DNA of 64,000 nt from an uncultured Prevotellaceae bacterium. GTDB taxonomy: Bacteria; Bacteroidota; Bacteroidia; Bacteroidales; Bacteroidaceae. The notes beneath the pieces were generated by a model. It had not been told where the DNA came from, did not search any database, and saw only the letters and a program-made list of their open reading frames with translations. Shown here piece by piece: positions 1 to 64,000 of the stretch; the stretch's first letter is position 1; each line of letters opens with the position of its first letter. The stretch covers positions 1-64,000 of the forward strand of contig OMXS01000008.1 in NCBI GenBank assembly GCA_900315095.1, in the 5' to 3' direction. The translations under genes were made by a program, and so were the position numbers.

Positions 1-630
1 ATGGGTGAGACACGCCTCTGGTATTCGTTCTTCCTGCCATTGGCGGGTATCATTGTCTATTCGCGATGGAAATACAAATGGATACTCACGTTTTCCACGA
101 TTCTTGCCTTGGTGTTCATCTGCGTGAACCTGTTCAAGCCTGAGATTCACGACAAGACGCTGATGCCAGCCCTCCAGAGTCCTTGGTTCGCCCCTCACGT
201 CATTGTCTATATGTTCGCATACGCCGTACTTGGTGCAGCTACGGTGATGGCCGTCTATCTGCTTTTCATCAAAAAGAAAACAACGGAAAGCACAAATCAG
301 CCCATTACTGATGAAGAATCATACATCACCGACAATCTCGTCTATGTAGGCCTCGCCTTCCTGACCATTGGCATGCTCTTCGGTGCTCTCTGGGCCAAGG
401 AGGCATGGGGGCACTACTGGTCGTGGGACCCAAAGGAGACATGGGCGGCCATCACCTGGCTGGCCTATCTCGTCTATGTGCACTATCGTAACCTGCCACA
501 CCATCGTGAGCGCCTTGCTCTCTGGATACTCATCGCCTCTTTCTTCCTCTTGCAGATGTGCTGGTGGGGCATCAATTATCTACCCTCTGCCCAAGGCTCC
601 AGCGTACACACCTATAGCATGAGCGAATAG
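1..630 (+). CDS. ccsA: Cytochrome c biogenesis protein CcsA/ResC family (5' partial)
   Basis: This is the C-terminal part of a CcsA-type heme-handling membrane protein of the system II cytochrome c maturation machinery, which delivers heme to apocytochromes on the periplasmic side. The tryptophan-rich WWD signature (WGHYWSWDPKE, residues 136-146) is clear, and hydrophobic segments lie near residues 7-42, 65-90, 113-131, 147-161 and 172-190. The first base of the window is an ATG, but family members in Bacteroidetes are normally longer and often fused to ResB, so the gene probably begins upstream of the window. The reading frame ends at TAG 628-630, 11 nt before a strong hairpin. Confidence 0.85.
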   Translation: MGETRLWYSFFLPLAGIIVYSRWKYKWILTFSTILALVFICVNLFKPEIHDKTLMPALQSPWFAPHVIVYMFAYAVLGAATVMAVYLLFIKKKTTESTNQPITDEESYITDNLVYVGLAFLTIGMLFGALWAKEAWGHYWSWDPKETWAAITWLAYLVYVHYRNLPHHRERLALWILIASFFLLQMCWWGINYLPSAQGSSVHTYSMSE

Positions 631-640
631 GGGGAAAAGA

Positions 641-682
641 GACAACGGGGAACTCTCAGAAATGGGAGCTCCCCGTTTGTCT
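641..682 (+). terminator. Hairpin terminator after ccsA
   Basis: A long stem-loop: the left arm GACAACGGGGAACTCTCA pairs with TGGGAGCTCCCCGTTTGTC around a GAAA loop, with a few mismatches. It lies 11 nt after the ccsA stop and between convergent genes, so it may act in both directions. Confidence 0.8.
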
Positions 683-770
683 GTCTTCGGGTCTGTAATA
701 TCAAGTAAATTCCCTGATTTATACCAATATCTTCTCAGCCTCGTGCTTTGTGGTATGATAAGATTTATTT

Positions 771-2510
771 TTAGAAAATCACGGCCTTGCCGTTAACGAT
801 GTAAACACCCTTCTGTGGAGTGTTTACTCTGCGACCGCTAAGGTCATAGATTACATCTGGTCTCTCGGTGACGGTCACTTGCTTTATTCCCGACGTGGCA
901 TCTTCAATCACTTTGAGCGTTTGTCCTGTCCAGCTGAGCACAGACCAGTTGGAGATGTCGTCAGACTCGAAACTACCGTTTGCCACCATCTCGACGGAGC
1001 CTCCAACCTCCATGCACGAAACATCGTCGATATATACATTACCGCCAAGTTTTCCGATGGCGAAGAGCAGCACATCGTGCGGGTAATTGGCCGTGAAGGT
1101 CCATGTGAGTTCCTCGTATGTGGTGGTCACATTATAGGTGTCAAGGTATTGAATATCGGCGCTGTTACCCCATTGGTCGCGGTTGCTGCTGGCATCCCAT
1201 CTAGGCCACAATGCACAAGTGCCGTTATTATCGCAACGCATGGTGGCCTTGATCACGTATTTCTTGCCTGCCACCATTGGCGTTTCCAGTTTGCAGAACG
1301 CCTCTTTATCCCACGGGTTGGTGCCAACGGTACCGTTGTTTATTACGAGTACGTGGTTAGGACCGTCGTCTGACACCGTAACATTAATGTCCTGCGTGTG
1401 TATCTGTCCCAAGAAATCGGTGTATGTGGCGGTCACAATGCCTGTCTTTGCCTCGCTTCCAATCACCTTTCCATTACTAATGGCGAAGTCGTTGCTACTG
1501 AACTCCACCTCTTTAGTCAGGTTCTCTTTATGTCCGTCATCAAAGGTACCCCATGCAGTGAGCACCTTGCTTCCGCCCACTCTTATCGTAATGTCGGAAA
1601 TAGGGTCGATGCTGTTAAGCGAGTAAACCTTCTTCAAGGCATTGTTCCAGACATAGTCGGCCTGTGCCTTTGTCTCCAGTCCCATAGTCCGTAGTGCTTC
1701 GTATGCGTAACGCTTGCCCATAGTGCGGTAGCCTGCTGCCGTGAAGTGAATATTGTCACTAGCACAAGGACATCCGTTGGATGGTATCACATGTGCTGTA
1801 GGGATAACGCTGGGCAGCTGTGCTATGATAGTGTTATGCAGCGAACATGTACCACCGACGTCGGCATTTACTGTTTCGCCTGCAAAGAGAGGCACATCCT
1901 CGGCATTCAGATTGAGGTCGGTGAGCAGTCTGTTATAAATGGTGTTTACGTTCTGCAACCAAGCCTGCTGACCGTTGTTGCTCTCTCCCTGATGCAGCAA
2001 GATTCCTTTGATTACTCCTGCCTGTTGTGCAATCTTCGCCATATCCACCATGCGCTGATATGGATCGTTGCCATAGGCGCTTATAAGGTCTTTCATCCAT
2101 TGCTCTTGGCCGGCAATATATTCAGCCACCTTTTCCGACATAAATCCCTCAATGGCAATGCCGCCAACAGCCACATCAATCACACCCACCTTAACATTCG
2201 ACGGCAATGCAGCAACCATAGTGCGTCCGAAGTAGTCGGCCATCCCCAGACCTGCCCATTGTCTCACGATGGGTGGGGTAGCGGTGTACCATTGTCCCAT
2301 AGTGCGGCTCGGGTTGCTGAAGTTTTGTGCTGCCAGCACTTGGAATCGCGGATCAACAGTCTGGTCAACTGTTTCGGGCGTAGCCTGTCCTTCCATGTTC
2401 GACTGTCCGAAACACAAATAGATGTAGAAATTCGGGTCGGGACTCCCGCCCTGTGCCCATGCTGCCGCTCCGGCAAGCATCAGCACAAATGATGCAATTA
2501 ATTTTTTCAT
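771..2510 (-). CDS. Secreted SGNH-fold carbohydrate esterase (SASA/CE6-like) with sorting-type tail
   Basis: Predicted exported esterase that removes acetyl groups from sugars such as acetylated xylan or sialate. A signal peptide (MKKLIASFVLMLAGAAAWAQ) is followed by the SGNH block GQSNMEG containing the nucleophile Ser, a HQGESN block, and a DNIHFTAAGY segment that supplies the catalytic Asp/His. After about residue 290 come a Big-like segment and a CBM4/9-like beta-rich region, then a C-terminal tail (IYDLSGRRVNTPQKGVYIV) of the Bacteroidetes sorting type. I chose the ATG at 2510 rather than the ATG at 2528, because a -7 box ends at 2530, one base before the upstream ATG. The exact substrate cannot be told from the sequence. 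Confidence 0.85.
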   Translation of the reverse strand: MKKLIASFVLMLAGAAAWAQGGSPDPNFYIYLCFGQSNMEGQATPETVDQTVDPRFQVLAAQNFSNPSRTMGQWYTATPPIVRQWAGLGMADYFGRTMVAALPSNVKVGVIDVAVGGIAIEGFMSEKVAEYIAGQEQWMKDLISAYGNDPYQRMVDMAKIAQQAGVIKGILLHQGESNNGQQAWLQNVNTIYNRLLTDLNLNAEDVPLFAGETVNADVGGTCSLHNTIIAQLPSVIPTAHVIPSNGCPCASDNIHFTAAGYRTMGKRYAYEALRTMGLETKAQADYVWNNALKKVYSLNSIDPISDITIRVGGSKVLTAWGTFDDGHKENLTKEVEFSSNDFAISNGKVIGSEAKTGIVTATYTDFLGQIHTQDINVTVSDDGPNHVLVINNGTVGTNPWDKEAFCKLETPMVAGKKYVIKATMRCDNNGTCALWPRWDASSNRDQWGNSADIQYLDTYNVTTTYEELTWTFTANYPHDVLLFAIGKLGGNVYIDDVSCMEVGGSVEMVANGSFESDDISNWSVLSWTGQTLKVIEDATSGIKQVTVTERPDVIYDLSGRRVNTPQKGVYIVNGKAVIF

Positions 2511-2529
2511 ATTATAGAGTTTGAACATG

Positions 2530-2537
2530 CAAAGATA
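2530..2537 (-). promoter_or_regulatory. Bacteroidetes -7 box for the esterase gene
   Basis: TATCTTTG on the minus strand matches TAnnTTTG. No TTTG lies at the ideal -33 spacing. Its position rules out the ATG at 2528 as the start and supports 2510. Confidence 0.6.
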
Positions 2538-2640
2538 ACTCCTTTTTCTAACACATCTTTCTTTTTTCAGAAAAAACTTTTCTTTTGTTCAAATGGATGC
2601 TTTTGTGTAATCCATAAGTTTTCCACCTGCTATGCTTTGA

Positions 2641-2785
2641 GTATGCCATTCATGCCTTTTGAGGTTGTCATTGATGCCTTTTCGGCATATCAAAGGTATA
2701 CATCTGGCATCCCCAAAGGTATACTTCTTGCATGCCGTTTGAGCCCTTTTCGCTAATCACCAAATGCCTCTTGCATCATTCTTGC
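2641..2785. repeat. Degenerate tandem array, about 22-bp period
   Basis: The 490-bp gap between the esterase and the next gene holds about six degenerate units of 20-23 bp that align as GCAT-YC-(A/T)-rich-RWGCCTTTT, with recurrent ATGCC and TATAC cores. Adjacent cores at 2652 and 2674 are 22 bp apart, and those at 2697 and 2720 are 23 bp apart. I see no open reading frame of interest here. Similar periodicity, with different sequence, occurs at three other places in the window. Confidence 0.6.
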
Positions 2786-2805
2786 TTTAAAAATAGATGC
2801 ATAGG

Positions 2806-2849
2806 GTAGAGGATAGGTAGAACATAAGTAGAGGTTAAGTAGAGGCAAA
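2806..2849. repeat. Tandem 11-bp repeat, four units
   Basis: Four head-to-tail units start at 2806, 2817, 2828 and 2839: GTAGAGGATAG, GTAGAACATAA, GTAGAGGTTAA and GTAGAGGCAAA. The period is exactly 11 bp, half that of the neighbouring 22-bp array and close to one helical turn. Confidence 0.8.
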
Positions 2850-2944
2850 ATGGATGTAAATATGCATCTAAACGGTTTATTTACAGTTATATATGTCGAT
2901 AATGGTAGAGGTAACGTGATGAATGATGCTTATACTCTTTAATG

Positions 2945-2981
2945 AAGAAAACGGAGAAAACTTTCGTCTTCTCCGTTTCTT
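2945..2981 (-). terminator. Hairpin terminator of the 3020-3604 gene
   Basis: GAAACGGAGAAGAC and GTTTTCTCCGTTTTC form a stem just past the stop codon of the minus-strand gene. On that strand it is followed by the T-rich sequence TTTTCTTC. Confidence 0.75.
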
Positions 2982-3019
2982 AGTGATAGTTTCTGAATAG
3001 ATGTGTATAATGAGTATCC

Positions 3020-3604
3020 TTACTTCTTGCGATGCTGCTTTGGATGGAGTTTAATGTCAAACTTGAGTTCCATACGCAGTTCCTTAACCACTTGTTTTGA
3101 GAGATAAGCATGAGCCTGCTTGTCACCACTCTTGAAGAGAAACATCAGTCGTTTACCACCCAGCGCTTTCTTCTTCACCGAGCAGGTGGTAGTGGCAGGT
3201 TCGCCGAGTTGACCGCTACCTGTGACAGCACGGCCGCGGAACTCGGTAGAGGTATCTAAGTCTTTGCTATAAAGGTCGAGGATGGAGTCGAGTGTGCTCA
3301 ATGCGTCATCGCAGTTATTGCCGAGCCAGATGGCAAATTCTTTGATGTCTAATACTTCCATTCCGAGTATTTCATCGCCTTCCAGAAATTTGTTTGTCCG
3401 AGCAACACTCAGGTAATAACCGAAGGAGTCGTCATCGTTGGTGTCCTTATAGGTGAATACAGAATAGTCTCCGTGGTCCGTTTCGGCCTCAGCCACTTCC
3501 ATTCTCATTCCTACGGGTTGCTTAGTTTGGGCGTTAATAGTGCCAAATGCCATAGTGCTGAGCAACACCGTGACCATCATTCTAAAAAAGATTTTCTTGT
3601 TCAT
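3020..3604 (-). CDS. Secreted protein of unknown function
   Basis: A 194-residue protein with a signal peptide (MNKKIFFRMMVTVLLSTMAFGTINAQ) and no motif I recognise. The mature part is acidic at first (AEAETDHGDYSVF), contains two Cys (about residues 93 and 140), and ends in a Lys/His-rich tail (KLHPKQHRKK). It starts 36 nt after the TfoX-like gene and is probably co-transcribed with it, with a strong terminator behind it. Its role could be periplasmic; nothing in the sequence says more. Confidence 0.65.
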   Translation of the reverse strand: MNKKIFFRMMVTVLLSTMAFGTINAQTKQPVGMRMEVAEAETDHGDYSVFTYKDTNDDDSFGYYLSVARTNKFLEGDEILGMEVLDIKEFAIWLGNNCDDALSTLDSILDLYSKDLDTSTEFRGRAVTGSGQLGEPATTTCSVKKKALGGKRLMFLFKSGDKQAHAYLSKQVVKELRMELKFDIKLHPKQHRKK

Positions 3605-3640
3605 AACGTCTCTTTGTTTTATGTTGTTTGTTAGTGTTTT

Positions 3641-3958
3641 TTATTTTTTGCGCTTCTTTGGCTCCGGCAATGCCTTGTATGTTTCGCTGACTAGTAACGA
3701 AAGGTAGTCGCGGTCGTCCACATCGGCAATGTAGAAATAATCCTTTGCTCCCTCATAAGGAGGGCACAGCTCTACCTTTCGGAGCAATGAGCGAACAACT
3801 TCTGTAGGTTTCAGGTAGAAACGGTCATCACAGATGAGCCCGAATATTTTCCCGTTGCAATAGATACCATAGTCGCCAAACATCTTTTTGGTCACTATCT
3901 CACCTGCTCCGCCACATTGGTCGGCGATATATTGCACGAAGTCTGCATTAGAAGCCAT
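3641..3958 (-). CDS. TfoX N-terminal domain protein
   Basis: A 105-residue protein consisting of a single TfoX_N domain. The diagnostic pattern is seen: an N-terminal helix, then KKMFGDYGIYCNGKIFGLI, a DRFYLKP strand, and a C-terminal segment around YFYIADVDDRDYLSLLV. TfoX (Sxy) regulates competence in Gammaproteobacteria through a two-domain protein. Stand-alone N-domain proteins are widespread and their function is not established, so a competence role should not be assumed here. The 5' leader carries a 151-bp repeat that recurs upstream of an outer-membrane protein gene at 18.6 kb. Confidence 0.85.
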   Translation of the reverse strand: MASNADFVQYIADQCGGAGEIVTKKMFGDYGIYCNGKIFGLICDDRFYLKPTEVVRSLLRKVELCPPYEGAKDYFYIADVDDRDYLSLLVSETYKALPEPKKRKK

Positions 3959-3995
3959 GATTTGTATGATGTTTCAATTTTCGCAAGCCTCGCTT

Positions 3996-4146
3996 GCTCT
4001 GTAGATAAAGGGAGTTAGAAGCAGATAGAGGGAGTTAGATGACAATAGTTTTGCCGCGTGATAATTGCAGGCAGAGTGATGTCCTCTATCTCCCGTCGCC
4101 GTCAGGCGACTATCTCCATTTATCTTCCTATATCTCCTTAACATGC
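3996..4146 (-). repeat. 151-bp leader repeat, copy A
   Basis: Read on the minus strand from GCATGTTAAGGAG to CTACAGAGC, this segment aligns without gaps to 18452-18602, with 22 mismatches by hand count (about 85% identity). It holds a small hairpin, GTCGCC-TGAC-GGCGAC, and GATAGAGG/CCTCTATC complementarity between its two halves. It ends 37 nt before the TfoX-like start codon and lies downstream of a -7 box at 4187-4180, so it is probably part of the 5' leader. Confidence 0.85.
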
Positions 4147-4179
4147 GATACTTGGGTAAGATGTTTTTGTTTTTCTGTG

Positions 4180-4187
4180 CAAAGGTA
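4180..4187 (-). promoter_or_regulatory. -7 box upstream of the TfoX-like gene
   Basis: TACCTTTG on the minus strand. There is no clear TTTG at the ideal spacing upstream. It would give a leader of about 215 nt that includes the 151-bp repeat. Confidence 0.5.
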
Positions 4188-4254
4188 AATAAAAAACTTT
4201 GAAACTTGCAATAAGCAATGTAAAAAAGTAAGTTGAGAGTGAAAAGAGAGATAA

Positions 4255-4293
4255 AGAAAAACACGCTACAATTCTCAACGAACTGTAGCGTGT
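4255..4293 (-). terminator. Intrinsic terminator of the small transcript
   Basis: A perfect 10-bp stem (ACACGCTACA / TGTAGCGTGT) with a 13-nt loop. On the minus strand it is followed by TTTTTCTTT. No long gene lies upstream on this strand, which points to a short transcript starting near 4450. Confidence 0.85.
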
Positions 4294-4305
4294 AAAAAAA
4301 TATGT

Positions 4306-4371
4306 TTAACTAAAAATCCTTTCTGAATCAAAGACAGCCTCACGGCTCTCTTTGTCATCCTTAACAATCAT
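4306..4371 (-). CDS. Candidate 21-residue peptide or small-RNA gene
   Basis: Between a -7 box at 4461-4453 and a strong terminator at 4293-4255 lies a unit of about 190 nt. It contains one short open frame that starts at 4371 and reads MIVKDDKESREAVFDSERIF plus a final Ser: highly charged, with no membrane segment. A weak AAGG lies about 13 nt upstream. The A/T-rich leader has repeated TTTAGG/TTAGT words. The unit could be a small protein gene or a non-coding RNA with a chance frame. I do not recognise the peptide. It is transcribed away from the glycosyltransferase operon at 4641. Confidence 0.45.
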   Translation of the reverse strand: MIVKDDKESREAVFDSERIFS

Positions 4372-4452
4372 GAAAAACTTACCTTAAATTTAATAACTAA
4401 AAACCTAAATCTATTACTACTAACCTAAACAATCTATTAACCTTTTGACGAT

Positions 4453-4461
4453 GCAAAGGTA
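4453..4461 (-). promoter_or_regulatory. -7 box of the small transcript
   Basis: TACCTTTGC on the minus strand fits TAnnTTTG. TTGC sits at the 19-bp spacing and a TTTG four bases further upstream, so the -33 element is imperfect. Confidence 0.6.
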
Positions 4462-4576
4462 CGACGATTCTCAATACCACGCAACAAATATGGTCTCTTT
4501 TTGTAACTTTTTGCTCTTTTCTTGACGTAAATCAACAAACTGTGTGCGCAAACAGCGTCCAAATTACACTTTTTGT

Positions 4577-4607
4577 TTTGTTTTTACATAAATAAGGGTT
4601 ACCTTTG
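4577..4607 (+). promoter_or_regulatory. Full consensus promoter for the glycosyltransferase pair
   Basis: TTTG at 4577-4580, exactly 19 bp, then TACCTTTG at 4600-4607. This is the Bacteroidetes primary sigma consensus. The expected leader is about 30 nt before the ATG at 4641. Confidence 0.85.
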
Positions 4608-4640
4608 CCCTTGAAATAGGAATGCGATTGGAAAGGTAGA

Positions 4641-5903
4641 ATGAAAAACAAGGTTTTGATAGTGAGCACAAGTGATGTCAGCGGCGGCGCTTCGGTGGCG
4701 GCCGTAAGACTGACTGAAGCCCTCAACAAAAATGGAGTTGAGGCGCAGATGCTGGTGCGCGAACGTCTCACCGACAAACCTTTTGTCATTCAGATGCCTG
4801 GACTATGGCAGCAGAAGTGGAACTTCCTATGGGAGCGTCTGCGCATTTTCGTCTCCAATCTTTTCTCGAAAAAGAACCTTTTCACCGTTTCTATTGCAAA
4901 CACCGGGCAAGACATCACGCACACCCAGGCATTCCGCGATGCTGATATAATACATCTTCATTGGATAAATCAAGGCATGCTGTCGCTAGAGAACATACAA
5001 AGCATACTCAAGAGTGGCAAGCCTGTGGTGTGGACGATGCACGACATGTGGCAACTAACTGCCATTTGTCATTACGCGCACGAGTGCCGTCGGTTCACAG
5101 ATAGTTGTGGAAAGTGTCCTTTCCTGCGGTTTCCTCACGATGGCGATTTGTCTCGCAAGGTGTTCCAGAGGAAACAGGCGATGCTGAAAGACGCCCGTGT
5201 TCAGTTTGTTGCCGTTAGCCGATGGCTGCAAAGCGAGGCACAGGCGAGCACTCTGCTCAAGGGAAGAGACATCCACGTTGTGCCCAATGTGCTTTCGCTC
5301 TCGCGCTTCCAGCTTTTCCCGCGTGACGAATCCCGTAGTCGCCTCGGCATCAAAAGCCGCTACGTGGTGATGTTCGGTGCAGGTCGCATAGACAATCCTA
5401 TCAAGGGATTCGGCTATCTCTGCGATGCCCTTCGTCACATTATCGACACGCAGAAGATAGCGAAAGACGACCTCTGTTTGCTCCTTTTTGGTGGCATAAA
5501 AGACCGTGCGGTCCTCCAAAATGTACCAGTACCTTATATATATAACGGTTATGTGGAGGGCGATGACACCCTCTCGATGATGTATTCTGCTGCCAACTGC
5601 GTTGTCTCCTCATCGCTTTACGAAACCTTCGGGCAGACGCTTATTGAGGCACTTGCATGCGGTTGCTTGCCCGTGACATTTGACAATAGTGGACAGACGG
5701 ACATTGTTCGTCACAAAGAAAACGGTTATTTGGCGCGATGGAAGGATTCCGTAAGCCTTGCCGAAGGCATCGTTTGGGCAGCAACAGAGAACGACATCGA
5801 CCGCGAAAGCCTGCGGAAGGAAGTGATTGACACCTATTCTGAGCGTGTTGTTGCGCAACAATACATCGATATTTACAAGGAATTGAAGAACGGCAAACAA
5901 TGA
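4641..5903 (+). CDS. Glycosyltransferase, GT4 family (GT-B fold)
   Basis: A 420-residue group 1 glycosyltransferase that would transfer a sugar from a nucleotide donor to a growing glycan on the cytoplasmic side. The N-terminal Rossmann half begins KVLIVSTSDVSGGASVAAVRL, with the glycine-rich loop of GT4 enzymes. The C-terminal half has GAGRIDNPIKGFGYL and the donor-binding EX7E region SSLYETFGQTLIEALACG. A Cys/His cluster (CHYAHECRRFTDSCGKCPF) in the middle could bind metal and is seen in related wall and capsule transferases. Start codon and promoter agree. The stop overlaps the next start (ATGA). Confidence 0.9.
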   Translation: MKNKVLIVSTSDVSGGASVAAVRLTEALNKNGVEAQMLVRERLTDKPFVIQMPGLWQQKWNFLWERLRIFVSNLFSKKNLFTVSIANTGQDITHTQAFRDADIIHLHWINQGMLSLENIQSILKSGKPVVWTMHDMWQLTAICHYAHECRRFTDSCGKCPFLRFPHDGDLSRKVFQRKQAMLKDARVQFVAVSRWLQSEAQASTLLKGRDIHVVPNVLSLSRFQLFPRDESRSRLGIKSRYVVMFGAGRIDNPIKGFGYLCDALRHIIDTQKIAKDDLCLLLFGGIKDRAVLQNVPVPYIYNGYVEGDDTLSMMYSAANCVVSSSLYETFGQTLIEALACGCLPVTFDNSGQTDIVRHKENGYLARWKDSVSLAEGIVWAATENDIDRESLRKEVIDTYSERVVAQQYIDIYKELKNGKQ

Positions 5904-6688
5904 TTACCTTTAGTGTAGTAACCATAACATACAATGCGGAGGCTGTGCTTCAGCGCACTCTCGACAGCACTCTGAGCCAAACATGGAGTGGTGTGGAGCA
6001 CATCATCGTTGACGGCGCGTCTAAAGACAGTACAGTCAGCCTTGCGGAAGCATACCAACGGCTGTCCGACGAGGCACAAAACGGTCATCAGGTAAGCATC
6101 AAGTCGGAGCCCGATAACGGTCTTTACGATGCTATGAACAAAGGACTGGAGCGTGCAACGGGTACTTATGTCATCTTCATGAATGCCGGCGACACCTTCG
6201 CCTCGCCCGAAACACTCGCAGATGTTGTGGCTAAAGGACGACTTTGTGAGTTAGAGGCTTCGCATAAACCTCTGCCTGCCGTGCTATATGGCGACACGGA
6301 TATTTATGACGATAATGGCGAATACATTGGTCCGCGCCACCTCTCCGTGCCCGAACGTTTGTCCTGGCGCTCGTTCAAGAACGGCATGCTGGTGTGCCAT
6401 CAAGCTTTCTATGCCCGCACGGACATTGCAAAACGTACACCGTTCAACTTGAAATACCGCTATTCTGCAGATGTTGACTGGTGTATAAACATCATGAAGG
6501 CAGCCGAGCGCAAGAGTCTCCCGATGGTTAATGTGCATCAAGTGGTTGCCCATTATCTGCGAGAGGGGCAGACCACGCTGCATCACCGCGACTCCCTGAA
6601 GGAACGTTTCTCCGTGATGAAACAGCATTATGGTCTCTTAACAACACTCTTCCAACACATGAAGTTCGCTCTCCGCAACCTCAGATAA
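5900..6688 (+). CDS. Glycosyltransferase, GT2 family (GT-A fold)
   Basis: A 262-residue family 2 glycosyltransferase. It shows the N-terminal FSVVTITYNAEAVLQRTLDS, the VDGASKDST strand with the nucleotide-binding Asp, and the acceptor-side EPDNGLYDAMNKG motif found in colanic-acid-type transferases such as WcaA/WcaE. No membrane segment is seen, so it should act in the cytoplasm on a lipid-linked or protein-bound glycan. It overlaps the previous gene by four bases and is certainly co-transcribed. The substrate is unknown. The operon ends at the hairpin at 6731-6767. Confidence 0.9.
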   Translation: MITFSVVTITYNAEAVLQRTLDSTLSQTWSGVEHIIVDGASKDSTVSLAEAYQRLSDEAQNGHQVSIKSEPDNGLYDAMNKGLERATGTYVIFMNAGDTFASPETLADVVAKGRLCELEASHKPLPAVLYGDTDIYDDNGEYIGPRHLSVPERLSWRSFKNGMLVCHQAFYARTDIAKRTPFNLKYRYSADVDWCINIMKAAERKSLPMVNVHQVVAHYLREGQTTLHHRDSLKERFSVMKQHYGLLTTLFQHMKFALRNLR

Positions 6689-6730
6689 TCCCCTCTTATT
6701 CCGCAAACGATTATTATAAAGGCTATATAA

Positions 6731-6767
6731 AAAAAGGAGTTTGGAACAGATGTTTCAAACTCCTTTT
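6731..6767. terminator. Bidirectional terminator between convergent operons
   Basis: AAAAGGAGTTTGGAA and TTTCAAACTCCTTTT form a 14-15 bp stem around a short loop, with A- and T-tracts on both sides. It lies between the end of the glycosyltransferase pair and the end of glnN. Confidence 0.9.
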
Positions 6768-6783
6768 GCTTTGTGCTTGGCTG

Positions 6784-9012
6784 TTATCTGATGAACAACA
6801 GCTCGCGGTACTTGGGAAGTGGCCAGAGACTGTCGTCAACGATAAGTTCCAACTTGTCTATCTGATAGCGGATTTCGTCGAGTTTCGGTTCAACGGTGTC
6901 GTGATAGGCAATGGCTTTCTTGTGCTCGTCCTCAATCTTGTTTGCTTGTTTGCGAGCATTGACAAGTTCGTCCACCCCTTTCTCGATGGTACTGGTACGT
7001 TCTGCAATCTCCTCGATGATTTTCTTGTTACGTTCGGAGAGTTTATCTGCGGTTTCAATTGGGAATACAACCGACATATTGCAGATGTTCTGCAGCAGTT
7101 GCGTCTGGTAATGGGTGGCGACAGGGATGATATGGTTCATCGAGATGTCACCGAGGACGCGTGCTTCAATCTGGATTTTCTTCGTGTAGGTTTCCCACTT
7201 CACCTCGTTACGAGCCTCTAGTTCTTTGCGTGTCATCACACCGAGACTCTCGAACATCTTGACACTATCTTCGTCAAGGTAACGTTCAAAGATTATTGGG
7301 CACGACTTCTCAACGTCAAGTCCGCGCTTTGCAGCTTCCTCCACCCACTCGTCGCTATAGCCGTTGCCATTGAAACGGATTGGCTTGCATGTCTTGATGT
7401 CCTCGCGCAATACATCGATAATTGCATGCATCACGGGGTTGTGACCGCTTTGTTTCAAATCGTCAATCTGCTTGCTTGTCAGCATGTCAACTTTGGCGTC
7501 AACTCGTTTCTTGAAGTCAACCAAAGCCTCTGCCACAGCACTATTGAGTGTTATCATAGCCGATGCACAGTTGGCTTCAGAACCAACGGCACGGAACTCA
7601 AAGCGGTTGCCTGTGAACGCAAATGGAGATGTGCGGTTACGGTCGGTATTGTCAATGAGCAGTTCCGGTATTTCGGGAATGTCCATCTTCATGCCCTGCT
7701 TACCAGCTATGGCGAGGATGTCTGACACGTCGGCCTTTTCAATGTGGTCGAGCAGTTCGCTTACCTGTTTGCCGAGGAAAGAACTGATGATTGCAGGAGG
7801 CGCTTCGTTCGCACCTAAGCGATGCGCATTGGTGGCACTCATGATGCTGGCCTTCAAAAGACCGTTGTGACGATATACACCCATCAACGTCTCTACGATA
7901 AAAGTGGCGAAACGGAGGTTCTGAACCGCATTCTTGCCAGGAGCATGGAGCAGTACGCCATTGTCGGTGCTTAACGACCAGTTGTTGTGCTTACCAGAGC
8001 CGTTGATGCCAGCGAATGGTTTTTCATGCAGCAATACGCGGAATCCGTGTTTGCGGGCAACGCGTTTCATTACAGACATAAGCAGCATATTGTGGTCGAC
8101 AGCCAGGTTTGTCTCCTCGAATATCGGTGCCAGTTCAAACTGGTTTGGAGCTACCTCGTTATGGCGTGTCTTGCATGGGACTCCCAGTTCCAGCGCCTCA
8201 ATCTCCAGTTCTCGCATAAAGGCAGCAACGCGCTCGGGGATGGCACCGAAGTAGTGGTCGTCCATCTGCTGGTTCTTAGCGGAGTCATGCCCCATAAGAG
8301 TGCGCCCTGTCAGCAGCAGGTCTGGGCGGGCAGAGTAGAGTCCTTCGTCAACGAGGAAGTACTCCTGTTCCCAGCCAAGGTTGCTTGTTACCTTCTTTAC
8401 AGTAGGGTCGAAGTACTGGCAAACCTCTGTGGCGGCTACGTTGACTGCATGGAGGGCACGCAGCAGCGGAGCCTTGTAATCGAGGGCTTCACCAGTATAC
8501 GATATGAAAACAGTAGGAATACACAGAGTGTCATCAATGATGAAAACAGGACTCGTGGGATCCCAGGCAGAGTAACCTCGAGCCTCGAAAGTCGAGCGGA
8601 TACCCCCACTTGGGAAAGAACTGGCATCCGGTTCCTGTTGAACGAGCAACTTTCCGCTGAACTCTTCCACCATACCGCCCTTTCCGTCGTGCTCGAGGAA
8701 CGAGTCGTGTTTCTCAGCAGTACCTTCGGTCAGGGGCTGGAACCAGTGGGTATAGTGCGTTACGCCGTTCTCTGTTGCCCACTGCTTCATGCCGGCAGCC
8801 ACAGCATCGGCAACATCACGGTCGAGTCGGGCACCATTGTCCATCACGTCAATCATTTTCTCGTACACGTCTTTAGGCAGATACTTGTACATTTTCTCAC
8901 GGTTAAAGACCTTCTTGCCAAAATACTTAGCGGGTCTCTCACTTGGTGTTTTTACGTCGAGTGGCTTCTTCTTGAATGCCTCGCCGACAACCTGAAATCT
9001 TAATGTTTCCAT
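6784..9012 (-). CDS. glnN: Glutamine synthetase type III
   Basis: Makes glutamine from glutamate, ammonia and ATP in the cytoplasm. The 742-residue length is typical of GSIII (about 700-730), far longer than GSI or GSII. Recognisable segments are the N-terminal GSIII-specific region (RPAKYFGKKVFNREKM), the EQEYFLVD metal-binding strand, RHNEVAPNQFELAPIF, and the glycine loop NGSGKHNNWSLST. The C-terminal helical extension (after about residue 600) belongs to this type. It is the last gene of an apparent gltB-gltD-dapL-glnN operon (52 nt after dapL) and is followed by a terminator, so ammonia fixation and glutamate recycling would be expressed together. Confidence 0.97.
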   Translation of the reverse strand: METLRFQVVGEAFKKKPLDVKTPSERPAKYFGKKVFNREKMYKYLPKDVYEKMIDVMDNGARLDRDVADAVAAGMKQWATENGVTHYTHWFQPLTEGTAEKHDSFLEHDGKGGMVEEFSGKLLVQQEPDASSFPSGGIRSTFEARGYSAWDPTSPVFIIDDTLCIPTVFISYTGEALDYKAPLLRALHAVNVAATEVCQYFDPTVKKVTSNLGWEQEYFLVDEGLYSARPDLLLTGRTLMGHDSAKNQQMDDHYFGAIPERVAAFMRELEIEALELGVPCKTRHNEVAPNQFELAPIFEETNLAVDHNMLLMSVMKRVARKHGFRVLLHEKPFAGINGSGKHNNWSLSTDNGVLLHAPGKNAVQNLRFATFIVETLMGVYRHNGLLKASIMSATNAHRLGANEAPPAIISSFLGKQVSELLDHIEKADVSDILAIAGKQGMKMDIPEIPELLIDNTDRNRTSPFAFTGNRFEFRAVGSEANCASAMITLNSAVAEALVDFKKRVDAKVDMLTSKQIDDLKQSGHNPVMHAIIDVLREDIKTCKPIRFNGNGYSDEWVEEAAKRGLDVEKSCPIIFERYLDEDSVKMFESLGVMTRKELEARNEVKWETYTKKIQIEARVLGDISMNHIIPVATHYQTQLLQNICNMSVVFPIETADKLSERNKKIIEEIAERTSTIEKGVDELVNARKQANKIEDEHKKAIAYHDTVEPKLDEIRYQIDKLELIVDDSLWPLPKYRELLFIR

Positions 9013-9064
9013 AATCTATTTACTGTTTAATGATTTTACAATTTTAATCCTATATGTTGAACTA

Positions 9065-10297
9065 TTACTTCGACCATGCTTCGATGCGATTAAGTGCTTC
9101 CTCTGTCTTTTCGTGACTGCTGAAGGCGGTGAAGCGGACATAACCCTCGCCGCTCGGTCCAAAACCGACACCTGGGGTGCAGACCACCTGTGTGCCATAG
9201 AGCAATGCCTCGAAGAACTGCCATGAGCCCATGCCGTTGGGAGTGCGCATCCATATATAAGGAGCATTCTCGCCACCATAACATTCAAAGCCAGAATCTC
9301 TGAGTACGGTGAGCATCCTACGGGCATTCTGCATATAATAGTCGATGGTCTGCTGCACCTGTAAGCGACCTTCGGGTGAGTAGATCGCCTCTGCAGCACG
9401 CTGACTGATGTAACTTGTACCGTTGAACTTCGTTGTCTGACGACGAAGCCATAGCTGGTGAAGCGGTATGCGTTCTCCTTCGAATGTCGCAACGCTGACT
9501 TCGTGAGGAACGACGGTATAGCCGCAACGAACACCTGTAAACCCTGCGGTCTTTGAGAATGAGCGAAACTCTACCGCACACTTGCGTGCTCCGCGGATTT
9601 CGTATATCGAGTGAGGAATGTCAGGGTCCTGAATGTATGCCTGATAAGCAGCGTCGAAGAGGATGAGGGCATCGTTCTTAAGTGCATAGTTCACCCAGCG
9701 GCGCAGTTCTTGCTTAGTGATGACTGTGCCTGTCGGGTTGTTGGGGTAGCAGAGGTATATGACATCTACCGGACGACCCTTGGGTAGTTCTGGGATAAAA
9801 CCATTCTCGGCGGTGGTGGGCATGTAGCGCACGTTTGTCCAGTGTCCGTCACGATAGGTGCCGCAGCGTCCTATCATTACGTTAGAGTCTATATATACGG
9901 GATAGATAGGGTCTGTAACGCCGATGAAGTTATCCCAATGTAGGAGTTCCTGAAAATTTCCAGTGTCAGACTTTGCGCCATCGTTGATGAATATCTCATC
10001 TGTACTGAGACGCACACCACGTGGCAGGAAGTCGTTCTTCACGATGGCCTCGCGCAGAAAGTCGTAACCCTGCTCGGGACCGTAACCGCGAAAGCCCTTG
10101 GCTGTTGCCATCTCGTCTACAGCTTTGTGCATGGCCTCGATGACGGCAGGGCACAACGGTTGTGTGACATCACCGATACCGAGGGAAATAACGTCGGCCT
10201 TGGGGTGCATTACCTTAAAAGCATTTACTTTCTTGGCGATGTCGGCGAACAAGTAGTTCGACTGGAGGTTGAGGAAGTGAATGTTTACTAAAGCCAT
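9065..10297 (-). CDS. dapL: LL-diaminopimelate aminotransferase
   Basis: PLP enzyme that converts tetrahydrodipicolinate directly to LL-diaminopimelate with glutamate as amino donor, for lysine and peptidoglycan. The 410-residue length and N-terminus (MALVNIHFLNLQSNYLFADI) are those of DapL. The PLP-binding Lys lies in SFSKTAGFTGVRCGYTV, and the cofactor segment YPNNPTGTV is present. It sits 14 nt after gltD and 52 nt before glnN. Its need for glutamate explains its place among GOGAT and GS genes, although the grouping is an inference about regulation. Confidence 0.97.
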   Translation of the reverse strand: MALVNIHFLNLQSNYLFADIAKKVNAFKVMHPKADVISLGIGDVTQPLCPAVIEAMHKAVDEMATAKGFRGYGPEQGYDFLREAIVKNDFLPRGVRLSTDEIFINDGAKSDTGNFQELLHWDNFIGVTDPIYPVYIDSNVMIGRCGTYRDGHWTNVRYMPTTAENGFIPELPKGRPVDVIYLCYPNNPTGTVITKQELRRWVNYALKNDALILFDAAYQAYIQDPDIPHSIYEIRGARKCAVEFRSFSKTAGFTGVRCGYTVVPHEVSVATFEGERIPLHQLWLRRQTTKFNGTSYISQRAAEAIYSPEGRLQVQQTIDYYMQNARRMLTVLRDSGFECYGGENAPYIWMRTPNGMGSWQFFEALLYGTQVVCTPGVGFGPSGEGYVRFTAFSSHEKTEEALNRIEAWSK

Positions 10298-10311
10298 ACA
10301 ATTATACTATT

Positions 10312-11742
10312 TCACATTTTTGACAGATAATCATTTACCTTTCGTGCTGTCTCAATTCCGCTTGCCATAGCACGAACTACGAGAGATGCTCCGTTTTTGG
10401 CATCGCCACATACGAATACATTGGAAGGATATTCTGGATGCTCTGGTTTTAGGAAACCCATAGCGAGCAGACAGAGTTCTGCCTTGATGATTTCTGGTTC
10501 GCCCTTCTCTACCATAATAGGACGACCGCCGTCGGGATTTGGCTTCCAGTCTATCTCCTGTACCTTGACACCTTTAAGTTTGCCGTTTTCCCCAATGAAC
10601 TCAAGCGTGTTGATGTTCCATCGGCGTGTACAGCCTTCTTCGTGTGATGAAGTGGTCTTTAGTGTGCGTGGGAAATTTGGCCACGGATTTTGTGGGTCCT
10701 CAGGACCCTCCACAGGCTTGGGCATAATCTCAATTTGAGTAACGCTCTTGCAACCTTGGCGGTGGGCAGTGCCGATACAGTCAGAGCCAGTGTCTCCACC
10801 GCCAATCACGAGGACATCTTTGCCCTTGGCAGTGATGCGTTCGTTCTTGTTAAAATCCATGCCAGCAAGAACTCTGTTTTGCTGAGATAGCAATTCAAGA
10901 GCAAAGTGAACGCCATTTAGTTCACGGCCGGGGATTTTCAAGTCTCGGGCTGTTGGAGTGCCGGTGGCTATGATGATGGCGGAGAATGCCTCCCCAAGCC
11001 CCTCCCAAGGAGGGGATGTTTGGTTACAAGAAGAGGCAGAAGCATCAGGGTCGCTATGTATCTCAACACCCTCTCCTTGGGAGGGGCTTGGGGAGGCTTT
11101 TAGGTTATACTTGAACTCAATACCTTCGGTCTCCAGCAAGGCGATACGACGGTCTATGATTGCTTTGTTGAGTTTAAAGTTCGGAATACCGTAACGGAGC
11201 AGACCGCCTGCCGCTTCGTTCTTCTCAAATACTGTAACCGTATAACCCATCTGATTGAGAGCGTCAGCAGCAGCTATGCCAGCAGGACCTGCACCGACGA
11301 CGGCTACACGCTTCCCGTTTCTGACAGGTATGCGTGGTTGAATGTATCCCTCGCGAAAGGCAGCCTCAGTTATGGCGCACTCATCTTCGCGGTTTGTTGT
11401 CGGCTCATGATTAAAACGGTTCAGAACACAAGCTTTCTCACATAAAGCAGGGCATATGCGACCTGTGAACTCGGGGAATGGGTTGGTAGAGTTGAGCAGT
11501 CGGTATGCCAACTCCCAGTCACCTTTATATAATGCATCGTTCCACTCCGGTGCCTTGTTGCCCAGAGGACATGCCCAGTGGCAGAATGGCACGCCGCAAT
11601 CCATGCAACGTGATGCCTGCAACTTGCGTTCACGAGTGTTGAGCGTCTGCTCCACCTCGCCAAAGTCATGTATTCTATCGTGAATCGGACGGTATCCAGC
11701 TTCCTGCCGGTGTATCTCTAAAAATGCTTTCGGATTTCCCAT
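10312..11742 (-). CDS. gltD: Glutamate synthase (NADPH) small subunit, with in-frame repeat insertion
   Basis: Beta subunit of GOGAT, feeding electrons from NAD(P)H through FAD and Fe-S centres to the large subunit. The N-terminal Fe-S region has CMDCGVPFCHWACPLGN and CPALCEKACV. The FAD motif VAVVGAGPAGIAAADALNQ is near residue 148, and the NAD(P)H motif VLVIGGGDTGSDC near residue 310. Residues about 215-252 (SPSPSQGEG ... TSPPWEGLGEAF) do not resemble GltD; they are encoded by a 110-bp inverted-repeat element that keeps the frame open. The insertion falls between two strands of the FAD domain, a plausible surface loop. The gene lies 77 nt downstream of gltB. Confidence 0.96.
   Translation of the reverse strand: MGNPKAFLEIHRQEAGYRPIHDRIHDFGEVEQTLNTRERKLQASRCMDCGVPFCHWACPLGNKAPEWNDALYKGDWELAYRLLNSTNPFPEFTGRICPALCEKACVLNRFNHEPTTNREDECAITEAAFREGYIQPRIPVRNGKRVAVVGAGPAGIAAADALNQMGYTVTVFEKNEAAGGLLRYGIPNFKLNKAIIDRRIALLETEGIEFKYNLKASPSPSQGEGVEIHSDPDASASSCNQTSPPWEGLGEAFSAIIIATGTPTARDLKIPGRELNGVHFALELLSQQNRVLAGMDFNKNERITAKGKDVLVIGGGDTGSDCIGTAHRQGCKSVTQIEIMPKPVEGPEDPQNPWPNFPRTLKTTSSHEEGCTRRWNINTLEFIGENGKLKGVKVQEIDWKPNPDGGRPIMVEKGEPEIIKAELCLLAMGFLKPEHPEYPSNVFVCGDAKNGASLVVRAMASGIETARKVNDYLSKM
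10988..11097. repeat. 110-bp inverted-repeat element inside gltD (family A)
   Basis: Perfect 25-bp inverted arms at 10988-11012 and 11073-11097 (each contains CCCCAAGCCCCTCCCAAGG or its complement) surround a 60-bp spacer. The element is translated in frame within gltD. Shorter CCCTCCC/GGGAGGG relatives occur in the PurF-like gene, twice in asnB, and between genes at 55331-55349. Confidence 0.95.
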
Positions 11743-11744
11743 TG

Positions 11745-11819
11745 CTATATTTTACTATTTCACTATTTACTATTTTCTTGCCAATTGTCTAATCGTAAAT
11801 TGTCCAATTGTCAAATAAA
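11745..11819. repeat. A/T-rich low-complexity repeat between gltB and gltD (family D)
   Basis: The 77-nt intergenic gap is almost filled with variants of TTTACTATTTCACTATTTAC and AATTGTCCAATTGTC. Similar text fills the gaps at 21160-21258, 25919-25962 and, more loosely, 41300-41340. Confidence 0.7.
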
Positions 11820-14800
11820 TCAGTAATCGCGCTGTACATTTGCGATCTTTTCTTGTAATTTCTTGAACTGCTCTTCTTGTAGCACACGCTTGTATTCGAT
11901 AGGAACTACCTGTACGAACTCCTCGCAGTAGTGATTCCAGTCGTCAAGCATACGACCGGCAAGAGCTGACCCTGTATGTAGATAGTGTTGACGGACGAGT
12001 TCGAGAAGTTCCTTGCGTGAAACGCTGTCTTCGATGAGATTGATTTCCACCATATCCATATTACAGAAGTAGTCGAAATGATGATGTGGGTCCCATACAT
12101 AGGCAACGCCACCGCTCATACCTGCAGCGAAGTTGCGGCCAGTATCGCCTAGTACAACCACACGTCCACCTGTCATATATTCGCAGCAATGGTCACCCGC
12201 ACCCTCGATGACTGCAATGGCTCCAGAGTTGCGTACGCCGAAGCGTTCACCCACCTTGCCGTTGATGTAAAGCTCGCCAGAAGTCGCGCCGTAAAGACCT
12301 GTGTTGCCGGCGATGATATTCTCTTCAGCCTTGAAGTCGTCGCTGCGACGTGCTGGTGGTAGAATCGAGATACGGCCGCCTGAGAGTCCCTTGCCGAAGT
12401 AGTCGTTACACTCACCCTCAAGTTTGATGTTGAGGCCGCGAACAGCAAAGGCACCAAACGACTGACCTGCAGAACCCTTGAACTTGATATTTATGGTGCC
12501 ATCGGGAAGTCCCGCTTCACCATATTTCTTGGTGATAGCACCTGAGAGCATCGTTGTTACCGCACGGTCGGTATTCTTGATGGCGTAATCAAGCGTCACC
12601 TCTTCCTGCTCGTCAATCGCTTTTTGGGCAACATTGATGATTTCTTCGTCTTTCACACTCGTCACCTTTGTATAAGCACCACGATCCCAGTAAAGAGTCC
12701 TGTCTGTCTCTGGTTTGTGTAACAAACGAGCAAAATCTATAGTTTTTTGCTTGTCGGTGGCATTGGTGGTATTTACCTCGATGAGTTCGGTATGTCCGAT
12801 AATCTCCTTAAGACTCTTCACGCCGATCTCGGCAAGATATTCGCGCACCTGCTGAGCTAAGAATGTAAAGAAGTTCACCACGTATTCTGCACGACCCTCG
12901 AAGTGCTTGCGCAGTTCTGGGTTTTGTGTTGCCACACCCATAGGACAGGTGTTTGTGTTGCACTTACGCATCATAACGCAGCCCAGTACGATGAGTGGCA
13001 ATGTGCCAAACGAGAATTCGTCTGCGCCAAGCATTGCCATGATAATAACGTCTTTGGCGGTTTTCAACTGGCCGTCGGTCTGCAGGCGCACTTGGTTGCG
13101 CAAGCCGTTTATGACCAGTGTCTGCTGTGTCTCTGCCAATCCTATCTCTGGCGAAATGCCTGCAAATCGCATGCTGCTGGCAGGACTTGCGCCTGTTCCT
13201 CCCTCGGCACCGCTTATTACGATGAGGTCGGCTTTTGCCTTTGCTACACCCGCAGCAATGGTTCCCACTCCGCTCTCCGCTACGAGTTTCACGCTCACAG
13301 CAGCTGTCGGGTTGATGTTCTTCAGGTCAAAGATGAGCTGTGCCAGGTCCTCAATAGAGTAGATGTCATGATGAGGCGGTGGCGATATGAGTGATATGCC
13401 GGGGATGGCGTTTCGTGTCTTAGCGATGATGTCATTCACCTTGAAACCTGGCAGTTGTCCTCCCTCACCAGGCTTTGCACCTTGTGCTACTTTAATCTGT
13501 ATTTCTTCGGCATTCACCAGGTACTCGGCAGTCACTCCGAAACGACCTGATGCAATCTGCTTGGTCTTGCTGGAAAGTGAAACGCCGTCCACTTCTGTAT
13601 GATAGCGCGCATTGTCCTCGCCACCCTCGCCGGTGTTGCTGCGAGTGCCAAGCTTGTTCATAGCAAGTGCCAGCGCCTCGTGGGCTTCGATGCTAAGTGC
13701 TCCAAAAGACATGGCACCTGTAACGAAATGCTTCACTATGCTCTCAACAGACTCCACTTCGTCAATGGGTGTAGGTGTTGCGGCCTTCTTCCAACCGAAG
13801 AAGTCACGGATAAATATAGGACTTTCCTTCTCGTCCACCTGCGACGCCCACTCCTTGAACTTCTTGTAACTGCCCAAGCGGGTGGCAAGTTGCAGGTTTG
13901 CTATTGTCTCTGGATTCCACGCATGTTTAATGCCGTCTTTGCGCCAAGCAAACTGACCTTGGTTCTGCAGCATCGTTTGATTCGTTGCTGCTTCATGCAG
14001 ACGTATGGCATCACGGGCAATTTCTTTCAGTCCGATACCTCCAATGGTACTCACTTCTGTACCGAAGTATCTGCGCAGCAAGTCCTCGCCCAGACCGATA
14101 CTCTCGAAAATCTTCGCACCGCGATAAGAACGGATGGTCGAAATGCCCATCTTAGACATAATCTTTTTAAGGCCTTTATCTACAGCCTTGATATAGTTCG
14201 CCTCTGCTGTGGCATATTCTTCTTGGATTTTTCCCTTCTTAACCAAATCGTCGAGAATGGCGAATGTCATATACGGACAAAGTGCACTGGCACCATAACC
14301 TAACAATAATGCCGCATGCATCGTCTCACGTATCTCGCCGCTTTCCACAATCAGCGCTGTCTGCACACGCTTGCTCACACTAATCAGGTAGTGGTGAACT
14401 GCGCTTACAGCCAGCAGCGAGGGGATAGCCGCATGTTGGTCGTCGATATCACGGTCGGAGAGGATGATGTAGTTCACGCCCTCGTCCACACTAGCCTCAG
14501 CCTCTTTGCAGAGCTTGTCGAGTGCGTGACGAAGCCCTTCTTCACCTTTGGCTATCTCAAACGCCATAGTGAGTTTCCGGGTGTTGAAACCCTTGTAACG
14601 GATGTTACACAATATGTCGAGTTGTGTATTGGTTAGCACGGGTTGTGGCAGGCGCACCATCTTACAGTTCGAGGCATCGGGGGTCAGAATGTTGGTTCCC
14701 ACAGCACCGATGTACTCGGTGAGGCTCATCACCAGTTCCTCGCGAATAGGGTCAATGGCAGGGTTCGTGACCTGTGCGAACTGCTGACGGAAATAGTTGA

Positions 14801-16313
14801 ACAGCACTTGTGGACGGTCACTTATAACGGCCAATGGTGTGTCGTTACCCATAGCGGCCACAGGTTCTTGTCCTGTTGTTGCCATCGGGACAATCGTCTT
14901 GTCGATGTCTTCCTGACCGAAACCAAACTGCACCAGTTTGTGTTCAAAGTTGCTCACACAGTTCTCTACCTTGCGTCCGCTCTTCAGTTTTTCCAACTGC
15001 ACACGGTTCTCATTCAACCACTCTCGGTAAGGATGTGCCTTGGCCAACTGTGCTTTGATCTTACCGTCGTAATATATCTTGCCTTCCTGTGTGTCGATGA
15101 GCAGAATCTTGCCTGGCTGCAGGCGACCTTTCGATACTACGTCGCTTGGCTCGAAGTCCATCACGCCTACCTCGCTGGCCACCACCATCATGCCCTGTTT
15201 GGTTATCGTGTAGCGTGAAGGGCGCAGACCGTTTCTGTCGAGCATGCCGCCGGCATAGCGTCCGTCGCTGAAAAGTAGTGCTGCAGGGCCGTCCCATGGT
15301 TCCATCAATATCGAGTGGTATTCATAGAAAGCCTTGAGATCTTCACTAATGGGGTTCTTGTCATTGAAACTCTCTGGCACCAATATCGCCATAGCCTGTG
15401 GGAGTGACAACCCGCTCATCGTAAGAAACTCAAAAACATTGTCAAGACTGGCAGAGTCGCTCATGCCTTCTTGAACTATAGGTGATATCTGTTTGATGTC
15501 GCCTAAGGCTTCGCTGCTGAGCACGCTCTCTCGCGCCTTCATCCACCCGCGGTTGCCACGAATGGTGTTAATCTCGCCGTTGTGAGCCAACAGACGGAAT
15601 GGTTGTGCCAGAGACCATGTAGGGAATGTGTTTGTACTGAAACGAGAGTGAACTAGTGCTAGTCCACTTGTGAGATATGGATTCGATAAGTCAGGGAAAT
15701 AACGGCGCAGCTGTCCGCTGGTCAGCATTCCCTTGTAAATGATGTTAGTATTGCTCAGCGAGCAGATGTAGAAATCTGGATGCTTTATGCGGCGCTCAAT
15801 CTTTTTCCTTATTATATATAATGTGCGCGATAATGTGTCTGCTTTCTCCTCGCTTACACCTGTGACAAAAATCTGTTTAATGTCTGGTTCCACGCGCCGT
15901 GCCGCCTCGCCAAGTACTTCTGGACAGGTGGGAACTGCGCGAAGATGCATCAACTGCAAACCTTCGCGTTCTATTTCCTCTATCATCACCGAGAGAATCT
16001 CCTGTTGCTCCTTCTCATCCTTGGGCAGGAACACCAACCCCGTGCCATATTTCCCCTTTTCTGGCACGGGGATGCCCTGCAACAGAATGAACTCATGAGG
16101 TATCTGCAGCATAATACCTGCACCATCACCCGTTTTGTCGCGTGTCTCGGCGCCTCGGTGTTCCATGTTCTCTAGCACGTGCATCGCTTGATCCACCAGT
16201 TCGTGGCTCTTGCCGCCGTGTATATTTACCACCATGCCCACGCCGCACGCATCGTGCTCGTACTGGCTTTGGTAGAGTCCTTTGCTTGTTGATTGCAACT
16301 TACTTTTTGTCAT
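11820..16313 (-). CDS. gltB: Glutamate synthase (GOGAT) large subunit
   Basis: Alpha subunit of glutamate synthase, transferring the glutamine amide to 2-oxoglutarate. The 1497-residue length is typical. Cys23 in EHDACGVGMV would become the N-terminal nucleophile of the class II glutaminase domain after removal of a short propeptide. The central and FMN domains carry SPPPHHDIYSIEDLAQLI and GAEGGTGASP, and the 3Fe-4S cluster cysteines are in CVMMRKCNTNTCPMG. The C-terminal beta-helix has the repeated GGR.V.LG pattern (GGRISILPP, GGRVVVLGDTG). It is first in the gltB-gltD-dapL-glnN operon and divergent from the PII gene; the promoter lies at 16385-16356. Confidence 0.98.
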   Translation of the reverse strand: MTKSKLQSTSKGLYQSQYEHDACGVGMVVNIHGGKSHELVDQAMHVLENMEHRGAETRDKTGDGAGIMLQIPHEFILLQGIPVPEKGKYGTGLVFLPKDEKEQQEILSVMIEEIEREGLQLMHLRAVPTCPEVLGEAARRVEPDIKQIFVTGVSEEKADTLSRTLYIIRKKIERRIKHPDFYICSLSNTNIIYKGMLTSGQLRRYFPDLSNPYLTSGLALVHSRFSTNTFPTWSLAQPFRLLAHNGEINTIRGNRGWMKARESVLSSEALGDIKQISPIVQEGMSDSASLDNVFEFLTMSGLSLPQAMAILVPESFNDKNPISEDLKAFYEYHSILMEPWDGPAALLFSDGRYAGGMLDRNGLRPSRYTITKQGMMVVASEVGVMDFEPSDVVSKGRLQPGKILLIDTQEGKIYYDGKIKAQLAKAHPYREWLNENRVQLEKLKSGRKVENCVSNFEHKLVQFGFGQEDIDKTIVPMATTGQEPVAAMGNDTPLAVISDRPQVLFNYFRQQFAQVTNPAIDPIREELVMSLTEYIGAVGTNILTPDASNCKMVRLPQPVLTNTQLDILCNIRYKGFNTRKLTMAFEIAKGEEGLRHALDKLCKEAEASVDEGVNYIILSDRDIDDQHAAIPSLLAVSAVHHYLISVSKRVQTALIVESGEIRETMHAALLLGYGASALCPYMTFAILDDLVKKGKIQEEYATAEANYIKAVDKGLKKIMSKMGISTIRSYRGAKIFESIGLGEDLLRRYFGTEVSTIGGIGLKEIARDAIRLHEAATNQTMLQNQGQFAWRKDGIKHAWNPETIANLQLATRLGSYKKFKEWASQVDEKESPIFIRDFFGWKKAATPTPIDEVESVESIVKHFVTGAMSFGALSIEAHEALALAMNKLGTRSNTGEGGEDNARYHTEVDGVSLSSKTKQIASGRFGVTAEYLVNAEEIQIKVAQGAKPGEGGQLPGFKVNDIIAKTRNAIPGISLISPPPHHDIYSIEDLAQLIFDLKNINPTAAVSVKLVAESGVGTIAAGVAKAKADLIVISGAEGGTGASPASSMRFAGISPEIGLAETQQTLVINGLRNQVRLQTDGQLKTAKDVIIMAMLGADEFSFGTLPLIVLGCVMMRKCNTNTCPMGVATQNPELRKHFEGRAEYVVNFFTFLAQQVREYLAEIGVKSLKEIIGHTELIEVNTTNATDKQKTIDFARLLHKPETDRTLYWDRGAYTKVTSVKDEEIINVAQKAIDEQEEVTLDYAIKNTDRAVTTMLSGAITKKYGEAGLPDGTINIKFKGSAGQSFGAFAVRGLNIKLEGECNDYFGKGLSGGRISILPPARRSDDFKAEENIIAGNTGLYGATSGELYINGKVGERFGVRNSGAIAVIEGAGDHCCEYMTGGRVVVLGDTGRNFAAGMSGGVAYVWDPHHHFDYFCNMDMVEINLIEDSVSRKELLELVRQHYLHTGSALAGRMLDDWNHYCEEFVQVVPIEYKRVLQEEQFKKLQEKIANVQRDY

Positions 16314-16355
16314 ATTATCCTTGCTTAATCTTTCTCTATGTCCCTAATCTGGGTG

Positions 16356-16385
16356 CAAAGGTAATCAAAAAGTAATTAAAACAAA
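16356..16385 (-). promoter_or_regulatory. Promoter of the gltB operon
   Basis: On the minus strand TTTG (16385-16382) is followed after 18 bp by TACCTTTG (16363-16356). The expected leader is about 40 nt. It faces the PII promoter across a 320-bp shared region. That region is A/T-rich, has several ACTTTGTTA/ACTTTGATA-like words, and shows no known riboswitch. Confidence 0.7.
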
Positions 16386-16574
16386 GAATAATGCAACAAT
16401 AATTTATTGGATGTTTAAATAGATTTGACACTTTGTTATAAAAATGATTGTTTTTAACGCAAAGTGAAATTAAAAGTGGGGAGCAGACGCCTTGTTGGTT
16501 TACACTTTGATACTTTGTGAGATTTTTTAGATAAAAAGTGCATAAATAGTGTAATTGTTTTTTGAAAAACGCCT

Positions 16575-16582
16575 TACCTTTG
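16575..16582 (+). promoter_or_regulatory. -7 box of the glnK-amtB unit
   Basis: TACCTTTG at 16575-16582; the -33 element is poor (TTG near 16555). The expected leader is about 46 nt. Poor -33 elements are common where an activator is needed, but that is inference. Confidence 0.6.
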
Positions 16583-16633
16583 TCGCCGAAAGCTTTCAAG
16601 ATAACGTGAGTGTTAATTTAAAAGGTAAAAAGT

Positions 16634-16981
16634 ATGAAAAGGATTGAAGCAATTATCCGCAAGACAAAGTTTGAAGATGTCAAGGAGGCATTGTTGCAGT
16701 CGGACATCGACTGGTTTGAATACCATAACGTTCATGGTATAGGACAGAGTCGTGAGGAGCGCATCTATCGTGGCGTACAGTATTCTACCGATGTCATTGA
16801 GCGAGTGGCGCTGTCCATCGTGTGCCGAGACCAGTTCGTGGAGCCTACCGTAAAGGTCATCCTGAAGGTTGCCCACACAGGCGAGATAGGCGACGGACGC
16901 ATCTTCGTGAGCGACATGATAGACACCTGGTCAATTCGCACAGGTGAAAATGGCGACACGGTGCTTAGGGATAAGAAGTGA
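16634..16981 (+). CDS. glnK: PII nitrogen regulatory protein
   Basis: A 115-residue trimeric signal protein that senses 2-oxoglutarate and ATP/ADP and controls ammonium uptake. The N-terminus MKRIEAIIRKTKFEDVKEAL is canonical. The T-loop region reads SREERIYRGVQYSTD, with Tyr at the usual modification site. The nucleotide-binding block GEIGDGRIFV is intact. Placing it with amtB downstream fits GlnK, which plugs the AmtB channel when nitrogen is plentiful. The GSIII/GOGAT operon is divergent, so one intergenic region controls both uptake and assimilation. Confidence 0.95.
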   Translation: MKRIEAIIRKTKFEDVKEALLQSDIDWFEYHNVHGIGQSREERIYRGVQYSTDVIERVALSIVCRDQFVEPTVKVILKVAHTGEIGDGRIFVSDMIDTWSIRTGENGDTVLRDKK

Positions 16982-17086
16982 TTATATGCCCTCTAAGTTC
17001 TTGGCCTAGCCAAGCGGCCGCTCGACATCCCAAAGGATGGCGCTTGCTACCGAAGAGACGCAAGAAAGCCGAGCGAGGGGGCGACA

Positions 17087-17186
17087 GGGGTCTGAACGAC
17101 CTCATTTAATCAACATTACAAATAAAATAACAATTTAATGGGGCTAAGAACGTCTGTTCAGACCCCCACCCCCCTAACTTAGGGGG
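17087..17186. repeat. Inverted repeat between glnK and amtB
   Basis: GGGGTCTGAAC (17087-17097) and GTTCAGACCCC (17156-17166) are perfect 11-bp arms 58 bp apart, followed by a small hairpin CCCCCTAACTTAGGGGG ending at 17186, just before the amtB start. The rest of the 217-bp gap (16982-17086) is G/C-rich with no frame or RNA that I recognise. The structure could lower or terminate read-through into amtB. Confidence 0.75.
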
Positions 17187-17198
17187 CTTATAAAGCTT

Positions 17199-18452
17199 AT
17201 GAACGAAATAGGATTATCACTTGATACTGTATGGATGCTATTGGCAGCCATGTTGGTTTTCTGGATGCAACCAGGTTTTGCCCTTTGTGAGGCTGGCTTC
17301 ACTCGAGGCAAGAACGCGGCAAACATCTTGATGAAGAACTTCGTTGACTTCATGTTTGGCTCTTTGTTGTTCTTCTTCATTGGTTTTGGATTTATGTTCG
17401 GCAGCGACGGTGCAGGTTTCATCGGCATGCCTAACTGGGGTGACCTGAGTTTCTATAAAGGCGATCTGCCTGTTGAGGGTTTCCTTATTTTTGAGACTGT
17501 CTTTTGTGCAACATCTGCCACCATCGTAAGCGGTGCAATGGCTGAGCGCACTAAGTTCTCGATGTATCTTCTTTATAGCGCTGCCATCTCGCTGTTCATC
17601 TACCCCATTGAAGGTCATTGGACTTGGGGCGGCGGCTGGCTGTGCAATGATGCCGTGGATAGTTTCATGATGAGTACGTTTGGCGATGTGTTCCACGACT
17701 TTGCCGGCTCTGCTATTGTGCATAGCGTGGGTGGTGTATTGGCTCTGATTGGTGCTATGGCCCTTGGACCTCGTCTTGGCAAATACTCTGCCGACGGAAA
17801 GAGCCGCGCTATTCCTGGTCACAACCTGACATTGGCTTCATTGGGCGTCTTTATCCTTTGGATGGGATGGTTCGGCTTTAACCCCGGCTCGCAGTTGGCA
17901 GCCTCTGGCGAAGTGAATCGTGTGGCTATCTCTCACGTGTTCCTTACAACCAACCTTGCTGCGGTGGCAGGAGGCACGGCAACGATGTTTGTTACATGGA
18001 TGAAGTATGGCAAGCCGTCACTTTCGTTGACGCTGAACGGCGTGCTGGCTGGTCTTGTGGGCATCACGGCTGGTTGTGACCTTGTGTCGCCCATGGGTGC
18101 TGTCGTTATAGGTCTTGTATGTGGCACGGTGCTGGTGTTTGCTATTGAGTTTATCGATCACAAGTTGCACATCGACGATCCTGTGGGTGCATCCTCTGTT
18201 CACGGTATCTGTGGCATTCTCGGTACGTTGATGACGGGCTTGCTCTCTACGAGCAACGGAGCCTTCTACGGTCACGGCTGGGGATTCTTCGGTGCCGAGT
18301 GCTTCGGTGTTCTTGTCATCGACCTCTGGGCTGCCGCCTGTGGTTTCGCCCTCTTCTACGGTATCAAGAAATTACATGGTCTTAGAGTCGATGCCCGCAT
18401 CGAGGACGAGGGCTTGGACATCTACGAACATGGAGAAACGTGTTATAATTAG
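17199..18452 (+). CDS. amtB: Ammonium transporter Amt/AmtB family
   Basis: A 417-residue inner-membrane channel for NH4+/NH3 with about 11 transmembrane helices. Family signatures are present: MQPGFALCEAGFTRGKN near the N-terminus, DFAGSAIVHSVGG with the pore-lining region, LGWFGFNPGSQLAA-type sequence (here WMGWFGFNPGSQLAA), and DDPVGASSVHGICGILGTL with the conserved twin-His partner. No clear signal peptide is seen. It lies downstream of the PII gene. The stop codon TAG is fused to the first bases of a 151-bp repeat. Confidence 0.97.
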   Translation: MNEIGLSLDTVWMLLAAMLVFWMQPGFALCEAGFTRGKNAANILMKNFVDFMFGSLLFFFIGFGFMFGSDGAGFIGMPNWGDLSFYKGDLPVEGFLIFETVFCATSATIVSGAMAERTKFSMYLLYSAAISLFIYPIEGHWTWGGGWLCNDAVDSFMMSTFGDVFHDFAGSAIVHSVGGVLALIGAMALGPRLGKYSADGKSRAIPGHNLTLASLGVFILWMGWFGFNPGSQLAASGEVNRVAISHVFLTTNLAAVAGGTATMFVTWMKYGKPSLSLTLNGVLAGLVGITAGCDLVSPMGAVVIGLVCGTVLVFAIEFIDHKLHIDDPVGASSVHGICGILGTLMTGLLSTSNGAFYGHGWGFFGAECFGVLVIDLWAAACGFALFYGIKKLHGLRVDARIEDEGLDIYEHGETCYN

Positions 18453-18602
18453 CATGTTAAGGAGGTATAGGAAGATAAATGGAGATAGTCGCCCGAAGGC
18501 GATGGTAGATAGAGGACATCACTCTGTCTGCGGTAATCCTGTAGCAAAACTAATGTCTTTTATCTCCCTCTGTCTTCATCTATCTCCCTCTATCTACAGA
18601 GC
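18452..18602 (+). repeat. 151-bp leader repeat, copy B
   Basis: Ungapped match to the complement of 3996-4146 (about 85% by hand count). It starts in the last base of the amtB stop codon and ends 33 nt before the next start codon. The hairpin reads GTCGCC-CGAA-GGCGAT, so the stem is kept while the loop differs. GTAGATAGAGG and CCTCTATCTAC form an 11-bp pair between its halves. Confidence 0.85.
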
Positions 18603-18635
18603 ATGCGAAAGTTGAATATTTAAAATATATAAGGT

Positions 18636-19340
18636 ATGAAAAAGATTGTTATGTTGGCTATGGGACTGGTGCTTGGCAGTACCGCCCTTGCTCAGGACAA
18701 AATAGAGACAACTATTAGTAGCGATTTCGTAAGTAGTTATATCTGGCGCGGACAGGATTTAGGTAGTGTGGCTGTTCAGCCTACTCTTGGAGTGGAATAC
18801 AAAGGACTGTCGCTGACGGCATGGGGTAGTTATGGACTTGTTGACAAGGATGATGCAAAGGAGTTCGACCTTACCTTAGCCTACACCATCGGGGGCTTCA
18901 ACATCGGTGTGACCGACTACTGGCTTAGTGAAGGTCTCGACCCCGACAGCCGTTATTTCAAGTACGATGCCCATGGCACCAACCATGTGTTTGAGGCCAA
19001 CATCGGCTATGACTTTGGCTTCGCCTCGATACAATGGTACACCAACTTTGCCGGCAACGACGGCGTAAATAAGAACGGCAAGCGCGCCTATAGCAGTTAT
19101 TTCGAAACCAATGTCCCATTTCTTCTTGCTGGAGTAGAATGGACTGCCACGGCGGGCGCCGTTCCTTATGCCACCGACTACTATGGAACCAGCGGTTTTG
19201 CTGTTACCAACCTGTCGTTAAAGGCCACAAAGGAGATTAAGGTGACCGAACGGTTCTCCATCCCCGTCTTCGGTCAGGTGACAGGCAATCCCTGCTCGCG
19301 CAAGGCCTATCTGGTTTTCGGCTTCACGTTGCAGCCATAA
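18636..19340 (+). CDS. Outer-membrane beta-barrel protein, TorF/Gcw_chp porin-like
   Basis: A 234-residue exported protein: signal peptide MKKIVMLAMGLVLGSTALAQ, then alternating hydrophobic strands. Its start, TTISSDFVSSYIWRGQDLG, is the hallmark of the Gcw_chp/TorF putative porin family, and it ends with an aromatic-rich strand (YLVFGFTLQP), as outer-membrane barrels do. Its place directly after amtB suggests a role in nitrogen uptake across the outer membrane; that is inference from context. The preceding leader is the 151-bp repeat. A hairpin at 19417-19448 lies downstream. Confidence 0.8.
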   Translation: MKKIVMLAMGLVLGSTALAQDKIETTISSDFVSSYIWRGQDLGSVAVQPTLGVEYKGLSLTAWGSYGLVDKDDAKEFDLTLAYTIGGFNIGVTDYWLSEGLDPDSRYFKYDAHGTNHVFEANIGYDFGFASIQWYTNFAGNDGVNKNGKRAYSSYFETNVPFLLAGVEWTATAGAVPYATDYYGTSGFAVTNLSLKATKEIKVTERFSIPVFGQVTGNPCSRKAYLVFGFTLQP

Positions 19341-19416
19341 TATTCATCAGTTGCTTCTTTTGATTGGATAATGACAAATTGCTATGCAACGACGCTGTTT
19401 CGTGACAAAAAGAAAG

Positions 19417-19448
19417 GTATAGGAGGGCTTAGACCCTTCTATACTTTA
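19417..19448 (+). terminator. Probable terminator after the porin-like gene
   Basis: GTATAGGAGGG and CCCTTCTATAC pair over 11 bp (one G:T) around a 6-nt loop and are followed by TTTAC. The T-tract is short, so efficiency is uncertain. Confidence 0.6.
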
Positions 19449-19521
19449 CAAATTGTCAAAGCTGCCAGATTTTAACATTCAAAAGTCAGGTAAGAATGAG
19501 TGGTATTTCGATGATAGTTGA

Positions 19522-19529
19522 TAACTTTG
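19522..19529 (+). promoter_or_regulatory. -7 box upstream of pyrG
   Basis: TAACTTTG with no good TTTG upstream. The distance to the pyrG ATG implies a leader of about 20 nt. Confidence 0.5.
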
Positions 19530-19553
19530 TGGTCCATAAAATAGGATAATTTT

Positions 19554-21155
19554 ATGGATACAAAGTATATCTTCGTTACAGGCGGCGTCGTTTCTTCGTT
19601 AGGAAAGGGCATCATCTCCGCCAGCATCGGTAAACTGCTGCAGGCGCGAGGCTACCGCATCACCATTCAGAAGTTTGATCCTTATATTAACATTGACCCG
19701 GGAACGCTGAATCCTTATGAACATGGCGAGTGTTACGTGACAGCCGACGGTATGGAGACAGACCTTGACCTCGGTCACTATGAGCGTTTTACGGGCATTG
19801 AGACCACATGCCACAACAGCATCACTACAGGCCGTATCTACAAGACTGTTATCGACCGTGAGCGTCATGGTGATTATCTGGGCAAGACCATTCAGGTGGT
19901 GCCGCATATCACGGACGAGATAAAGCGGCGTATGTTGCGTGAGGAGGAAAAGGATGAGCGGTTTGACTTTGTCATCACCGAAGTGGGCGGTACCATTGGC
20001 GACATCGAGAGTGCGCCGTTTATGGAGGCCATACGTCAGTTGCGGTGGCAGTTGGGACGTGATGCGGTGTGTGTGCATCTTACTTATGTGCCTTACCTGA
20101 AAGCTGCCGACGAGTTGAAGACGAAACCCACGCAGCACTCTGTGAAGGAGTTGCAAAGTATGGGTATTCAGCCAGATATTCTCGTACTTCGTACGGAACG
20201 CCACCTTGACGACGCTATGCGACTGAAGGTGGCTTCGTTTTGTAATGTGGACCTTGAGTGCGTGGTGCAGAGCGAGGATATGCCGAGCATTTACGAGGTG
20301 CCTGTCAACATGCAGCGACAGGGACTTGATGCTGCCATTCTGCGGAAGATAGGAATACCGGTGGGCGAGACTCCGGCAATGAAATCATGGCACGACTTTC
20401 TCGACAAGCAGCATCATGCTAGTCGCGAGGTGCATATCGGTTTAGTGGGCAAGTACGACCTGCAGGATGCTTATAAGAGCATCCGTGAGAGTCTTAACCT
20501 GGCGGGTATATATAATGAAGTGAGGACAAAACTGCATTTTATCAATAGTGAAAACATAAATGAAAAAAATGTTGGTGAAAAACTGGAGGGAATGCAGGGC
20601 GTGCTTATTTGTCCTGGTTTCGGACAACGTGGCATTGAAGGAAAAATAATTGCGGCTGAATACTGTCGCACCCATGATGTTCCTACCTTCGGCATCTGTC
20701 TTGGCATGCAGATGATGGTTATTGAGTTTGCACGGAATGTACTGGGTTTCCAGGATGCCAACAGTAGTGAGATGTCCTCTGATACAAAACATCCTGTAAT
20801 TGATCTGATGGAAGACCAGAAGACCGTTAAGCAGATGGGCGGTACCATGCGTCTCGGAGTGTATGAGTGTGAACTGGCAAGAGACAGCCGTGCTTATGAG
20901 GTTTATGGTCAGGAGTCATTGATTAAGGAAAGACATCGCCATCGCTATGAGTTCAACAACCAGTTCCTGTCAGAGTTTGAGGATGCTGGCATGAAGTGTG
21001 TGGGCATAAATCCTTCTGCCAAATTGGTGGAGATAGTTGAGATTCCAGATAAGAAATGGTATATCGGAACGCAGTTTCATCCTGAATATTCTTCTACTGT
21101 GCTGCATCCGCACCCATTATTTTTGTCGTTTGTAAAAGCATGCATAGAGATTTGA
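19554..21155 (+). CDS. pyrG: CTP synthase
   Basis: Aminates UTP to CTP with glutamine as nitrogen donor. The 533-residue length is standard. The synthetase domain opens with YIFVTGGVVSSLGKGI and has the Mg-binding FDPYINIDPGTLNPYEHGE. The C-terminal class I glutaminase has Cys in FGICLGMQMM and the His/Glu pair in GTQFHPEYSS. It is followed by other glutamine-dependent enzymes (PurF-like, CarA, AsnB) in the same orientation, forming a run of amidotransferase genes opposite the GS/GOGAT operon. Confidence 0.98.
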   Translation: MDTKYIFVTGGVVSSLGKGIISASIGKLLQARGYRITIQKFDPYINIDPGTLNPYEHGECYVTADGMETDLDLGHYERFTGIETTCHNSITTGRIYKTVIDRERHGDYLGKTIQVVPHITDEIKRRMLREEEKDERFDFVITEVGGTIGDIESAPFMEAIRQLRWQLGRDAVCVHLTYVPYLKAADELKTKPTQHSVKELQSMGIQPDILVLRTERHLDDAMRLKVASFCNVDLECVVQSEDMPSIYEVPVNMQRQGLDAAILRKIGIPVGETPAMKSWHDFLDKQHHASREVHIGLVGKYDLQDAYKSIRESLNLAGIYNEVRTKLHFINSENINEKNVGEKLEGMQGVLICPGFGQRGIEGKIIAAEYCRTHDVPTFGICLGMQMMVIEFARNVLGFQDANSSEMSSDTKHPVIDLMEDQKTVKQMGGTMRLGVYECELARDSRAYEVYGQESLIKERHRHRYEFNNQFLSEFEDAGMKCVGINPSAKLVEIVEIPDKKWYIGTQFHPEYSSTVLHPHPLFLSFVKACIEI

Positions 21156-21159
21156 CAAC

Positions 21160-21258
21160 TTGTATAATTCACAATTTCACGATTTCACAATTGGACGATT
21201 GTCACATTGAAATTGTAAAATAGTAAAATCGTGAAATAGTAAAATCGTGAAATATAAA
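21160..21258. repeat. A/T-rich low-complexity repeat between pyrG and the PurF-like gene (family D)
   Basis: The whole 104-nt gap consists of imperfect repeats of CACAATTTCACGATTTCAC in one half and of GTAAAATCGTGAAATAGTA in the other, the two halves being roughly complementary. It could fold into a long imperfect hairpin in the transcript. Confidence 0.75.
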
Positions 21259-21259
21259 A

Positions 21260-23050
21260 ATGGAGCAGCTAAAACATGAATGTGGCGTGGCGATGATTCG
21301 CCTGTTAAAACCGTTAAGCTATTATGAGCAGAAATACGGTACCAGTCGCTATGGGCTGAACAAACTCTATCTGATGATGGAGAAACAGCATAACCGCGGA
21401 CAGGAAGGTGCTGGCATCGCTTGCGTCAACATGGGTGCTCCCGTAGGCGAGGAGTATATGTTCCGTGAGCGGGCGGAGGGTAAGGATGCAATAACAGAGA
21501 TATTCAGAGGCCTGTCTCAAACATCCCCCCGTAGAGGAACAGATGCACCAGAAACCTCCCCTGCAGGAGGATGGGAGGGAGCTTCATTGTATATGGGTCA
21601 TCTACGCTATAGCACAACGGGTAAAAGAGGTTTGACGTATGTTCACCCTTTCTTGCGCCGAAATAACTGGAGGGCAAAGAATCTCTGTCTCTGTGGCAAC
21701 TTCAATATGACCAACATCAATGAAGTGTTTCAGTTTCTTACTTCACAAGGGCAGTCTCCACGAGTTCACGGTGACGCTTATATCACGCTCGAACTTATGG
21801 GACATCGACTGGACCGTGAGGTCGAGCGGTTGTATGCTGAAGCCCGAGAACAAGGACTGGAAGGAACGGACATTACATGCTATATAGATGATAATGTGGA
21901 TATGGCCAATGTCCTGAAAACTACAATGCCGCACTTCGATGGTGGTTATGTGATGTGCGGACTGACGGGCTCGGGTGAGATGTTCGCCGTTCGTGACCCA
22001 TGGGGCATTCGCCCTGCATTCTATTATCAAGACGATGAGGTGGTGGTGCTGGCAAGTGAGCGCCCAGTTATACAAACATGTTTCGACCTGCAAACCGAAG
22101 ACATTCGTGAACTGCAGCCGGGGCAGTCGCTCATTGTTCGTAAGAGCGGCGAAAGCTGTCTGCAACAGATAATGCCGCCAGAGCAAAATTACGCTTGTTC
22201 GTTTGAACGCATATATTTCAGCCGAGGCTCTGATCGTGATATCTATCTGGAGCGTAAACAGTTGGGTGAACAGCTGACCCCTGCCATTTTGCAAGCGATT
22301 GAAAATGACGTGCGCAATACAGTCTTTTCATACATCCCCAATACTGCCGAGGTGGCTTTCTATGGAATGACTGACGGCTTGAGAAAACAGAACCACGAGG
22401 TAAGAATAGAGAAGGTGGTCTGGAAAGACATCAAACTGCGCACTTTCATTACCGAGAGTGACGAGCGCAATGACCTTGCTGCTCATGTATATGACATCAC
22501 TTACGGTTCTCTTAAACCCTATGAGGACAACCTCGTTATCATAGACGACTCCATCGTGCGTGGTACTACGCTTCGTGAGAGTATATTCAAGATTCTTGAC
22601 CGTCTGCACCCCAAGAAGATTGTGATGGTGTCTAGTTCTCCTCAGATTCGCTATCCTGACTATTACGGCATAGATATGTCGCATCTTGAAGAACTATGTG
22701 CCTTCCGTGCAGCTGTCTCTCTTATCAAAGAGCGAGGTATGCAACAACTACTGGCGGAAACATACAGGGCATGTAAGGCAGAGCCATTGGCAAGGAACCA
22801 TGTACGCGATATTTACGCGCCGTTTACTGTTCACGAGATTAACAATAGAATCGTCGAGATGCTGCGGCCAAAAGGCATGCAGGCTCCTGTGGAGTTAGTG
22901 TACCAGAGCATCGAAGGTCTGCACGAAGCATGCCCACGTCATGCAGGTGATTGGTATTTCACAGGACATTATCCCACGCTTGGCGGCATACGCCTTTGCA
23001 ACGAGGCATTCGTACAATATGTAGAGAAGACATTAAAAATGCAATTATAG
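21260..23050 (+). CDS. purF: Amidophosphoribosyltransferase-like protein (PurF family, long form)
   Basis: Class II glutaminase joined to a phosphoribosyltransferase domain, the architecture that makes phosphoribosylamine for purine synthesis. The nucleophile Cys is in KHECGVAMI (residue 8), so a short N-terminal stretch must be removed. The PRPP-binding loop LVIIDDSIVRGTTLRESIF is intact, as is the following SSSPQIRYPDYYGIDM. At 596 residues it is longer than ordinary PurF (about 470-510), and Bacteroidales often carry such a second form, so it may not be the only purine enzyme. Residues about 87-108 (SQTSPRRGTDAPETSPAGGW) come from a repeat insertion. Seven bases separate it from the next gene. 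Confidence 0.88.
   Translation: MEQLKHECGVAMIRLLKPLSYYEQKYGTSRYGLNKLYLMMEKQHNRGQEGAGIACVNMGAPVGEEYMFRERAEGKDAITEIFRGLSQTSPRRGTDAPETSPAGGWEGASLYMGHLRYSTTGKRGLTYVHPFLRRNNWRAKNLCLCGNFNMTNINEVFQFLTSQGQSPRVHGDAYITLELMGHRLDREVERLYAEAREQGLEGTDITCYIDDNVDMANVLKTTMPHFDGGYVMCGLTGSGEMFAVRDPWGIRPAFYYQDDEVVVLASERPVIQTCFDLQTEDIRELQPGQSLIVRKSGESCLQQIMPPEQNYACSFERIYFSRGSDRDIYLERKQLGEQLTPAILQAIENDVRNTVFSYIPNTAEVAFYGMTDGLRKQNHEVRIEKVVWKDIKLRTFITESDERNDLAAHVYDITYGSLKPYEDNLVIIDDSIVRGTTLRESIFKILDRLHPKKIVMVSSSPQIRYPDYYGIDMSHLEELCAFRAAVSLIKERGMQQLLAETYRACKAEPLARNHVRDIYAPFTVHEINNRIVEMLRPKGMQAPVELVYQSIEGLHEACPRHAGDWYFTGHYPTLGGIRLCNEAFVQYVEKTLKMQL
21520..21582. repeat. Repeat insertion inside the PurF-like gene (family A)
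   Basis: Contains CATCCCCCC, CCTCCCCTGCAGGAGG and GATGGGAGGGA with mutual complementarity, matching the CCCTCCC-type palindromes seen in gltD and asnB. Translated in frame. Confidence 0.7.
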
Positions 23051-23056
23051 GAAACA

Positions 23057-25918
23057 ATGAGAGAAGCAAGATTAATACTTGATGACGGAAGTCAGTTTAT
23101 AGGTCGTTCGTTTGGATATGATGCTAATACTGTGGGCGAGGTGGTTTTCAATACTGCAATGACAGGCTATCCTGAAAGTCTGACAGACCCGAGCTATGCA
23201 GGACAGATATTAGTGACAACCTTCCCGCTGATAGGTAACTATGGAGTACCTGATGCAGGCATGGGTAACGATGGACTTCCTTTGTTTATGGAGAGCGAGC
23301 GAATTTATCCCAAGGCATTGGTTGTTGCCGACTACAGCAAAGCATATTCACATTGGAATGCTGCCGAGAGTCTAGAATCGTGGTTGAAACGCGAGAAGAT
23401 ACCTGCCATAACGGGCATTGACACGCGAAGGCTAACCAAGGTACTCAGGGAAAGTGGTGTCATGATGGGGAAAATAGTTATAGATGGCATTAACGACACA
23501 GAGGATACAGATAGCATAGATTACGGTTCCGTGAACTGGGTGGAGAAGGTAAGTTGCAAGGAGGTCATAACCTATCAACCAACACCAAACACCCATCACC
23601 AAACACCTAAGCGTGTTGTACTTGTGGACTGCGGCGTCAAGGCAAACATTATCCGTTGTTTGACAAGAAGGGGTGTTGAGGTTATTCGTGTTCCATGGGA
23701 CTATGACTTTAACCAACTCGACTTCGATGGACTGTTTTTATCCAATGGTCCTGGCGATCCAGAGCAGTGCGGCAAGACTGTGGAACACATTAGAAAATTC
23801 CTTGCTAACGGACAAGTACGTCCTTGTATGGGTATCTGTCTTGGTAACCAACTTCTTGCACGTGCGGCAGGAGCCAACACATATAAGTTGAAATACGGTC
23901 ATCGCTCGCACAACCAACCTGTCAGGAAAATTGGCACGACGCAATGCTTTATCACGAGCCAGAATCATGGATATGCCGTTGATGACGCGACGCTGCCATC
24001 AGGCTGGACTCCGTTATTCGTCAACATGAACGACGGCTCGAATGAGGGAATACGCCATCAGACGAAACCGTGGTTTTCTGCACAGTTTCACCCAGAGGCA
24101 TGCTCTGGTCCTGTGGACACGGAGTTTTTGTTTGATGAGTTCGTTTCTTTGGTGGATAAGTTTACAAATAATCAAAATGACAAGCCGGATGTATGTGTAA
24201 ACAACTCGTCAACACCAAATAACGATATGCCGACTATAAAGAAAGTGCTCTTGCTGGGTAGTGGAGCATTGAGGATAGGGCAGGCAGGCGAGTTCGACTA
24301 TAGTGGCTCGCAAGCACTTAAAGCATTGAGAGAGGAGGGCATCCATACTATTCTCGTTAATCCAAACATTGCCACGGTGCAGACATCTAAAGATGTTGCC
24401 GATACTGTGTATTTTCAGCCTGTGACGCCAGAGTTGGTGGAACGTATTATAGAAAAAGAACGTCCCGATGGCATCTTGCTGTCATTTGGTGGACAAACGG
24501 CTCTGAACTGTGGTGTGGAACTTTACCAAAAGGGTGTTTTCGATAAGTATGGTGTTCAGGTATTGGGAACCCCTGTTCAAGCAATTATCGATACGGAAGA
24601 TCGTGACCGTTTCGTGCAGCGGCTCGATGAGATAGGGGTGAAGACTATCAAAAGTGAGGCTTGCTCTTCTGTTGAGGAGGTGCAGAGGGCTGCGCATGAA
24701 CTTGGTTTCCCCGTAATCTTAAGAGCTGCTTATGCACTCGGAGGGTTAGGTAGTGGATTCTGCGACAATGAGACTGAGCTTTTGTCACAAGCAGAGGAAG
24801 CCTTTTCATTCTCGCCTCAGGTTTTGGTAGAGAAGAGTCTGCGTGGCTGGAAGGAGATAGAGTATGAGGTTGTACGCGACCGCTTTGACAATTGCATCAC
24901 GGTCTGCAATATGGAGAATTTCGATCCTCTGGGTATCCATACAGGCGAGAGTATCGTCGTTGCTCCCAGCCAGACACTCTCGAATGCTGAATATCATAAA
25001 TTGCGTGCTCTTGCCATCAAGATAGTCCGTCACATCGGAATCGTCGGCGAATGTAATGTGCAGTATGCCTTCGACCCACAGTCGGAGGACTATCGTGTCA
25101 TTGAGGTAAATGCCCGTCTCAGCCGTTCTTCTGCGCTCGCCTCAAAAGCAACGGGCTATCCGCTCGCCTTCGTAGCCGCCAAGTTAGGACTTGGTTTTGG
25201 CATCTTTGAGTTAAAGAATTCAATCACCAAGACCACGACAGCATTTTTCGAGCCAGCTCTCGACTATGTGGTTGTGAAAATTCCTCGCTGGGACTTGACA
25301 AAGTTCCGTGGCGTGAAGCGTGAGCTCGGTTCCTCGATGAAGAGTGTTGGCGAGGTAATGTCCATCGGTCGCACATTTGAAGAGGCTCTTCAGAAAGGTC
25401 TTCGCATGATAGGTCAGGGCATGCACGGATTTGTGGAAAACCACGAAATAAAAATCAAGGATATTGTTAAGGCACTTCATGAACCTACTGACATGCGTAT
25501 CTTTGTCGTGTCGAAGGCCATGAAGGTGGGGTATAGTGTAGAGCAGATTCATCAGCTGACGATGATTGACCGCTGGTTCCTTGAGAAGTTGAAACATATC
25601 ATTGATATTGACCAGCAGTTGCGTGAGTTTAGGCAGTTGGCTGATATGGTAACGTTTATGGAGCCAATGGAACTCGTTGAGTATCTCGAAGCTCCAGAAT
25701 TTGTAAATCTCTTGCGCGAGGCCAAGGTGTATGGTTTTTCAGATTTCCAAATAGGGCGTGCCATAGGACTTGAGAACTGTATGAGTATGGAGCAGGCAGG
25801 TCTCACCATTCGTAAGTGGCGTAAAGAACTGGATGTTGTGCCAACGGTCAACCAGATAGACACCCTTGCTGCCGAATATCCAACAGAAACCAATTATCTT
25901 TATCTCTCATACTTGTAA
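23057..25918 (+). CDS. carA: Carbamoyl phosphate synthetase: small subunit fused to the first half of the large subunit
   Basis: One 953-residue frame. Residues 1 to about 378 are a complete CarA glutaminase subunit: N-terminal domain, then Cys in MGICLGNQLL and His/Glu in SAQFHPEACS. A short Asn/Thr-rich linker leads to a CarB-type start (MPTIKKVLLLGSGALRIGQ) at about residue 392. What follows is the first ATP-grasp half (carboxyphosphate synthetase) and the oligomerisation domain, ending at AAEYPTETNYLYLSYL. The second ATP-grasp half and the allosteric (MGS-like) domain, about 500 residues, are absent and not found elsewhere in the window. Either another locus supplies full-length CarB or this fused half works as a dimer. 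A short repeat insertion lies at residues 172-184. Confidence 0.9.
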   Translation: MREARLILDDGSQFIGRSFGYDANTVGEVVFNTAMTGYPESLTDPSYAGQILVTTFPLIGNYGVPDAGMGNDGLPLFMESERIYPKALVVADYSKAYSHWNAAESLESWLKREKIPAITGIDTRRLTKVLRESGVMMGKIVIDGINDTEDTDSIDYGSVNWVEKVSCKEVITYQPTPNTHHQTPKRVVLVDCGVKANIIRCLTRRGVEVIRVPWDYDFNQLDFDGLFLSNGPGDPEQCGKTVEHIRKFLANGQVRPCMGICLGNQLLARAAGANTYKLKYGHRSHNQPVRKIGTTQCFITSQNHGYAVDDATLPSGWTPLFVNMNDGSNEGIRHQTKPWFSAQFHPEACSGPVDTEFLFDEFVSLVDKFTNNQNDKPDVCVNNSSTPNNDMPTIKKVLLLGSGALRIGQAGEFDYSGSQALKALREEGIHTILVNPNIATVQTSKDVADTVYFQPVTPELVERIIEKERPDGILLSFGGQTALNCGVELYQKGVFDKYGVQVLGTPVQAIIDTEDRDRFVQRLDEIGVKTIKSEACSSVEEVQRAAHELGFPVILRAAYALGGLGSGFCDNETELLSQAEEAFSFSPQVLVEKSLRGWKEIEYEVVRDRFDNCITVCNMENFDPLGIHTGESIVVAPSQTLSNAEYHKLRALAIKIVRHIGIVGECNVQYAFDPQSEDYRVIEVNARLSRSSALASKATGYPLAFVAAKLGLGFGIFELKNSITKTTTAFFEPALDYVVVKIPRWDLTKFRGVKRELGSSMKSVGEVMSIGRTFEEALQKGLRMIGQGMHGFVENHEIKIKDIVKALHEPTDMRIFVVSKAMKVGYSVEQIHQLTMIDRWFLEKLKHIIDIDQQLREFRQLADMVTFMEPMELVEYLEAPEFVNLLREAKVYGFSDFQIGRAIGLENCMSMEQAGLTIRKWRKELDVVPTVNQIDTLAAEYPTETNYLYLSYL
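23572..23609. repeat. Repeat insertion in the CarA interdomain linker (family B)
   Basis: CAACCAACACCAAACACCC followed by ATCACCAAACACC, translated as TYQPTPNTHHQTPK exactly between the CarA N-terminal and glutaminase domains. The same text style occurs in ispD (39051-39082) and, complemented, between genes at 50313-50350. Confidence 0.7.
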
Positions 25919-25962
25919 TTATTGAATTGTAAAATAGTAGAATCGTTAAATCGTCTAATAAA
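25919..25962. repeat. A/T-rich low-complexity repeat between carA-carB' and asnB (family D)
   Basis: ATTGAATTGTAAAATAGTAG and AATCGTTAAATCGTC variants fill the 47-nt gap, as in the gaps before the PurF-like gene and gltD. Confidence 0.65.
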
Positions 25963-25965
25963 TAT

Positions 25966-27723
25966 ATGTGTGGAATAGTAGCTATACTGAACGTGAAGGA
26001 ACAGACGCAGGAATTGCGTCAAAAAGCATTGGGCATGAGTCAGAAAATCCGTCATCGCGGTCCTGACTGGAGTGGAATCTACTGTGGCGGAAATGCCGTT
26101 CTCGCTCATGAGCGACTGAGTATTATCGACCCTGAATCGGGAGGACAACCTCTCTATTCGCCAGACAGGAAACAAGTATTGGCCGTCAATGGCGAGATAT
26201 ACAACCATCAGGAAATACGCCGTCGTTATATCGGTCAGTATGAGTTTCAAACGGGTAGCGACTGCGAGGTAATCCTTGCTCTATATAGGAGCCTCACCTC
26301 CAGCTCCTCTCCAACGGGAGAGAGGAGTATAAACACTCATGAGCAGATTTGCGCGATGCTAGAACAGTTAAGTGGAATCTTTGCCTTTGTACTTTACGAC
26401 GAGGAGCGCGACGAGTTTCTTATAGCCCGTGACCCTATAGGTGTCATACCATTATATATTGGTTACGATAGTGACGGCACCGTTTATGTAGCTTCGGAAC
26501 TGAAAGCCCTTGAAGGGCAATGTGAGCGTTACGAGCCATTCCCTCCAGGTCATTATTATTGGAGTGTGTCGCCAGGTTTAAAGCGGTACTACCAACGTGA
26601 CTGGATGCAGTATGAGGCCGTTAAAGACAACCCTGCCAGCGTTGAGTCAATTCGCTATGCACTCTATGATGCAGTTCGTAGGCAGTTGATGTCCGACGTG
26701 CCATACGGGGTACTCCTATCAGGTGGACTTGACAGTAGTGTTATCTCTGCCATCGCACAGAAGTTTAGCGAACATCGCATTGAGGATGACAGTCGCACGA
26801 AAGCCTATTGGCCACGACTTCATTCCTTTGCCGTCGGTCTGAAGGGGGCTCCCGACTTGGCTAAAGCCCGTCTTGTGGCTGACCATATTGGAACTGTACA
26901 TCACGAAATCAACTATACCATTCAGGAAGGACTTGATGCCATCCGTGATGTCATATACTATATCGAGACTTATGATGTCACCACCGTTCGTGCCTCCACA
27001 CCAATGTATTTATTGGCACGTGTGATAAAGTCGATAGGTATTAAGATGGTGCTTTCAGGCGAAGGTGCCGATGAAATTTTCGGTGGTTACCTCTACTTCC
27101 ATAAAGCTCCATCTGCCAAAGATTTCCATGAGGAGACAGTTCGCAAACTCTCAAAGCTCCATCTCTATGATTGCCTGCGTGCAAACAAAAGTCTATCGGC
27201 TTGGGGTGTGGAGGGTCGTGTGCCGTTTCTTGACAAGGAGTTCCTCGATGTTGCCATGCGTACCAATCCGGAAGCAAAGATGTGTGGCCCCCTCCCATCC
27301 TCCCCCGATATGGGAGGAGCTGAAAACGGCTTTGTTATTGAGAAGAAGATTGTGCGAGAGGCCTTTGCCGACTTGCTACCAGAAGAGATAGCATGGAGAC
27401 AGAAAGAACAGTTCAGCGATGGCGTTGGATACTCGTGGATAGATACTCTTAAAGACATCACTTCTAAAGCCGTTTCGGACGAGCAGATGGCTCATGCGGC
27501 GGAACGTTTCCCTATCAACCCGCCGAAGAACAAGGAGGAGTATTACTACCGTAGTATCTTTGCCGAGCATTTCCCCTCTGACTCTGCTGCCCGTAGCGTG
27601 CCCTCGGAGGCTAGCGTTGCCTGCTCCACAGCCGTTGCTCTTGAATGGGATGCCGCCTTCCGTAACATGAATGACCCTAGTGGCCGTGCCGTCAAAGGCG
27701 TACACGAGCAGGCTTATTCTTAA
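25966..27723 (+). CDS. asnB: Asparagine synthase (glutamine-hydrolysing), with two in-frame repeat insertions
   Basis: Makes asparagine from aspartate, ATP and glutamine. Cys2 after the start Met (MCGIVAIL) is the class II glutaminase nucleophile. The glutaminase pocket RLSIIDPESGGQPLY and NGEIYNH are intact, and the synthetase domain has the PP-loop LLSGGLDSSVISAIA. The 585 residues are slightly longer than E. coli AsnB (about 554). Two loops, residues about 109-121 (TSSSSPTGERS) and 441-451 (PLPSSPDMGGA), are encoded by small CCTCC/GGAGG hairpins of the repeat family found in gltD. The gene closes the amidotransferase run, and a 22-bp palindrome array begins 57 nt after the stop. Confidence 0.96.
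   Translation: MCGIVAILNVKEQTQELRQKALGMSQKIRHRGPDWSGIYCGGNAVLAHERLSIIDPESGGQPLYSPDRKQVLAVNGEIYNHQEIRRRYIGQYEFQTGSDCEVILALYRSLTSSSSPTGERSINTHEQICAMLEQLSGIFAFVLYDEERDEFLIARDPIGVIPLYIGYDSDGTVYVASELKALEGQCERYEPFPPGHYYWSVSPGLKRYYQRDWMQYEAVKDNPASVESIRYALYDAVRRQLMSDVPYGVLLSGGLDSSVISAIAQKFSEHRIEDDSRTKAYWPRLHSFAVGLKGAPDLAKARLVADHIGTVHHEINYTIQEGLDAIRDVIYYIETYDVTTVRASTPMYLLARVIKSIGIKMVLSGEGADEIFGGYLYFHKAPSAKDFHEETVRKLSKLHLYDCLRANKSLSAWGVEGRVPFLDKEFLDVAMRTNPEAKMCGPLPSSPDMGGAENGFVIEKKIVREAFADLLPEEIAWRQKEQFSDGVGYSWIDTLKDITSKAVSDEQMAHAAERFPINPPKNKEEYYYRSIFAEHFPSDSAARSVPSEASVACSTAVALEWDAAFRNMNDPSGRAVKGVHEQAYS
26291..26330. repeat. Repeat insertion 1 in asnB (family A)
   Basis: CTCCTCTCC (26304-26312) pairs with GGAGAGAGGAG (26317-26327) around a 4-nt gap; translated in frame in the glutaminase domain. 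Confidence 0.7.
27288..27320. repeat. Repeat insertion 2 in asnB (family A)
   Basis: CTCCCAT (27292-27298) pairs with ATGGGAG (27310-27316), within CCCCCTCCCATCCTCCCCC and GGGAGGAGC; translated in frame in the synthetase domain. Confidence 0.7.
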
Positions 27724-27779
27724 TCTCACATCGCTTATATTAGCGGCAAATAGTGGAGAAAGATATATGTTCTGGATTG

Positions 27780-27862
27780 TTACAAGCGGTTTGTAACTGT
27801 ATTACAAGCCGCTTGTAACATCATTACAAACGGTCTGTAATCTCTTTACAAGGCGCTTGTAA
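27780..27862. repeat. Array of four 17-bp palindromes with exact 22-bp period
   Basis: Palindromes start at 27780, 27802, 27824 and 27846: TTACAAGCGGTTTGTAA, TTACAAGCCGCTTGTAA (perfect around its central base), TTACAAACGGTCTGTAA and TTACAAGGCGCTTGTAA. The 5-bp spacers differ. The array lies after the asnB stop and 37 bp before a perfect promoter, so it could be a multi-site operator or a downstream element of asnB. Confidence 0.92.
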
Positions 27863-27898
27863 TAATATCGAAGCATGTGAAAAATGTTGCGATAAAAT

Positions 27899-27929
27899 TT
27901 TGTTGTGTGGCAAACTTGCAGTAATTTTG
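27899..27929 (+). promoter_or_regulatory. Full consensus promoter for the sulfatase-fold transferase
   Basis: TTTG (27899-27902), 19 bp, TAATTTTG (27922-27929). It lies downstream of the GTG codon at 27905, so translation must start later, at the ATG at 27953. Confidence 0.85.
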
Positions 27930-27952
27930 CGGTGAAATTACTGAAAGTGAAG

Positions 27953-29791
27953 ATGTTCAAGAAGATAAACAACTTGCTCGCCTTGCCCCTTTTGCCCATT
28001 ACGAGGAACGCTGTGTTCTTCGTGATGATGTTCATTTTGGGCGCGGTGTGCACCTATGCCGTGCTACCTGAGCGTCGCGGAGCCCATGTTTTCGAGTTCT
28101 GGTGGCAGGAACTGTTTGTTGATGTCTATTTCGTTTGTGCCCTGTTGGCCGCTCTTCCCGAAAAGGTGAGGCGATGGGTGCGCCTTGCGCTATACATCAT
28201 CTTTTACGCAATAGCCATCGTTGACGTGTATTGTTTCGTGAAGTTCGACTCCACGCTGACTCCCACGATGTTGCTCCTTGTGGGCGAGACTAATAGCGGC
28301 GAGGCATCAGAGTTCTTCCGTTCCTATTTCAGTTGGGACCTCCTGTCGAGTCGTCTTGGATGGGTGCTGCTCGTGCTGCTTGTAAACATCATCGTGGAGG
28401 GTATAGTTGCGTGGGTTAAACACAGGCGCAAGGAGCACGAGGAGGACAGTTTCAGCCTTCGCAAAGGAATGTTCTCAGTGGCGAGAACGTGTTGTTTGTC
28501 GCCAATGCTGAATCCTCTGTTGTCGCTGCTGGTCACGGTTTTCGTAATCTATTGCCTTACGGAATGCTGGACGAACAAGCAGGCGGAGTATCGTCTGATG
28601 TCGTATGACAATATTGGTGATGTGGAACATGAACTTACTGAGAAGACTTGTGCCAACCTCTACCTGCCCGTTTATCGTTTCGCTTTCAGCGTCTATGCAA
28701 ATCGTCTTACATCGAAGCAGGTATCAAGACTTGTTCATGGCATCAAGGATGCGGTGGTTGACAGTTGCAGTTACACCTCACCAAATATCGTGCTGGTGAT
28801 AGGCGAGAGTTACAACCGTCATCACTCGCAACTTTACGGATATGAAAAGCCGACGGCACCGCGCCAGTTGGAGCGTGAGCAGAAGGGTGAACTGATAAAG
28901 CTGGAGGATGCTGTGTCATCGTGGAACCTCACAAGTTATGTCTTCAAGCAGATGTTCTCGATGTATGCTGTGGGCGACAAGGACGACTGGTGCGACTATC
29001 CTCTGTTCCCGGAGTTGTTCCGCAATGCGGGCTATCATGTCACTTTCATCACTAACCAGTTTCTTCCGCAGGCGAAGGAGGCCGTCTATGACTTCAGCGG
29101 CGGTTTCTTCTTGAACAACGAGAAACTGAGCAAGGCGATGTTCGACACGCGCAATCAGAAACTTTACGACTATGACGACGGAGTGACTTACGAGTACGAC
29201 CGTCTGAAGAAGGAAAATACCGAGCACAATCTTATCATACTTCACTTGAGAGGTCAGCATGTTCACTATGCATCAAGAGTGCCGAAGGCGCAGAAACATT
29301 TCACCATTGACGACTACCAGCGAAAGGGGTTCACGAAGAAAGAACGACAAGTGATGGCCGATTACGACAACGCTCTGCTTTACAACGACTCTATTGTAGA
29401 TGAGATAGTAAAGCGTTTCGAGCAGGAAGATGCTATCGTTATATATGTACCAGATCATGGAGAAGAGTGTTATGACGGCGATGTTCACTTCTTCGGGCGC
29501 ATGCATAGCACCGAGATAACTGCCCGTTTGGCACATGAGGAGTTCGACATACCGATGTGGTTCTGGTGCTCGGAACGTTATCGCGAGGCACATCCCGACA
29601 TCGTGGAGTCTATTCGCAAAGCATCAACACTGCGTTATATGACCGATGCCTTGCCCCACACGCTGCTCCGATTGGCGGGAATCAGTACCCGATGGTATCG
29701 TCCAAGCCTCGACATCCTCAGCGATGAATATGATGACGAACGCCCCAGAATATTAAAACTTACAACCGACTATGATAAATTGGGGAAATAA
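27953..29791 (+). CDS. Membrane-anchored sulfatase-fold transferase (phosphoethanolamine transferase-like)
   Basis: A 612-residue protein with hydrophobic segments in its first 210 residues and a periplasmic alkaline-phosphatase-fold domain after that. VLVIGESYNRHHSQLYGYE matches the nucleophile region of EptA/CptA enzymes; Ser286 aligns with their catalytic Thr. PDHGEECYDG and a later HSTE supply likely metal ligands. Known relatives move phosphoethanolamine from phospholipid to lipid A or core sugars, so a lipid A or surface-glycan substrate is likely but unproven. The start was chosen because the promoter excludes the upstream GTG frame. An acyltransferase follows 82 nt downstream. Confidence 0.85.
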   Translation: MFKKINNLLALPLLPITRNAVFFVMMFILGAVCTYAVLPERRGAHVFEFWWQELFVDVYFVCALLAALPEKVRRWVRLALYIIFYAIAIVDVYCFVKFDSTLTPTMLLLVGETNSGEASEFFRSYFSWDLLSSRLGWVLLVLLVNIIVEGIVAWVKHRRKEHEEDSFSLRKGMFSVARTCCLSPMLNPLLSLLVTVFVIYCLTECWTNKQAEYRLMSYDNIGDVEHELTEKTCANLYLPVYRFAFSVYANRLTSKQVSRLVHGIKDAVVDSCSYTSPNIVLVIGESYNRHHSQLYGYEKPTAPRQLEREQKGELIKLEDAVSSWNLTSYVFKQMFSMYAVGDKDDWCDYPLFPELFRNAGYHVTFITNQFLPQAKEAVYDFSGGFFLNNEKLSKAMFDTRNQKLYDYDDGVTYEYDRLKKENTEHNLIILHLRGQHVHYASRVPKAQKHFTIDDYQRKGFTKKERQVMADYDNALLYNDSIVDEIVKRFEQEDAIVIYVPDHGEECYDGDVHFFGRMHSTEITARLAHEEFDIPMWFWCSERYREAHPDIVESIRKASTLRYMTDALPHTLLRLAGISTRWYRPSLDILSDEYDDERPRILKLTTDYDKLGK

Positions 29792-29873
29792 GACGGGACG
29801 GAGAAACGTGGAATGAGGAAGGAGAAAAGAACATTTTGACAACACAATTGTCAGCAACAAGACAAAAAGAAAA

Positions 29874-31028
29874 ATGCAAAATACAACGGAAAAGAATACA
29901 AACGCGACACTAAAGACAGGCAACGGACTTCTTGCGATGAGTGAGTCGGCTGCCCTTAGGGGCATTGCAATACTCGGTATCATGCTGCATAACTATTGCC
30001 ATTGGCTCGGTTTTGCGGTCAAGGAGAACGAGTATACGTTCGATGCAGAGCGACCTATGCAGTTCTGGGATAAGCTGATGTCGTTCGACTCCGACCTTTT
30101 CATCCATTTCTTCTCCTTCTTCGGACATTATGGTGTGCCCGTTTTCCTCTTCGTCAGCGGCTTCGGACTCGTGAAGAAATACGAGAAGGGGTTGAGTGTC
30201 GAGCGTCGAGCGTTGAGCGAAGACACTATTGATAGCAAGACAAATCTCTCTCAAAACTCATCTCTCAACGCTTTACACTTCATGAAAAAGCATTTCCTCA
30301 AGCTCTTCCGCTTGATGATAATCGGCTATGTCGTGTTTATCATTGTCTATTTCCTGCGCAACAGCAATGCCTCAACGGTGTTCAGCATCGACCATGTGAT
30401 TGCGCAACTGACGATGGTGATAAACTTCGTGTATAAGTATCCTGACAAAGCGATAACGCCTGGACCATATTGGTTCTTCGGACTTATGGTGCAACTCTAC
30501 GCTCTCTACATATTATTATATAACCGCTGGCGCAACTGGAAGGTGCTAATAGTTACTATTCTCATTTGCTGGGCAGTGGAGTGGGCCGCTAATGCCTATG
30601 GATGGGGTGCGATAAACTTCGTGCGTTACAACTTCATTGGCGGCGTGTTGCCCTTTGCTATGGGCATTGCCTACGCCCGTTGGGGAAGGGAACTGCCGCG
30701 CATGGGTTATCTCGCCTTGACTCTGTTGTCAGCACTCGTGGTGCTCTTCGGCAGTTTCTGGTTCCACGGATGGCTGTGGGTGCCCGTTGCTGTTGTTGTT
30801 GGAGCGGTGTCAACGGTGCGTCTCCTGCCTTCATGGCTGCTCAATCCTGCTGCTTGGGTGGGTGCTCTGTCGGCTGCAATCTTCGTGATGCATCCCGTGG
30901 CGCGTGAACTGATAATAAGTCATTACCGCCGAGCCGACATCTACGGCGGCATTGCCGTCTATGTGTTCAGTACCTTCGCAATGGCCATGTTGCTGCGATA
31001 TTTGCTGAAATATATACCCAAACCCTAA
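29874..31028 (+). CDS. Acyltransferase 3 family membrane protein with in-frame repeat insertion
   Basis: A 384-residue multi-helix protein of the acyltransferase 3 (OafA/WecH-like) family, which O-acylates surface sugars or other small acceptors. The family start is seen (SAALRGIAILGIMLHNYCHW, with the essential His), and about ten hydrophobic segments follow. Residues about 106-135 (GLSVERRALSEDTIDSKT ... SSLNAL) sit between two helices and are encoded by a repeat also found between genes at 56.5 kb. The gene follows the phosphoethanolamine transferase-like gene and may decorate the same surface molecule. Confidence 0.85.
   Translation: MQNTTEKNTNATLKTGNGLLAMSESAALRGIAILGIMLHNYCHWLGFAVKENEYTFDAERPMQFWDKLMSFDSDLFIHFFSFFGHYGVPVFLFVSGFGLVKKYEKGLSVERRALSEDTIDSKTNLSQNSSLNALHFMKKHFLKLFRLMIIGYVVFIIVYFLRNSNASTVFSIDHVIAQLTMVINFVYKYPDKAITPGPYWFFGLMVQLYALYILLYNRWRNWKVLIVTILICWAVEWAANAYGWGAINFVRYNFIGGVLPFAMGIAYARWGRELPRMGYLALTLLSALVVLFGSFWFHGWLWVPVAVVVGAVSTVRLLPSWLLNPAAWVGALSAAIFVMHPVARELIISHYRRADIYGGIAVYVFSTFAMAMLLRYLLKYIPKP
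30191..30278. repeat. Inverted low-complexity repeat inside the acyltransferase gene (family C)
   Basis: GTTGAGTGTCGAGCGTCGAG plus CGTTGAGCGA at 30191-30220 faces CTCTCTCAAAACTCATCTC plus TCAACGC at 30245-30270. The two arms are the same kind of GTTGAG repeat in opposite orientation around about 25 bp. The whole segment is translated in frame. Confidence 0.8.
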
Positions 31029-31048
31029 CAAACAAAAAACTTACTAAA

Positions 31049-32311
31049 ATGAAAAAGAATCTACTAACAATGCTAATGATTGCATTTGCCATAGCTGCAA
31101 GTGCTCAACGTTATGCCGGTGGTGACATTTCGTTGCTGACAAAGTATGAAGAACATGGTGCGAGATATTACGACAGTAACGGTAATGCCATTTCTGACAT
31201 GCTCACTTTCTTCAAGAATGAGGGTATGAACGCTATGCGCGTGCGTCTCTTCGTTGATCCTTCGGTGGCGCCTTCAAGTGAGAAAGGAGAGGGCGTTTGC
31301 CAAGACTTGGAGTATGTCAAGGCACTAGGCAAGCGCATAAAAGACGCTGGATTCAAGCTGATGCTTGACTTCCACTACAGCGACTCATGGGCAGACCCAG
31401 TCAAGCAATACACTCCTGCAGCATGGGCAACGCTTACAGATGCTCAACTTCAGACCAAGATATATGAATATACGGCTGATGTGCTGCAGCAAATGAAGGA
31501 CTTCGGTGCTGCGCCCGACTTCATTCAGACAGGTAACGAGATAAGTTATGGTATGATGTGGGCAGGTCGGTCGGCGTCTCAAACCACATGGAAGAAATAC
31601 TATGCAGGACAGAGTGCTAATGCCGAACGTTTCTTCTCGTTGCTGAAAAAGGCAGGTGAGGCATGTCGAGATAAGTGCCCTAGTGCAAAGATTGTTATCC
31701 ATACGGAGCGCGTGGCCAATACAACCTATCTCAAAGCATTCTACAATGACATGAAGACTGCTGGTATAGACTACGACATTATCGGCCTCAGTTATTACCC
31801 ATATTACCACAAAGACTTTGCACAACTTGAGAGTGCGCTCAGCACATTGGAGTCTAACTTCCCCGAAAAGGACATCATGCTCGTGGAACTTGGCTATTAT
31901 CACAAGTGGCAACCGGATGGAGTGGACTTTAATTATGGAAACACTTACCCCATTACCGAGGCAGGACAGAAGGCATTCACCGATGCTCTCATACAGAAAC
32001 TGGAGAGTCATCCGAATGTGAAAGGCATCTTCTGGTGGTGGATGGAAGCAAATGAATACGGACTGAATTGGAACACCCAGCGTGTAACCGATGCTTGGTA
32101 TAACGCTGGACTCTTCGATAACGAGACTGGAAAAGCCCTGTCAGCCCTATCGTCACTTAAGGACTTCATTGGCACAACGGGCATCGATGGCATTTACAAC
32201 GAGCCTGTGACGGGTGAGAGTAGTCGTATCTATAACCTTGGCGGACAACGACTCTCTGCGCCGCAGCACGGCATCAACATAATAAATGGCAAGAAGGTGA
32301 TTTGGAAATAA
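31049..32311 (+). CDS. Arabinogalactan endo-beta-1,4-galactanase (GH53), secreted
   Basis: Cleaves beta-1,4-galactan side chains of pectin. The signal peptide MKKNLLTMLMIAFAIAASAQ is followed by a complete GH53 barrel: MRVRLFVDPS, LDFHYSDSWADP, the acid/base Glu in FIQTGNEISYGMMW, YYPYYHKDF, and the nucleophile Glu in IMLVELGYY. The C-terminal 40 residues end in a sorting-type tail (RIYNLGGQRLSAPQHGINI) like that of the esterase at 0.8 kb, so surface attachment or secretion is likely. No SusC/D pair is next to it. It starts 20 nt after the acyltransferase stop. Confidence 0.95.
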   Translation: MKKNLLTMLMIAFAIAASAQRYAGGDISLLTKYEEHGARYYDSNGNAISDMLTFFKNEGMNAMRVRLFVDPSVAPSSEKGEGVCQDLEYVKALGKRIKDAGFKLMLDFHYSDSWADPVKQYTPAAWATLTDAQLQTKIYEYTADVLQQMKDFGAAPDFIQTGNEISYGMMWAGRSASQTTWKKYYAGQSANAERFFSLLKKAGEACRDKCPSAKIVIHTERVANTTYLKAFYNDMKTAGIDYDIIGLSYYPYYHKDFAQLESALSTLESNFPEKDIMLVELGYYHKWQPDGVDFNYGNTYPITEAGQKAFTDALIQKLESHPNVKGIFWWWMEANEYGLNWNTQRVTDAWYNAGLFDNETGKALSALSSLKDFIGTTGIDGIYNEPVTGESSRIYNLGGQRLSAPQHGINIINGKKVIWK

Positions 32312-32388
32312 TTACATCAGGTGATGATTTTAAATGACATTCACATTGAACCCACATTAAATACTAACCATTTAAAACAAAAATCGAG

Positions 32389-33060
32389 ATGAAAAAGATA
32401 CTGGCAATCGCATTGATGACTGTATTTGCAACCATCACCGCAAGTGCACAAATGTACGACGACTACGTGGATGAACTTCGCGACACGTGGCAGAAGACAA
32501 TCACAGTCCCTAACTCGCAGGCTCCAGTCGTCGAAAAACTACTCTTGGCGTGGGGCAAGAAGTTTCCAAACGAGTTTGTGGAAATCTTCGACACCTACAA
32601 GAAGACTGGCGACACCAAAAACCAAGGTCTCTACAACTACAAGGTAGACTACGCCCCCCAGAACGGCTTCATTGAAATATACGGTTCGTGGTCGATGATC
32701 GCGGAAGTGGACGGCAACTTCGCGAAAGGGGACACAATCACAAGGGAACACATCCTCCAAGCCGTATATTGGAATCTTCCCAACGGAAACAAACTCTTTG
32801 GCGTAAGCATCGAGATAGATGGCGAAATATTTGCCAACTGCGCTGTGATGTTTTACGAATACAACGCCGCTAAAGGCAAACTCACGCCCCGTGCTGACGT
32901 TGTAAAGAGGATATATGGCAAGATGGGCATATCGAACCCTCCTGTGGGCGATGAAACCGAAATCTTTATAAAACTCCCTAAGGTAGGTCGCGACATCAAA
33001 TATAACGACTACTCGTCCGGCTCCGAAAAGATTATTAAGTGGAACGGCAACGGATTCTAA
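32389..33060 (+). CDS. Secreted protein of unknown function
   Basis: A 223-residue protein with a signal peptide (MKKILAIALMTVFATITASA) and no motif I recognise. The mature part alternates charged and aromatic residues (for example YKVDYAPQNGFIEIYGSWSM), which suggests a beta-rich soluble domain. No lipobox Cys is present. It follows the galactanase by 77 nt and ends before a strong bidirectional terminator at 33122. Confidence 0.7.
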   Translation: MKKILAIALMTVFATITASAQMYDDYVDELRDTWQKTITVPNSQAPVVEKLLLAWGKKFPNEFVEIFDTYKKTGDTKNQGLYNYKVDYAPQNGFIEIYGSWSMIAEVDGNFAKGDTITREHILQAVYWNLPNGNKLFGVSIEIDGEIFANCAVMFYEYNAAKGKLTPRADVVKRIYGKMGISNPPVGDETEIFIKLPKVGRDIKYNDYSSGSEKIIKWNGNGF

Positions 33061-33121
33061 TAACCTTCCGTTTCCTTGCACGAAGAAGGCAACTGTTCTC
33101 AATACAGTATCCTTGACGCGT

Positions 33122-33158
33122 CTGGCGGCTTATTGCTGAAGAAGCAGTAAGCCGCCAG
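33122..33158. terminator. Bidirectional hairpin between convergent genes
   Basis: CTGGCGGCTTATTGCT and AGCAGTAAGCCGCCAG form a stem of about 16 bp (one wobble) around a short GAAGA loop. It lies between the convergent genes ending at 33060 and 33220. T-tracts are weak on both sides. Confidence 0.75.
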
Positions 33159-33219
33159 TGCCGTAATCATACTCTTAATGAAATTGTTGATAATGGAGTT
33201 ATGCGGTGATGGATACAAT

Positions 33220-33882
33220 CTACTTCATCCATCCCATTCTGCGGAGAATGTCGAAGGTGTTTTCTGCCGACTCGCGTTCCTTAGTCTTCTTCACCGAAAG
33301 GTACTCATCAAGCAGTTCGGAACCCTCAAGCAGTGTCTGCATGTACTCGTCGTTGAGCATGTGTATCGCCACGCGCCCCTTATCGAGCGACTCCGCATCG
33401 TCTGTGATTACGTAACCCACAGGGTGCTTCATAACGTTGCTCTCAGAGATGGCTGCTCCAATGGCTCCGAACATGCCTGCTGTTAATCCTCGTTTCCTCA
33501 TTGCCTTTTTGCCGATTCGGGTGTTGGCAAACGCCAGTTGGTTGTCTTTAAACACGAACGCACGTGTGTAACCACTGCCAAATCTCGTTTTCTCGAATCG
33601 CAGGTTGCGGCAGTTGACATAAAGAGAGTCACCATGAGAGATTACGAAAGCCTCTTTCTTCAATGTCTTGTCGAGGTTGCTGTCACCAGTTGTGAACTTG
33701 AAGTCGTTGCCGCCCCACCATAGTTTTCTGCTCTGGCTGTGCTCCTCCACAATCAGAGTGTCAAGCGGATGCCACACATTGTTTTTGTAGTCACTGTAAC
33801 TCAGGCAATACCTGTCCTGAGCCATTGCCGCCGCAGCCATCATCAGGCAGCATGCGAGCATGAATAATCTTGTATGTCTCAT
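33220..33882 (-). CDS. Secreted protein of unknown function
   Basis: A 220-residue exported protein (signal peptide MRHTRLFMLACCLMMAAAAMAQ). Mature residues include LSYSDYKNNVWHPLDTL and KLWWGGNDFKFTTG, a beginning I have seen in Bacteroidales hypothetical proteins but cannot name. A short hydrophobic stretch, TAGMFGAIGAAISE, lies near residue 135. The gene is 4 nt upstream of a barrel-protein ORF on the same strand by the long reading, but the true start of that gene lies further inside (34486), so transcription runs from the barrel gene into this one. Confidence 0.7.
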   Translation of the reverse strand: MRHTRLFMLACCLMMAAAAMAQDRYCLSYSDYKNNVWHPLDTLIVEEHSQSRKLWWGGNDFKFTTGDSNLDKTLKKEAFVISHGDSLYVNCRNLRFEKTRFGSGYTRAFVFKDNQLAFANTRIGKKAMRKRGLTAGMFGAIGAAISESNVMKHPVGYVITDDAESLDKGRVAIHMLNDEYMQTLLEGSELLDEYLSVKKTKERESAENTFDILRRMGWMK

Positions 33883-33886
33883 AATA

Positions 33887-34486
33887 TTATAAGTGAAATC
33901 TTAATCCTATCGTGAGTGCATAACGCGCTATGCCGTTAGCCCTGTCTTTATAGTAGTCGTTGTTTTTATCGTCGCTGAAACGGCCGTTAAGGGCACTCAA
34001 GTCGAGTCCTATGCCTACATGTTTGCCGAAAAGATACTCCACGCCTAACCTTGTGTGGAATCCTATTCCCCATTTCGAGCCGTCTTCTTCAGAATACCGC
34101 GCAGCACCTGCACCTATTCCCCACGACCACTGCCAACATCCACCACGGGGAGAGCCCATAACAAATTCTGGCGCGAAGTATAATTGCCGGAGCGTACTGC
34201 CAGGATATCCAGTGCTGTTGTATGCCCCAATAGCCCCGAAGCCATAACCCGACGAGAATACGCACTGGTATTCCAACTGCGCTTCTTGACCGAACCTGGA
34301 AGAATATTCCCTGCCCGAAGCGACATCATAAACCTTAGAGGAAATCAGCCCTGCACCATATCTTATACTGAATGTATGTGACGCAGGCGACTGGCCTTTT
34401 GCATTGAGGGAGTCTTGCACATGACCTGCCGATGCCGGCAAGTACAGTGATACCAAAGTTAAACAAGTAACGAATAATTGCTTCAT
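33887..34486 (-). CDS. Outer-membrane beta-barrel-like protein
   Basis: A 199-residue exported protein with signal peptide MKQLFVTCLTLVSLYLPASAG. I placed the start at 34486 because 32 extra residues further upstream have no signal character. The mature part has repeated glycine/aromatic strands (SIRYGAGLISSKVY, YGFGAIGAYNSTGYPG, GIGFHTRLGVEYLFG) and ends YALTIGLRFHL, a typical barrel terminus. The substrate or role is unknown. It lies upstream of, and is probably co-transcribed with, the secreted protein at 33220-33882. Confidence 0.7.
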   Translation of the reverse strand: MKQLFVTCLTLVSLYLPASAGHVQDSLNAKGQSPASHTFSIRYGAGLISSKVYDVASGREYSSRFGQEAQLEYQCVFSSGYGFGAIGAYNSTGYPGSTLRQLYFAPEFVMGSPRGGCWQWSWGIGAGAARYSEEDGSKWGIGFHTRLGVEYLFGKHVGIGLDLSALNGRFSDDKNNDYYKDRANGIARYALTIGLRFHL

Positions 34487-34720
34487 ATTTATTAAGTGAT
34501 TTAAAATTGCGTGATACAGCATGCCATCAATACGATTGATGTTTGGGCACCACCATGCCATACTTGGGTTTTGCGACTGCAAAAATACTAATTATAAAGT
34601 AAATATGCAAGTATTAACCTTCTTTTTTTTCGTGCCAATGCTTATATCTGAGGAGACGAAAGAGCGCTAGAGAAAACGCCGTTTGTAACCTCTTGGTTTC
34701 CAATAAGATACAAGTGGGGT

Positions 34721-34785
34721 AACAAAGTTAATAACTTTGTTCAACAATCCTATTAACTTTGTTCAACAAAGTTAATAACATTGTC
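34721..34785. repeat. Array of three 21-bp palindrome-based units with exact 22-bp period
   Basis: Units start at 34721, 34743 and 34765. The first is a palindrome with 10-bp arms, AACAAAGTTA and TAACTTTGTT, around a central A. The second keeps the right arm with a changed left arm (AACAATCCTA). The third keeps the left arm and has one change in the right (TAACATTGTC). It lies in a 485-bp gap between two minus-strand genes. Confidence 0.9.
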
Positions 34786-34810
34786 TCCCCGTTTGGCATC
34801 TTTCGTTCCC

Positions 34811-34987
34811 GCAGAAGACATAAGTCGCAATTAAAGTAGCGAGAAGTGACGACCAGACTAGCAAGCAGCCCGCGAAACACTCAATCGTGTGCGCCAGTTC
34901 ATCAAGGACAATCCCACCGTCTATCTCTCCACCCACTGCCCCGAGGGCTATGAGAACCTGGAAATGAAACGCGTAATGAAACTGTAA
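34811..34987 (+). pseudogene. Remnant of a metallo-beta-lactamase-fold hydrolase (AHL-lactonase-like)
   Basis: The last 41 codons (34862-34987) read QAARETLNRVRQFIKDN, then PTVYLSTHCPEGYENLEMKR and VMKL before a stop. That resembles the C-terminal end of N-acyl-homoserine-lactonase-like MBL hydrolases. Upstream, AEDISRN (34811), KVARSDDQTSKQ and the 41-codon piece can be joined only by two frame changes. The rest of the gene is missing. An intact terminator follows at 34993. The family assignment from such a short piece is tentative. Confidence 0.5.
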
Positions 34988-34992
34988 AAGAC

Positions 34993-35028
34993 AAACGCCG
35001 TGACACATTTGTGTTACGGCGTTTTTAT
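34993..35028. terminator. Intrinsic terminator behind the gene remnant
   Basis: AACGCCGTGACAC and GTGTTACGGCGTT around an ATTT loop, followed by TTTATT. It may also serve the ABC transporter gene on the other strand. Confidence 0.85.
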
Positions 35029-35067
35029 TATACGGATGTGCGAGTGCGAGACCGGAGAAATATAATG

Positions 35068-36738
35068 TTATATTTTCTCTATATGCAAAGTCTGGTCGCA
35101 GTAATCAACAACGGCAGGGCGATGAGTGATGAAGATTACAGTCTTGTCGCGTTTCTCAAGAATGTTTTGAAGCAGTTGTCGCTCGGTGTCAGGGTCGAGT
35201 GCGCTTGTAGCCTCGTCGAAGAGCATGATGCTTCCGCGGCGAAGCAATGCGCGAGCGATGGCTATACGCTGTGCCTGTCCTTCGCTCAGTCCTCCTCCGC
35301 TCTCGCTACAGATGGTGTCGATGCCCTGTGGCAATGAGAACACAAAGTCGGCACAAGCCTGCTTGAGCGCCTCGTTCATGTCTTCCTCGGTGGCTTCCAC
35401 GCGTCCCAGTCTGAGGTTCTCGCGTATCGTTCCACTGAGAAGCGTGTTGCCCTGTGGCACATATACGAAGTTGCATCGCAGCAATGGCGAAAGCTGGTGT
35501 TCCTTCTCCTTATTATATATAATGGCGTTTCCGCTTTGCGGTTTTATCAAAGCGAGAATCATACGCACCAATGTCGTCTTTCCTGCACCTGTCTCTCCGA
35601 GTATAGCGGTGCATGAACCAGGATAGAAATCGAATGTGAGGTTCTTCACAACGTCACCGTCTTCGGCGGTGTAAGCATATGACACATTATCGAGACGCAC
35701 GCCACAAGGACTATCCATCTCTATCGGGTCGCCCTGCTCTTCGAGTGGATTCTCCTCCAGTTCCATAAGTCGTTCGGCAGCTGTGAACACGCTTACGAAA
35801 GCCGGAACGAGTTTCGTGAGCGAGCGTGCAGGCCCTTGTATCTTGGCTACAAGTTGCAGGAAAGCTGTCATTCCACCGAACGACAAGGTGTTGTTATACA
35901 TCCTCATGGCACTCCAGAGGAATGCAATGAGATAGCCAAGGGCAAAACCGAAGTTGAGGATAAGGTTGGAGAAGACAGAGAAAATGGTGCGCTTTACCAC
36001 GTTGTGGCGCAGTTCGCTCTGTGTGCTTTCCAGTTTGCCCACCATCATAGAATCACTTTCGAGAGTCTTTATCAGCATGCGGTTCTGCACCGTTTCCTGT
36101 AATACGCTCTGCACCTTTGAGTCGCTGTCGCGTACCTTGCGCGTCAGTTTACGCATCTGCTTGACGTAAACCTTGCTGACAAGGATAAATATCGGAAGCA
36201 TAATGATGATGAGCACAGCCAACAGAGCATCCATGGAGAAGAGATAGAAGAATGCTCCGAGGAACAAAGCCAGCACTGAGAGCGTGCTGGGAATAGTCTC
36301 CGTGAGGAATCCCACCACGTTGCTGACATCACCTTCCAAGCGGTTGATGACATCTCCACTATGGAATCGTTCCTTGCCATGCCACTCTGAACGCAGGATG
36401 CGGTCGAGCATGCGCTGTTGCATGCGGTTTTGTGCGCGGATTCCGAGAATGTTTCTTACCCAAATGCTTGCTATGTGGAGGGCAAAGTCGCAAAGAATGA
36501 GCAACCCCATGAGGGTGACTGACCAGTAAAGAGAACCCTCGATGGTGTGTGCTGCTACATCGATGGCATGCTGCACTGCCCAAACCTGCGAGAGACTGAT
36601 GACAACGCCTATCAGTCCTAGTGCCGCATTGAGCCCTGCCTGCAGACGATTGCCTCGCCATGCCCGCCACAACCAGCGCAGTATTTGTCGCACTGGATAG
36701 CGGCTATCTTCCATTTTGAGCAGTTCCTTTACTTTCAT
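35068..36738 (-). CDS. ABC transporter, fused permease and ATPase (half exporter)
   Basis: A 556-residue type I exporter subunit that would act as a dimer. Six hydrophobic helices fill residues about 30-320. The ATPase domain has Walker A AILGETGAGKTTLV, the Q-loop YVPQGN, the signature SGGGLSEGQAQRIAIARAL, and Walker B IMLFDEATSALD followed by an H-loop His in FITHRPAV. The N-terminus lacks a peptidase domain, so it is not a peptide-processing type. The substrate is unknown; MsbA-like lipid or small-molecule export is possible. It overlaps the upstream NAD kinase gene by one base (TGATG), so the two are translationally linked. Confidence 0.92.
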   Translation of the reverse strand: MKVKELLKMEDSRYPVRQILRWLWRAWRGNRLQAGLNAALGLIGVVISLSQVWAVQHAIDVAAHTIEGSLYWSVTLMGLLILCDFALHIASIWVRNILGIRAQNRMQQRMLDRILRSEWHGKERFHSGDVINRLEGDVSNVVGFLTETIPSTLSVLALFLGAFFYLFSMDALLAVLIIIMLPIFILVSKVYVKQMRKLTRKVRDSDSKVQSVLQETVQNRMLIKTLESDSMMVGKLESTQSELRHNVVKRTIFSVFSNLILNFGFALGYLIAFLWSAMRMYNNTLSFGGMTAFLQLVAKIQGPARSLTKLVPAFVSVFTAAERLMELEENPLEEQGDPIEMDSPCGVRLDNVSYAYTAEDGDVVKNLTFDFYPGSCTAILGETGAGKTTLVRMILALIKPQSGNAIIYNKEKEHQLSPLLRCNFVYVPQGNTLLSGTIRENLRLGRVEATEEDMNEALKQACADFVFSLPQGIDTICSESGGGLSEGQAQRIAIARALLRRGSIMLFDEATSALDPDTERQLLQNILEKRDKTVIFITHRPAVVDYCDQTLHIEKI

Positions 36739-37616
36739 CAGTTTCTATTGTCTTTTCCCCACATCATCTTCTCGCGCAGAGTGGAGTAGTAGTTGCGGCC
36801 GAAGAGGCGCATTATTTTAATAGTGTGTGCTGCGCGGCGGATTGTGAGTGTTGTGCCTTCAAGGCATTTCTCAGAGCGTCCGTCGATTGCAACGAGGAAG
36901 TTGTGCGAACGGCTTTCCACAGAGAGAGTTATCTCTGCCGTGTCTGGAATCACGATAGGGCGCACGTTAAGACTATGCGGTGCCACAGGTGTCAGGCATA
37001 TGATGCCCGACTGTGGTGCCACAATAGGACCGCCATTTGATAGAGAATATGCGGTTGAACCAGTCGGTGTGGCCACTATCAGACCGTCTGCCTGATAGGT
37101 GGTGAGGTATTCTCCGTTGATAGATGCGGTGATGGAAATCATTGAGGCATTGTCTCGCTTTAGCACCGCGATGTCGTTTAGTGCAAACGGACTGCCTGAA
37201 ATGTCACCCTTTACCTCAATAACGGCATGCTCTTCGGTGCTGAAGTTGCCGTCGAAGATTGCGTCAACGGTAGCCTCAATCTCTTCAGTTGTGGTGTCGG
37301 CAAGGAATCCTAGACGTCCAGTGTTAACTCCGATAATTGGCAATTGCCGTGCGCCTACATAGTTGGCTGCTTTCAGCAATGTGCCGTCACCACCCATCGA
37401 CACCACGAAATTGGCATCAAAATAAGTGCCGCTGAACACTTCTGCTGCGTCGATGGAAAGATCATGCTGTCGTGAGAGATACTTATGGAAGTCCCTCTCA
37501 ATGCACACTTCTCCCCCATGACGTGCCACACAGTTAAGGAATTTACTCACTGTTTCAGCACTTTTGGCCTGATAGGTGTTCCCGAAGATGGCGAATCGTA
37601 ACCGTCGTTGTTGCAT
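36738..37616 (-). CDS. nadK: NAD kinase
   Basis: Phosphorylates NAD to NADP. The 292-residue length is typical, with the catalytic motif VSMGGDGTLLKAAN and the downstream GRLGFLADT, PTGSTAYSLSNGGPIVAP and conserved C-terminal Gly-rich strands. It starts at 37616 and heads a two-gene unit with the ABC exporter. A -7-like TACCTTTG lies at 37723-37716 on the minus strand, inside the region shared with the divergent DJ-1 gene. Confidence 0.96.
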   Translation of the reverse strand: MQQRRLRFAIFGNTYQAKSAETVSKFLNCVARHGGEVCIERDFHKYLSRQHDLSIDAAEVFSGTYFDANFVVSMGGDGTLLKAANYVGARQLPIIGVNTGRLGFLADTTTEEIEATVDAIFDGNFSTEEHAVIEVKGDISGSPFALNDIAVLKRDNASMISITASINGEYLTTYQADGLIVATPTGSTAYSLSNGGPIVAPQSGIICLTPVAPHSLNVRPIVIPDTAEITLSVESRSHNFLVAIDGRSEKCLEGTTLTIRRAAHTIKIMRLFGRNYYSTLREKMMWGKDNRN

Positions 37617-37642
37617 ATAATTTAAACTTTCGTTACCAACTC

Positions 37643-37673
37643 TTTGCCGTTTTGCAAAGTTTTTGTATCTTTG
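37643..37673 (+). promoter_or_regulatory. Full consensus promoter for the DJ-1 gene
   Basis: TTTG (37643-37646), exactly 19 bp, TATCTTTG (37666-37673). The leader is about 95 nt. A minus-strand TACCTTTG at 37723-37716 probably serves nadK. Confidence 0.85.
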
Positions 37674-37771
37674 CGGTGCGGTATTCCGCTACGGTTTGGA
37701 GCCGCGAATTATTTGCAAAGGTAATATTTTTAATTTAAATAACATAAATCTAACAACAAATTTGATAAATC

Positions 37772-38341
37772 ATGGCAAAAGTTTTTCAATTTATGGCTAA
37801 TGGCTTCGAAGACATTGAAGCTCTGATTCCTGTTGATGTACTGCGTCGCGGAGGTGTGGATATAAAGACTGTGAGCATCACAGGCAGTGATGTTGTGGAG
37901 TCTGCGCATGGCGTGAAGATGCATGCAGACCTCACTTTCGAGGATGCTGAGGCGATGCTTGATGACGCAGATTTGCTGATGTTGCCAGGAGGTATGCCTG
38001 GTGCAACCAACCTTAACGACCACGAAGGGGTGAAAGCAGCGTTGCTGAAACAAGCAGAGAAGGGCAAGATGGTTGCTGCCATCTGTGCAGCACCCCTGGT
38101 TCTTGGTGGCTTAGGACTGCTCCGCGGTCGTCGTGCCACTTGCTACCCAGGTTTCGAGCAGACACTTCTCGGTGCAGAATACACAGCCGAACTGTTCACC
38201 ATTGATGGTAATATAACAACAGGTGAGGGCCCTGCAGCTGCTCTTCCTTATGCTTATTCTCTGCTTGAGCAACTCGTTGACAGCGAGACATCGCATGCAG
38301 TGGCAGAAGGAATGAGATTCCTGCATTTAATGGGAAAGTGA
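37772..38341 (+). CDS. DJ-1/PfpI (YajL-like) family protein
   Basis: A 189-residue single-domain protein of the DJ-1/ThiJ superfamily. The nucleophile-elbow Cys lies in VAAICAAPLVLGGLGLL, and the conserved early Glu lies in FMANGFEDIEALIPVD. Length and the GEGPAAALPYAYSLLEQL region match the YajL/DJ-1 group, which is linked to oxidative-stress protection and glyoxalase or deglycase activity (the latter disputed). It has its own promoter and leads into ispD and recG on the same strand. Confidence 0.92.
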   Translation: MAKVFQFMANGFEDIEALIPVDVLRRGGVDIKTVSITGSDVVESAHGVKMHADLTFEDAEAMLDDADLLMLPGGMPGATNLNDHEGVKAALLKQAEKGKMVAAICAAPLVLGGLGLLRGRRATCYPGFEQTLLGAEYTAELFTIDGNITTGEGPAAALPYAYSLLEQLVDSETSHAVAEGMRFLHLMGK

Positions 38342-38455
38342 TTTTCATGCCAAACAGAGCATGACCATCTTAACAAAACTTCGAACTCCTCGCTCGACCC
38401 GAAGGGGCGCTTTTAAAGCGGAGCAAATAAAAGAACTCTTAATTCCTAACTTTAA

Positions 38456-39163
38456 ATGGACTATGCCATAATACTTGGAGGCGGAAAAGGGTTGCGAATG
38501 GGCGCAGACGTGCCAAAGCAGTTCCTGCCTGTCGGAGGTGTACCGATATTGATGCGCACCATCTGGCGGTTCCGTGAATATAGCGACTCTTTGAAGATAA
38601 TCCTTGTCTTGCCAGAGAGTCAGCAGGATTATTGGCGCAACCTGTGTGCAGAATATGATTTCCAAGAGGACTATCAAGTGGCTAATGGTGGTGCAACCCG
38701 CTTCCATTCAATAACAAATGGACTAGCTTTGATCCCTGATGATGCAGAAGGAGTTGTGGCCGTTCACGATGGTGTGCGACCATTCCCGAGCGTTGAGGTT
38801 ATCGCGCGCTGCTATGAGACGGCACGGCAGACGGGTACGGCAGTGCCTGTTACTCCTGTTATCGAGACTTTGCGCCATGTGACGGCTGAGCATCCTGAGG
38901 GAGTGACTGTGCCGCGTGGCGATTACCGACTTGTGCAGACACCACAGGCTTTTGACATCCAACTGCATAAGCAAGCTTATCGCCAGCCTTATAACGATGG
39001 TTTTACTGACGATGCTTCGGTGGTGGAGAGTTTTTTCTCACAAAATATATCTCCCAACAGCCAACATCCATCACCCATCACCTTGGTAGACGGTAACCGT
39101 GAGAATATAAAGATAACGACGCCCTTTGACCTGAAGATAGCGGAGGTGCTGGCAGACGAATGA
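38456..39163 (+). CDS. ispD: 2-C-methyl-D-erythritol 4-phosphate cytidylyltransferase, with repeat insertion
   Basis: Third step of the MEP isoprenoid pathway: couples MEP to CTP. The CTP-binding loop ILGGGKGLRMGADVPKQFL is at the N-terminus, VAVHDGVRPF in the middle, and NIKITTPFDLKIAE at the end. Residues about 199-209 (NISPNSQHPSP) are encoded by a short low-complexity insertion in the loop just before the last conserved strand. A second IspD-like gene lies at 44613-45332; the present one, next to housekeeping recG, is the better candidate for the true MEP enzyme. Confidence 0.92.
   Translation: MDYAIILGGGKGLRMGADVPKQFLPVGGVPILMRTIWRFREYSDSLKIILVLPESQQDYWRNLCAEYDFQEDYQVANGGATRFHSITNGLALIPDDAEGVVAVHDGVRPFPSVEVIARCYETARQTGTAVPVTPVIETLRHVTAEHPEGVTVPRGDYRLVQTPQAFDIQLHKQAYRQPYNDGFTDDASVVESFFSQNISPNSQHPSPITLVDGNRENIKITTPFDLKIAEVLADE
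39051..39082. repeat. Repeat insertion inside ispD (family B)
   Basis: CTCCCAACAGCCAACATCC and ATCACCCATCACC, the same style as the CarA linker insertion; translated in frame. Confidence 0.6.
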
Positions 39164-39176
39164 ATGTTTTTAAGCA

Positions 39177-41297
39177 GTGATAGACATTTTCCAGCAAGAT
39201 ATAATGTATGTTCCTGGCGTAGGACCTCACAGAAAGGAACTGCTGAAGAAGGAATTGGGCATCGAGACTTTCGGTGACCTGTTGGAGTACTATCCATATA
39301 AATATGTTGACCGCTCGAAGATTTACCAAATCTGTGAGATAAATGGCGAGATGCCGTTTGTGCAGATAAAGGGAGAGTTCCTCGATTTTGAGGAATTCAG
39401 CATGGGGGCACGCAAGAAACGTATCGTTGCACATTTCACTGATGGCACTGGATATGTTGATATAGTGTGGTTTGCACGTGCACAGCAATTGACGAAAAAC
39501 CTGAAGGTGGGCACTGAATACATTATTTTCGGCAAACCAACGGTATTCGGCGGACGCTATCAGTTTGTACATCCTGAGATAGACTTGGCAAAGGATGTGG
39601 AACTCTCCACTATGGGAATGCAACCCTATTACAACACTACTGAGAAGATGAAGAAGGCAGGGATGACATCGCATGCTGTGGAGAAGATTACGAAAAACAT
39701 GCTCGCACGCATTCAGCATGAAATTCCCGAGACGTTGCCGCCATTCATAGTAAACCGTCTAAGACTAGTTTCACGCGACTCAGCGTTACGGCATATTCAT
39801 TACCCAAAGAGCGCAACAGAGATGAGTCATGCCAGTCAGCGACTTAAATTCGAGGAACTTTTCTATGTGCAGTTGAATATCCTGCGCTATGCTTCTGACC
39901 AACGGCGAAAGTATAGCGGCTTTGTTTTCAGGCATGTAGGGGCGGCGTTCAACACCTTTTATAAGAATCACTTGCCGTTTCCGCTTACCAATGCACAGAA
40001 AAGGGTAATCCGTGAGATAAGGAAAGATATGGTTTCAGGCAAGCAAATGAATCGTTTGCTGCAAGGAGATGTGGGTTCAGGGAAAACACTTGTTGCCCTT
40101 ATGTCTATGCTTATTGCAATAGACAATAACTATCAGGCATGCATTATGGCCCCTACGGAAATTCTTGCCGAGCAACATCTTGCCACGATAAAGGAGTTCC
40201 TTGGTGATATGCCGGTGCGTGTTGAACTGCTCACGGGCATTGTGAAGGGTAAGAAACGTAAGGATATCCTTGAAGGACTCGCTTCTGGAGAAGTGCATAT
40301 ACTTGTGGGAACGCATGCTGTAATAGAGGACACTGTGCAGTTTTCGCGTCTTGGCTTCGTCGTTGTTGATGAGCAACACCGTTTCGGCGTGGCTCAGAGA
40401 GCGAAGCTTTGGAGTAAGGCGGCACCTGAAGACGGCGCGAAGAGGGGTATTCCGCATGTGTTGGTGATGACCGCGACACCGATACCTCGTACTCTCGCAA
40501 TGACTCTTTACGGTGATCTTGACGTGAGTGTTATCGATGAACTGCCGCCGGGTCGCAAGCCTGTACAGACACTTCATAAGTATGAAGACCAAACAACTAG
40601 TCTTTATAAAGGTATACGTCAGCAGGTTAGACAGGGCAGACAGGTATATATTGTGTTCCCGTTGATAAAGGAAAGCGAGAAGATGGACCTCCAGAACTTG
40701 GAAGAAGGATTTGGCCGTTTGTGTGAAGTGTTTTCTGACATGCGGCTTAGCAAGGTGCACGGCAAGATGAAATCTGCAGAAAAAGAGGCTGAGATGCAAC
40801 GCTTTGTCAGTGGGGAAACGCAGATATTGGTAGCAACAACGGTAATAGAGGTGGGAGTTAATGTGCCCAATGCTTCTGTTATGGTTATCTTAAATGCCGA
40901 GCGTTTCGGACTTTCTCAACTGCATCAGTTGCGTGGCAGGGTGGGGCGCGGTGCCGATCAGTCTTATTGCTTGCTTGTAACGAAACGTGCATTGTCTTCT
41001 GATACTCGCAAGAGAATAGATATAATGTGCGACACTAACGATGGCTTCCGCATAGCAGAGGCAGACCTTAAACTGCGTGGTCCTGGTGATTTAGAAGGAA
41101 CGCAACAGAGTGGTATGGCGTTCGACCTTAAGATAGCCGATATTGCTCGTGATGGACAACTCGTGCAACTCGCTCGAGACGAGGCTCAGCGCATCATCGA
41201 AGACGATCCCGAATGTAACAAGACAGAGAACCAAATGCTTTGGTCACGTCTTGCTGCACTCCGTAAAACCAATATTAATTGGGGTGCGATAAGTTAG
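39177..41297 (+). CDS. recG: ATP-dependent DNA helicase RecG
   Basis: Remodels stalled replication forks and recombination intermediates. The 706 residues show the N-terminal wedge/OB domain (DIMYVPGVGPHRKELLKKEL), helicase motif I LLQGDVGSGKTLVAL, motif II VVDEQHRFGVAQRAKL, motif III TATPIPRTLAMTLYGDLD, and the C-terminal HQLRGRVGRGADQSYCLL. The start is a GTG at 39177, because the conserved N-terminal sequence begins right there and no ATG is in frame nearby. It follows ispD by 13 nt. Confidence 0.97.
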   Translation: MIDIFQQDIMYVPGVGPHRKELLKKELGIETFGDLLEYYPYKYVDRSKIYQICEINGEMPFVQIKGEFLDFEEFSMGARKKRIVAHFTDGTGYVDIVWFARAQQLTKNLKVGTEYIIFGKPTVFGGRYQFVHPEIDLAKDVELSTMGMQPYYNTTEKMKKAGMTSHAVEKITKNMLARIQHEIPETLPPFIVNRLRLVSRDSALRHIHYPKSATEMSHASQRLKFEELFYVQLNILRYASDQRRKYSGFVFRHVGAAFNTFYKNHLPFPLTNAQKRVIREIRKDMVSGKQMNRLLQGDVGSGKTLVALMSMLIAIDNNYQACIMAPTEILAEQHLATIKEFLGDMPVRVELLTGIVKGKKRKDILEGLASGEVHILVGTHAVIEDTVQFSRLGFVVVDEQHRFGVAQRAKLWSKAAPEDGAKRGIPHVLVMTATPIPRTLAMTLYGDLDVSVIDELPPGRKPVQTLHKYEDQTTSLYKGIRQQVRQGRQVYIVFPLIKESEKMDLQNLEEGFGRLCEVFSDMRLSKVHGKMKSAEKEAEMQRFVSGETQILVATTVIEVGVNVPNASVMVILNAERFGLSQLHQLRGRVGRGADQSYCLLVTKRALSSDTRKRIDIMCDTNDGFRIAEADLKLRGPGDLEGTQQSGMAFDLKIADIARDGQLVQLARDEAQRIIEDDPECNKTENQMLWSRLAALRKTNINWGAIS

Positions 41298-41392
41298 TTT
41301 AGGTTGACTGTCAACTTGTTAACTCGTCAACTTAAATTATTAAAAACACAATAAAAATGTTAACGCACACACTAAGATAGAAAATAAATCGT

Positions 41393-41400
41393 TATCTTTG
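41393..41400 (+). promoter_or_regulatory. -7 box upstream of the M23 peptidase gene
   Basis: TATCTTTG, without a TTTG at the right distance. The leader would be about 90 nt. The rest of the 200-bp gap holds only a loose AACTTGTTAACTCGTCAAC repeat near 41310. Confidence 0.55.
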
Positions 41401-41497
41401 CAGCGACTTTTTGGGAAATGATTGGTCTCTTATTGGCCAAATGCTTTGTGAAAGGAGTATTTATCATTTTCTTTCTTTGTGAAACTATAATACGATT

Positions 41498-42466
41498 ATG
41501 CAATTCAAAAGAACAATAAAAACTTTAGCAATTTCAACTGTGTTTGCTCTTACAGCCATTCCAACAATGGCTCAGGATATTGTTGCATTCCAGGCACCAG
41601 TTGACAGAAAAATGAAAGCAGTGGACACTGTGGCACTGCGCAGTATAGCAGAACGTGAGATGGCAGCTAATCCATCAGCACAACTCTATAACGAGTGGAG
41701 CAACAAGTACGCACATCGTGCTACCGAGTTGCCCGATTCTTTCCGCATCGACCTCCGTCATTTCTGCATGCCGACACCAAGTCGCGTCATTACAAGTAAC
41801 TTCGGACGCCGTTGGGGCCGTATGCACAAGGGCCTTGATATCAAGGTTTATATCGGCGATACTATCCGCGCAGCATTTGATGGTAAGATTCGCGTTGTTC
41901 GTTATGAGGCAAATGGTTATGGAAACTATGTTGTAATACGTCATAACAATGGTTTGGAGACCATCTATGGTCACATGTCTAAGCATCTCGTTTCAGAGAA
42001 CCAGCATGTTCGCGCCGGTGATCCTATCGGTCTTGGTGGCAACACTGGTCGCAGCACAGGTTCTCACTTGCACTTCGAGACACGCCTTTGCGGTGTTGCT
42101 CTCAACCCAGCTTTGATGTTTGACTTCCGCAACCAGGACGTTACCGACGACTATTACGTATTCCGCAAGCGTACATACGAGCGCGAGAGCGATACTGCTA
42201 ATCGTCTTCGTGGCAAGGATGCAGGTCCAAGCGTGGCTTCATCGGCAGACAACCCACAAGCATATGCGCAGCCCGCTCACCAGCAAGAGCAGTCTCGTCC
42301 ACAGGCATCAGCATCTGGTGAGATTCGCTATCACAAGGTGGTACAAGGCGAAACACTGTATAGCATTGCTCGTAAGCGTGGCGTAAGCATCGAGCGTCTA
42401 TGCCGCCTTAACCATATTGGCAAGAATATGCGTGTAAAGGTTGGACAAATCTTGAGATATTCCTAA
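41498..42466 (+). CDS. Secreted M23 peptidase with C-terminal LysM domain
   Basis: A 322-residue exported cell-wall hydrolase or divisome-associated peptidase. A signal peptide (KTLAISTVFALTAIPTMAQ region) precedes an M23 domain with metal ligands in RMHKGLDIKV and SHLHFETRLCG and the conserved YGHMSKH. A Gln/Ser/Ala-rich linker (about residues 245-275) leads to a LysM repeat (YHKVVQGETLYSIARKRGVS) that would bind peptidoglycan. All catalytic residues are present, unlike degenerate EnvC/NlpD activators, so endopeptidase activity is likely. A strong terminator follows. Confidence 0.93.
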   Translation: MQFKRTIKTLAISTVFALTAIPTMAQDIVAFQAPVDRKMKAVDTVALRSIAEREMAANPSAQLYNEWSNKYAHRATELPDSFRIDLRHFCMPTPSRVITSNFGRRWGRMHKGLDIKVYIGDTIRAAFDGKIRVVRYEANGYGNYVVIRHNNGLETIYGHMSKHLVSENQHVRAGDPIGLGGNTGRSTGSHLHFETRLCGVALNPALMFDFRNQDVTDDYYVFRKRTYERESDTANRLRGKDAGPSVASSADNPQAYAQPAHQQEQSRPQASASGEIRYHKVVQGETLYSIARKRGVSIERLCRLNHIGKNMRVKVGQILRYS

Positions 42467-42488
42467 ATCGCAATAAGAAATTACAACA

Positions 42489-42522
42489 AAGCCTCCCGGC
42501 GTTATGCAGGGAGGCTTTTTCT
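42489..42522 (+). terminator. Intrinsic terminator after the M23 gene
   Basis: AAGCCTCCC and GGGAGGCTT around an 11-nt loop, followed by TTTCTATTT. Confidence 0.9.
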
Positions 42523-42583
42523 ATTTGTAGGATTTCATCCGACCTTTTCTCGTTAGGCAGAGAAGGAACAAGTTCCACTCTAC

Positions 42584-43486
42584 TCATTTATTTGGCTTAA
42601 CGAAAACGTTCAGTTGCTGGAAGCGTTTTTGACAGCGTACCTTATAACTATAGCCAAAGGCATGTTTAAGGAATTTCCGCCAGTTATAAGTAAAAACAAA
42701 CGGTATTGTGTCGCTTATCTTGGGTTTCTTTGAGGCATAGATGGAGCGCCGCATGCGCACAAAATATAGGTCGGCAATGGACTCAAAGGGAGAGAACACA
42801 CGCCCATCAAGGCTGAACGGCCATATTTCAGAATAGAAACGGTCTTCTGCAATAACCTTGTCATTGAAGTCGGGTAACTGTCTCCCGTAGTCGGAGTTTA
42901 TCCACCAGAAATTACCTGAGAACATCTTATAATCACGCGGCGGCCAACGATAGCATCCATATAAGTCATAACCGTTGCTTAGAGTATTCACCGCAACGTG
43001 CCATTTCGTGAAAACAAAGTATTCAAGCATTTCCCTCCAAGCCTCTATCTTAGCCTGAAAACCTCGGAAAAGTCGGTCGTTTGTGTCTACACATTGATAA
43101 CTAATCCCCTTTGTATGGAAATAATAGACGAGACAGTCTTCTTCACGACATAAACTTAACACTTTCTCAAGGGCAGGATATTCATACCTATGAGCATCGT
43201 TGGTGAACGATATGATCTCCATGCTAGGACTGTCGATGATGCGTTTCAGTTCATTAACATCGTCATCGCTTTTAGAAATGCAACTCACGAAAAGTGTTTT
43301 CGTGGCATCTAATAGTCCGTCGTGTTTCAGGTTTTCCACCTGTCTTGTCACTAACCGTTGCCATCCCTCCACACAATAAACATGGTAAACGCCATAGATA
43401 GGCCGTGATATAGCGGGTTCATATTCCCATTTGCTTGTGTCACGACGCTCGTAAACGTGGAACAGTGTATCGGTTATATTTGACAT
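42584..43486 (-). CDS. Putative glycosyltransferase of the HTKG/GNFWW type
   Basis: A 300-residue soluble protein with no signal peptide. YYFHTKGIS and DYKMFSGNFWWINSDYGRQL form a pattern recurring in uncharacterised proteins of polysaccharide loci that are usually called putative glycosyltransferases; the C-terminal half is basic. It is the last gene of a minus-strand run (LicD, cytidylyltransferase, epimerase, this gene), with a 48-nt gap before it. Activity and donor are unknown; the assignment rests on context and on these motifs, which I recall from similar loci. Confidence 0.6.
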   Translation of the reverse strand: MSNITDTLFHVYERRDTSKWEYEPAISRPIYGVYHVYCVEGWQRLVTRQVENLKHDGLLDATKTLFVSCISKSDDDVNELKRIIDSPSMEIISFTNDAHRYEYPALEKVLSLCREEDCLVYYFHTKGISYQCVDTNDRLFRGFQAKIEAWREMLEYFVFTKWHVAVNTLSNGYDLYGCYRWPPRDYKMFSGNFWWINSDYGRQLPDFNDKVIAEDRFYSEIWPFSLDGRVFSPFESIADLYFVRMRRSIYASKKPKISDTIPFVFTYNWRKFLKHAFGYSYKVRCQKRFQQLNVFVKPNK

Positions 43487-43534
43487 AGTGATAAGAGGTA
43501 TGAAGTAAGAGGAACAAGTATGAGGATGGAGTTG

Positions 43535-44545
43535 TCAAATTATTGCCGCGAACATTTCTTTTAGGTCGTGCGTTGGACGCCATCCAAGGGCTTTCAGCCT
43601 AGTGGTGTCAAGGCGAAGATATGTCGTCGGCGAATAACCCATGCCCTCTTTCAGCTCTATTCTCACTTTCATATTCTTGCCAAACTCACGGCAGACCATC
43701 TCCGCCATGTCGCGAATGGAGATGTAGGTGTCTTCATTTGCCACGTTATAAGCCATGCCGCCTTCTCCGAACAGCAAGATATAAAGCATTGCCTCTACTG
43801 CATCTGCCGTGTAACAATAGCATCGGCACAACTTGCCTTCTGTGTGCAAAACGATGTCCTCATCAGCCCTTGCACTGCGAGCGAACTGTGCGAAGACGCG
43901 GTTGTCGTTCTCTGTGATGCCTTCTCCGAAGGTTTGAGCCAATCGTGCGGTCATCACTCTCACATCATGTTCTTTGCTATAGGCATGGCACAAGCATTCG
44001 GCTGCGCGTTTTGCCATTGGATAACTACTGCGTGCCTGCATAGGGTCGATATATCCTTGGCAGTCTTCTGTCAGTGGTTTGCTGTCGTCGAGCACTGTAC
44101 CGTACATTTCGAGAGTAGAGACATATAACATACCTTTTAGTTTCTCGCTTTGTTCCTTTGCATATTTCAGTACTTGTTGAGTGCCGAAAAGTGTGGTGCA
44201 GAAGGTTTCTACGGGCTGTTCTACAAAATACTTAGATGCTGTTGGGGCAGCGAGATGCACTAGATAGTCGGCATGATGAGGTGGACAAAATGGTTCGTTT
44301 GACGCAAAGTCATATTCGTAATAGCTTATCTCGTCGCTCGCCTCACCAAACATTGCTTCCGCCTTTGCTACGTTGCGCACAACACAAGTTATGTGCAGGT
44401 TCAGCTCGTGTTCTCTGTTGAGTTCCTGAAGTCTGTGTACGAGGCATGAACCAATGAGCCCTGTCGCGCCAGTAACGAAGAAGGAGTGTCCAAACAACTT
44501 TTCAACCTCTCCCAAGAGGTCAGAGGAGCTATTTTTTAGTGCCAT
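43535..44545 (-). CDS. NAD-dependent epimerase/dehydratase (extended SDR)
   Basis: A 336-residue nucleotide-sugar-modifying enzyme. FFVTGATGLIGSCLVHRL is the Gly-rich NAD(P) motif. STLEMYG and the catalytic YPMAK (in SSYPMAKRAAECLCHAY) follow at the right spacing. The C-terminal part includes YNVANEDTYISIRDMAEMV. It resembles UDP-glucuronate decarboxylase and dTDP-glucose dehydratase relatives, but the substrate cannot be fixed. It lies downstream of the IspD/TarI-like gene and is likely part of the same polysaccharide pathway. Confidence 0.9.
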   Translation of the reverse strand: MALKNSSSDLLGEVEKLFGHSFFVTGATGLIGSCLVHRLQELNREHELNLHITCVVRNVAKAEAMFGEASDEISYYEYDFASNEPFCPPHHADYLVHLAAPTASKYFVEQPVETFCTTLFGTQQVLKYAKEQSEKLKGMLYVSTLEMYGTVLDDSKPLTEDCQGYIDPMQARSSYPMAKRAAECLCHAYSKEHDVRVMTARLAQTFGEGITENDNRVFAQFARSARADEDIVLHTEGKLCRCYCYTADAVEAMLYILLFGEGGMAYNVANEDTYISIRDMAEMVCREFGKNMKVRIELKEGMGYSPTTYLRLDTTRLKALGWRPTHDLKEMFAAII

Positions 44546-44612
44546 ATTTTATTTCTATTTTTATTTCGTAAATGAAAGGAAAACGATTCCTCTTTGGCCG
44601 TGTGTAAAAGTA

Positions 44613-45332
44613 CTACAACCCGAATATCTGCTGGTTTTCATGAACTTCTACCATAGCACGGAAAATGAAGAAGTCGGTCGGAGTGGTTATCTTGATGTTT
44701 TCCATCGGCCCGATGATGGTTTTTAGCGTATAACCATAATGACTCATCATCGTACATGAGTCGATGAAGTCGTGCTTTCCCTCGCAGATTGCCCGGCGAT
44801 GCGCCGTTATGATATCGCTAAGGTGGAAACTCTGGGGCGCACGTGCTATGAGAGAGTTGGCGCGTGAGGGTATTTCTAGCGAACCATCTGCTTGGCTTAC
44901 AACGAATGTCTCTGTGGCAGGAACGCATGTTATGCACGAACCGAACTCCTCAACGGTATTAATATTGTCGGTGATTGTCTGTTCTGTAATCAACGGGCGC
45001 ACCCCATCGTGAATCATCACTGTGGCATCTTTCCCGTCGGCAGCACGTTCGGCAGCCTGCAGTGCATTATATATGGAGTCTTGTCCTGTCTCTCCTCCAG
45101 GTACGATTTCAACCACTTTAGTAATCTCGAACTTGCGAATCATCTTCTTCAGGAAGGGAATCCACGAGTCAATGCATGCTACAACGATTGCGTCCACTTG
45201 CGGGTGGTTGTCGAAAAGTTCCAACGTGTAGATTATTATCGGTTTCCCGTTGAGCTCGAGAAACTGCTTTGGGCGTGACTTGGTGTGCATTCTGACACCC
45301 GAACCGCCTGCGAATATTGCTGCAATGTTCAT
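44613..45332 (-). CDS. IspD/TarI-family cytidylyltransferase in a polysaccharide locus
   Basis: A 239-residue enzyme that would activate a phosphorylated alcohol as a CDP derivative. It has AAIFAGGSGVRMHTKSRPKQ, MIHDGVRPLITEQ and NIKITTPTDFFIF. A true IspD is encoded at 38.5 kb. The company of LicD and a nucleotide-sugar epimerase suggests a TarI-like role (CDP-ribitol or another CDP-alditol) rather than isoprenoid synthesis. The choice between TarI and IspD is inference from context. It starts 27 nt after the LicD stop. Confidence 0.85.
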   Translation of the reverse strand: MNIAAIFAGGSGVRMHTKSRPKQFLELNGKPIIIYTLELFDNHPQVDAIVVACIDSWIPFLKKMIRKFEITKVVEIVPGGETGQDSIYNALQAAERAADGKDATVMIHDGVRPLITEQTITDNINTVEEFGSCITCVPATETFVVSQADGSLEIPSRANSLIARAPQSFHLSDIITAHRRAICEGKHDFIDSCTMMSHYGYTLKTIIGPMENIKITTPTDFFIFRAMVEVHENQQIFGL

Positions 45333-45359
45333 ATCCCTAAGTTTATGAGTTTTGATTTA

Positions 45360-46190
45360 TCACCACATTTTGATTTCCGTGTTATGCCTGTTTCTCTTGT
45401 CTCGCGGTGGCAGTTCCATGTAGTTGCCATAAGCGATGCGACACAGTTCTTCGGGATCGGCAGGACCTTCGAAGGTGTGACCTTCAAAGACAAGAGGCTT
45501 GTGGGGTAGCATTGCTCGACGAGGGTTCTGCTCGTAGAACCACGCTCCGTATGAGTGCATGAACGAGTCTTTAGAACCGAACACTCTACCTATTGCTCTA
45601 AACGCAGGGAACACGGCATAGTGCAGGACGTTATATCCCCACTGTGCAAGCAACGGGTAACGACCGGCAAGGTCGAAATTTACTCCGCACGAGAGTTTCG
45701 CTGCCAGCCGCTGAAGCCAGGGAATCATATACGGCTCGTAAGGGAAGATGTCGATGTGCAGTCCCTTGTATTTCATCGCCTGATGAGCACGCCAGTCGCG
45801 GCTGCCTACCTTTTCTAACGAGATATACTCGCTCTTCAGGTCGCGCAGTGTGGCCCATTCTTTATAGTATCCCTTGTCGGTGCGGTTGGTCTGCACCACA
45901 TATTGTGGATGAGGATTGTGTTCCAGATAGTCCACAATCTTCTTATAGTCCTCGCGACTCACCACCATGTCAGCATCATCGTCCCAAGGAATGAAACCTC
46001 CATGCCGCAGGCTGCCGAGTATGGAACCGCCATCAAGACGCGGATGAGCACCACATTTCTGTCCCACATCCTGCAAGTAAAGCAGCATGTCGAGCATTCT
46101 CATTTGTGCCTTCCTCATCACCGAGCCCTCTGGATTATATTCCTTGCGCAGACTCTCGTCGGTCTCTCCTGTGTTGTATGTCCTGTTCAT
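45360..46190 (-). CDS. LicD family phosphotransferase
   Basis: A 276-residue LicD/fukutin-related protein, a family that transfers phosphocholine or ribitol phosphate from CDP donors onto glycans. The N-terminal LRKEYNPEGSVMRKAQ, the catalytic LDGGSILGSLRHGGFIPWDD (metal-binding DDDAD), and a C-terminal segment after HIDIFPYEPY are typical. I set the start at 46190, not 46220, because a perfect promoter ends at 46196 and the ATG lies only five bases beyond its -7 box, so the mRNA would be leaderless or nearly so. The adjacent TarI-like gene could provide its CDP-linked donor. Confidence 0.9.
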   Translation of the reverse strand: MNRTYNTGETDESLRKEYNPEGSVMRKAQMRMLDMLLYLQDVGQKCGAHPRLDGGSILGSLRHGGFIPWDDDADMVVSREDYKKIVDYLEHNPHPQYVVQTNRTDKGYYKEWATLRDLKSEYISLEKVGSRDWRAHQAMKYKGLHIDIFPYEPYMIPWLQRLAAKLSCGVNFDLAGRYPLLAQWGYNVLHYAVFPAFRAIGRVFGSKDSFMHSYGAWFYEQNPRRAMLPHKPLVFEGHTFEGPADPEELCRIAYGNYMELPPRDKRNRHNTEIKMW

Positions 46191-46195
46191 CCCTG

Positions 46196-46226
46196 CAAAG
46201 TTAGTGCAAACCGAAGACATTACAAA
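46196..46226 (-). promoter_or_regulatory. Full consensus promoter of the licD operon
   Basis: Minus strand TTTG (46226-46223), 19 bp, TAACTTTG (46203-46196). The start codon at 46190 follows after five bases. Confidence 0.85.
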
Positions 46227-46246
46227 ATAAAATCCGCAACAATCGC

Positions 46247-46277
46247 TTTGCTGTTCGCTGAAATTATATTATTTTTG
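46247..46277 (+). promoter_or_regulatory. Full consensus promoter of the divergent glycosyltransferase
   Basis: TTTG (46247-46250), 19 bp, TATTTTTG (46270-46277). It excludes the long upstream reading frame on this strand; translation starts at 46296. Confidence 0.85.
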
Positions 46278-46295
46278 CATGCAGAAGCTGATGAA

Positions 46296-47351
46296 ATGAA
46301 GATTTACTATTATCATACGCAAGATGCGGAGCATATAATAAGTGAGTGGAAGCGTGGGCGTTATCCCTCCCATTTGCTCTATGGTGCCACATGCTTTGCC
46401 GAAAATGGCATCGATGTTGTGATGCATAAGCACCATCAGGCGTCAAATCGTATAGCGAGAATGTTCCGAGTGGCGTGGCAGGTGATGCGCTGTCGCGAGT
46501 CGTATGATGTTCTTTATGGTACTTCGCACCGTGGACTCGAACTTCTCATAATGCTCCGTGCTCTTGGCATCTACCATCATCCCATCTGTCTGTGGCATCA
46601 TCAGCCGATAACGAAAGCCAAGGGCTGGCTGCGCGAGCATGTAGCACGACTATACTATCGTGGCATCGACCAGATGTTCATGTTCTCAGACACTATCGTG
46701 GAGATTTCTAAACTGTCGGTGAAAGCACGTCCCGAACGAATGCATGTGATACACTGGGGAGCCGACATCGACTATTACGACCGCTTCATGCGTGAGCATC
46801 CGTCGGAACGTGGCGGTTTCATCTCTTCTGGAATGGAACGTCGCGACATGCCAACGCTTATCTCTGCCTTTAACAACACAGGTCTTCCACTTCGCATCTT
46901 TTCCATAAAAAGCTATTTAGGCAATGACTACGAGAAGATAATCGGTGCCATACACCGTCGCGAGAACATCACAGTGACCTTCAACAATCGCCTGATGATT
47001 GACGAGCTAACAGCAGAGGTGAACCGCGCCGCATGTGTCGTAATCTGCTGCCAGCCCACAAATTACACCGTGGGACTTACCACTGTGGTTGAGGCACTTG
47101 CGCTCGGACTGCCCATTATATGCTCACGCAACCCTCAGATGCCCGTTGACATTGAGAAAGAAGGGTGTGGATTACTCGTAGATTACGGAGATGTAGAGGG
47201 TTGGGAACGTGCCATCCGCTACATTGCCGAGCATCCTGGTGAGGTGCGCCGCATGGGAGAGCGCAGCAGACAACTCGCCGAACGTACCTTTAACATACGT
47301 CAATGCACGCGCGAAATGGCATCAGTCATCAAGCGAATGACCGTTAAATGA
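46296..47351 (+). CDS. Glycosyltransferase, GT4-like
   Basis: A 351-residue GT-B type glycosyltransferase. The frame is open far upstream over licD, but the promoter at 46247-46277 and the start MKIYYYHTQDAEHIIS place translation at 46296. The C-terminal donor-binding region has VGLTTVVEALALGLPIICS (the EX7E-like segment) and GCGLLVDYGDVEGWERAI. It is the only plus-strand gene of the polysaccharide block, divergent from licD and convergent with the flippase gene. Donor and acceptor are unknown. Confidence 0.9.
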   Translation: MKIYYYHTQDAEHIISEWKRGRYPSHLLYGATCFAENGIDVVMHKHHQASNRIARMFRVAWQVMRCRESYDVLYGTSHRGLELLIMLRALGIYHHPICLWHHQPITKAKGWLREHVARLYYRGIDQMFMFSDTIVEISKLSVKARPERMHVIHWGADIDYYDRFMREHPSERGGFISSGMERRDMPTLISAFNNTGLPLRIFSIKSYLGNDYEKIIGAIHRRENITVTFNNRLMIDELTAEVNRAACVVICCQPTNYTVGLTTVVEALALGLPIICSRNPQMPVDIEKEGCGLLVDYGDVEGWERAIRYIAEHPGEVRRMGERSRQLAERTFNIRQCTREMASVIKRMTVK

Positions 47352-47371
47352 TTCTCCATTGATGCACAATT

Positions 47372-47401
47372 GGATGGTAAAACGGCATGTTTTACCCTTT
47401 G
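47372..47401. terminator. Hairpin between convergent genes
   Basis: GGTAAAAC and GTTTTACC (8 bp, perfect) around GGCAT, followed by CTTT, between the glycosyltransferase and flippase ends. Confidence 0.65.
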
Positions 47402-47413
47402 AAAGCATAACAA

Positions 47414-48853
47414 CTACCGCCCGAACTTACGCTTAACAAACTCTATGCACTCATCAAGTATCTTGACGTGGAGCGAGCGCATAATGATGAAATAGATGCT
47501 GGCGGCTAGGAATATGCGCAGAAGAAGACGCACCCAAAGTGTGCCCACCGTTGTCGTAACCCATCCCGTGAACACCATCACAGCAGCTGCGACAATGAGG
47601 AAAGGCAGGGTGTCCTTCAGCAGGTGGAACAAACTGTAGCCCGACAGGCGTCTTACAAAGAAATGCCACACAAAGAACCACACGACGAAAAGTGCTGTAT
47701 AGGCCCATACCATAGTCTCGATTCCCTCGCTATGGAGGGCAAGCATCATGCCGATAAGCAGTGCGCAGAGTACTGAGGTGCATCCAAGATAGATACCGCT
47801 GCGCCCTCGGCTAACGATGTATTGCGACAATACAGTACTCAGCGGACCAAAGGCGGCGGCGATGCAGAGCACCCGCAGCAGCATGGCGCTGCCCAGCCAT
47901 TTCTCAGTTATCGTTACAACGATGAATTCTTCGGCGACAAGTGACAGTCCGAACATCAGCGGGAACGACACGAAAGCGGCAAAACGTATCATCTTGCGGA
48001 GCACCCGCAACTGGCGCTGACGGTCGTCCTGAAGGTCAGAGAACACAGGTTGCGCCACTTGTGCCACCATGCCCTGCACTAGCGAAGCGCCCTTCTGGCT
48101 CCAGTTGTAGGCGGTGTTATAGATGCCGACATCGTGTTTTGAGAAGTAACGTCCAAGCAAAATGTTCATTATGTTCACGTTGACGCGCTCCACGATGGTT
48201 GTTATCAGCATCTTCACAGAGAATCGGAACATGCCTTTGATGGGCCTGAAGTCGAAATGAAATGTAGGGCGCCACGGGCTGTAGTGCCAGTTCATAAGCA
48301 TATATACACCTATGAATACCAGTCCTTGAGTGGCAAGTGACCAGTAGGCAAGCCCCTTCCAAGCCATCACGATGCACACGATGCCAGAGAGCAATACCGC
48401 TGTCATCGCCGCCTTTGCTTGCTGCTTGGCTCGCAGGTTCTTGAAAAGCCATGCCGATTGCGCGGTGTTCAGGCTTGCGAGGATTATGCTCAAGAAAGCG
48501 TAACGGCTAAACCATGTAAGTTCGGGGGTATGGTAATATTTCGCGATTAGCGGTGCGCAGAAGAACAGAATGGTGTACATCAGTAATCCCATCAGTATGT
48601 TGAACCAGAACACAGCGTTGTAGTCGCGGTGCGTTGGTTCCTTAATGTTCACCAGAGCAGAACGGAAACCGCTGTCCTGAAGTACCGTAGCCACCTGCGA
48701 GAAGATAGCAATGATAGCCATCATACCATTGTCTTGCGGTGACAGAAGGCGCAGAGTGATGATGCCGAAGATGAATCCCAACAGCTGTTGTACAGTGTTG
48801 TTCATTCCTCCCCAGAACAGTCCTTTTGCGGTTTTTTCCTTTAGAGAATCCAT
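47414..48853 (-). CDS. Polysaccharide flippase, PST/Wzx-like family
   Basis: A 479-residue integral membrane protein with about 12-14 helices. The N-terminus (LKEKTAKGLFWGGMNNTVQQLLGF) is typical of Wzx/PST exporters (MOP superfamily), which move lipid-linked repeat units across the inner membrane. The early NIKEPTHRDYNAVFWFN and ARYF-type loop (LLGRYFSKHDVGIYNTAYNW) match the oligosaccharide-flippase group. It is downstream of, and on the same strand as, the membrane-protein and UbiA genes, with a 21-nt gap, so it probably handles the product of this locus. Confidence 0.9.
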   Translation of the reverse strand: MDSLKEKTAKGLFWGGMNNTVQQLLGFIFGIITLRLLSPQDNGMMAIIAIFSQVATVLQDSGFRSALVNIKEPTHRDYNAVFWFNILMGLLMYTILFFCAPLIAKYYHTPELTWFSRYAFLSIILASLNTAQSAWLFKNLRAKQQAKAAMTAVLLSGIVCIVMAWKGLAYWSLATQGLVFIGVYMLMNWHYSPWRPTFHFDFRPIKGMFRFSVKMLITTIVERVNVNIMNILLGRYFSKHDVGIYNTAYNWSQKGASLVQGMVAQVAQPVFSDLQDDRQRQLRVLRKMIRFAAFVSFPLMFGLSLVAEEFIVVTITEKWLGSAMLLRVLCIAAAFGPLSTVLSQYIVSRGRSGIYLGCTSVLCALLIGMMLALHSEGIETMVWAYTALFVVWFFVWHFFVRRLSGYSLFHLLKDTLPFLIVAAAVMVFTGWVTTTVGTLWVRLLLRIFLAASIYFIIMRSLHVKILDECIEFVKRKFGR

Positions 48854-48874
48854 TTTTTGAGTTACGATGGTAAA

Positions 48875-50311
48875 TTAACTAACCAGGAAACCGATGGTTA
48901 ACCATAGATTATATATGAATAGGTAGACTGTGAGCAGGGCGGTGACGGTGCGCAATGCGATGAGGTATTTGCCCTTGAAATCTCGGAAGGCGAAGGAGAG
49001 GGCAATGGGCAGCGCAAAGAGCCAGTGGGCAGACATGATGTACACCTCGTTGATGCCAAACCCGAGCACCAGATGAATGCCGATGTCGGGAAGTATGAAT
49101 GCCAAGCATAACCACAGGAATCTGCTCCTGCGACCGCACCAGATACCGATGACAAAGAGAAGCACGAGCAATGCCTCCACAACATAGTTGTAAATATGGT
49201 CGTAACGCACGATTACGGGACGCTTGCGGAGCGTGTCTTCCAGCAGATGTTGCTGGTGAAGCTGCATCGACTCGCCAAAAAGGTTTTCCACAGAGGTGTC
49301 CCATCGCGATGTCGTTATGTCGGTCCAACTGGTGAACTCGCCTTTGGCGATGGGCTTACCTTGGTGTGCGAAGACAGGCTTCTTTGCCTCCTCAGCCTTT
49401 CGCTTCTTTGCTTTCACTGCCTGAATGGAGTCGAACATGGCGCGTCGTCGTGCTGTATCAGCAATCGCTATGGTGTCGCAGAAGCGGCGGTAAGCCTTGC
49501 GGTCGGCGTTGGCAGCGCGCTGAGCCTTTATCTGTTTGCGCTGCTGTTCGCGTGGGAAAACATAGAACTGATACTCCCATCGGGCAAAAAACCAGATGGC
49601 AATAGATGGCACTATCACTGCCAGAAGTAAGTGGGCAGGGTGGAAAAAGCCACGCCTGTTTGTGAAGAATGCCGCGATGAACGTCTTTATTCCGTTGCTT
49701 AGCGTGATGCCGGCGGTGACAAGGAAAAGAATGAGTGTTTGCCATACCTTGAACCGCGTGCCCTCTTTCATCTTCTTTCCAGCCGCATATAGCGTTACCA
49801 CCAGCACCATCATAGACACCGCGAAGTGGTCTGGGCAGATGTAGGCCAGCATGATATAGGCGAAGGAGAATGTGAGCAGGGCGAGCAGGGTGGAGTCGAA
49901 CCGTCCAAGACCTATATGCTCGCGGAAGATGCGGAACAAGAAAACAGCGCTGTAGACGAGACATGCGAGAAGAATCACAGCCACAACTATCTGCACGGGA
50001 TTCATCCCTAACGTGTCCATAAACATCTGATTCAGCTGTGAGAATGGCCACGCGAAGAACGCCAGAAGCGGGTGGCGATATACCTGATAGCGCGTGTCCC
50101 ACTGCGAAAGAACCGAGTATGTGATGGGGTCGAAGCCTGAAATGTCGAACTTACCCACATAAAGCCACCAGTAGTCTTTGCCCAATGGTGAGAATGCTTC
50201 CCAGAAACGGCGCACCACGAGAACATGAAGAGCCGTGAAGATAACGAGGAGTATGCCAACAAGCGGCATCTCCTCCCTCTTTATTTTCAGCATTCTCAAG
50301 TATTTCTTCAT
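48875..50311 (-). CDS. Multi-spanning membrane protein with a large charged loop, GT-C-like topology
   Basis: A 478-residue protein with about 8-10 hydrophobic helices, interrupted by a very basic, soluble stretch of about 110 residues (about 245-355; RKQIKAQRAANADRKAYRRF, VKAKKRKAEEAKK). The first loop has WWLYVGKFDISGFDP, and another has YICPDHFAVSMM. It resembles an uncharacterised Bacteroidales family (I believe DUF6080) and has the general layout of polyprenyl-phosphate-sugar glycosyltransferases, but no catalytic motif is certain. It lies between the flippase and the HAD/UbiA genes. Confidence 0.7.
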   Translation of the reverse strand: MKKYLRMLKIKREEMPLVGILLVIFTALHVLVVRRFWEAFSPLGKDYWWLYVGKFDISGFDPITYSVLSQWDTRYQVYRHPLLAFFAWPFSQLNQMFMDTLGMNPVQIVVAVILLACLVYSAVFLFRIFREHIGLGRFDSTLLALLTFSFAYIMLAYICPDHFAVSMMVLVVTLYAAGKKMKEGTRFKVWQTLILFLVTAGITLSNGIKTFIAAFFTNRRGFFHPAHLLLAVIVPSIAIWFFARWEYQFYVFPREQQRKQIKAQRAANADRKAYRRFCDTIAIADTARRRAMFDSIQAVKAKKRKAEEAKKPVFAHQGKPIAKGEFTSWTDITTSRWDTSVENLFGESMQLHQQHLLEDTLRKRPVIVRYDHIYNYVVEALLVLLFVIGIWCGRRSRFLWLCLAFILPDIGIHLVLGFGINEVYIMSAHWLFALPIALSFAFRDFKGKYLIALRTVTALLTVYLFIYNLWLTIGFLVS

Positions 50312-50312
50312 T

Positions 50313-50350
50313 TGGTGTTAAGTGAGGGGTGTTAGGTGCTGTTGATGTCC
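50313..50350. repeat. Intergenic low-complexity repeat (family B, opposite strand)
   Basis: TTGGTGTTAAGTGAGGGGTG then TTAGGTGCTGTTGATG, the complement style of the insertions in CarA and IspD. The rest of the 71-bp gap is T-rich. Confidence 0.55.
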
Positions 50351-50382
50351 AACATATTTTTCCCCTTTTCTATTCTTCTTGT

Positions 50383-50973
50383 TTAACCTTTAAACTCGCG
50401 GTAATGTGACTCGTCAGCGAAGGCAAGCAGTTCGCGGTCTCCACGGCTGTCGCCGTATGCAACGAGGCGATACGACTTGCGGTCGGGATACAACTGTAGC
50501 AGACGTTCCACCTTTTCCTTGCCGTAGCAGTTGCGGGTGAGAAAGCGTCCGGTGAGTTTTCCGTTTATTACTTCTATCTGCGTGCCAGCAATCTCTATGC
50601 CCTCGCGTCCCTGAAAGAACGGACTCACCCAGTTGTCGATGCTTGCGCTGATGATGACAACCTTGCATCCGCGCTGAAGAGCATCATCAACACGTCTCAT
50701 ACCGTCGGCTCTCAGTATGCCGAGATGTTTCTTGGCATAGTCCTCGCAAAGTGCGTTGAAGTCGCCCAAGGTCATCCCTCCGAAGCACATGCGGAACACC
50801 TTCTGCTTCACTTTCCAGTTGGGATAGCGCCTGGCCTTCATCATCAGCAGGTTAGGCGCATGCATTAAGAGCACGCGCATCAACCCTGCCGTGCCACGTT
50901 GGTGGCGTATTATGCCGAGCAGCGAGTCGCTCCGCGTCAGCGTTCCGTCGAAATCGAAGGCATGTATCTCCAT
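50383..50973 (-). CDS. HAD-superfamily phosphatase (subfamily IB-like)
   Basis: A 196-residue HAD hydrolase. Motif I is FDFDGTLTRSDS, motif II is VVIISASID, and motif III/IV lies near KEKVERL (Lys) and YGDSRGDRELL. It has a helical cap of the PSP/IB type. The gene starts 27 nt after the UbiA-like prenyltransferase stop. In the mycobacterial pathway the product of that prenyltransferase needs dephosphorylation, so this enzyme is a good candidate for that step; that role is inference. Confidence 0.88.
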   Translation of the reverse strand: MEIHAFDFDGTLTRSDSLLGIIRHQRGTAGLMRVLLMHAPNLLMMKARRYPNWKVKQKVFRMCFGGMTLGDFNALCEDYAKKHLGILRADGMRRVDDALQRGCKVVIISASIDNWVSPFFQGREGIEIAGTQIEVINGKLTGRFLTRNCYGKEKVERLLQLYPDRKSYRLVAYGDSRGDRELLAFADESHYREFKG

Positions 50974-51000
50974 ATCCTATCTTCTATCTTGCAGCGATTG

Positions 51001-51879
51001 TCACAATATGTAGATTGCAATGAGGAACATGATGCCCCATGCGAGCACCACGAGTTGCATGAATCTGTCGGAGAGCATTATCTTTGTTGGGTCGCCACTC
51101 TTCTTGTCGACCACCGTGATTTGTATGTACCGGAGCAGTCCTATCAGCACAAACAGCGATGTAAGGTAGATGTATTGGCTGCCGGTGCGCGCCTCCACCT
51201 CTGGCGAAACGGTGTACATGATGTAGCACACCAGCGTCACGGCTGCCGTGATGGTGATGGCCTGGTTTATGAAAGTGAGGTTATATCGTATGGTGTTCTT
51301 GCGTGGCGCCACACCGGTTTCCTCCATGCGCACCACGTCGTCGCGCCGCTTGGCGAACGAGAGGAACAAGGTGAGCAGGAACGTCACCATCACTATCCAT
51401 TTACTTAATGGTATGTTGGAGGCAAAACCGCCAGCAAGCAAGCGTAGTACAAAGCCGAACGCCACGACGCACACATCGACAATGGCATACTGTTTCAGGC
51501 GGGCGCAATAGCAGATGTTCAGCACATAATAGCCGAGAAGCACCAGAGCCACCTTATACCAAGCGCTCCCAATAAACACGAGAGGCACGATGCCGAGCAA
51601 GAACATCAGCACCATGAGCATGTAGCCCTGTTGAATGGAAACGGCACCCGAGGCTATCGGGCGGTTGCGTTTCACCGAATGGCGGCGGTCGGCATCAACA
51701 TCGACGATGTCGTTGAAGCAATATACCGACGAGGCAACAAAGCAATAGGCGAAGAATGTGGCCACCACAGGCAGCACGGCATGGCTGTCGGTAAGTGCGC
51801 CGCCGAAGAACACGGGCAGGAAAACGAACAAGTTCTTCAGCCATTGCTTTGGGCGTATAAGTCGGAATATATCCTTCAT
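51001..51879 (-). CDS. UbiA-family prenyltransferase, decaprenyl-phosphate phosphoribosyltransferase-like
   Basis: A 292-residue membrane enzyme with about nine helices. RPKQWLKNLFVFLPVFFGG, YCFNDIVDVDADRRHSVKRN (NDxxD metal motif), RPIASGAVS and DVCVVAFGFVLRLLAGG closely follow the pattern I know from mycobacterial Rv3806c, which joins PRPP to polyprenyl phosphate to give polyprenyl-phospho-ribose-5-phosphate. A -7 box at 51906-51899 and the upstream gene ending at 51950 put the start at 51879 or at an ATG three codons earlier (51888). Neighbours are a HAD phosphatase and, further up, a PAP2 phosphatase. Confidence 0.85.
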   Translation of the reverse strand: MKDIFRLIRPKQWLKNLFVFLPVFFGGALTDSHAVLPVVATFFAYCFVASSVYCFNDIVDVDADRRHSVKRNRPIASGAVSIQQGYMLMVLMFLLGIVPLVFIGSAWYKVALVLLGYYVLNICYCARLKQYAIVDVCVVAFGFVLRLLAGGFASNIPLSKWIVMVTFLLTLFLSFAKRRDDVVRMEETGVAPRKNTIRYNLTFINQAITITAAVTLVCYIMYTVSPEVEARTGSQYIYLTSLFVLIGLLRYIQITVVDKKSGDPTKIMLSDRFMQLVVLAWGIMFLIAIYIL

Positions 51880-51898
51880 AATTATCATTTTTCGTCGG

Positions 51899-51906
51899 CA
51901 AAGATA
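51899..51906 (-). promoter_or_regulatory. -7 box upstream of the UbiA-like gene
   Basis: TATCTTTG on the minus strand in the 70-bp gap after the acyltransferase stop. There is no TTTG at the ideal distance. Confidence 0.5.
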
Positions 51907-51949
51907 CATTATTTTATGGAAAAAAGACGGAAAGGCGCATAAAAAGTTG

Positions 51950-52951
51950 CTATCTCGGCAAAAAACGGGTGATGAAAGCCACCAAATGGTGCAGCACAAA
52001 GGCAAGAGCGAGCGACACAACGATGGTAATTAGCGACGTCAGGACATAGCCGAGGTCGTATTTCTGAATGTTTACGAGAATGAAATGAAGGTGGATGAGA
52101 TAAGCCTCAAGTGAAAGAACTCCCACGAAAGCCATGCCGCGAAGCAGCCAGCGAGGTGCTTTTTCAAGACAATGGGCAAGCAGAAGAGCCAGCGAAATGG
52201 CAAGAGGGATATAAACCATGCGCTCGAGAAACAACGGGAAACGACCGCGCCATGACTCCTCGAACTCAAGACACATCATGAGGCTAAGTACTAGTGTGAG
52301 CAGCAAAAGCCACAAGGAGGAACCCTCTAGGGTGCGCTTCTCTGCAACCAAAGCGCCGAAGTTGATGCCCAAAAGGAATATAGGCACGCGGCTCCAGAAT
52401 ATCTCCACATGACCCACAAGTGAATGGACGGGAGGGTAGTACTGCACCATTACTGCCCAAACCATAGCCACTGCCGGCAGCCATCGCCATGAAGGGTTGC
52501 GGCGGATGAGGCGAAGATAGAACGGGGCAACGAGGTAGAGCGCCATTATAGCAGGTATGAACCAAAACGTGAGGTCGTCGCACCGCCAGAAACTCCAGCC
52601 GAACAGGATGTTCAGAACAAGGTTTAGGATGTCGGGACTATATCCTCCGCCAGGAGTGTTGATGTGGTTCGGGATGTAGAAGAGCATCGCCATGATGAGC
52701 CATGCGGGATAAAGCCTGACGAAACGGCGCCAATAGAAGTGCTTCAGCGACGGCTTCTTCTGCCATGCAAACCAAAGACCGATGCCGCTGAGCAGCAGAA
52801 ATATGTCAACGCCAACGTTGCCGATGCGGTGCAAGGCATAGAAAGTGCTGTGACGGTCCATGCCTACATGGAAGAGCATAACAAAGAGCATTGCCGCCCC
52901 CATCAGTTCGGTGCGGTAGTCACTTAGCGATGAAAAATTTATCTTTGACAT
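51950..52951 (-). CDS. Acyltransferase 3 family membrane protein
   Basis: A 333-residue protein with about ten hydrophobic helices. The family's early DYRTELMGAAMLFVMLFHVG, with the conserved His, is seen, followed by GVDIFLLLSGIGLWFAW. It would O-acetylate a sugar of the surface polysaccharide. The start MSKINFSS (52951) was chosen because the longer frame runs into a 22-bp repeat array that begins at 52990. The gene is part of the minus-strand polysaccharide run. Confidence 0.87.
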   Translation of the reverse strand: MSKINFSSLSDYRTELMGAAMLFVMLFHVGMDRHSTFYALHRIGNVGVDIFLLLSGIGLWFAWQKKPSLKHFYWRRFVRLYPAWLIMAMLFYIPNHINTPGGGYSPDILNLVLNILFGWSFWRCDDLTFWFIPAIMALYLVAPFYLRLIRRNPSWRWLPAVAMVWAVMVQYYPPVHSLVGHVEIFWSRVPIFLLGINFGALVAEKRTLEGSSLWLLLLTLVLSLMMCLEFEESWRGRFPLFLERMVYIPLAISLALLLAHCLEKAPRWLLRGMAFVGVLSLEAYLIHLHFILVNIQKYDLGYVLTSLITIVVSLALAFVLHHLVAFITRFLPR

Positions 52952-52989
52952 TGAGTTATACTTCCATTCATTATCACTCGCGTCCCAAT

Positions 52990-53128
52990 TATGTATCAAT
53001 GAGATTCCAGTTGTATATCAATGAGGTACTCAAATATATACCAATGAGGTACTCAAATATATACCAATGAGGCTCCCATTAGGCATCAATGACACTCTCA
53101 TTAGGCATCATTCGCATTCCCATTAGAC
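52990..53128. repeat. Tandem array of 22/23-bp units between two genes
   Basis: Six units start near 52990, 53012, 53035, 53058, 53080 and 53102 (22, 23, 23, 22, 22 bp), plus a seventh fragment. They share a TATRYATCAATGAGRYWCYCA-like core (for example TATATACCAATGAGG twice; TAGGCATCAATGACACTC). The array fills the gap between the stop of the PAP2 gene and the acyltransferase. Confidence 0.88.
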
Positions 53129-53737
53129 CTAAAGTTTCACCACAAGTTCAAGTCCTGTGGGCGAGACAGATAGCGAATACTGCTCGCGGTCGGGCAAAAT
53201 GAGGCCTCCGATGTAGTAACCCAGCTCTGCGGTGGCTATTCCTATAGCGGCGCCTGTTGCCACATCAATCCAGCGGTGGCGGTTGCGGCGCACACGGTCG
53301 GCGGCTGTGACAGCGGCAACAGTATATGCTCCTACGCCTATCCACGGCGAAACGTGCCAGTACTCCTTAGTCATGATTGTGGCACCAGCGAAGGCTATGG
53401 CGGTGTGTGCTGACGGGAAAGAATGGTTGTCTGTGCCGTCGGGGCGCCTAGAGTTCACCGAATGTTTCAACATATAGCTGATTATTGCGGTGTTTGCGTA
53501 TGTCGCGGTGGTGTTGATGAGCAGGTTTCCCCATTCGCTCTTGCTCTCCACGCCGAACAATTTCAATGCTATGGTAGCGGCAAGAGGCGAGTATTGCAGC
53601 ACGTCATCGATGCCGTCACCGTGGTAACGACTGCTGTTATTCTCGGTGCTGGCGGCGATGTCGGGCGTCGTCGCTTCTTGTGCCATGCCTGAAAAGACGG
53701 CAGTAAAGAACAGTATGGAAAGCAATAATCTTCTCAT
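53129..53737 (-). CDS. PAP2-family membrane phosphatase
   Basis: A 202-residue exported or membrane phosphatase. A signal-like segment (MRRLLLSILFFTAVFSGMAQ) is followed by PAP2 motifs: KHSVNSRRPDG, FPSAHTAIAFAGA (SxxH motif), and RVRRNRHRWIDVATGAAIG (the R-x5-H-x3-D motif). It could dephosphorylate undecaprenyl pyrophosphate or, given the neighbours, a polyprenyl-phospho-sugar. I set the start at 53737 because the -7 box at 53753-53746 lies upstream and the longer frame has no sense as a leader. The mRNA leader would be only a few bases. Confidence 0.88.
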   Translation of the reverse strand: MRRLLLSILFFTAVFSGMAQEATTPDIAASTENNSSRYHGDGIDDVLQYSPLAATIALKLFGVESKSEWGNLLINTTATYANTAIISYMLKHSVNSRRPDGTDNHSFPSAHTAIAFAGATIMTKEYWHVSPWIGVGAYTVAAVTAADRVRRNRHRWIDVATGAAIGIATAELGYYIGGLILPDREQYSLSVSPTGLELVVKL

Positions 53738-53745
53738 TCGGGCTG

Positions 53746-53753
53746 CAAAGGTA
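53746..53753 (-). promoter_or_regulatory. -7 box of the PAP2 gene
   Basis: TACCTTTG eight bases upstream of the ATG at 53737; there is no TTTG at the ideal spacing. Confidence 0.55.
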
Positions 53754-53886
53754 CTCAATTCCAATGAAATAACTATGTAATTTAACTGAATTAACAGAGT
53801 GATTCCAAGAGAAAGGAAATAAAAATCGGCGGAATTGCTGAACAAAACCGCCGAATTTGCTCGGTAAAAACCTTACTTGTAATTGT

Positions 53887-55224
53887 TTATTTCTTGTCTT
53901 TTATCACTCCCACACATAGCGCACCGATAATGAGAAGCACGCCAGCCACAACCATCATGTTGCTCTGCACAGAGCCGACAAGGCTGAGGATTATGCCGCC
54001 AACGAGGGCTGCCACAATCTGAGGAATGCAGATGGTGCCGTTGAAAAGGCCAAGGTAGGCGCCCATGTGACCATATCCCTCAAGGGCATTGGTTACAAAG
54101 GTGAACGGCATAGCAAGCATTGCTGCCCATGCGCAACCGATGAGGAGGAACGGGATGAACTGCATGTACTGATTTGAGAAGAAAGGAACAGAGGCGAAAC
54201 CGATGCCGCCGAGCACGAGAGAGAAGGCATAGGCGAACTTGCGGTTGCCGATTTTGGGGAGTACAGTAGCCCAAATCACACTGCCGATGGCCTGGACGGC
54301 GAAGAGGATTCCCACCCAGTTGCCCGCTTTCTGATATGCCTCGCCCATGGTGGCGTTGGCGTCTGTCATGTCAACACCGAAGCATACGCTGGCGATGGAG
54401 CCGTTGGTGTATGTCCACATGTACATGAATGCTGCCCAACAGAAGAACTGCACCAATCCCACTTTCCAGAATGTAGAGGGCGCGTTCTTAAGAAGCGTAA
54501 TCCAGTTGCCGCTTCCTGAGTCCCCGGAATTGCTCGACTTCGCGTTTTCTTCTGACAGCCCGTTATACTTGGCATAGTCTTCGGGGTTCCATTCCTTCAC
54601 CTTAAGCGTGGTGTAGATGACACAAAGTATGAGGATGGCAGCGCCGATATAGAACGACCATATTACGGAGTCGGGCACTATTCCCTTAGGAGCCTCGTTG
54701 GCAATGCCTATCGCTGTGAAGAAGAAAGGGAACACAAAGCCCACCACAGAACCTGCATTGCAGAGGAAACTCTGTATTGCGTATGCCAAGCCTTTTTGCT
54801 TCTCGTTGACCATGTCGCCAACAAGCATCTTGAAAGGCTGCATCGCCATGTTGATGCTTGTGTCGAGGAACATCAGCGAGATGAGGCCGAATATCATGGC
54901 TGTGCTTACCGCCATGCCGAAGGATCCTGCGTTCGGAAGGAGGCACATCACGGCAACGGCACAGGCAGCGCCCACAAAGAGGTACGGTATTCTGCGCCCG
55001 AAGCGCGTCCATGTCTTGTCACTCAGCGTTCCGATGATAGGCTGCACGATGATTCCCATCAGCGGCGGCAATATCCAGAAGTATGAGAGGTTGTGCGGGT
55101 CGGCTCCTAGCGTTGAGAAAATGCGCGAGATGTTAGCGCTCTGCAATGCGTAGGCGATTTGCACTCCGAAGAATCCGAAACTCAGATTCCATAGTTGCGA
55201 GAATTTTAAATCTGGTTTTTCCAT
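53887..55224 (-). CDS. MFS/GPH-type sugar symporter (SLC45-like)
   Basis: A 445-residue transporter with 12 predicted helices. The start (FSQLWNLSFGFFGVQIAYAL) and the loop GTLSDKTWTRFGRRIPYLFVG are characteristic of the sucrose/maltose-type glycoside symporters of Bacteroidetes. Lying beside a LacI regulator and a SusC/D locus, it probably imports the oligosaccharide released in the periplasm. The substrate, perhaps a maltodextrin-like glucan, is inference. It is transcribed in the same direction as the LacI gene and follows it. Confidence 0.92.
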   Translation of the reverse strand: MEKPDLKFSQLWNLSFGFFGVQIAYALQSANISRIFSTLGADPHNLSYFWILPPLMGIIVQPIIGTLSDKTWTRFGRRIPYLFVGAACAVAVMCLLPNAGSFGMAVSTAMIFGLISLMFLDTSINMAMQPFKMLVGDMVNEKQKGLAYAIQSFLCNAGSVVGFVFPFFFTAIGIANEAPKGIVPDSVIWSFYIGAAILILCVIYTTLKVKEWNPEDYAKYNGLSEENAKSSNSGDSGSGNWITLLKNAPSTFWKVGLVQFFCWAAFMYMWTYTNGSIASVCFGVDMTDANATMGEAYQKAGNWVGILFAVQAIGSVIWATVLPKIGNRKFAYAFSLVLGGIGFASVPFFSNQYMQFIPFLLIGCAWAAMLAMPFTFVTNALEGYGHMGAYLGLFNGTICIPQIVAALVGGIILSLVGSVQSNMMVVAGVLLIIGALCVGVIKDKK

Positions 55225-55330
55225 TTTCTTTGTTTTATTGTTTATTGTTTAATGTTTATCGTTATGTGTTTTGGTTGCGATGGCATCGCAATATACGGGA
55301 CGTGTGCCCTAATAATGATTGTGATGGAAA

Positions 55331-55349
55331 TCCCTCCCTTAGGGAGGGA
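55331..55349. repeat. Intergenic palindrome of family A
   Basis: TCCCTCCCTTAGGGAGGGA, an intergenic relative of the insertions in gltD and asnB. The remaining gap (55225-55368) has a T-rich TTTATTGTTTATTGTTTAA repeat just upstream of the symporter gene. Confidence 0.7.
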
Positions 55350-55368
55350 CATAGAGTGGGCGGTTTCC

Positions 55369-56394
55369 TTAACGCGTAGTTCCTCTTACAACTAATCGTG
55401 TCCTCACCACTTTCTTCTCAATCTTACCAGAAGGAAGAAGTCCTTCGACGTGAGCCACAAGCACATCGACAGCTTCTTCTCCTACCATGTGCCCGCGCTG
55501 TTCGACGGTGGTAAGCATCGGGTCGCATGCCACGGCGCGTTCTCCGTTTGTGAATCCGCAGATGCTGACATCCTCTGGCACTTTGAACCCCATTCGCTTG
55601 GCGGTATATAGTATTCCGATGGCGGTGTCGTCGTTGATTGCAAAGAAAGCGTCGGGCCTGTCCTCGCGGCTTAACACCTCTGGTGTGAGCACTTCAGCAT
55701 CGGCGCGGTTGTCGCAGATGAACTCCAGCGACTCGTCTATTTGCAACCCGTGGCGCAGCAGAGCGTCGCGGTAACCGTTATAGCGGTTCTTTGAAATCTC
55801 GAGTTTCATCGAAGCGCCATAGAAAGCGATGCGTCTGCACCCTGTCTCTATGAGATGTGTCACAGCTGTAAATGCTCCCATGTAGTCGTCAACCACCACA
55901 CGGCTGGCATTAATGCCTGTGCAAATGCGGTCGTAGAACACCAAAGGCACTCCCATGTTGGTAAGTTTCTGGAAGTGATCGTATTCCACTGTGTCCTTCG
56001 CTTGTGACACAATGACTCCGCAGACGCGGTTTTCCATGAAGTGTTCGCATATGCGTTTCTCTAAGTCATATCGCTCCTCGCTTTGTGCCACCATGATATT
56101 GTAGCCGCGAATGCGTGCCTGTTCCTCGATGCCTGAAAGTATCGTGGAGAAGTAGTAGTGTGCTATCTGCGGTATAATCACGCCGATGATGTTCGAGGGT
56201 TTCACTCGGTTGTGGCGCAGTTGCTCTGCTGTGAGGTTCGGATAAAAGTTATGTTCGCGCGCAAACTTTTTGATGCGCTCCTTCTGTTCGGTGCTGATGC
56301 GCGGGCTGTCTTTCAATGCCCTTGACACCGTAGCCACCGAAACGCCCAGTTCGCGGGCAATATCTTTCATCGTGAATGAGGTGCTATCGTTCAT
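55369..56394 (-). CDS. LacI-family transcriptional regulator
   Basis: A 341-residue repressor or activator. The DNA-binding domain is at the N-terminus (TMKDIARELGVSVATVSRAL, hinge helix about residues 50-60), followed by a periplasmic-binding-protein-type sugar sensor (GVIIPQIAHYYFSTILSGIE ... VPEDVSICGFTNGE). It is divergent from the susC operon and upstream of the symporter gene. A perfect palindrome GCAAACGTTTGC at 56608-56619, the classical LacI-type site, lies in the shared region, so control of both sides is likely. Confidence 0.95.
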   Translation of the reverse strand: MNDSTSFTMKDIARELGVSVATVSRALKDSPRISTEQKERIKKFAREHNFYPNLTAEQLRHNRVKPSNIIGVIIPQIAHYYFSTILSGIEEQARIRGYNIMVAQSEERYDLEKRICEHFMENRVCGVIVSQAKDTVEYDHFQKLTNMGVPLVFYDRICTGINASRVVVDDYMGAFTAVTHLIETGCRRIAFYGASMKLEISKNRYNGYRDALLRHGLQIDESLEFICDNRADAEVLTPEVLSREDRPDAFFAINDDTAIGILYTAKRMGFKVPEDVSICGFTNGERAVACDPMLTTVEQRGHMVGEEAVDVLVAHVEGLLPSGKIEKKVVRTRLVVRGTTR

Positions 56395-56475
56395 AGGTTC
56401 CCTTTCGTTTAGAGCTTACAGTTTGTTGTTTTAGAGTTCAGGACTTATAGTTGGAGTTTAAAATGAGGTGATTTC

Positions 56476-56503
56476 GCTCAACACTCAACGCTCAACACCC
56501 AGC
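56476..56503. repeat. Intergenic low-complexity repeat (family C)
   Basis: CGCTCAACACTCAACGCTC then AACACCCAG, the same repeat text that is translated inside the acyltransferase at 30191-30278. It lies in the 425-bp region between lacI and susC. Confidence 0.75.
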
Positions 56504-56607
56504 ATATATTGCGTAACTGTTGCACAGTTTTTCATTCTTGGTTGCAAAATTATTAAAAGTTCAACAACTCGCGCGTACATTATATTTATTTATTAGAAAT
56601 AACTTGT

Positions 56608-56619
56608 GCAAACGTTTGC
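56608..56619. promoter_or_regulatory. LacI-family operator
   Basis: GCAAACGTTTGC is a perfect palindrome with the central CG of LacI/PurR-type operators. It lies 57 bp upstream of the susC -7 box, which would suit an activator role or a looped repressor. Confidence 0.75.
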
Positions 56620-56675
56620 GCGCAAAAATAATAAAAATAGTTGGCAAATTAAGTACAATGTAACACATTTAAAGT

Positions 56676-56683
56676 TAATTTTG
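56676..56683 (+). promoter_or_regulatory. -7 box of the susC operon
   Basis: TAATTTTG without a good -33 TTTG, as expected for a regulated promoter. The leader is about 130 nt and contains a GAGAC/GTCTC hairpin near 56730. Confidence 0.6.
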
Positions 56684-56819
56684 CAAAGTGAAACAACCCT
56701 TGTTGGCTTTTGACGAAAATAACAGGTGAGACTAAATGTCTCTAGAAACTTACCGAGACGAGACAAATAAGTAGAATAATAACTAATAAATATATCACTA
56801 ACTTAAAAAACAATGTATA

Positions 56820-59800
56820 ATGATGAAGCAGGTAAAAATTAGAATTCCTATGCGAGTTCTTTCCCTCTTGTTAGGGTTATTCCTATCTGTCGGGGCCTTC
56901 GCACAGTCGAACACTGTGACAGGTCAAGTCAAGGATGCTACCGGCGAACCAGTGATTGGCGCTACTGTCCGCATTGACGGTCAGAACGGCGGTGCCATCA
57001 CCGACTTCGATGGTAACTTCACTATTGAAGCTCCAGCAGGAGCCACTCTGACGATTTCGTATATCGGTTATCAGGACGCAAAGGTTACGGCGTCGCCACA
57101 CATGGTGGTAACGCTGCAAGAGGATGCTGCCCAGAGCCTTAATGAAGTTGTCGTTATCGGTTATGGCGCTGTTAAGAAGAGCGACCTTACCGGTAGCGTT
57201 ACGGCACTTAAGCCAGACTCTAAGAACAAGGGCCTTGTAGTTAATGCACAGGATCTTCTCCAAGGTAAGGTAGCAGGTGTGAATATCACTAGCGACGGTG
57301 GTACACCTGGTGGCGGCGCTGAAATCCGCATCCGTGGAGGTTCTTCACTTAGTGCAAGTAACAAGCCTCTTATCGTTATCGATGGTATCGCTATGGATAA
57401 CGAAGGAGTTAAAGGTCTTGCCAACCCTTTGTCATTGGTTAACCCACAGGACATCGAGTCTTTCAACGTATTGAAGGACGCTTCTGCCACCGCTATCTAC
57501 GGTAGCCGTGGTTCTAATGGTGTTATCATCATCACGACAAAGAAGGGTCGTCGTAGCCTTGAGGTTTCATACAATGGTAGTGTAACCATGAGTATGAAGA
57601 AGAAAACTGTAGACGTGATGGACGGTGACCAGTATCGTGAGTTCGTAAGAAACACATTCGGTGAGGGCAGCGCAGCATGGAACGTACTTGGTACGGCTAA
57701 TACTGACTGGCAGGAAGAGATTTATCGTACTGCAATCAGCCAAGACCACAACGTCTCTTTGTCAGGAACTTTGTCGTCAGTGCTTCCTTATCGTGTAAGT
57801 GTTGGCTACACAGGACAGCAAGGTATCGTGAAAACCAGTAAGTTCGACCGTTACACGGCATCTCTGAACCTCAGTCCTTCACTCCTTCAGGACCACTTGA
57901 AGATTAACCTTAACGGTAAGGGAATGTGGGCAAAGTCTCGCTATGCTGACGGCGCAGCAATTGGTGCTGCCCTTTGGTTCGACCCGACACAGAGTCCGTA
58001 TGACAACACTTCAGCAGACGCTGCCAACTTTGGCAACTTCTTCGAGTGGAAGTCTGACGGTACAGCTCTTAACGATCCGACATGGCCAAACACTTATTAT
58101 TCTCTTGCAACGAAGAACCCGTTGGCAATACTTGAACTGAAAGACGATACTGCTATCAGCCGCGACTTCATTGGAAGTGCCGATGTTGACTATCAGATTC
58201 ATGGTTTCGAGGATCTCCGCTTGCACATGACAGCAGGTGCTGACATATCGAGCGGTCGTCAGACAACTGATGTGCTGCCTTCTAACCCTCTGGCTATCTA
58301 TTATGGTTCAACGGGCAGCGACAGAATTACAAAGCGCAACTTGCAGTTCAGTGCTTATGCACAATACTATCATGACTTCAATGATGCTGCAAAGAACCAC
58401 TTTGACATCATGGCAGGTTACGAGTGGCAGCACTTCTGGCGCTCACAAAGCAAACGCTATTTCCAGTACTATCCTTCTACAAATCCTCTGGCAGGCCAGA
58501 TATACTCTGACTCAGGCGTTGACTACAATGGCGACGGCGTTCTCGAAGACTATCGCTTCAAGACAGAGAGTTACCTCGTTTCTTTCTTCGGTCGTGCCAA
58601 CTGGAGCCTCATGGATGGTCGTTACATGTTGACAGGTACTGTTCGTCGTGATGGTTCTTCACGTTTCAAAGAGCACTGGGATACATTCCCATCGTTCGCT
58701 TTTGCATGGAAGATTAAGGACGAGAACAAGTTCCGTGAGATCGACTGGCTGTCAGACCTTAAGTTGCGTGTTGGCTGGGGTATCACAGGTCAGCAGGACA
58801 TCAACCAGGGTGACTATCCATATTTCGCAATATATCAGGCAAACTCTGGACAGGGTAGCCTCTATCCTTTGATTCCTGGTGTTGTGATGGTACGTCCTAA
58901 CGAGTATAACCCAGACCTTAAGTGGGAGAAGACAACAACTTACAACCTTGGTCTTGACTTCGGTTTCTTCAACCAGAAACTGTCAGGAAGCATTGACTGG
59001 TATCTGCGTAAGACCACTGACCTTATTAATAAGGCAACTGTTCCTGCAGGAACAAACTTCCGCAACCAGGTGATTTCTAACATCGGTTCGCTGCAAAACA
59101 TTGGTACTGAGGTTACATTGAACTGGCGTGCCATTGACACCAAGGACTGGCACTGGCTCCTTTCTTATAACTTCACATATAATGCCAACAAGATTACCAA
59201 GTTGACTGGTGGCGATGACGAGAACTACTACGTTCCTACAGGCGGTGTTTCAGCAGGAACAGGTAACACATGTCAGGCTCATGCTGTTGGACATCCAGCA
59301 AGTGCATTCTTTGTTTACCAGCAGGCTTACGATGAGGCCGGAAAGCCTATAGAGGGTGTTGTTGTTGACCGTAACGCTGACGGACAGATCACACCAGACG
59401 ACCTTTACTTCTACAAGAGCCCGATGGCCCCTGTTACAATGGGCCTCTCTTCACGTCTTGAGTGGAGAAACTTCGACTTCGGTTTCTCTCTCCGTGCAAG
59501 CCTTGGCAACTATGTGTTCAACGATCTTGCAGCAGGCACATCTAATGTTGGTTCAGGAGAAATCTTCGGTAACAGCATTTATATGACAAACCGTCCAATA
59601 GCAGCCATCGAAGACGGATGGTCTACATACAACCAGCATGCAATGCTTTCTGACCGTTGGGTGCAGAACGGTTCGTTCCTAAAGTGTGACAATATCACTC
59701 TGGGTTATAGCTTTGCTGACCTCTTCCGCGCTGGCAACTGGCAAGGCGTGAGTGGACGTGTCTATGCAACTGCCTCTAACGTGTTCACTATTACAAAGTA

Positions 59801-59894
59801 TGACGGTATTGACCCAGAGGTGTTCGGTGGAATTGACAACAACATCTATCCACGTCCAATCTCTTTCATTCTTGGTCTTAACCTCAACTTCTAA
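56820..59894 (+). CDS. SusC/RagA-family TonB-linked outer-membrane transporter
   Basis: A 1024-residue outer-membrane channel that imports oligosaccharides using TonB energy, working under a SusD lid. The signal peptide (VLSLLLGLFLSVGAFAQ) is followed by a carboxypeptidase-regulatory-like domain (NTVTGQVKDATGEPVIGATV), a TonB-box-like segment (EVVVIGYGAVKKSDLTGSV), the plug (IRIRGGSSLSASNKPLIVID), and a 22-strand barrel ending ISFILGLNLNF. It is the first gene of the plus-strand operon and is immediately followed by susD, susE and a further lipoprotein gene. The N-terminus has no FecR-type signalling extension, consistent with LacI-type control. Confidence 0.97.
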   Translation: MMKQVKIRIPMRVLSLLLGLFLSVGAFAQSNTVTGQVKDATGEPVIGATVRIDGQNGGAITDFDGNFTIEAPAGATLTISYIGYQDAKVTASPHMVVTLQEDAAQSLNEVVVIGYGAVKKSDLTGSVTALKPDSKNKGLVVNAQDLLQGKVAGVNITSDGGTPGGGAEIRIRGGSSLSASNKPLIVIDGIAMDNEGVKGLANPLSLVNPQDIESFNVLKDASATAIYGSRGSNGVIIITTKKGRRSLEVSYNGSVTMSMKKKTVDVMDGDQYREFVRNTFGEGSAAWNVLGTANTDWQEEIYRTAISQDHNVSLSGTLSSVLPYRVSVGYTGQQGIVKTSKFDRYTASLNLSPSLLQDHLKINLNGKGMWAKSRYADGAAIGAALWFDPTQSPYDNTSADAANFGNFFEWKSDGTALNDPTWPNTYYSLATKNPLAILELKDDTAISRDFIGSADVDYQIHGFEDLRLHMTAGADISSGRQTTDVLPSNPLAIYYGSTGSDRITKRNLQFSAYAQYYHDFNDAAKNHFDIMAGYEWQHFWRSQSKRYFQYYPSTNPLAGQIYSDSGVDYNGDGVLEDYRFKTESYLVSFFGRANWSLMDGRYMLTGTVRRDGSSRFKEHWDTFPSFAFAWKIKDENKFREIDWLSDLKLRVGWGITGQQDINQGDYPYFAIYQANSGQGSLYPLIPGVVMVRPNEYNPDLKWEKTTTYNLGLDFGFFNQKLSGSIDWYLRKTTDLINKATVPAGTNFRNQVISNIGSLQNIGTEVTLNWRAIDTKDWHWLLSYNFTYNANKITKLTGGDDENYYVPTGGVSAGTGNTCQAHAVGHPASAFFVYQQAYDEAGKPIEGVVVDRNADGQITPDDLYFYKSPMAPVTMGLSSRLEWRNFDFGFSLRASLGNYVFNDLAAGTSNVGSGEIFGNSIYMTNRPIAAIEDGWSTYNQHAMLSDRWVQNGSFLKCDNITLGYSFADLFRAGNWQGVSGRVYATASNVFTITKYDGIDPEVFGGIDNNIYPRPISFILGLNLNF

Positions 59895-59941
59895 ATAAAA
59901 TTAGAAACTTAGGAACTAAAAACTTAAGAACTTTGAAACTT

Positions 59942-61576
59942 ATGAAAAAGTCTATTAAATATATATTCTCGGCAGCAGCATTGGCACTTGCTTTGGGTAC
60001 CACGTCGTGTACAGGAGACTTGGACGTAACCCCAATCGACCCGAACCTTCAGACTGGAGATAAAATCAGTCCTGACGCGCTGCTGAACAAATGTTATGGC
60101 GTAATGGCACTTGCAGGACAGACAGGTCCCGATGGTGACAGCGACGTTGACGGTATTGACGGCGGTACCTCGGGTTACTACCGCCAGTTGTGGAACTCTA
60201 ACGAACTCACCACTGACGAGGCAATCTGCGGTTGGGGTGACACAGGTATCTATCCTTTCTGTATCAATGCAATAGACAAGAGCCACCCTATGCTCCGTGG
60301 TTTCTATTACAGACTCTATGTTGCAATTGCTTTCTGTAACCAGTATCTTGAGGAATTCAGCGATTATGACGCAACAAAGACTGCAGAGGTTCGTTTCCTC
60401 CGTGCTCTTGACTATTACTTCCTCTTGGATGGTTATGGCAATGTTCCTTTCACTCTTCATGTAACATCGGCAAAACCAACGCAGATTCAGCGTGCTGACC
60501 TCTATGAATGGCTGGAGCAGGAGTTGCTTGAGATTGAGCCTCTTCTTAGCGATGCAAAGGCAAAGACCTCAAGTGATGCCAACTATGGTCGTGTTGATAA
60601 AGCAGCTGCATGGTTCCTTCTCATGCGTCTCTATCTGAACGCAGAGGTTTACACTGGCACCCCACAGTGGAGTAAGGCAGCAGAGTATGCTCAGAAGGTT
60701 ATGAATTCTGACTATAAACTCTATACCAACGATAAGGGAAACTATAGTGCATATGCACAGCTATTCATGGGTGACAATGGCGAGAACGGTGCTTCTGTAG
60801 AGGCTGTGTTCCCAATCCTTCAGGATGGTCTTACAACTCAGTCTTATGGTACTTCAACATTCCTTATGGCTGGTTCTATCGACGCTAATGTTCATATCTT
60901 CAGTTCCGATGTAAAGGGTGGCAACTCTTCAGAGGGTTGGGGCGGTAACCGCATGCGTCCAGACCTTGTTGCTAAGTTCTTCCCAAACAACGACGCTCCT
61001 AATGTGGCAGCATACGCTATGCCAGAGGCAGCAGGTGACGACCGTGCGATGTTCGACGGTGAGGGACGCGAGGTTGATGGAACCGAGACACTTGCTGATA
61101 TCAACTCTGAAGGACACTTTGTTCGTGGTTTTGCTGTTTGCAAGTTCAATAACTTCAATACAGCAGGTGCCGCTGGTCATGGTTCTAAGTATAGCGATGC
61201 AGATGTGTTCCTCTTCCGTGTTGCTGAGGCTTACCTCACTTATGCTGAGGCTACAGCACGTCAGAATGGCGGAACTGTTACTTCTGATGGCTTGAATGCA
61301 ATCAACGCACTGCGCAGCCGCGCTCATGCAGAGACAAAGGCAAACTTCACTCTGAACGAGATATGCGACGAATGGAGCCGCGAACTCTATTATGAGGCAG
61401 TCCGTCGTCCTACTCTTATCCGTTTCGGTCGTTACGCAGGCAATGTGAACTACAACTGGTCATGGAAAGGTGGCGTGAAGAGTGGTCGCAACATATCTGC
61501 TCACCTCTCTCTCTTCCCAATCCCGGAGACCGACCTCATTGCTAATGGTAATCTCGTGCAGAATCCTGGATATTAA
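59942..61576 (+). CDS. SusD/RagB-family glycan-binding lipoprotein
   Basis: Surface lipoprotein of 544 residues that forms the lid of the SusC channel and binds oligosaccharide. The signal peptide ends at a lipobox (ALALGTTSC), with Cys as the lipidation site. TPR-type helical repeats are seen (FLRALDYYFLLDGYGNVPF), and the C-terminal FPIPETDLIANGNLVQNPGY is the classic SusD ending. I chose the ATG at 59942 rather than the TTG at 59933. It follows susC by 47 nt; the gap is a run of GAAACTTAGGAACTAAAAAC-like repeats. Confidence 0.97.
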   Translation: MKKSIKYIFSAAALALALGTTSCTGDLDVTPIDPNLQTGDKISPDALLNKCYGVMALAGQTGPDGDSDVDGIDGGTSGYYRQLWNSNELTTDEAICGWGDTGIYPFCINAIDKSHPMLRGFYYRLYVAIAFCNQYLEEFSDYDATKTAEVRFLRALDYYFLLDGYGNVPFTLHVTSAKPTQIQRADLYEWLEQELLEIEPLLSDAKAKTSSDANYGRVDKAAAWFLLMRLYLNAEVYTGTPQWSKAAEYAQKVMNSDYKLYTNDKGNYSAYAQLFMGDNGENGASVEAVFPILQDGLTTQSYGTSTFLMAGSIDANVHIFSSDVKGGNSSEGWGGNRMRPDLVAKFFPNNDAPNVAAYAMPEAAGDDRAMFDGEGREVDGTETLADINSEGHFVRGFAVCKFNNFNTAGAAGHGSKYSDADVFLFRVAEAYLTYAEATARQNGGTVTSDGLNAINALRSRAHAETKANFTLNEICDEWSRELYYEAVRRPTLIRFGRYAGNVNYNWSWKGGVKSGRNISAHLSLFPIPETDLIANGNLVQNPGY

Positions 61577-61603
61577 AACAATAACAAATAAAGCATATTC
61601 ATT

Positions 61604-62809
61604 ATGAAAAATATAATCAAGTCAACATTGCTGCTGCTTTGCAGTGTGTGCATGTTCACTGCATGTAACGACGACCTTGACCACAACCCTGTGCTTCAGT
61701 CGCCTACTACATTCAAACTGAACAATCCTGCTTACGCAGCCATTGTAACCGATTTGGCATCTTCGACCTCCCTTCCTTTCACATGGTCACAGCCAGATTA
61801 TGGTTTCCCTGTTGCTGCAGAGTATGAACTTCAGGTGTCAACAAAAAACGACTGGAGCATTTCTGACGCTCAAGCTGCTGCTGATGAGTCGGGTGAGACC
61901 ATCCCTACCTATGTCAGCGTTGGTACTCCTACTGGAGAATGTGCTACATCTATTGATGCTGCTGACGTGGCTAAGGCTATGCAGCAGATGGAACAGTGGC
62001 CTGAAGGTCAGGTTCCGTCAACACAGGTGCTCTATGTGCGTGCAACTTCTACGCTTGCCGGAAATACCATCTACTCTAACGTAGTAGAGATAAACACCGT
62101 TCCTTATTATGTAGAGCTTAAGGATGCCGCACCTCTGTTGTGGTATGCTGTTGGTAGCTTTATCGGCGGTGGTTGGGGTAATGGCGCCGACCAGATTGGT
62201 AATGGTCTGATGCCTATGTTCCCGGCTAAGGACGCAGAGTTCGACAAGAAGACAGGTCTTGGCATTATCGACCTCACATTCTACATTCCTGAGGGCGGTC
62301 AGTTCAAGTTCGTTCAGATACCAGGTAACTGGGATATCCAGAAGAATTATGCAGATTTCTTCGGTGATGGAACCAACGAATATTTCGAGTCCAACAGCGA
62401 CGGAAACCTCTGCCTTAAGGAAGGCAAGGCAGGTTACTATGTAGCAACCTTCAACACTGCTAACGATGAGATTTCTATCGAACCTGCTACAGGTATCAAG
62501 GGCACTGTTTACAACTCTATTGCAATGCCTGGTTCACACAACGAATGGAATGCGGCATCCACTACCGATGCGCTTACACTCTGCGGTATGAAAGACGGCG
62601 GTGAAAGCCACATCTGGATGGGCAACTTCAAGCTCAGTGCTTGCGAACTTAAGTTTGCTGCTAACGGCAACTGGGATGTTAACTGGGGTGCTGCAGGATT
62701 CCCATACGGCGTTGGCGTACAGAATGGAAGCAATATTCCTGTATCAGAAGGTGATTACACCGTATTCTTGAACGACCTCACAGGTCAGTATATGTTTATC
62801 AGTAAATAA
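61604..62809 (+). CDS. SusE-domain outer-membrane lipoprotein
   Basis: A 401-residue surface lipoprotein (lipobox CSVCMFTAC) with an N-terminal SusE domain (LNNPAYAAIVTDL, LPFTWSQPDYGFPVAAEYEL) and C-terminal starch-binding-like modules (GHSN-type: MPGSHNEWNA; IPGNWDIQ). Proteins of this type bind glycan outside the cell and help SusC/D. The gene is 27 nt after susD. Its presence favours a starch, maltodextrin or similar glucan as the target of the locus, although other glucans cannot be excluded. Confidence 0.9.
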   Translation: MKNIIKSTLLLLCSVCMFTACNDDLDHNPVLQSPTTFKLNNPAYAAIVTDLASSTSLPFTWSQPDYGFPVAAEYELQVSTKNDWSISDAQAAADESGETIPTYVSVGTPTGECATSIDAADVAKAMQQMEQWPEGQVPSTQVLYVRATSTLAGNTIYSNVVEINTVPYYVELKDAAPLLWYAVGSFIGGGWGNGADQIGNGLMPMFPAKDAEFDKKTGLGIIDLTFYIPEGGQFKFVQIPGNWDIQKNYADFFGDGTNEYFESNSDGNLCLKEGKAGYYVATFNTANDEISIEPATGIKGTVYNSIAMPGSHNEWNAASTTDALTLCGMKDGGESHIWMGNFKLSACELKFAANGNWDVNWGAAGFPYGVGVQNGSNIPVSEGDYTVFLNDLTGQYMFISK

Positions 62810-62824
62810 AAAACAGATTGCCTT

Positions 62825-62846
62825 GCCGCCTACTTGTTTAGGCGGC
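62825..62846 (+). terminator. Hairpin between susE and the next lipoprotein gene
   Basis: GCCGCCTA and TAGGCGGC pair around a 6-nt loop; no T-tract follows. It is more likely an attenuating or RNA-stabilising hairpin than a full stop. Confidence 0.55.
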
Positions 62847-62873
62847 GGGCATACTAAAAACAATATCTGAAAT

Positions 62874-64000
62874 ATGAAGAAATTTATGACAATGCTCAGC
62901 GCAGTCCTGCTTCTCGTAGGATGTTCTGGCAATGAATATGAAGACTGGCAGTCACCACAGAGCCACGAAGCAGAGGATGCTATCGTAATACCAGGCTTAT
63001 CGGCTTCTGCAGTTGATGTAATCAACTTCAACGATGTCACACTCTCTGACGATTTTGACCTTATCGCTTATACCCTTTCTGGCAATCTGCCCGATGGCTT
63101 CTCTGTCATGAAGGCTATAATGGAATTTGATGGTGCCACAATAGATGCCAATGCGGAAGGCAAGGTGTCGAGCAAAGCCCTCTGCGATTATTTCGGTTCT
63201 GTATATGGCGTTCGTCCTGTGGAGCGTGAGGCAAATGCAAAGGTAATCCTCAATGTGATGGTTAACGGTGTGGCAACAAATGTTGATGCTGGCACAATCA
63301 CTGTGAAGGCCATCCCGCAGGCACCAGAGATTGAGAGCAATTACTACATCACTGGTACAATAAATGGCTGGAAAAACTCTGACAATACCTACGTTGTTAC
63401 CAACGACGGCAGCGATCCTTATGAGAACCCGACATTCGGTATCACCATCAGTGTTGATAAACTTCAGGGCAATGCGCTCGAGTTCAAACTCACACCAGAA
63501 TCAAAGATAGGTACAGAAGACTGGAACAGTTGTCTTGCTGCAGCCAATGAGGAAGGCAAGTTCAACTACAACAACGTTGGCGGCAACTTCTGGGTTCCCG
63601 CAGCACCGGCAGAGGCTAAGTATCTGCGCCTTACCTTCAACATGCTCGACCAGACTTGGTCTTACGAATATATAGCATTTGCACCATTTATCTATGAGAT
63701 AGGCAATGAAGGTGGTTGGTCGGAGAATCATCCGCTGGCAAGCAATGGTGACGGCACATATACCGGTTTTGTTTATCTCAACGGCGAGTTCAAGTTCAAG
63801 CCTAATGCTGACAACTGGACTGACGACTGGGAGTGGGACGGCGATGGCAAGATTAGCGTCAACGGTCAGGGCAACGTGCCTGCTGCAACAGGTCTCCACC
63901 GTATTGATGTTGACATTGTCAACCTCACTTACACCCTCTCTAAGATTGACTTCGTCGATATGATTGGCGATGCCACAGCAGGAGGATGGAATAACGGTAC
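62874..64000 (+). CDS. SusE/SusF-like glycan-binding lipoprotein (3' partial)
   Basis: The frame is open from the ATG at 62874 to the window edge (375 complete codons). A lipoprotein signal ends in AVLLLVGCSG. A SusE-like N-terminal part (VDVINFNDVTLSDDFDLIAY) and at least two starch-binding-module-like segments follow (YYITGTINGWKNSDN; IYEIGNEGGWSENHPL; a third may begin at DMIGDATAGGWNN). It is probably the SusF-type partner that binds polysaccharide on the surface. Later genes of the locus, presumably glycoside hydrolases, lie outside the window. Confidence 0.85.
   Translation, partial: MKKFMTMLSAVLLLVGCSGNEYEDWQSPQSHEAEDAIVIPGLSASAVDVINFNDVTLSDDFDLIAYTLSGNLPDGFSVMKAIMEFDGATIDANAEGKVSSKALCDYFGSVYGVRPVEREANAKVILNVMVNGVATNVDAGTITVKAIPQAPEIESNYYITGTINGWKNSDNTYVVTNDGSDPYENPTFGITISVDKLQGNALEFKLTPESKIGTEDWNSCLAAANEEGKFNYNNVGGNFWVPAAPAEAKYLRLTFNMLDQTWSYEYIAFAPFIYEIGNEGGWSENHPLASNGDGTYTGFVYLNGEFKFKPNADNWTDDWEWDGDGKISVNGQGNVPAATGLHRIDVDIVNLTYTLSKIDFVDMIGDATAGGWNNG

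What the first reader, a model, noticed from the sequence alone, without database searches (positions are those of the whole stretch)
10988..56503. Intergenic repeat families also occur in frame inside conserved enzymes
Seen: at least three kinds of low-complexity or palindromic text occur both between genes and within coding frames. Family A (CCCTCCC/GGGAGGG) is in gltD, the PurF-like gene and asnB (twice), and between genes at 55331. Family B (CCAACACC/CATCACC) is in the CarA linker and ispD, and between genes at 50313. Family C (GTTGAG) is in an acyltransferase, and between genes at 56476. In every gene the frame stays open and the extra residues fall where a loop or domain linker is expected. 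This resembles the palindromic elements known to enter Rickettsia proteins, but I know of no description for this group. Inference: an active process spreads short sequences that tolerate translation.
Basis: partly seen in the sequence, partly recalled or inferred. Interest (0 to 1): 0.88.

Follow-up and report, generated by a model that had tools for sequence, protein, structure and literature searches.

The report
Palindromic DNA spliced into enzyme loops
In rumen Prevotella and close kin, short palindromic DNA elements and seven-base repeats sit in frame inside variable loops of conserved enzymes, so the cell appears to translate its repeats as extra loop segments; the kind is known from Rickettsia, but I found no report of it at this scale in this group.

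Summary
The gltD segment (10988-11097) is an inverted pair of GC-rich hairpins. An exact scan of GTDB species genomes (86 stretches, 80 returned) gave 79 distinct pairs, all under Prevotella, Xylanibacter or unspecific titles; 68 of 70 lying in long ORFs read in one codon phase (ASPSPS..GLGEA) with spans of 3n-1 nt, inside DnaE, Era, MetG, UvrA, DapB, GltB/D, PyrG, CarAB and others. Orthologues lack them or carry other repeats in the same loop. Families B and C are not palindromes but imperfect seven-base arrays, the dominant tandem period here; in-gene B arrays in 9 of 9 genes read on the C-rich strand. Arms stay nearly identical while spacers and fourfold sites diverge; no same-genome pair in different genes shares 90% of the spacer, so 'active spreading' is not supported for family A. 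Resident PF01797 transposases are not linked to it. Best reading: Rickettsia-element-like palindromes plus slippage arrays, filtered by the same permissive loops. New variant of a known kind.

The parts
10312..11742 (-). gltD (glutamate synthase small chain), host gene
10988..11097 (-). family A inverted hairpin pair (span 110 nt, read as ASPSPSQGEG..SPPWEGLGEA); with 3-nt flanks 10985-11100
26290..26328 (+). hairpin CTCCTCTCC-AACG-GGAGAGAGGAG in asnB (SLTSSSSPTGERS), similar to the SLTPNPS/SLTPDPS hairpins of G050 gltD and Era
27288..27322 (+). degenerate hairpin TCCTCCC..GGGAGGA in asnB; the corresponding place in AsnB of L266 holds a full family A pair
21522..21582 (+). degenerate GC-rich hairpin text in the PurF-like gene (LSQTSPRRGTDAPETSPAGGWEGAS), absent from the G034 orthologue (L031)
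23579..23607 (+). family B heptamer array in the CarA linker (QPTPNTHHQTP)
39053..39082 (+). family B heptamer array in IspD (SPNSQHPSPI)
30191..30219 (+). family C heptamer array GTTGAGT/GTCGAGC in an acyltransferase (LSVERRALSE); orthologues not compared
55332..55348 (+). intergenic hairpin CCCTCCCTTAGGGAGGG (different hairpin set, same core)
56477..56499 (-). intergenic family C heptamer array
55231..55263 (+). intergenic heptamer array TTTATTG
20343..20411 (+). PyrG loop without element here; filled by family A in L227, L281, L288
15480..15539 (-). GltB loop without element here; filled by family A in L267
12732..12788 (-). GltB loop without element here; filled by family A in L231
24158..24244 (+). 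CarA-CarB linker of the fused gene; family A stands at the corresponding linker in L251

Best explanation
Two kinds of DNA enter the same permissive loops. (1) Family A is a non-autonomous palindromic element: two inverted hairpin units (AAR-GCCTCCCCAAGCCCCTCC-NAA-GGAGGGG) around a spacer. It was inserted long ago into conserved genes. Copies survive where the codon phase makes it a hydrophilic ASPSPSxGGDV..NQTxPPxEGLGEA segment, and because it is an inverted repeat, both orientations read alike. It is translated as a 30-40 residue loop, inherited, now and then exchanged between species as an allele, and lengthened or shortened in codon steps. (2) Families B and C are imperfect heptamer arrays, probably made by slippage, kept in genes only when read on the stop-free hydrophilic strand. 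Shown: position, frame, span modulo 3, lineage-specificity, recurrent use of the same loops, arm conservation. Inferred: translation in the cell, original mobilisation by a transposase in trans, slippage, allele exchange, disorder of the loop.
For:: 68 of 70 pairs in long ORFs read in one phase, spans 3n-1. (overlapping set): 18 of 18 genic pairs alike, 12 non-genic pairs with spans 2, 1, 0 modulo 3 in 6, 3, 3 cases. Hosts include DnaE, Era, MetG, DapB, UvrA, PyrG (names by eye); in G034 the two halves are the only DnaE match; orthologous loops hold different repeat families in different species. DnaE is split into two pieces at one site in 42 of 46 genomes that I had picked by eye from 238 with a match; gaps at these places in solved homologues; 10 of 10 rows (9 genes) of genic B arrays on the C-rich strand; period-7 dominance.
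Against: No transposase is linked to family A; no target-site duplication was defined; some occupied sites look like replaced linkers rather than clean insertions (MetG, DapB). No proteomic evidence of translation. The structure model of GltD is too poor to show a disordered loop (mean pLDDT 60; 186 of 476 residues below 50). The near-identity of arms beside diverged spacers is not explained by a dead inherited insertion. Allele exchange is not backed by a clear gradient of flank identity with distance.
Confidence: 0.72

Rival explanations
1. Hairpin arms are kept by selection or conversion for a function: the mRNA or DNA hairpin inside the gene does something (ribosome pausing, mRNA stability, protein-binding site), so the elements are domesticated rather than tolerated.
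For: Positions not fixed by the search pattern (inner 7-mers) differ in only 5 of 476 left-arm and 16 of 476 right-arm letters in 68 rows, although spacers of non-orthologous copies share 59-60% and fourfold sites of orthologous flanks 63% (1407 of 2230, pooled over pairs in 14 groups). In G255 DnaE the inner palindrome is replaced by another perfect one within the same outer arms. Predicted fold -75.5 kcal/mol.
Against: Host genes have no common pathway; decayed copies exist in open genes (G028 gltD). The exact-arm search favours intact copies. One search also shows copies with 1-2 mismatches, and at 3 mismatches totals are near the level of the reversed-pattern control in most of 12 genomes, so decayed copies cannot be counted apart from other C-rich hairpins.
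Confidence: 0.2
2. One active mobile process spreads all three families.
For: The kinds of repeat occur in genes and between genes; orthologous copies in gltD (L246/L274) and L271/L289 have identical spacers while flanks are 80-81% alike, and MetG copies likewise with flanks 89-94% alike, so elements or gene segments may still move between species.
Against: 0 of 131 same-genome different-gene pairs share 90% of the spacer; B and C are period-7 arrays with unit texts that differ from locus to locus; no shared ends seen.
Confidence: 0.12
3. Ordinary low-complexity protein drift: loops became rich in S, P, G, T and the DNA repeats are a by-product of codon bias.
For: The sites are variable linkers in the species compared.
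Against: Near-perfect DNA palindromes, shared DNA text across unrelated genes and species, copies outside genes, and period 7 rather than a multiple of three.
Confidence: 0.04
4. The hairpins are skipped: translational bypass or RNA removal, so that the protein lacks the segment.
For: A very stable predicted hairpin inside a conserved gene.
Against: Reading frames stay open and span plus one is a multiple of three in every phase-0 genic pair, which bypass would not require.
Confidence: 0.04
5. Assembly artefact of metagenome-assembled genomes.
For: Most of the GTDB loci bear MAG or uncultured titles.
Against: A record titled as the cultured strain Xylanibacter brevis ATCC 19188 has the gltD element (L246); frames stay open; many assemblies agree.
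Confidence: 0.01

Closest known systems
Rickettsia palindromic elements (RPE; Ogata, Claverie)
   Same: Palindromic DNA of about 150 bp inserted in frame in unrelated metabolic genes, encoding a conserved peptide (as described in passages of PMC10969869 and PMC3733652; the original papers were not read).
   Different: Other phylum; symmetric pair of hairpin units; one phase in nearly all genic copies; the same loops are re-used by other repeat families in sister species. Sequence relation to RPEs was not tested.
Intragenic REPs / REP dimers, GTAG- and CGTC-tagged
   Same: Short hairpins, often dimers, some inside uvrA, dnaE and tRNA-enzyme genes of other bacteria (PMC3733652, section 15 read).
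   Different: Family A has no GTAG or CGTC end tag and is mostly intragenic, whereas that paper finds most REPs intergenic; no RAYT gene beside it.
Enterobacterial RU-1/2/3 small mobile sequences (Delihas 2007)
   Same: Small repeats fused in frame in 24 loci; the shifted frame is hydrophobic and turns up in membrane-type proteins (PMC2759123, passages), as the second frame does here in G034 N-termini.
   Different: There several large protein genes but primarily other loci; here conserved enzymes, one phase.
Heptanucleotide repeats of Nostoc, Calothrix, Xanthomonas, Beggiatoaceae
   Same: Seven-base tandem repeats in excess, slippage proposed (PMC4692102, PMC4679880, passages).
   Different: Here the unit text changes from locus to locus, and arrays lie in frame in conserved enzymes.

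Membership tests
Rickettsia palindromic element-like (works like) | Palindromic insert of roughly 100-150 bp, in frame, in many unrelated genes | tested here: met
Rickettsia palindromic element (member of) | Sequence homology to an RPE family | not tested
   No RPE sequence was compared; the Ogata 2002 paper is not held.
REPIN (inverted REP dimer) | Two inverted hairpin units separated by a short spacer | tested here: met
REPIN-RAYT system | RAYT gene (PF01797) beside, or co-distributed with, the element | tested here: not met
   PF01797 absent in G003, G026 and G075, which carry arms, and present in genomes without arms; 29 of 31 fetched PF01797 loci have no family A 14-mer within 2 mismatches, 2 (L147, L164) have one imperfect match. 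A distant or different transposase is not excluded.
GTAG/CGTC-tagged REP | GTAG or CGTC at one end | tested here: not met
   Flanks are mostly AA[AG]-GCCTCCCC on both ends (68 rows). Other hairpins here do begin GTAG (G059 DnaE; beside the RAYT-like gene of L001).
MITE | Terminal inverted repeats with target-site duplication | tested here: inconclusive
   Inverted repeats yes; clean empty sites at base resolution were not found.
Heptamer simple-sequence repeats | Tandem units of 7 nt in excess of chance | tested here: met

The most novel reading that the evidence does not exclude
In one bacterial genus the flexible loops of essential enzymes are a standing landing ground for the genome's own repeat DNA: hairpin pairs, single hairpins and seven-base arrays replace one another in the same loop from species to species. 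The hairpin pairs are maintained at DNA or RNA level inside coding sequence, by conversion, by allele exchange between species, or by a function of the hairpin.
Probability: 0.3. Interest if true: 0.88.

Novelty: new variant of a known kind. Interest (0 to 1): 0.74.

Why it matters
It offers dozens of natural in-frame insertions in conserved enzymes of a free-living, partly culturable group, with filled, half-filled and empty relatives. How repeat DNA becomes protein, which loops tolerate it, and what keeps coding palindromes nearly perfect can then be tested directly; from what I read, this rested mainly on Rickettsia. It also warns that loop sequences in Prevotella enzymes can be repeat DNA rather than conserved protein.

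Tried and rejected
Rejected: the PF01797 transposase as mobiliser in cis; a known structured RNA (Rfam, 0 matches in the window); a single active family; bare 6- to 8-mer counts as evidence. Led nowhere: the AlphaFold model of GltD from a shallow alignment, so it was not searched against structures; base-exact empty sites, because the linkers themselves vary; the Ogata 2002 paper. Paper searches for an earlier report in this group listed none that I recognised as such; subscription papers and preprints are mostly not held.

Limits of the counts. The GTDB scan asked for exact 18-mer arms and spans of 89-119 nt and returned 80 of 86 stretches; two loci (L247, L276) were dropped as duplicates and L275 gives two nested rows. 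Decayed or longer copies are missed, so arm conservation is overstated; the inner 7-mers are less biased. 'Long ORF' means an open stretch with at least 20 residues on each side of the pair and 120 in all, not a gene call. Regular expressions parsed 27 of 30 gltD loci, 12 CarA rows (11 genomes) and 15 IspD rows (14 genomes) from 30 fetched loci, 6 Era rows from 7 genomes, and 14 of 30 DnaE insert loci; the rest were not classified. Orthologous groups and host names were assigned by eye. One search held a few stretches twice; without duplicates its period-7 counts are 34 genic and 70 other. An earlier count said 69 phase-0 copies and about 46 DnaE splits; the correct figures are 68 of 70 and 42 of the 46 re-searched.
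Full report
Observation. The gltD gene of the window (10312-11742, minus strand) contains an inverted pair of GC-rich hairpin units spanning 10988-11097. Its predicted RNA fold is -75.5 kcal/mol, z -10.2. A second full pair in the own genome lies in another long ORF on contig C30. Bare motif counts are near chance except CCATCACC, and the stretch at 50314 is not an array.

Family A elsewhere. One arm, with up to one mismatch, occurs in 28 of 150 genomes, 26 of them of the same genus. An exact scan of the GTDB species collection for both arms 53-83 nt apart found 86 stretches and returned 80 loci, with Prevotella, Prevotellaceae, Xylanibacter or unspecific titles. They hold 79 distinct pairs, two of them nested in one element (L275). 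Seventy lie in long ORFs. Sixty-eight of these read in the same phase (ASPSPS..GLGEA), one (L236) in a second and one (L244) in the third; nine lie outside by my criterion, one of them (L304) in the same phase but cut by the end of the locus. Hosts recognised by eye from the translations (names recalled, not from a database call) include DnaE, Era, MetG, UvrA, DapB, PyrG, GltB, GltD, CarAB, AsnB, DsbD, Tex, IleRS (a single arm) and LytTR regulators. In genome G034 another frame of the arms (HPLLWRGLGRLF) makes up N-terminal hydrophobic segments that look like signal peptides.

The same loops hold different repeats. In gltD the loop after EGIEF holds, species by species, an ordinary short linker, family A, another GC hairpin, CTCTCAC heptamers, SEYSENS-type repeats or small palindromes (27 of 30 loci parsed, read by eye; alignment). 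In the Era loop after NKID all 6 parsed species differ. In the CarA linker 6 of 12 rows carry heptamer or octamer text and 6 a short linker; the IspD loop is longer only in G000 and G028 among 14 genomes. In DnaE, 238 of 250 genus genomes gave a match; of 46 that I picked by eye as likely split and searched again, 42 showed two pieces broken at this site. Fourteen of 30 fetched inserts could be read: 3 family A, 1 family A variant with a different inner palindrome, 3 CTCTTCA heptamers plus 1 partial, 2 GTAG-type hairpins, 1 GAGAACT heptamer, 1 nine-base repeat, 2 without clear repeat. Homologues of known structure have gaps at the GltD, CarA and MnmG places.

Heptamers. A scan for tandem periods 4-24 found period 7 far ahead: in 997 kb of mixed loci 36 genic and 71 other arrays against 2 in one Markov-shuffled copy (34 and 70 without duplicates); in 464 kb of the own genome 12 and 21 against 0, with 4 of period 8. 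Two relatives of the genus show it too, almost only outside genes (G045 1 genic and 10 other, G016 0 and 10, in 120 kb each), while two other families of the order show none in 40 kb each. In 0.56 Mb of the own genome 10 rows of family B arrays in 9 genes are all read on the C-rich strand, giving PTPNTQH-like text (two rows overlap in CarA); 3 lie outside genes. Pfam places the hosts among radical SAM/TRAM, GH3, Dus and other families; MnmG, PrmC and CarA match solved chains. Excess of heptamer repeats in other bacteria, and a slippage explanation, are already in print (PMC4692102 and PMC4679880, passages read).

Age and movement of family A. Between orthologous copies the fourfold sites of the flanks agree in 1407 of 2230 cases. 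Spacers agree by 59-60% between non-orthologous copies and 73% between orthologues; no same-genome pair in different genes reaches 90% (0 of 131), one pair within what looks like a duplicated gene is identical (L278/L303), and 9 of 44 orthologous pairs reach 90%. In gltD (L246/L274) and L271/L289 the spacers are identical while flanks are 80-81% alike; MetG copies are identical with flanks 89-94% alike. This suggests exchange of the allele between species, but pooled flank identity shows no steady gradient with distance from the element: fourfold identity upstream is 0.69 and 0.67 in the first 40 codons, 0.52-0.57 next, then about 0.6; downstream there is no clear trend. The inner 7-mers of the arms, which the search did not fix, differ in 5 of 476 and 16 of 476 letters. 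Among arm matches with at most two mismatches G309 has 16 exact, 3 with one and 3 with two, G232 10, 5 and 8; with three mismatches allowed, totals in most of the 12 genomes are near the reversed-pattern control, because other C-rich hairpins match (capped list). Single-arm versions at an otherwise full site exist (L424, L437). At several sites the element stands in place of a variable linker rather than as a clean addition (MetG, DapB).

Mechanism. I commit to this: old insertion of a non-autonomous palindromic element by a transposase acting in trans (inferred), survival only in permissive loops and in the one phase that gives a hydrophilic segment (shown as a pattern, selection inferred), then inheritance with occasional allele exchange (inferred). 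Heptamer arrays in the same loops come from slippage (inferred from others' work). What keeps the arms nearly perfect is open. The RAYT-like gene of the own genome is preceded by a different palindrome, G003, G026 and G075 carry arms but no PF01797 match, and no PF01797 locus carries a convincing family A copy.

Known or new. RPEs in Rickettsia and intragenic REP dimers elsewhere are the nearest kind (PMC10969869 and PMC3733652; passages and one section read), with enterobacterial RU elements (PMC2759123, passages). The BrickBuilt MITE of Porphyromonas gingivalis is described as always intergenic (PMC4596501, passages). I recognised no report for Prevotella in nine searches of the held library (listings seen). 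I rate it a new variant of a known kind.

Noticed in passing
window 3990-4146 and 18452-18608: Two 157-nt copies in inverted orientation, 85% alike, 14.3 kb apart, rich in AGATAGAGGGAGTTAG-like decamers; possibly another small mobile element.
   Followed up: no
window 2636-2736, 27780-27863, 34721-34784, 53014-53126: Short tandem arrays of 22-23-nt units, some palindromic.
   Followed up: no
window 21168-21259 and 25917-25951: Period-8 arrays (AAATAGTA/AAATCGTG), one ahead of the PurF-like gene and one between the CarA-CarB gene and asnB; a similar octamer text lies in the CarA linker of G013.
   Followed up: partly
window 23057-25918: CarA and CarB are one fused ORF of 953 aa with a variable linker.
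   Followed up: partly
L001:1245-1349: The only PF01797 (RAYT-like) gene of the own genome has an inverted pair with GTAGGGGCGTACCACCGTGTGCGCCC just upstream, a GTAG-type hairpin text; similar text recurs in other own-genome stretches.
   Followed up: partly
G232, many contigs: Pairs of ACCTCCCCTAACCCCTCC often at a constant 76-nt offset, which looks like a more recently spread hairpin pair.
   Followed up: no
L049, L050, L054, L055 (G034): N-terminal hydrophobic segments built from repeated HPLLWRGLGRLF-like text, a second reading frame of the family A arm.
   Followed up: partly
L347 (G255 DnaE): Outer family A arms kept, inner palindrome exchanged for CATTCCCGACG-GCA-CGTCGGGAATG; hints at modular units.
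   Followed up: partly
L087-L106 (G003, G026): In G003 and G026 the sampled arms and pairs lie mostly outside long ORFs, unlike in the rumen-type genomes.
   Followed up: partly
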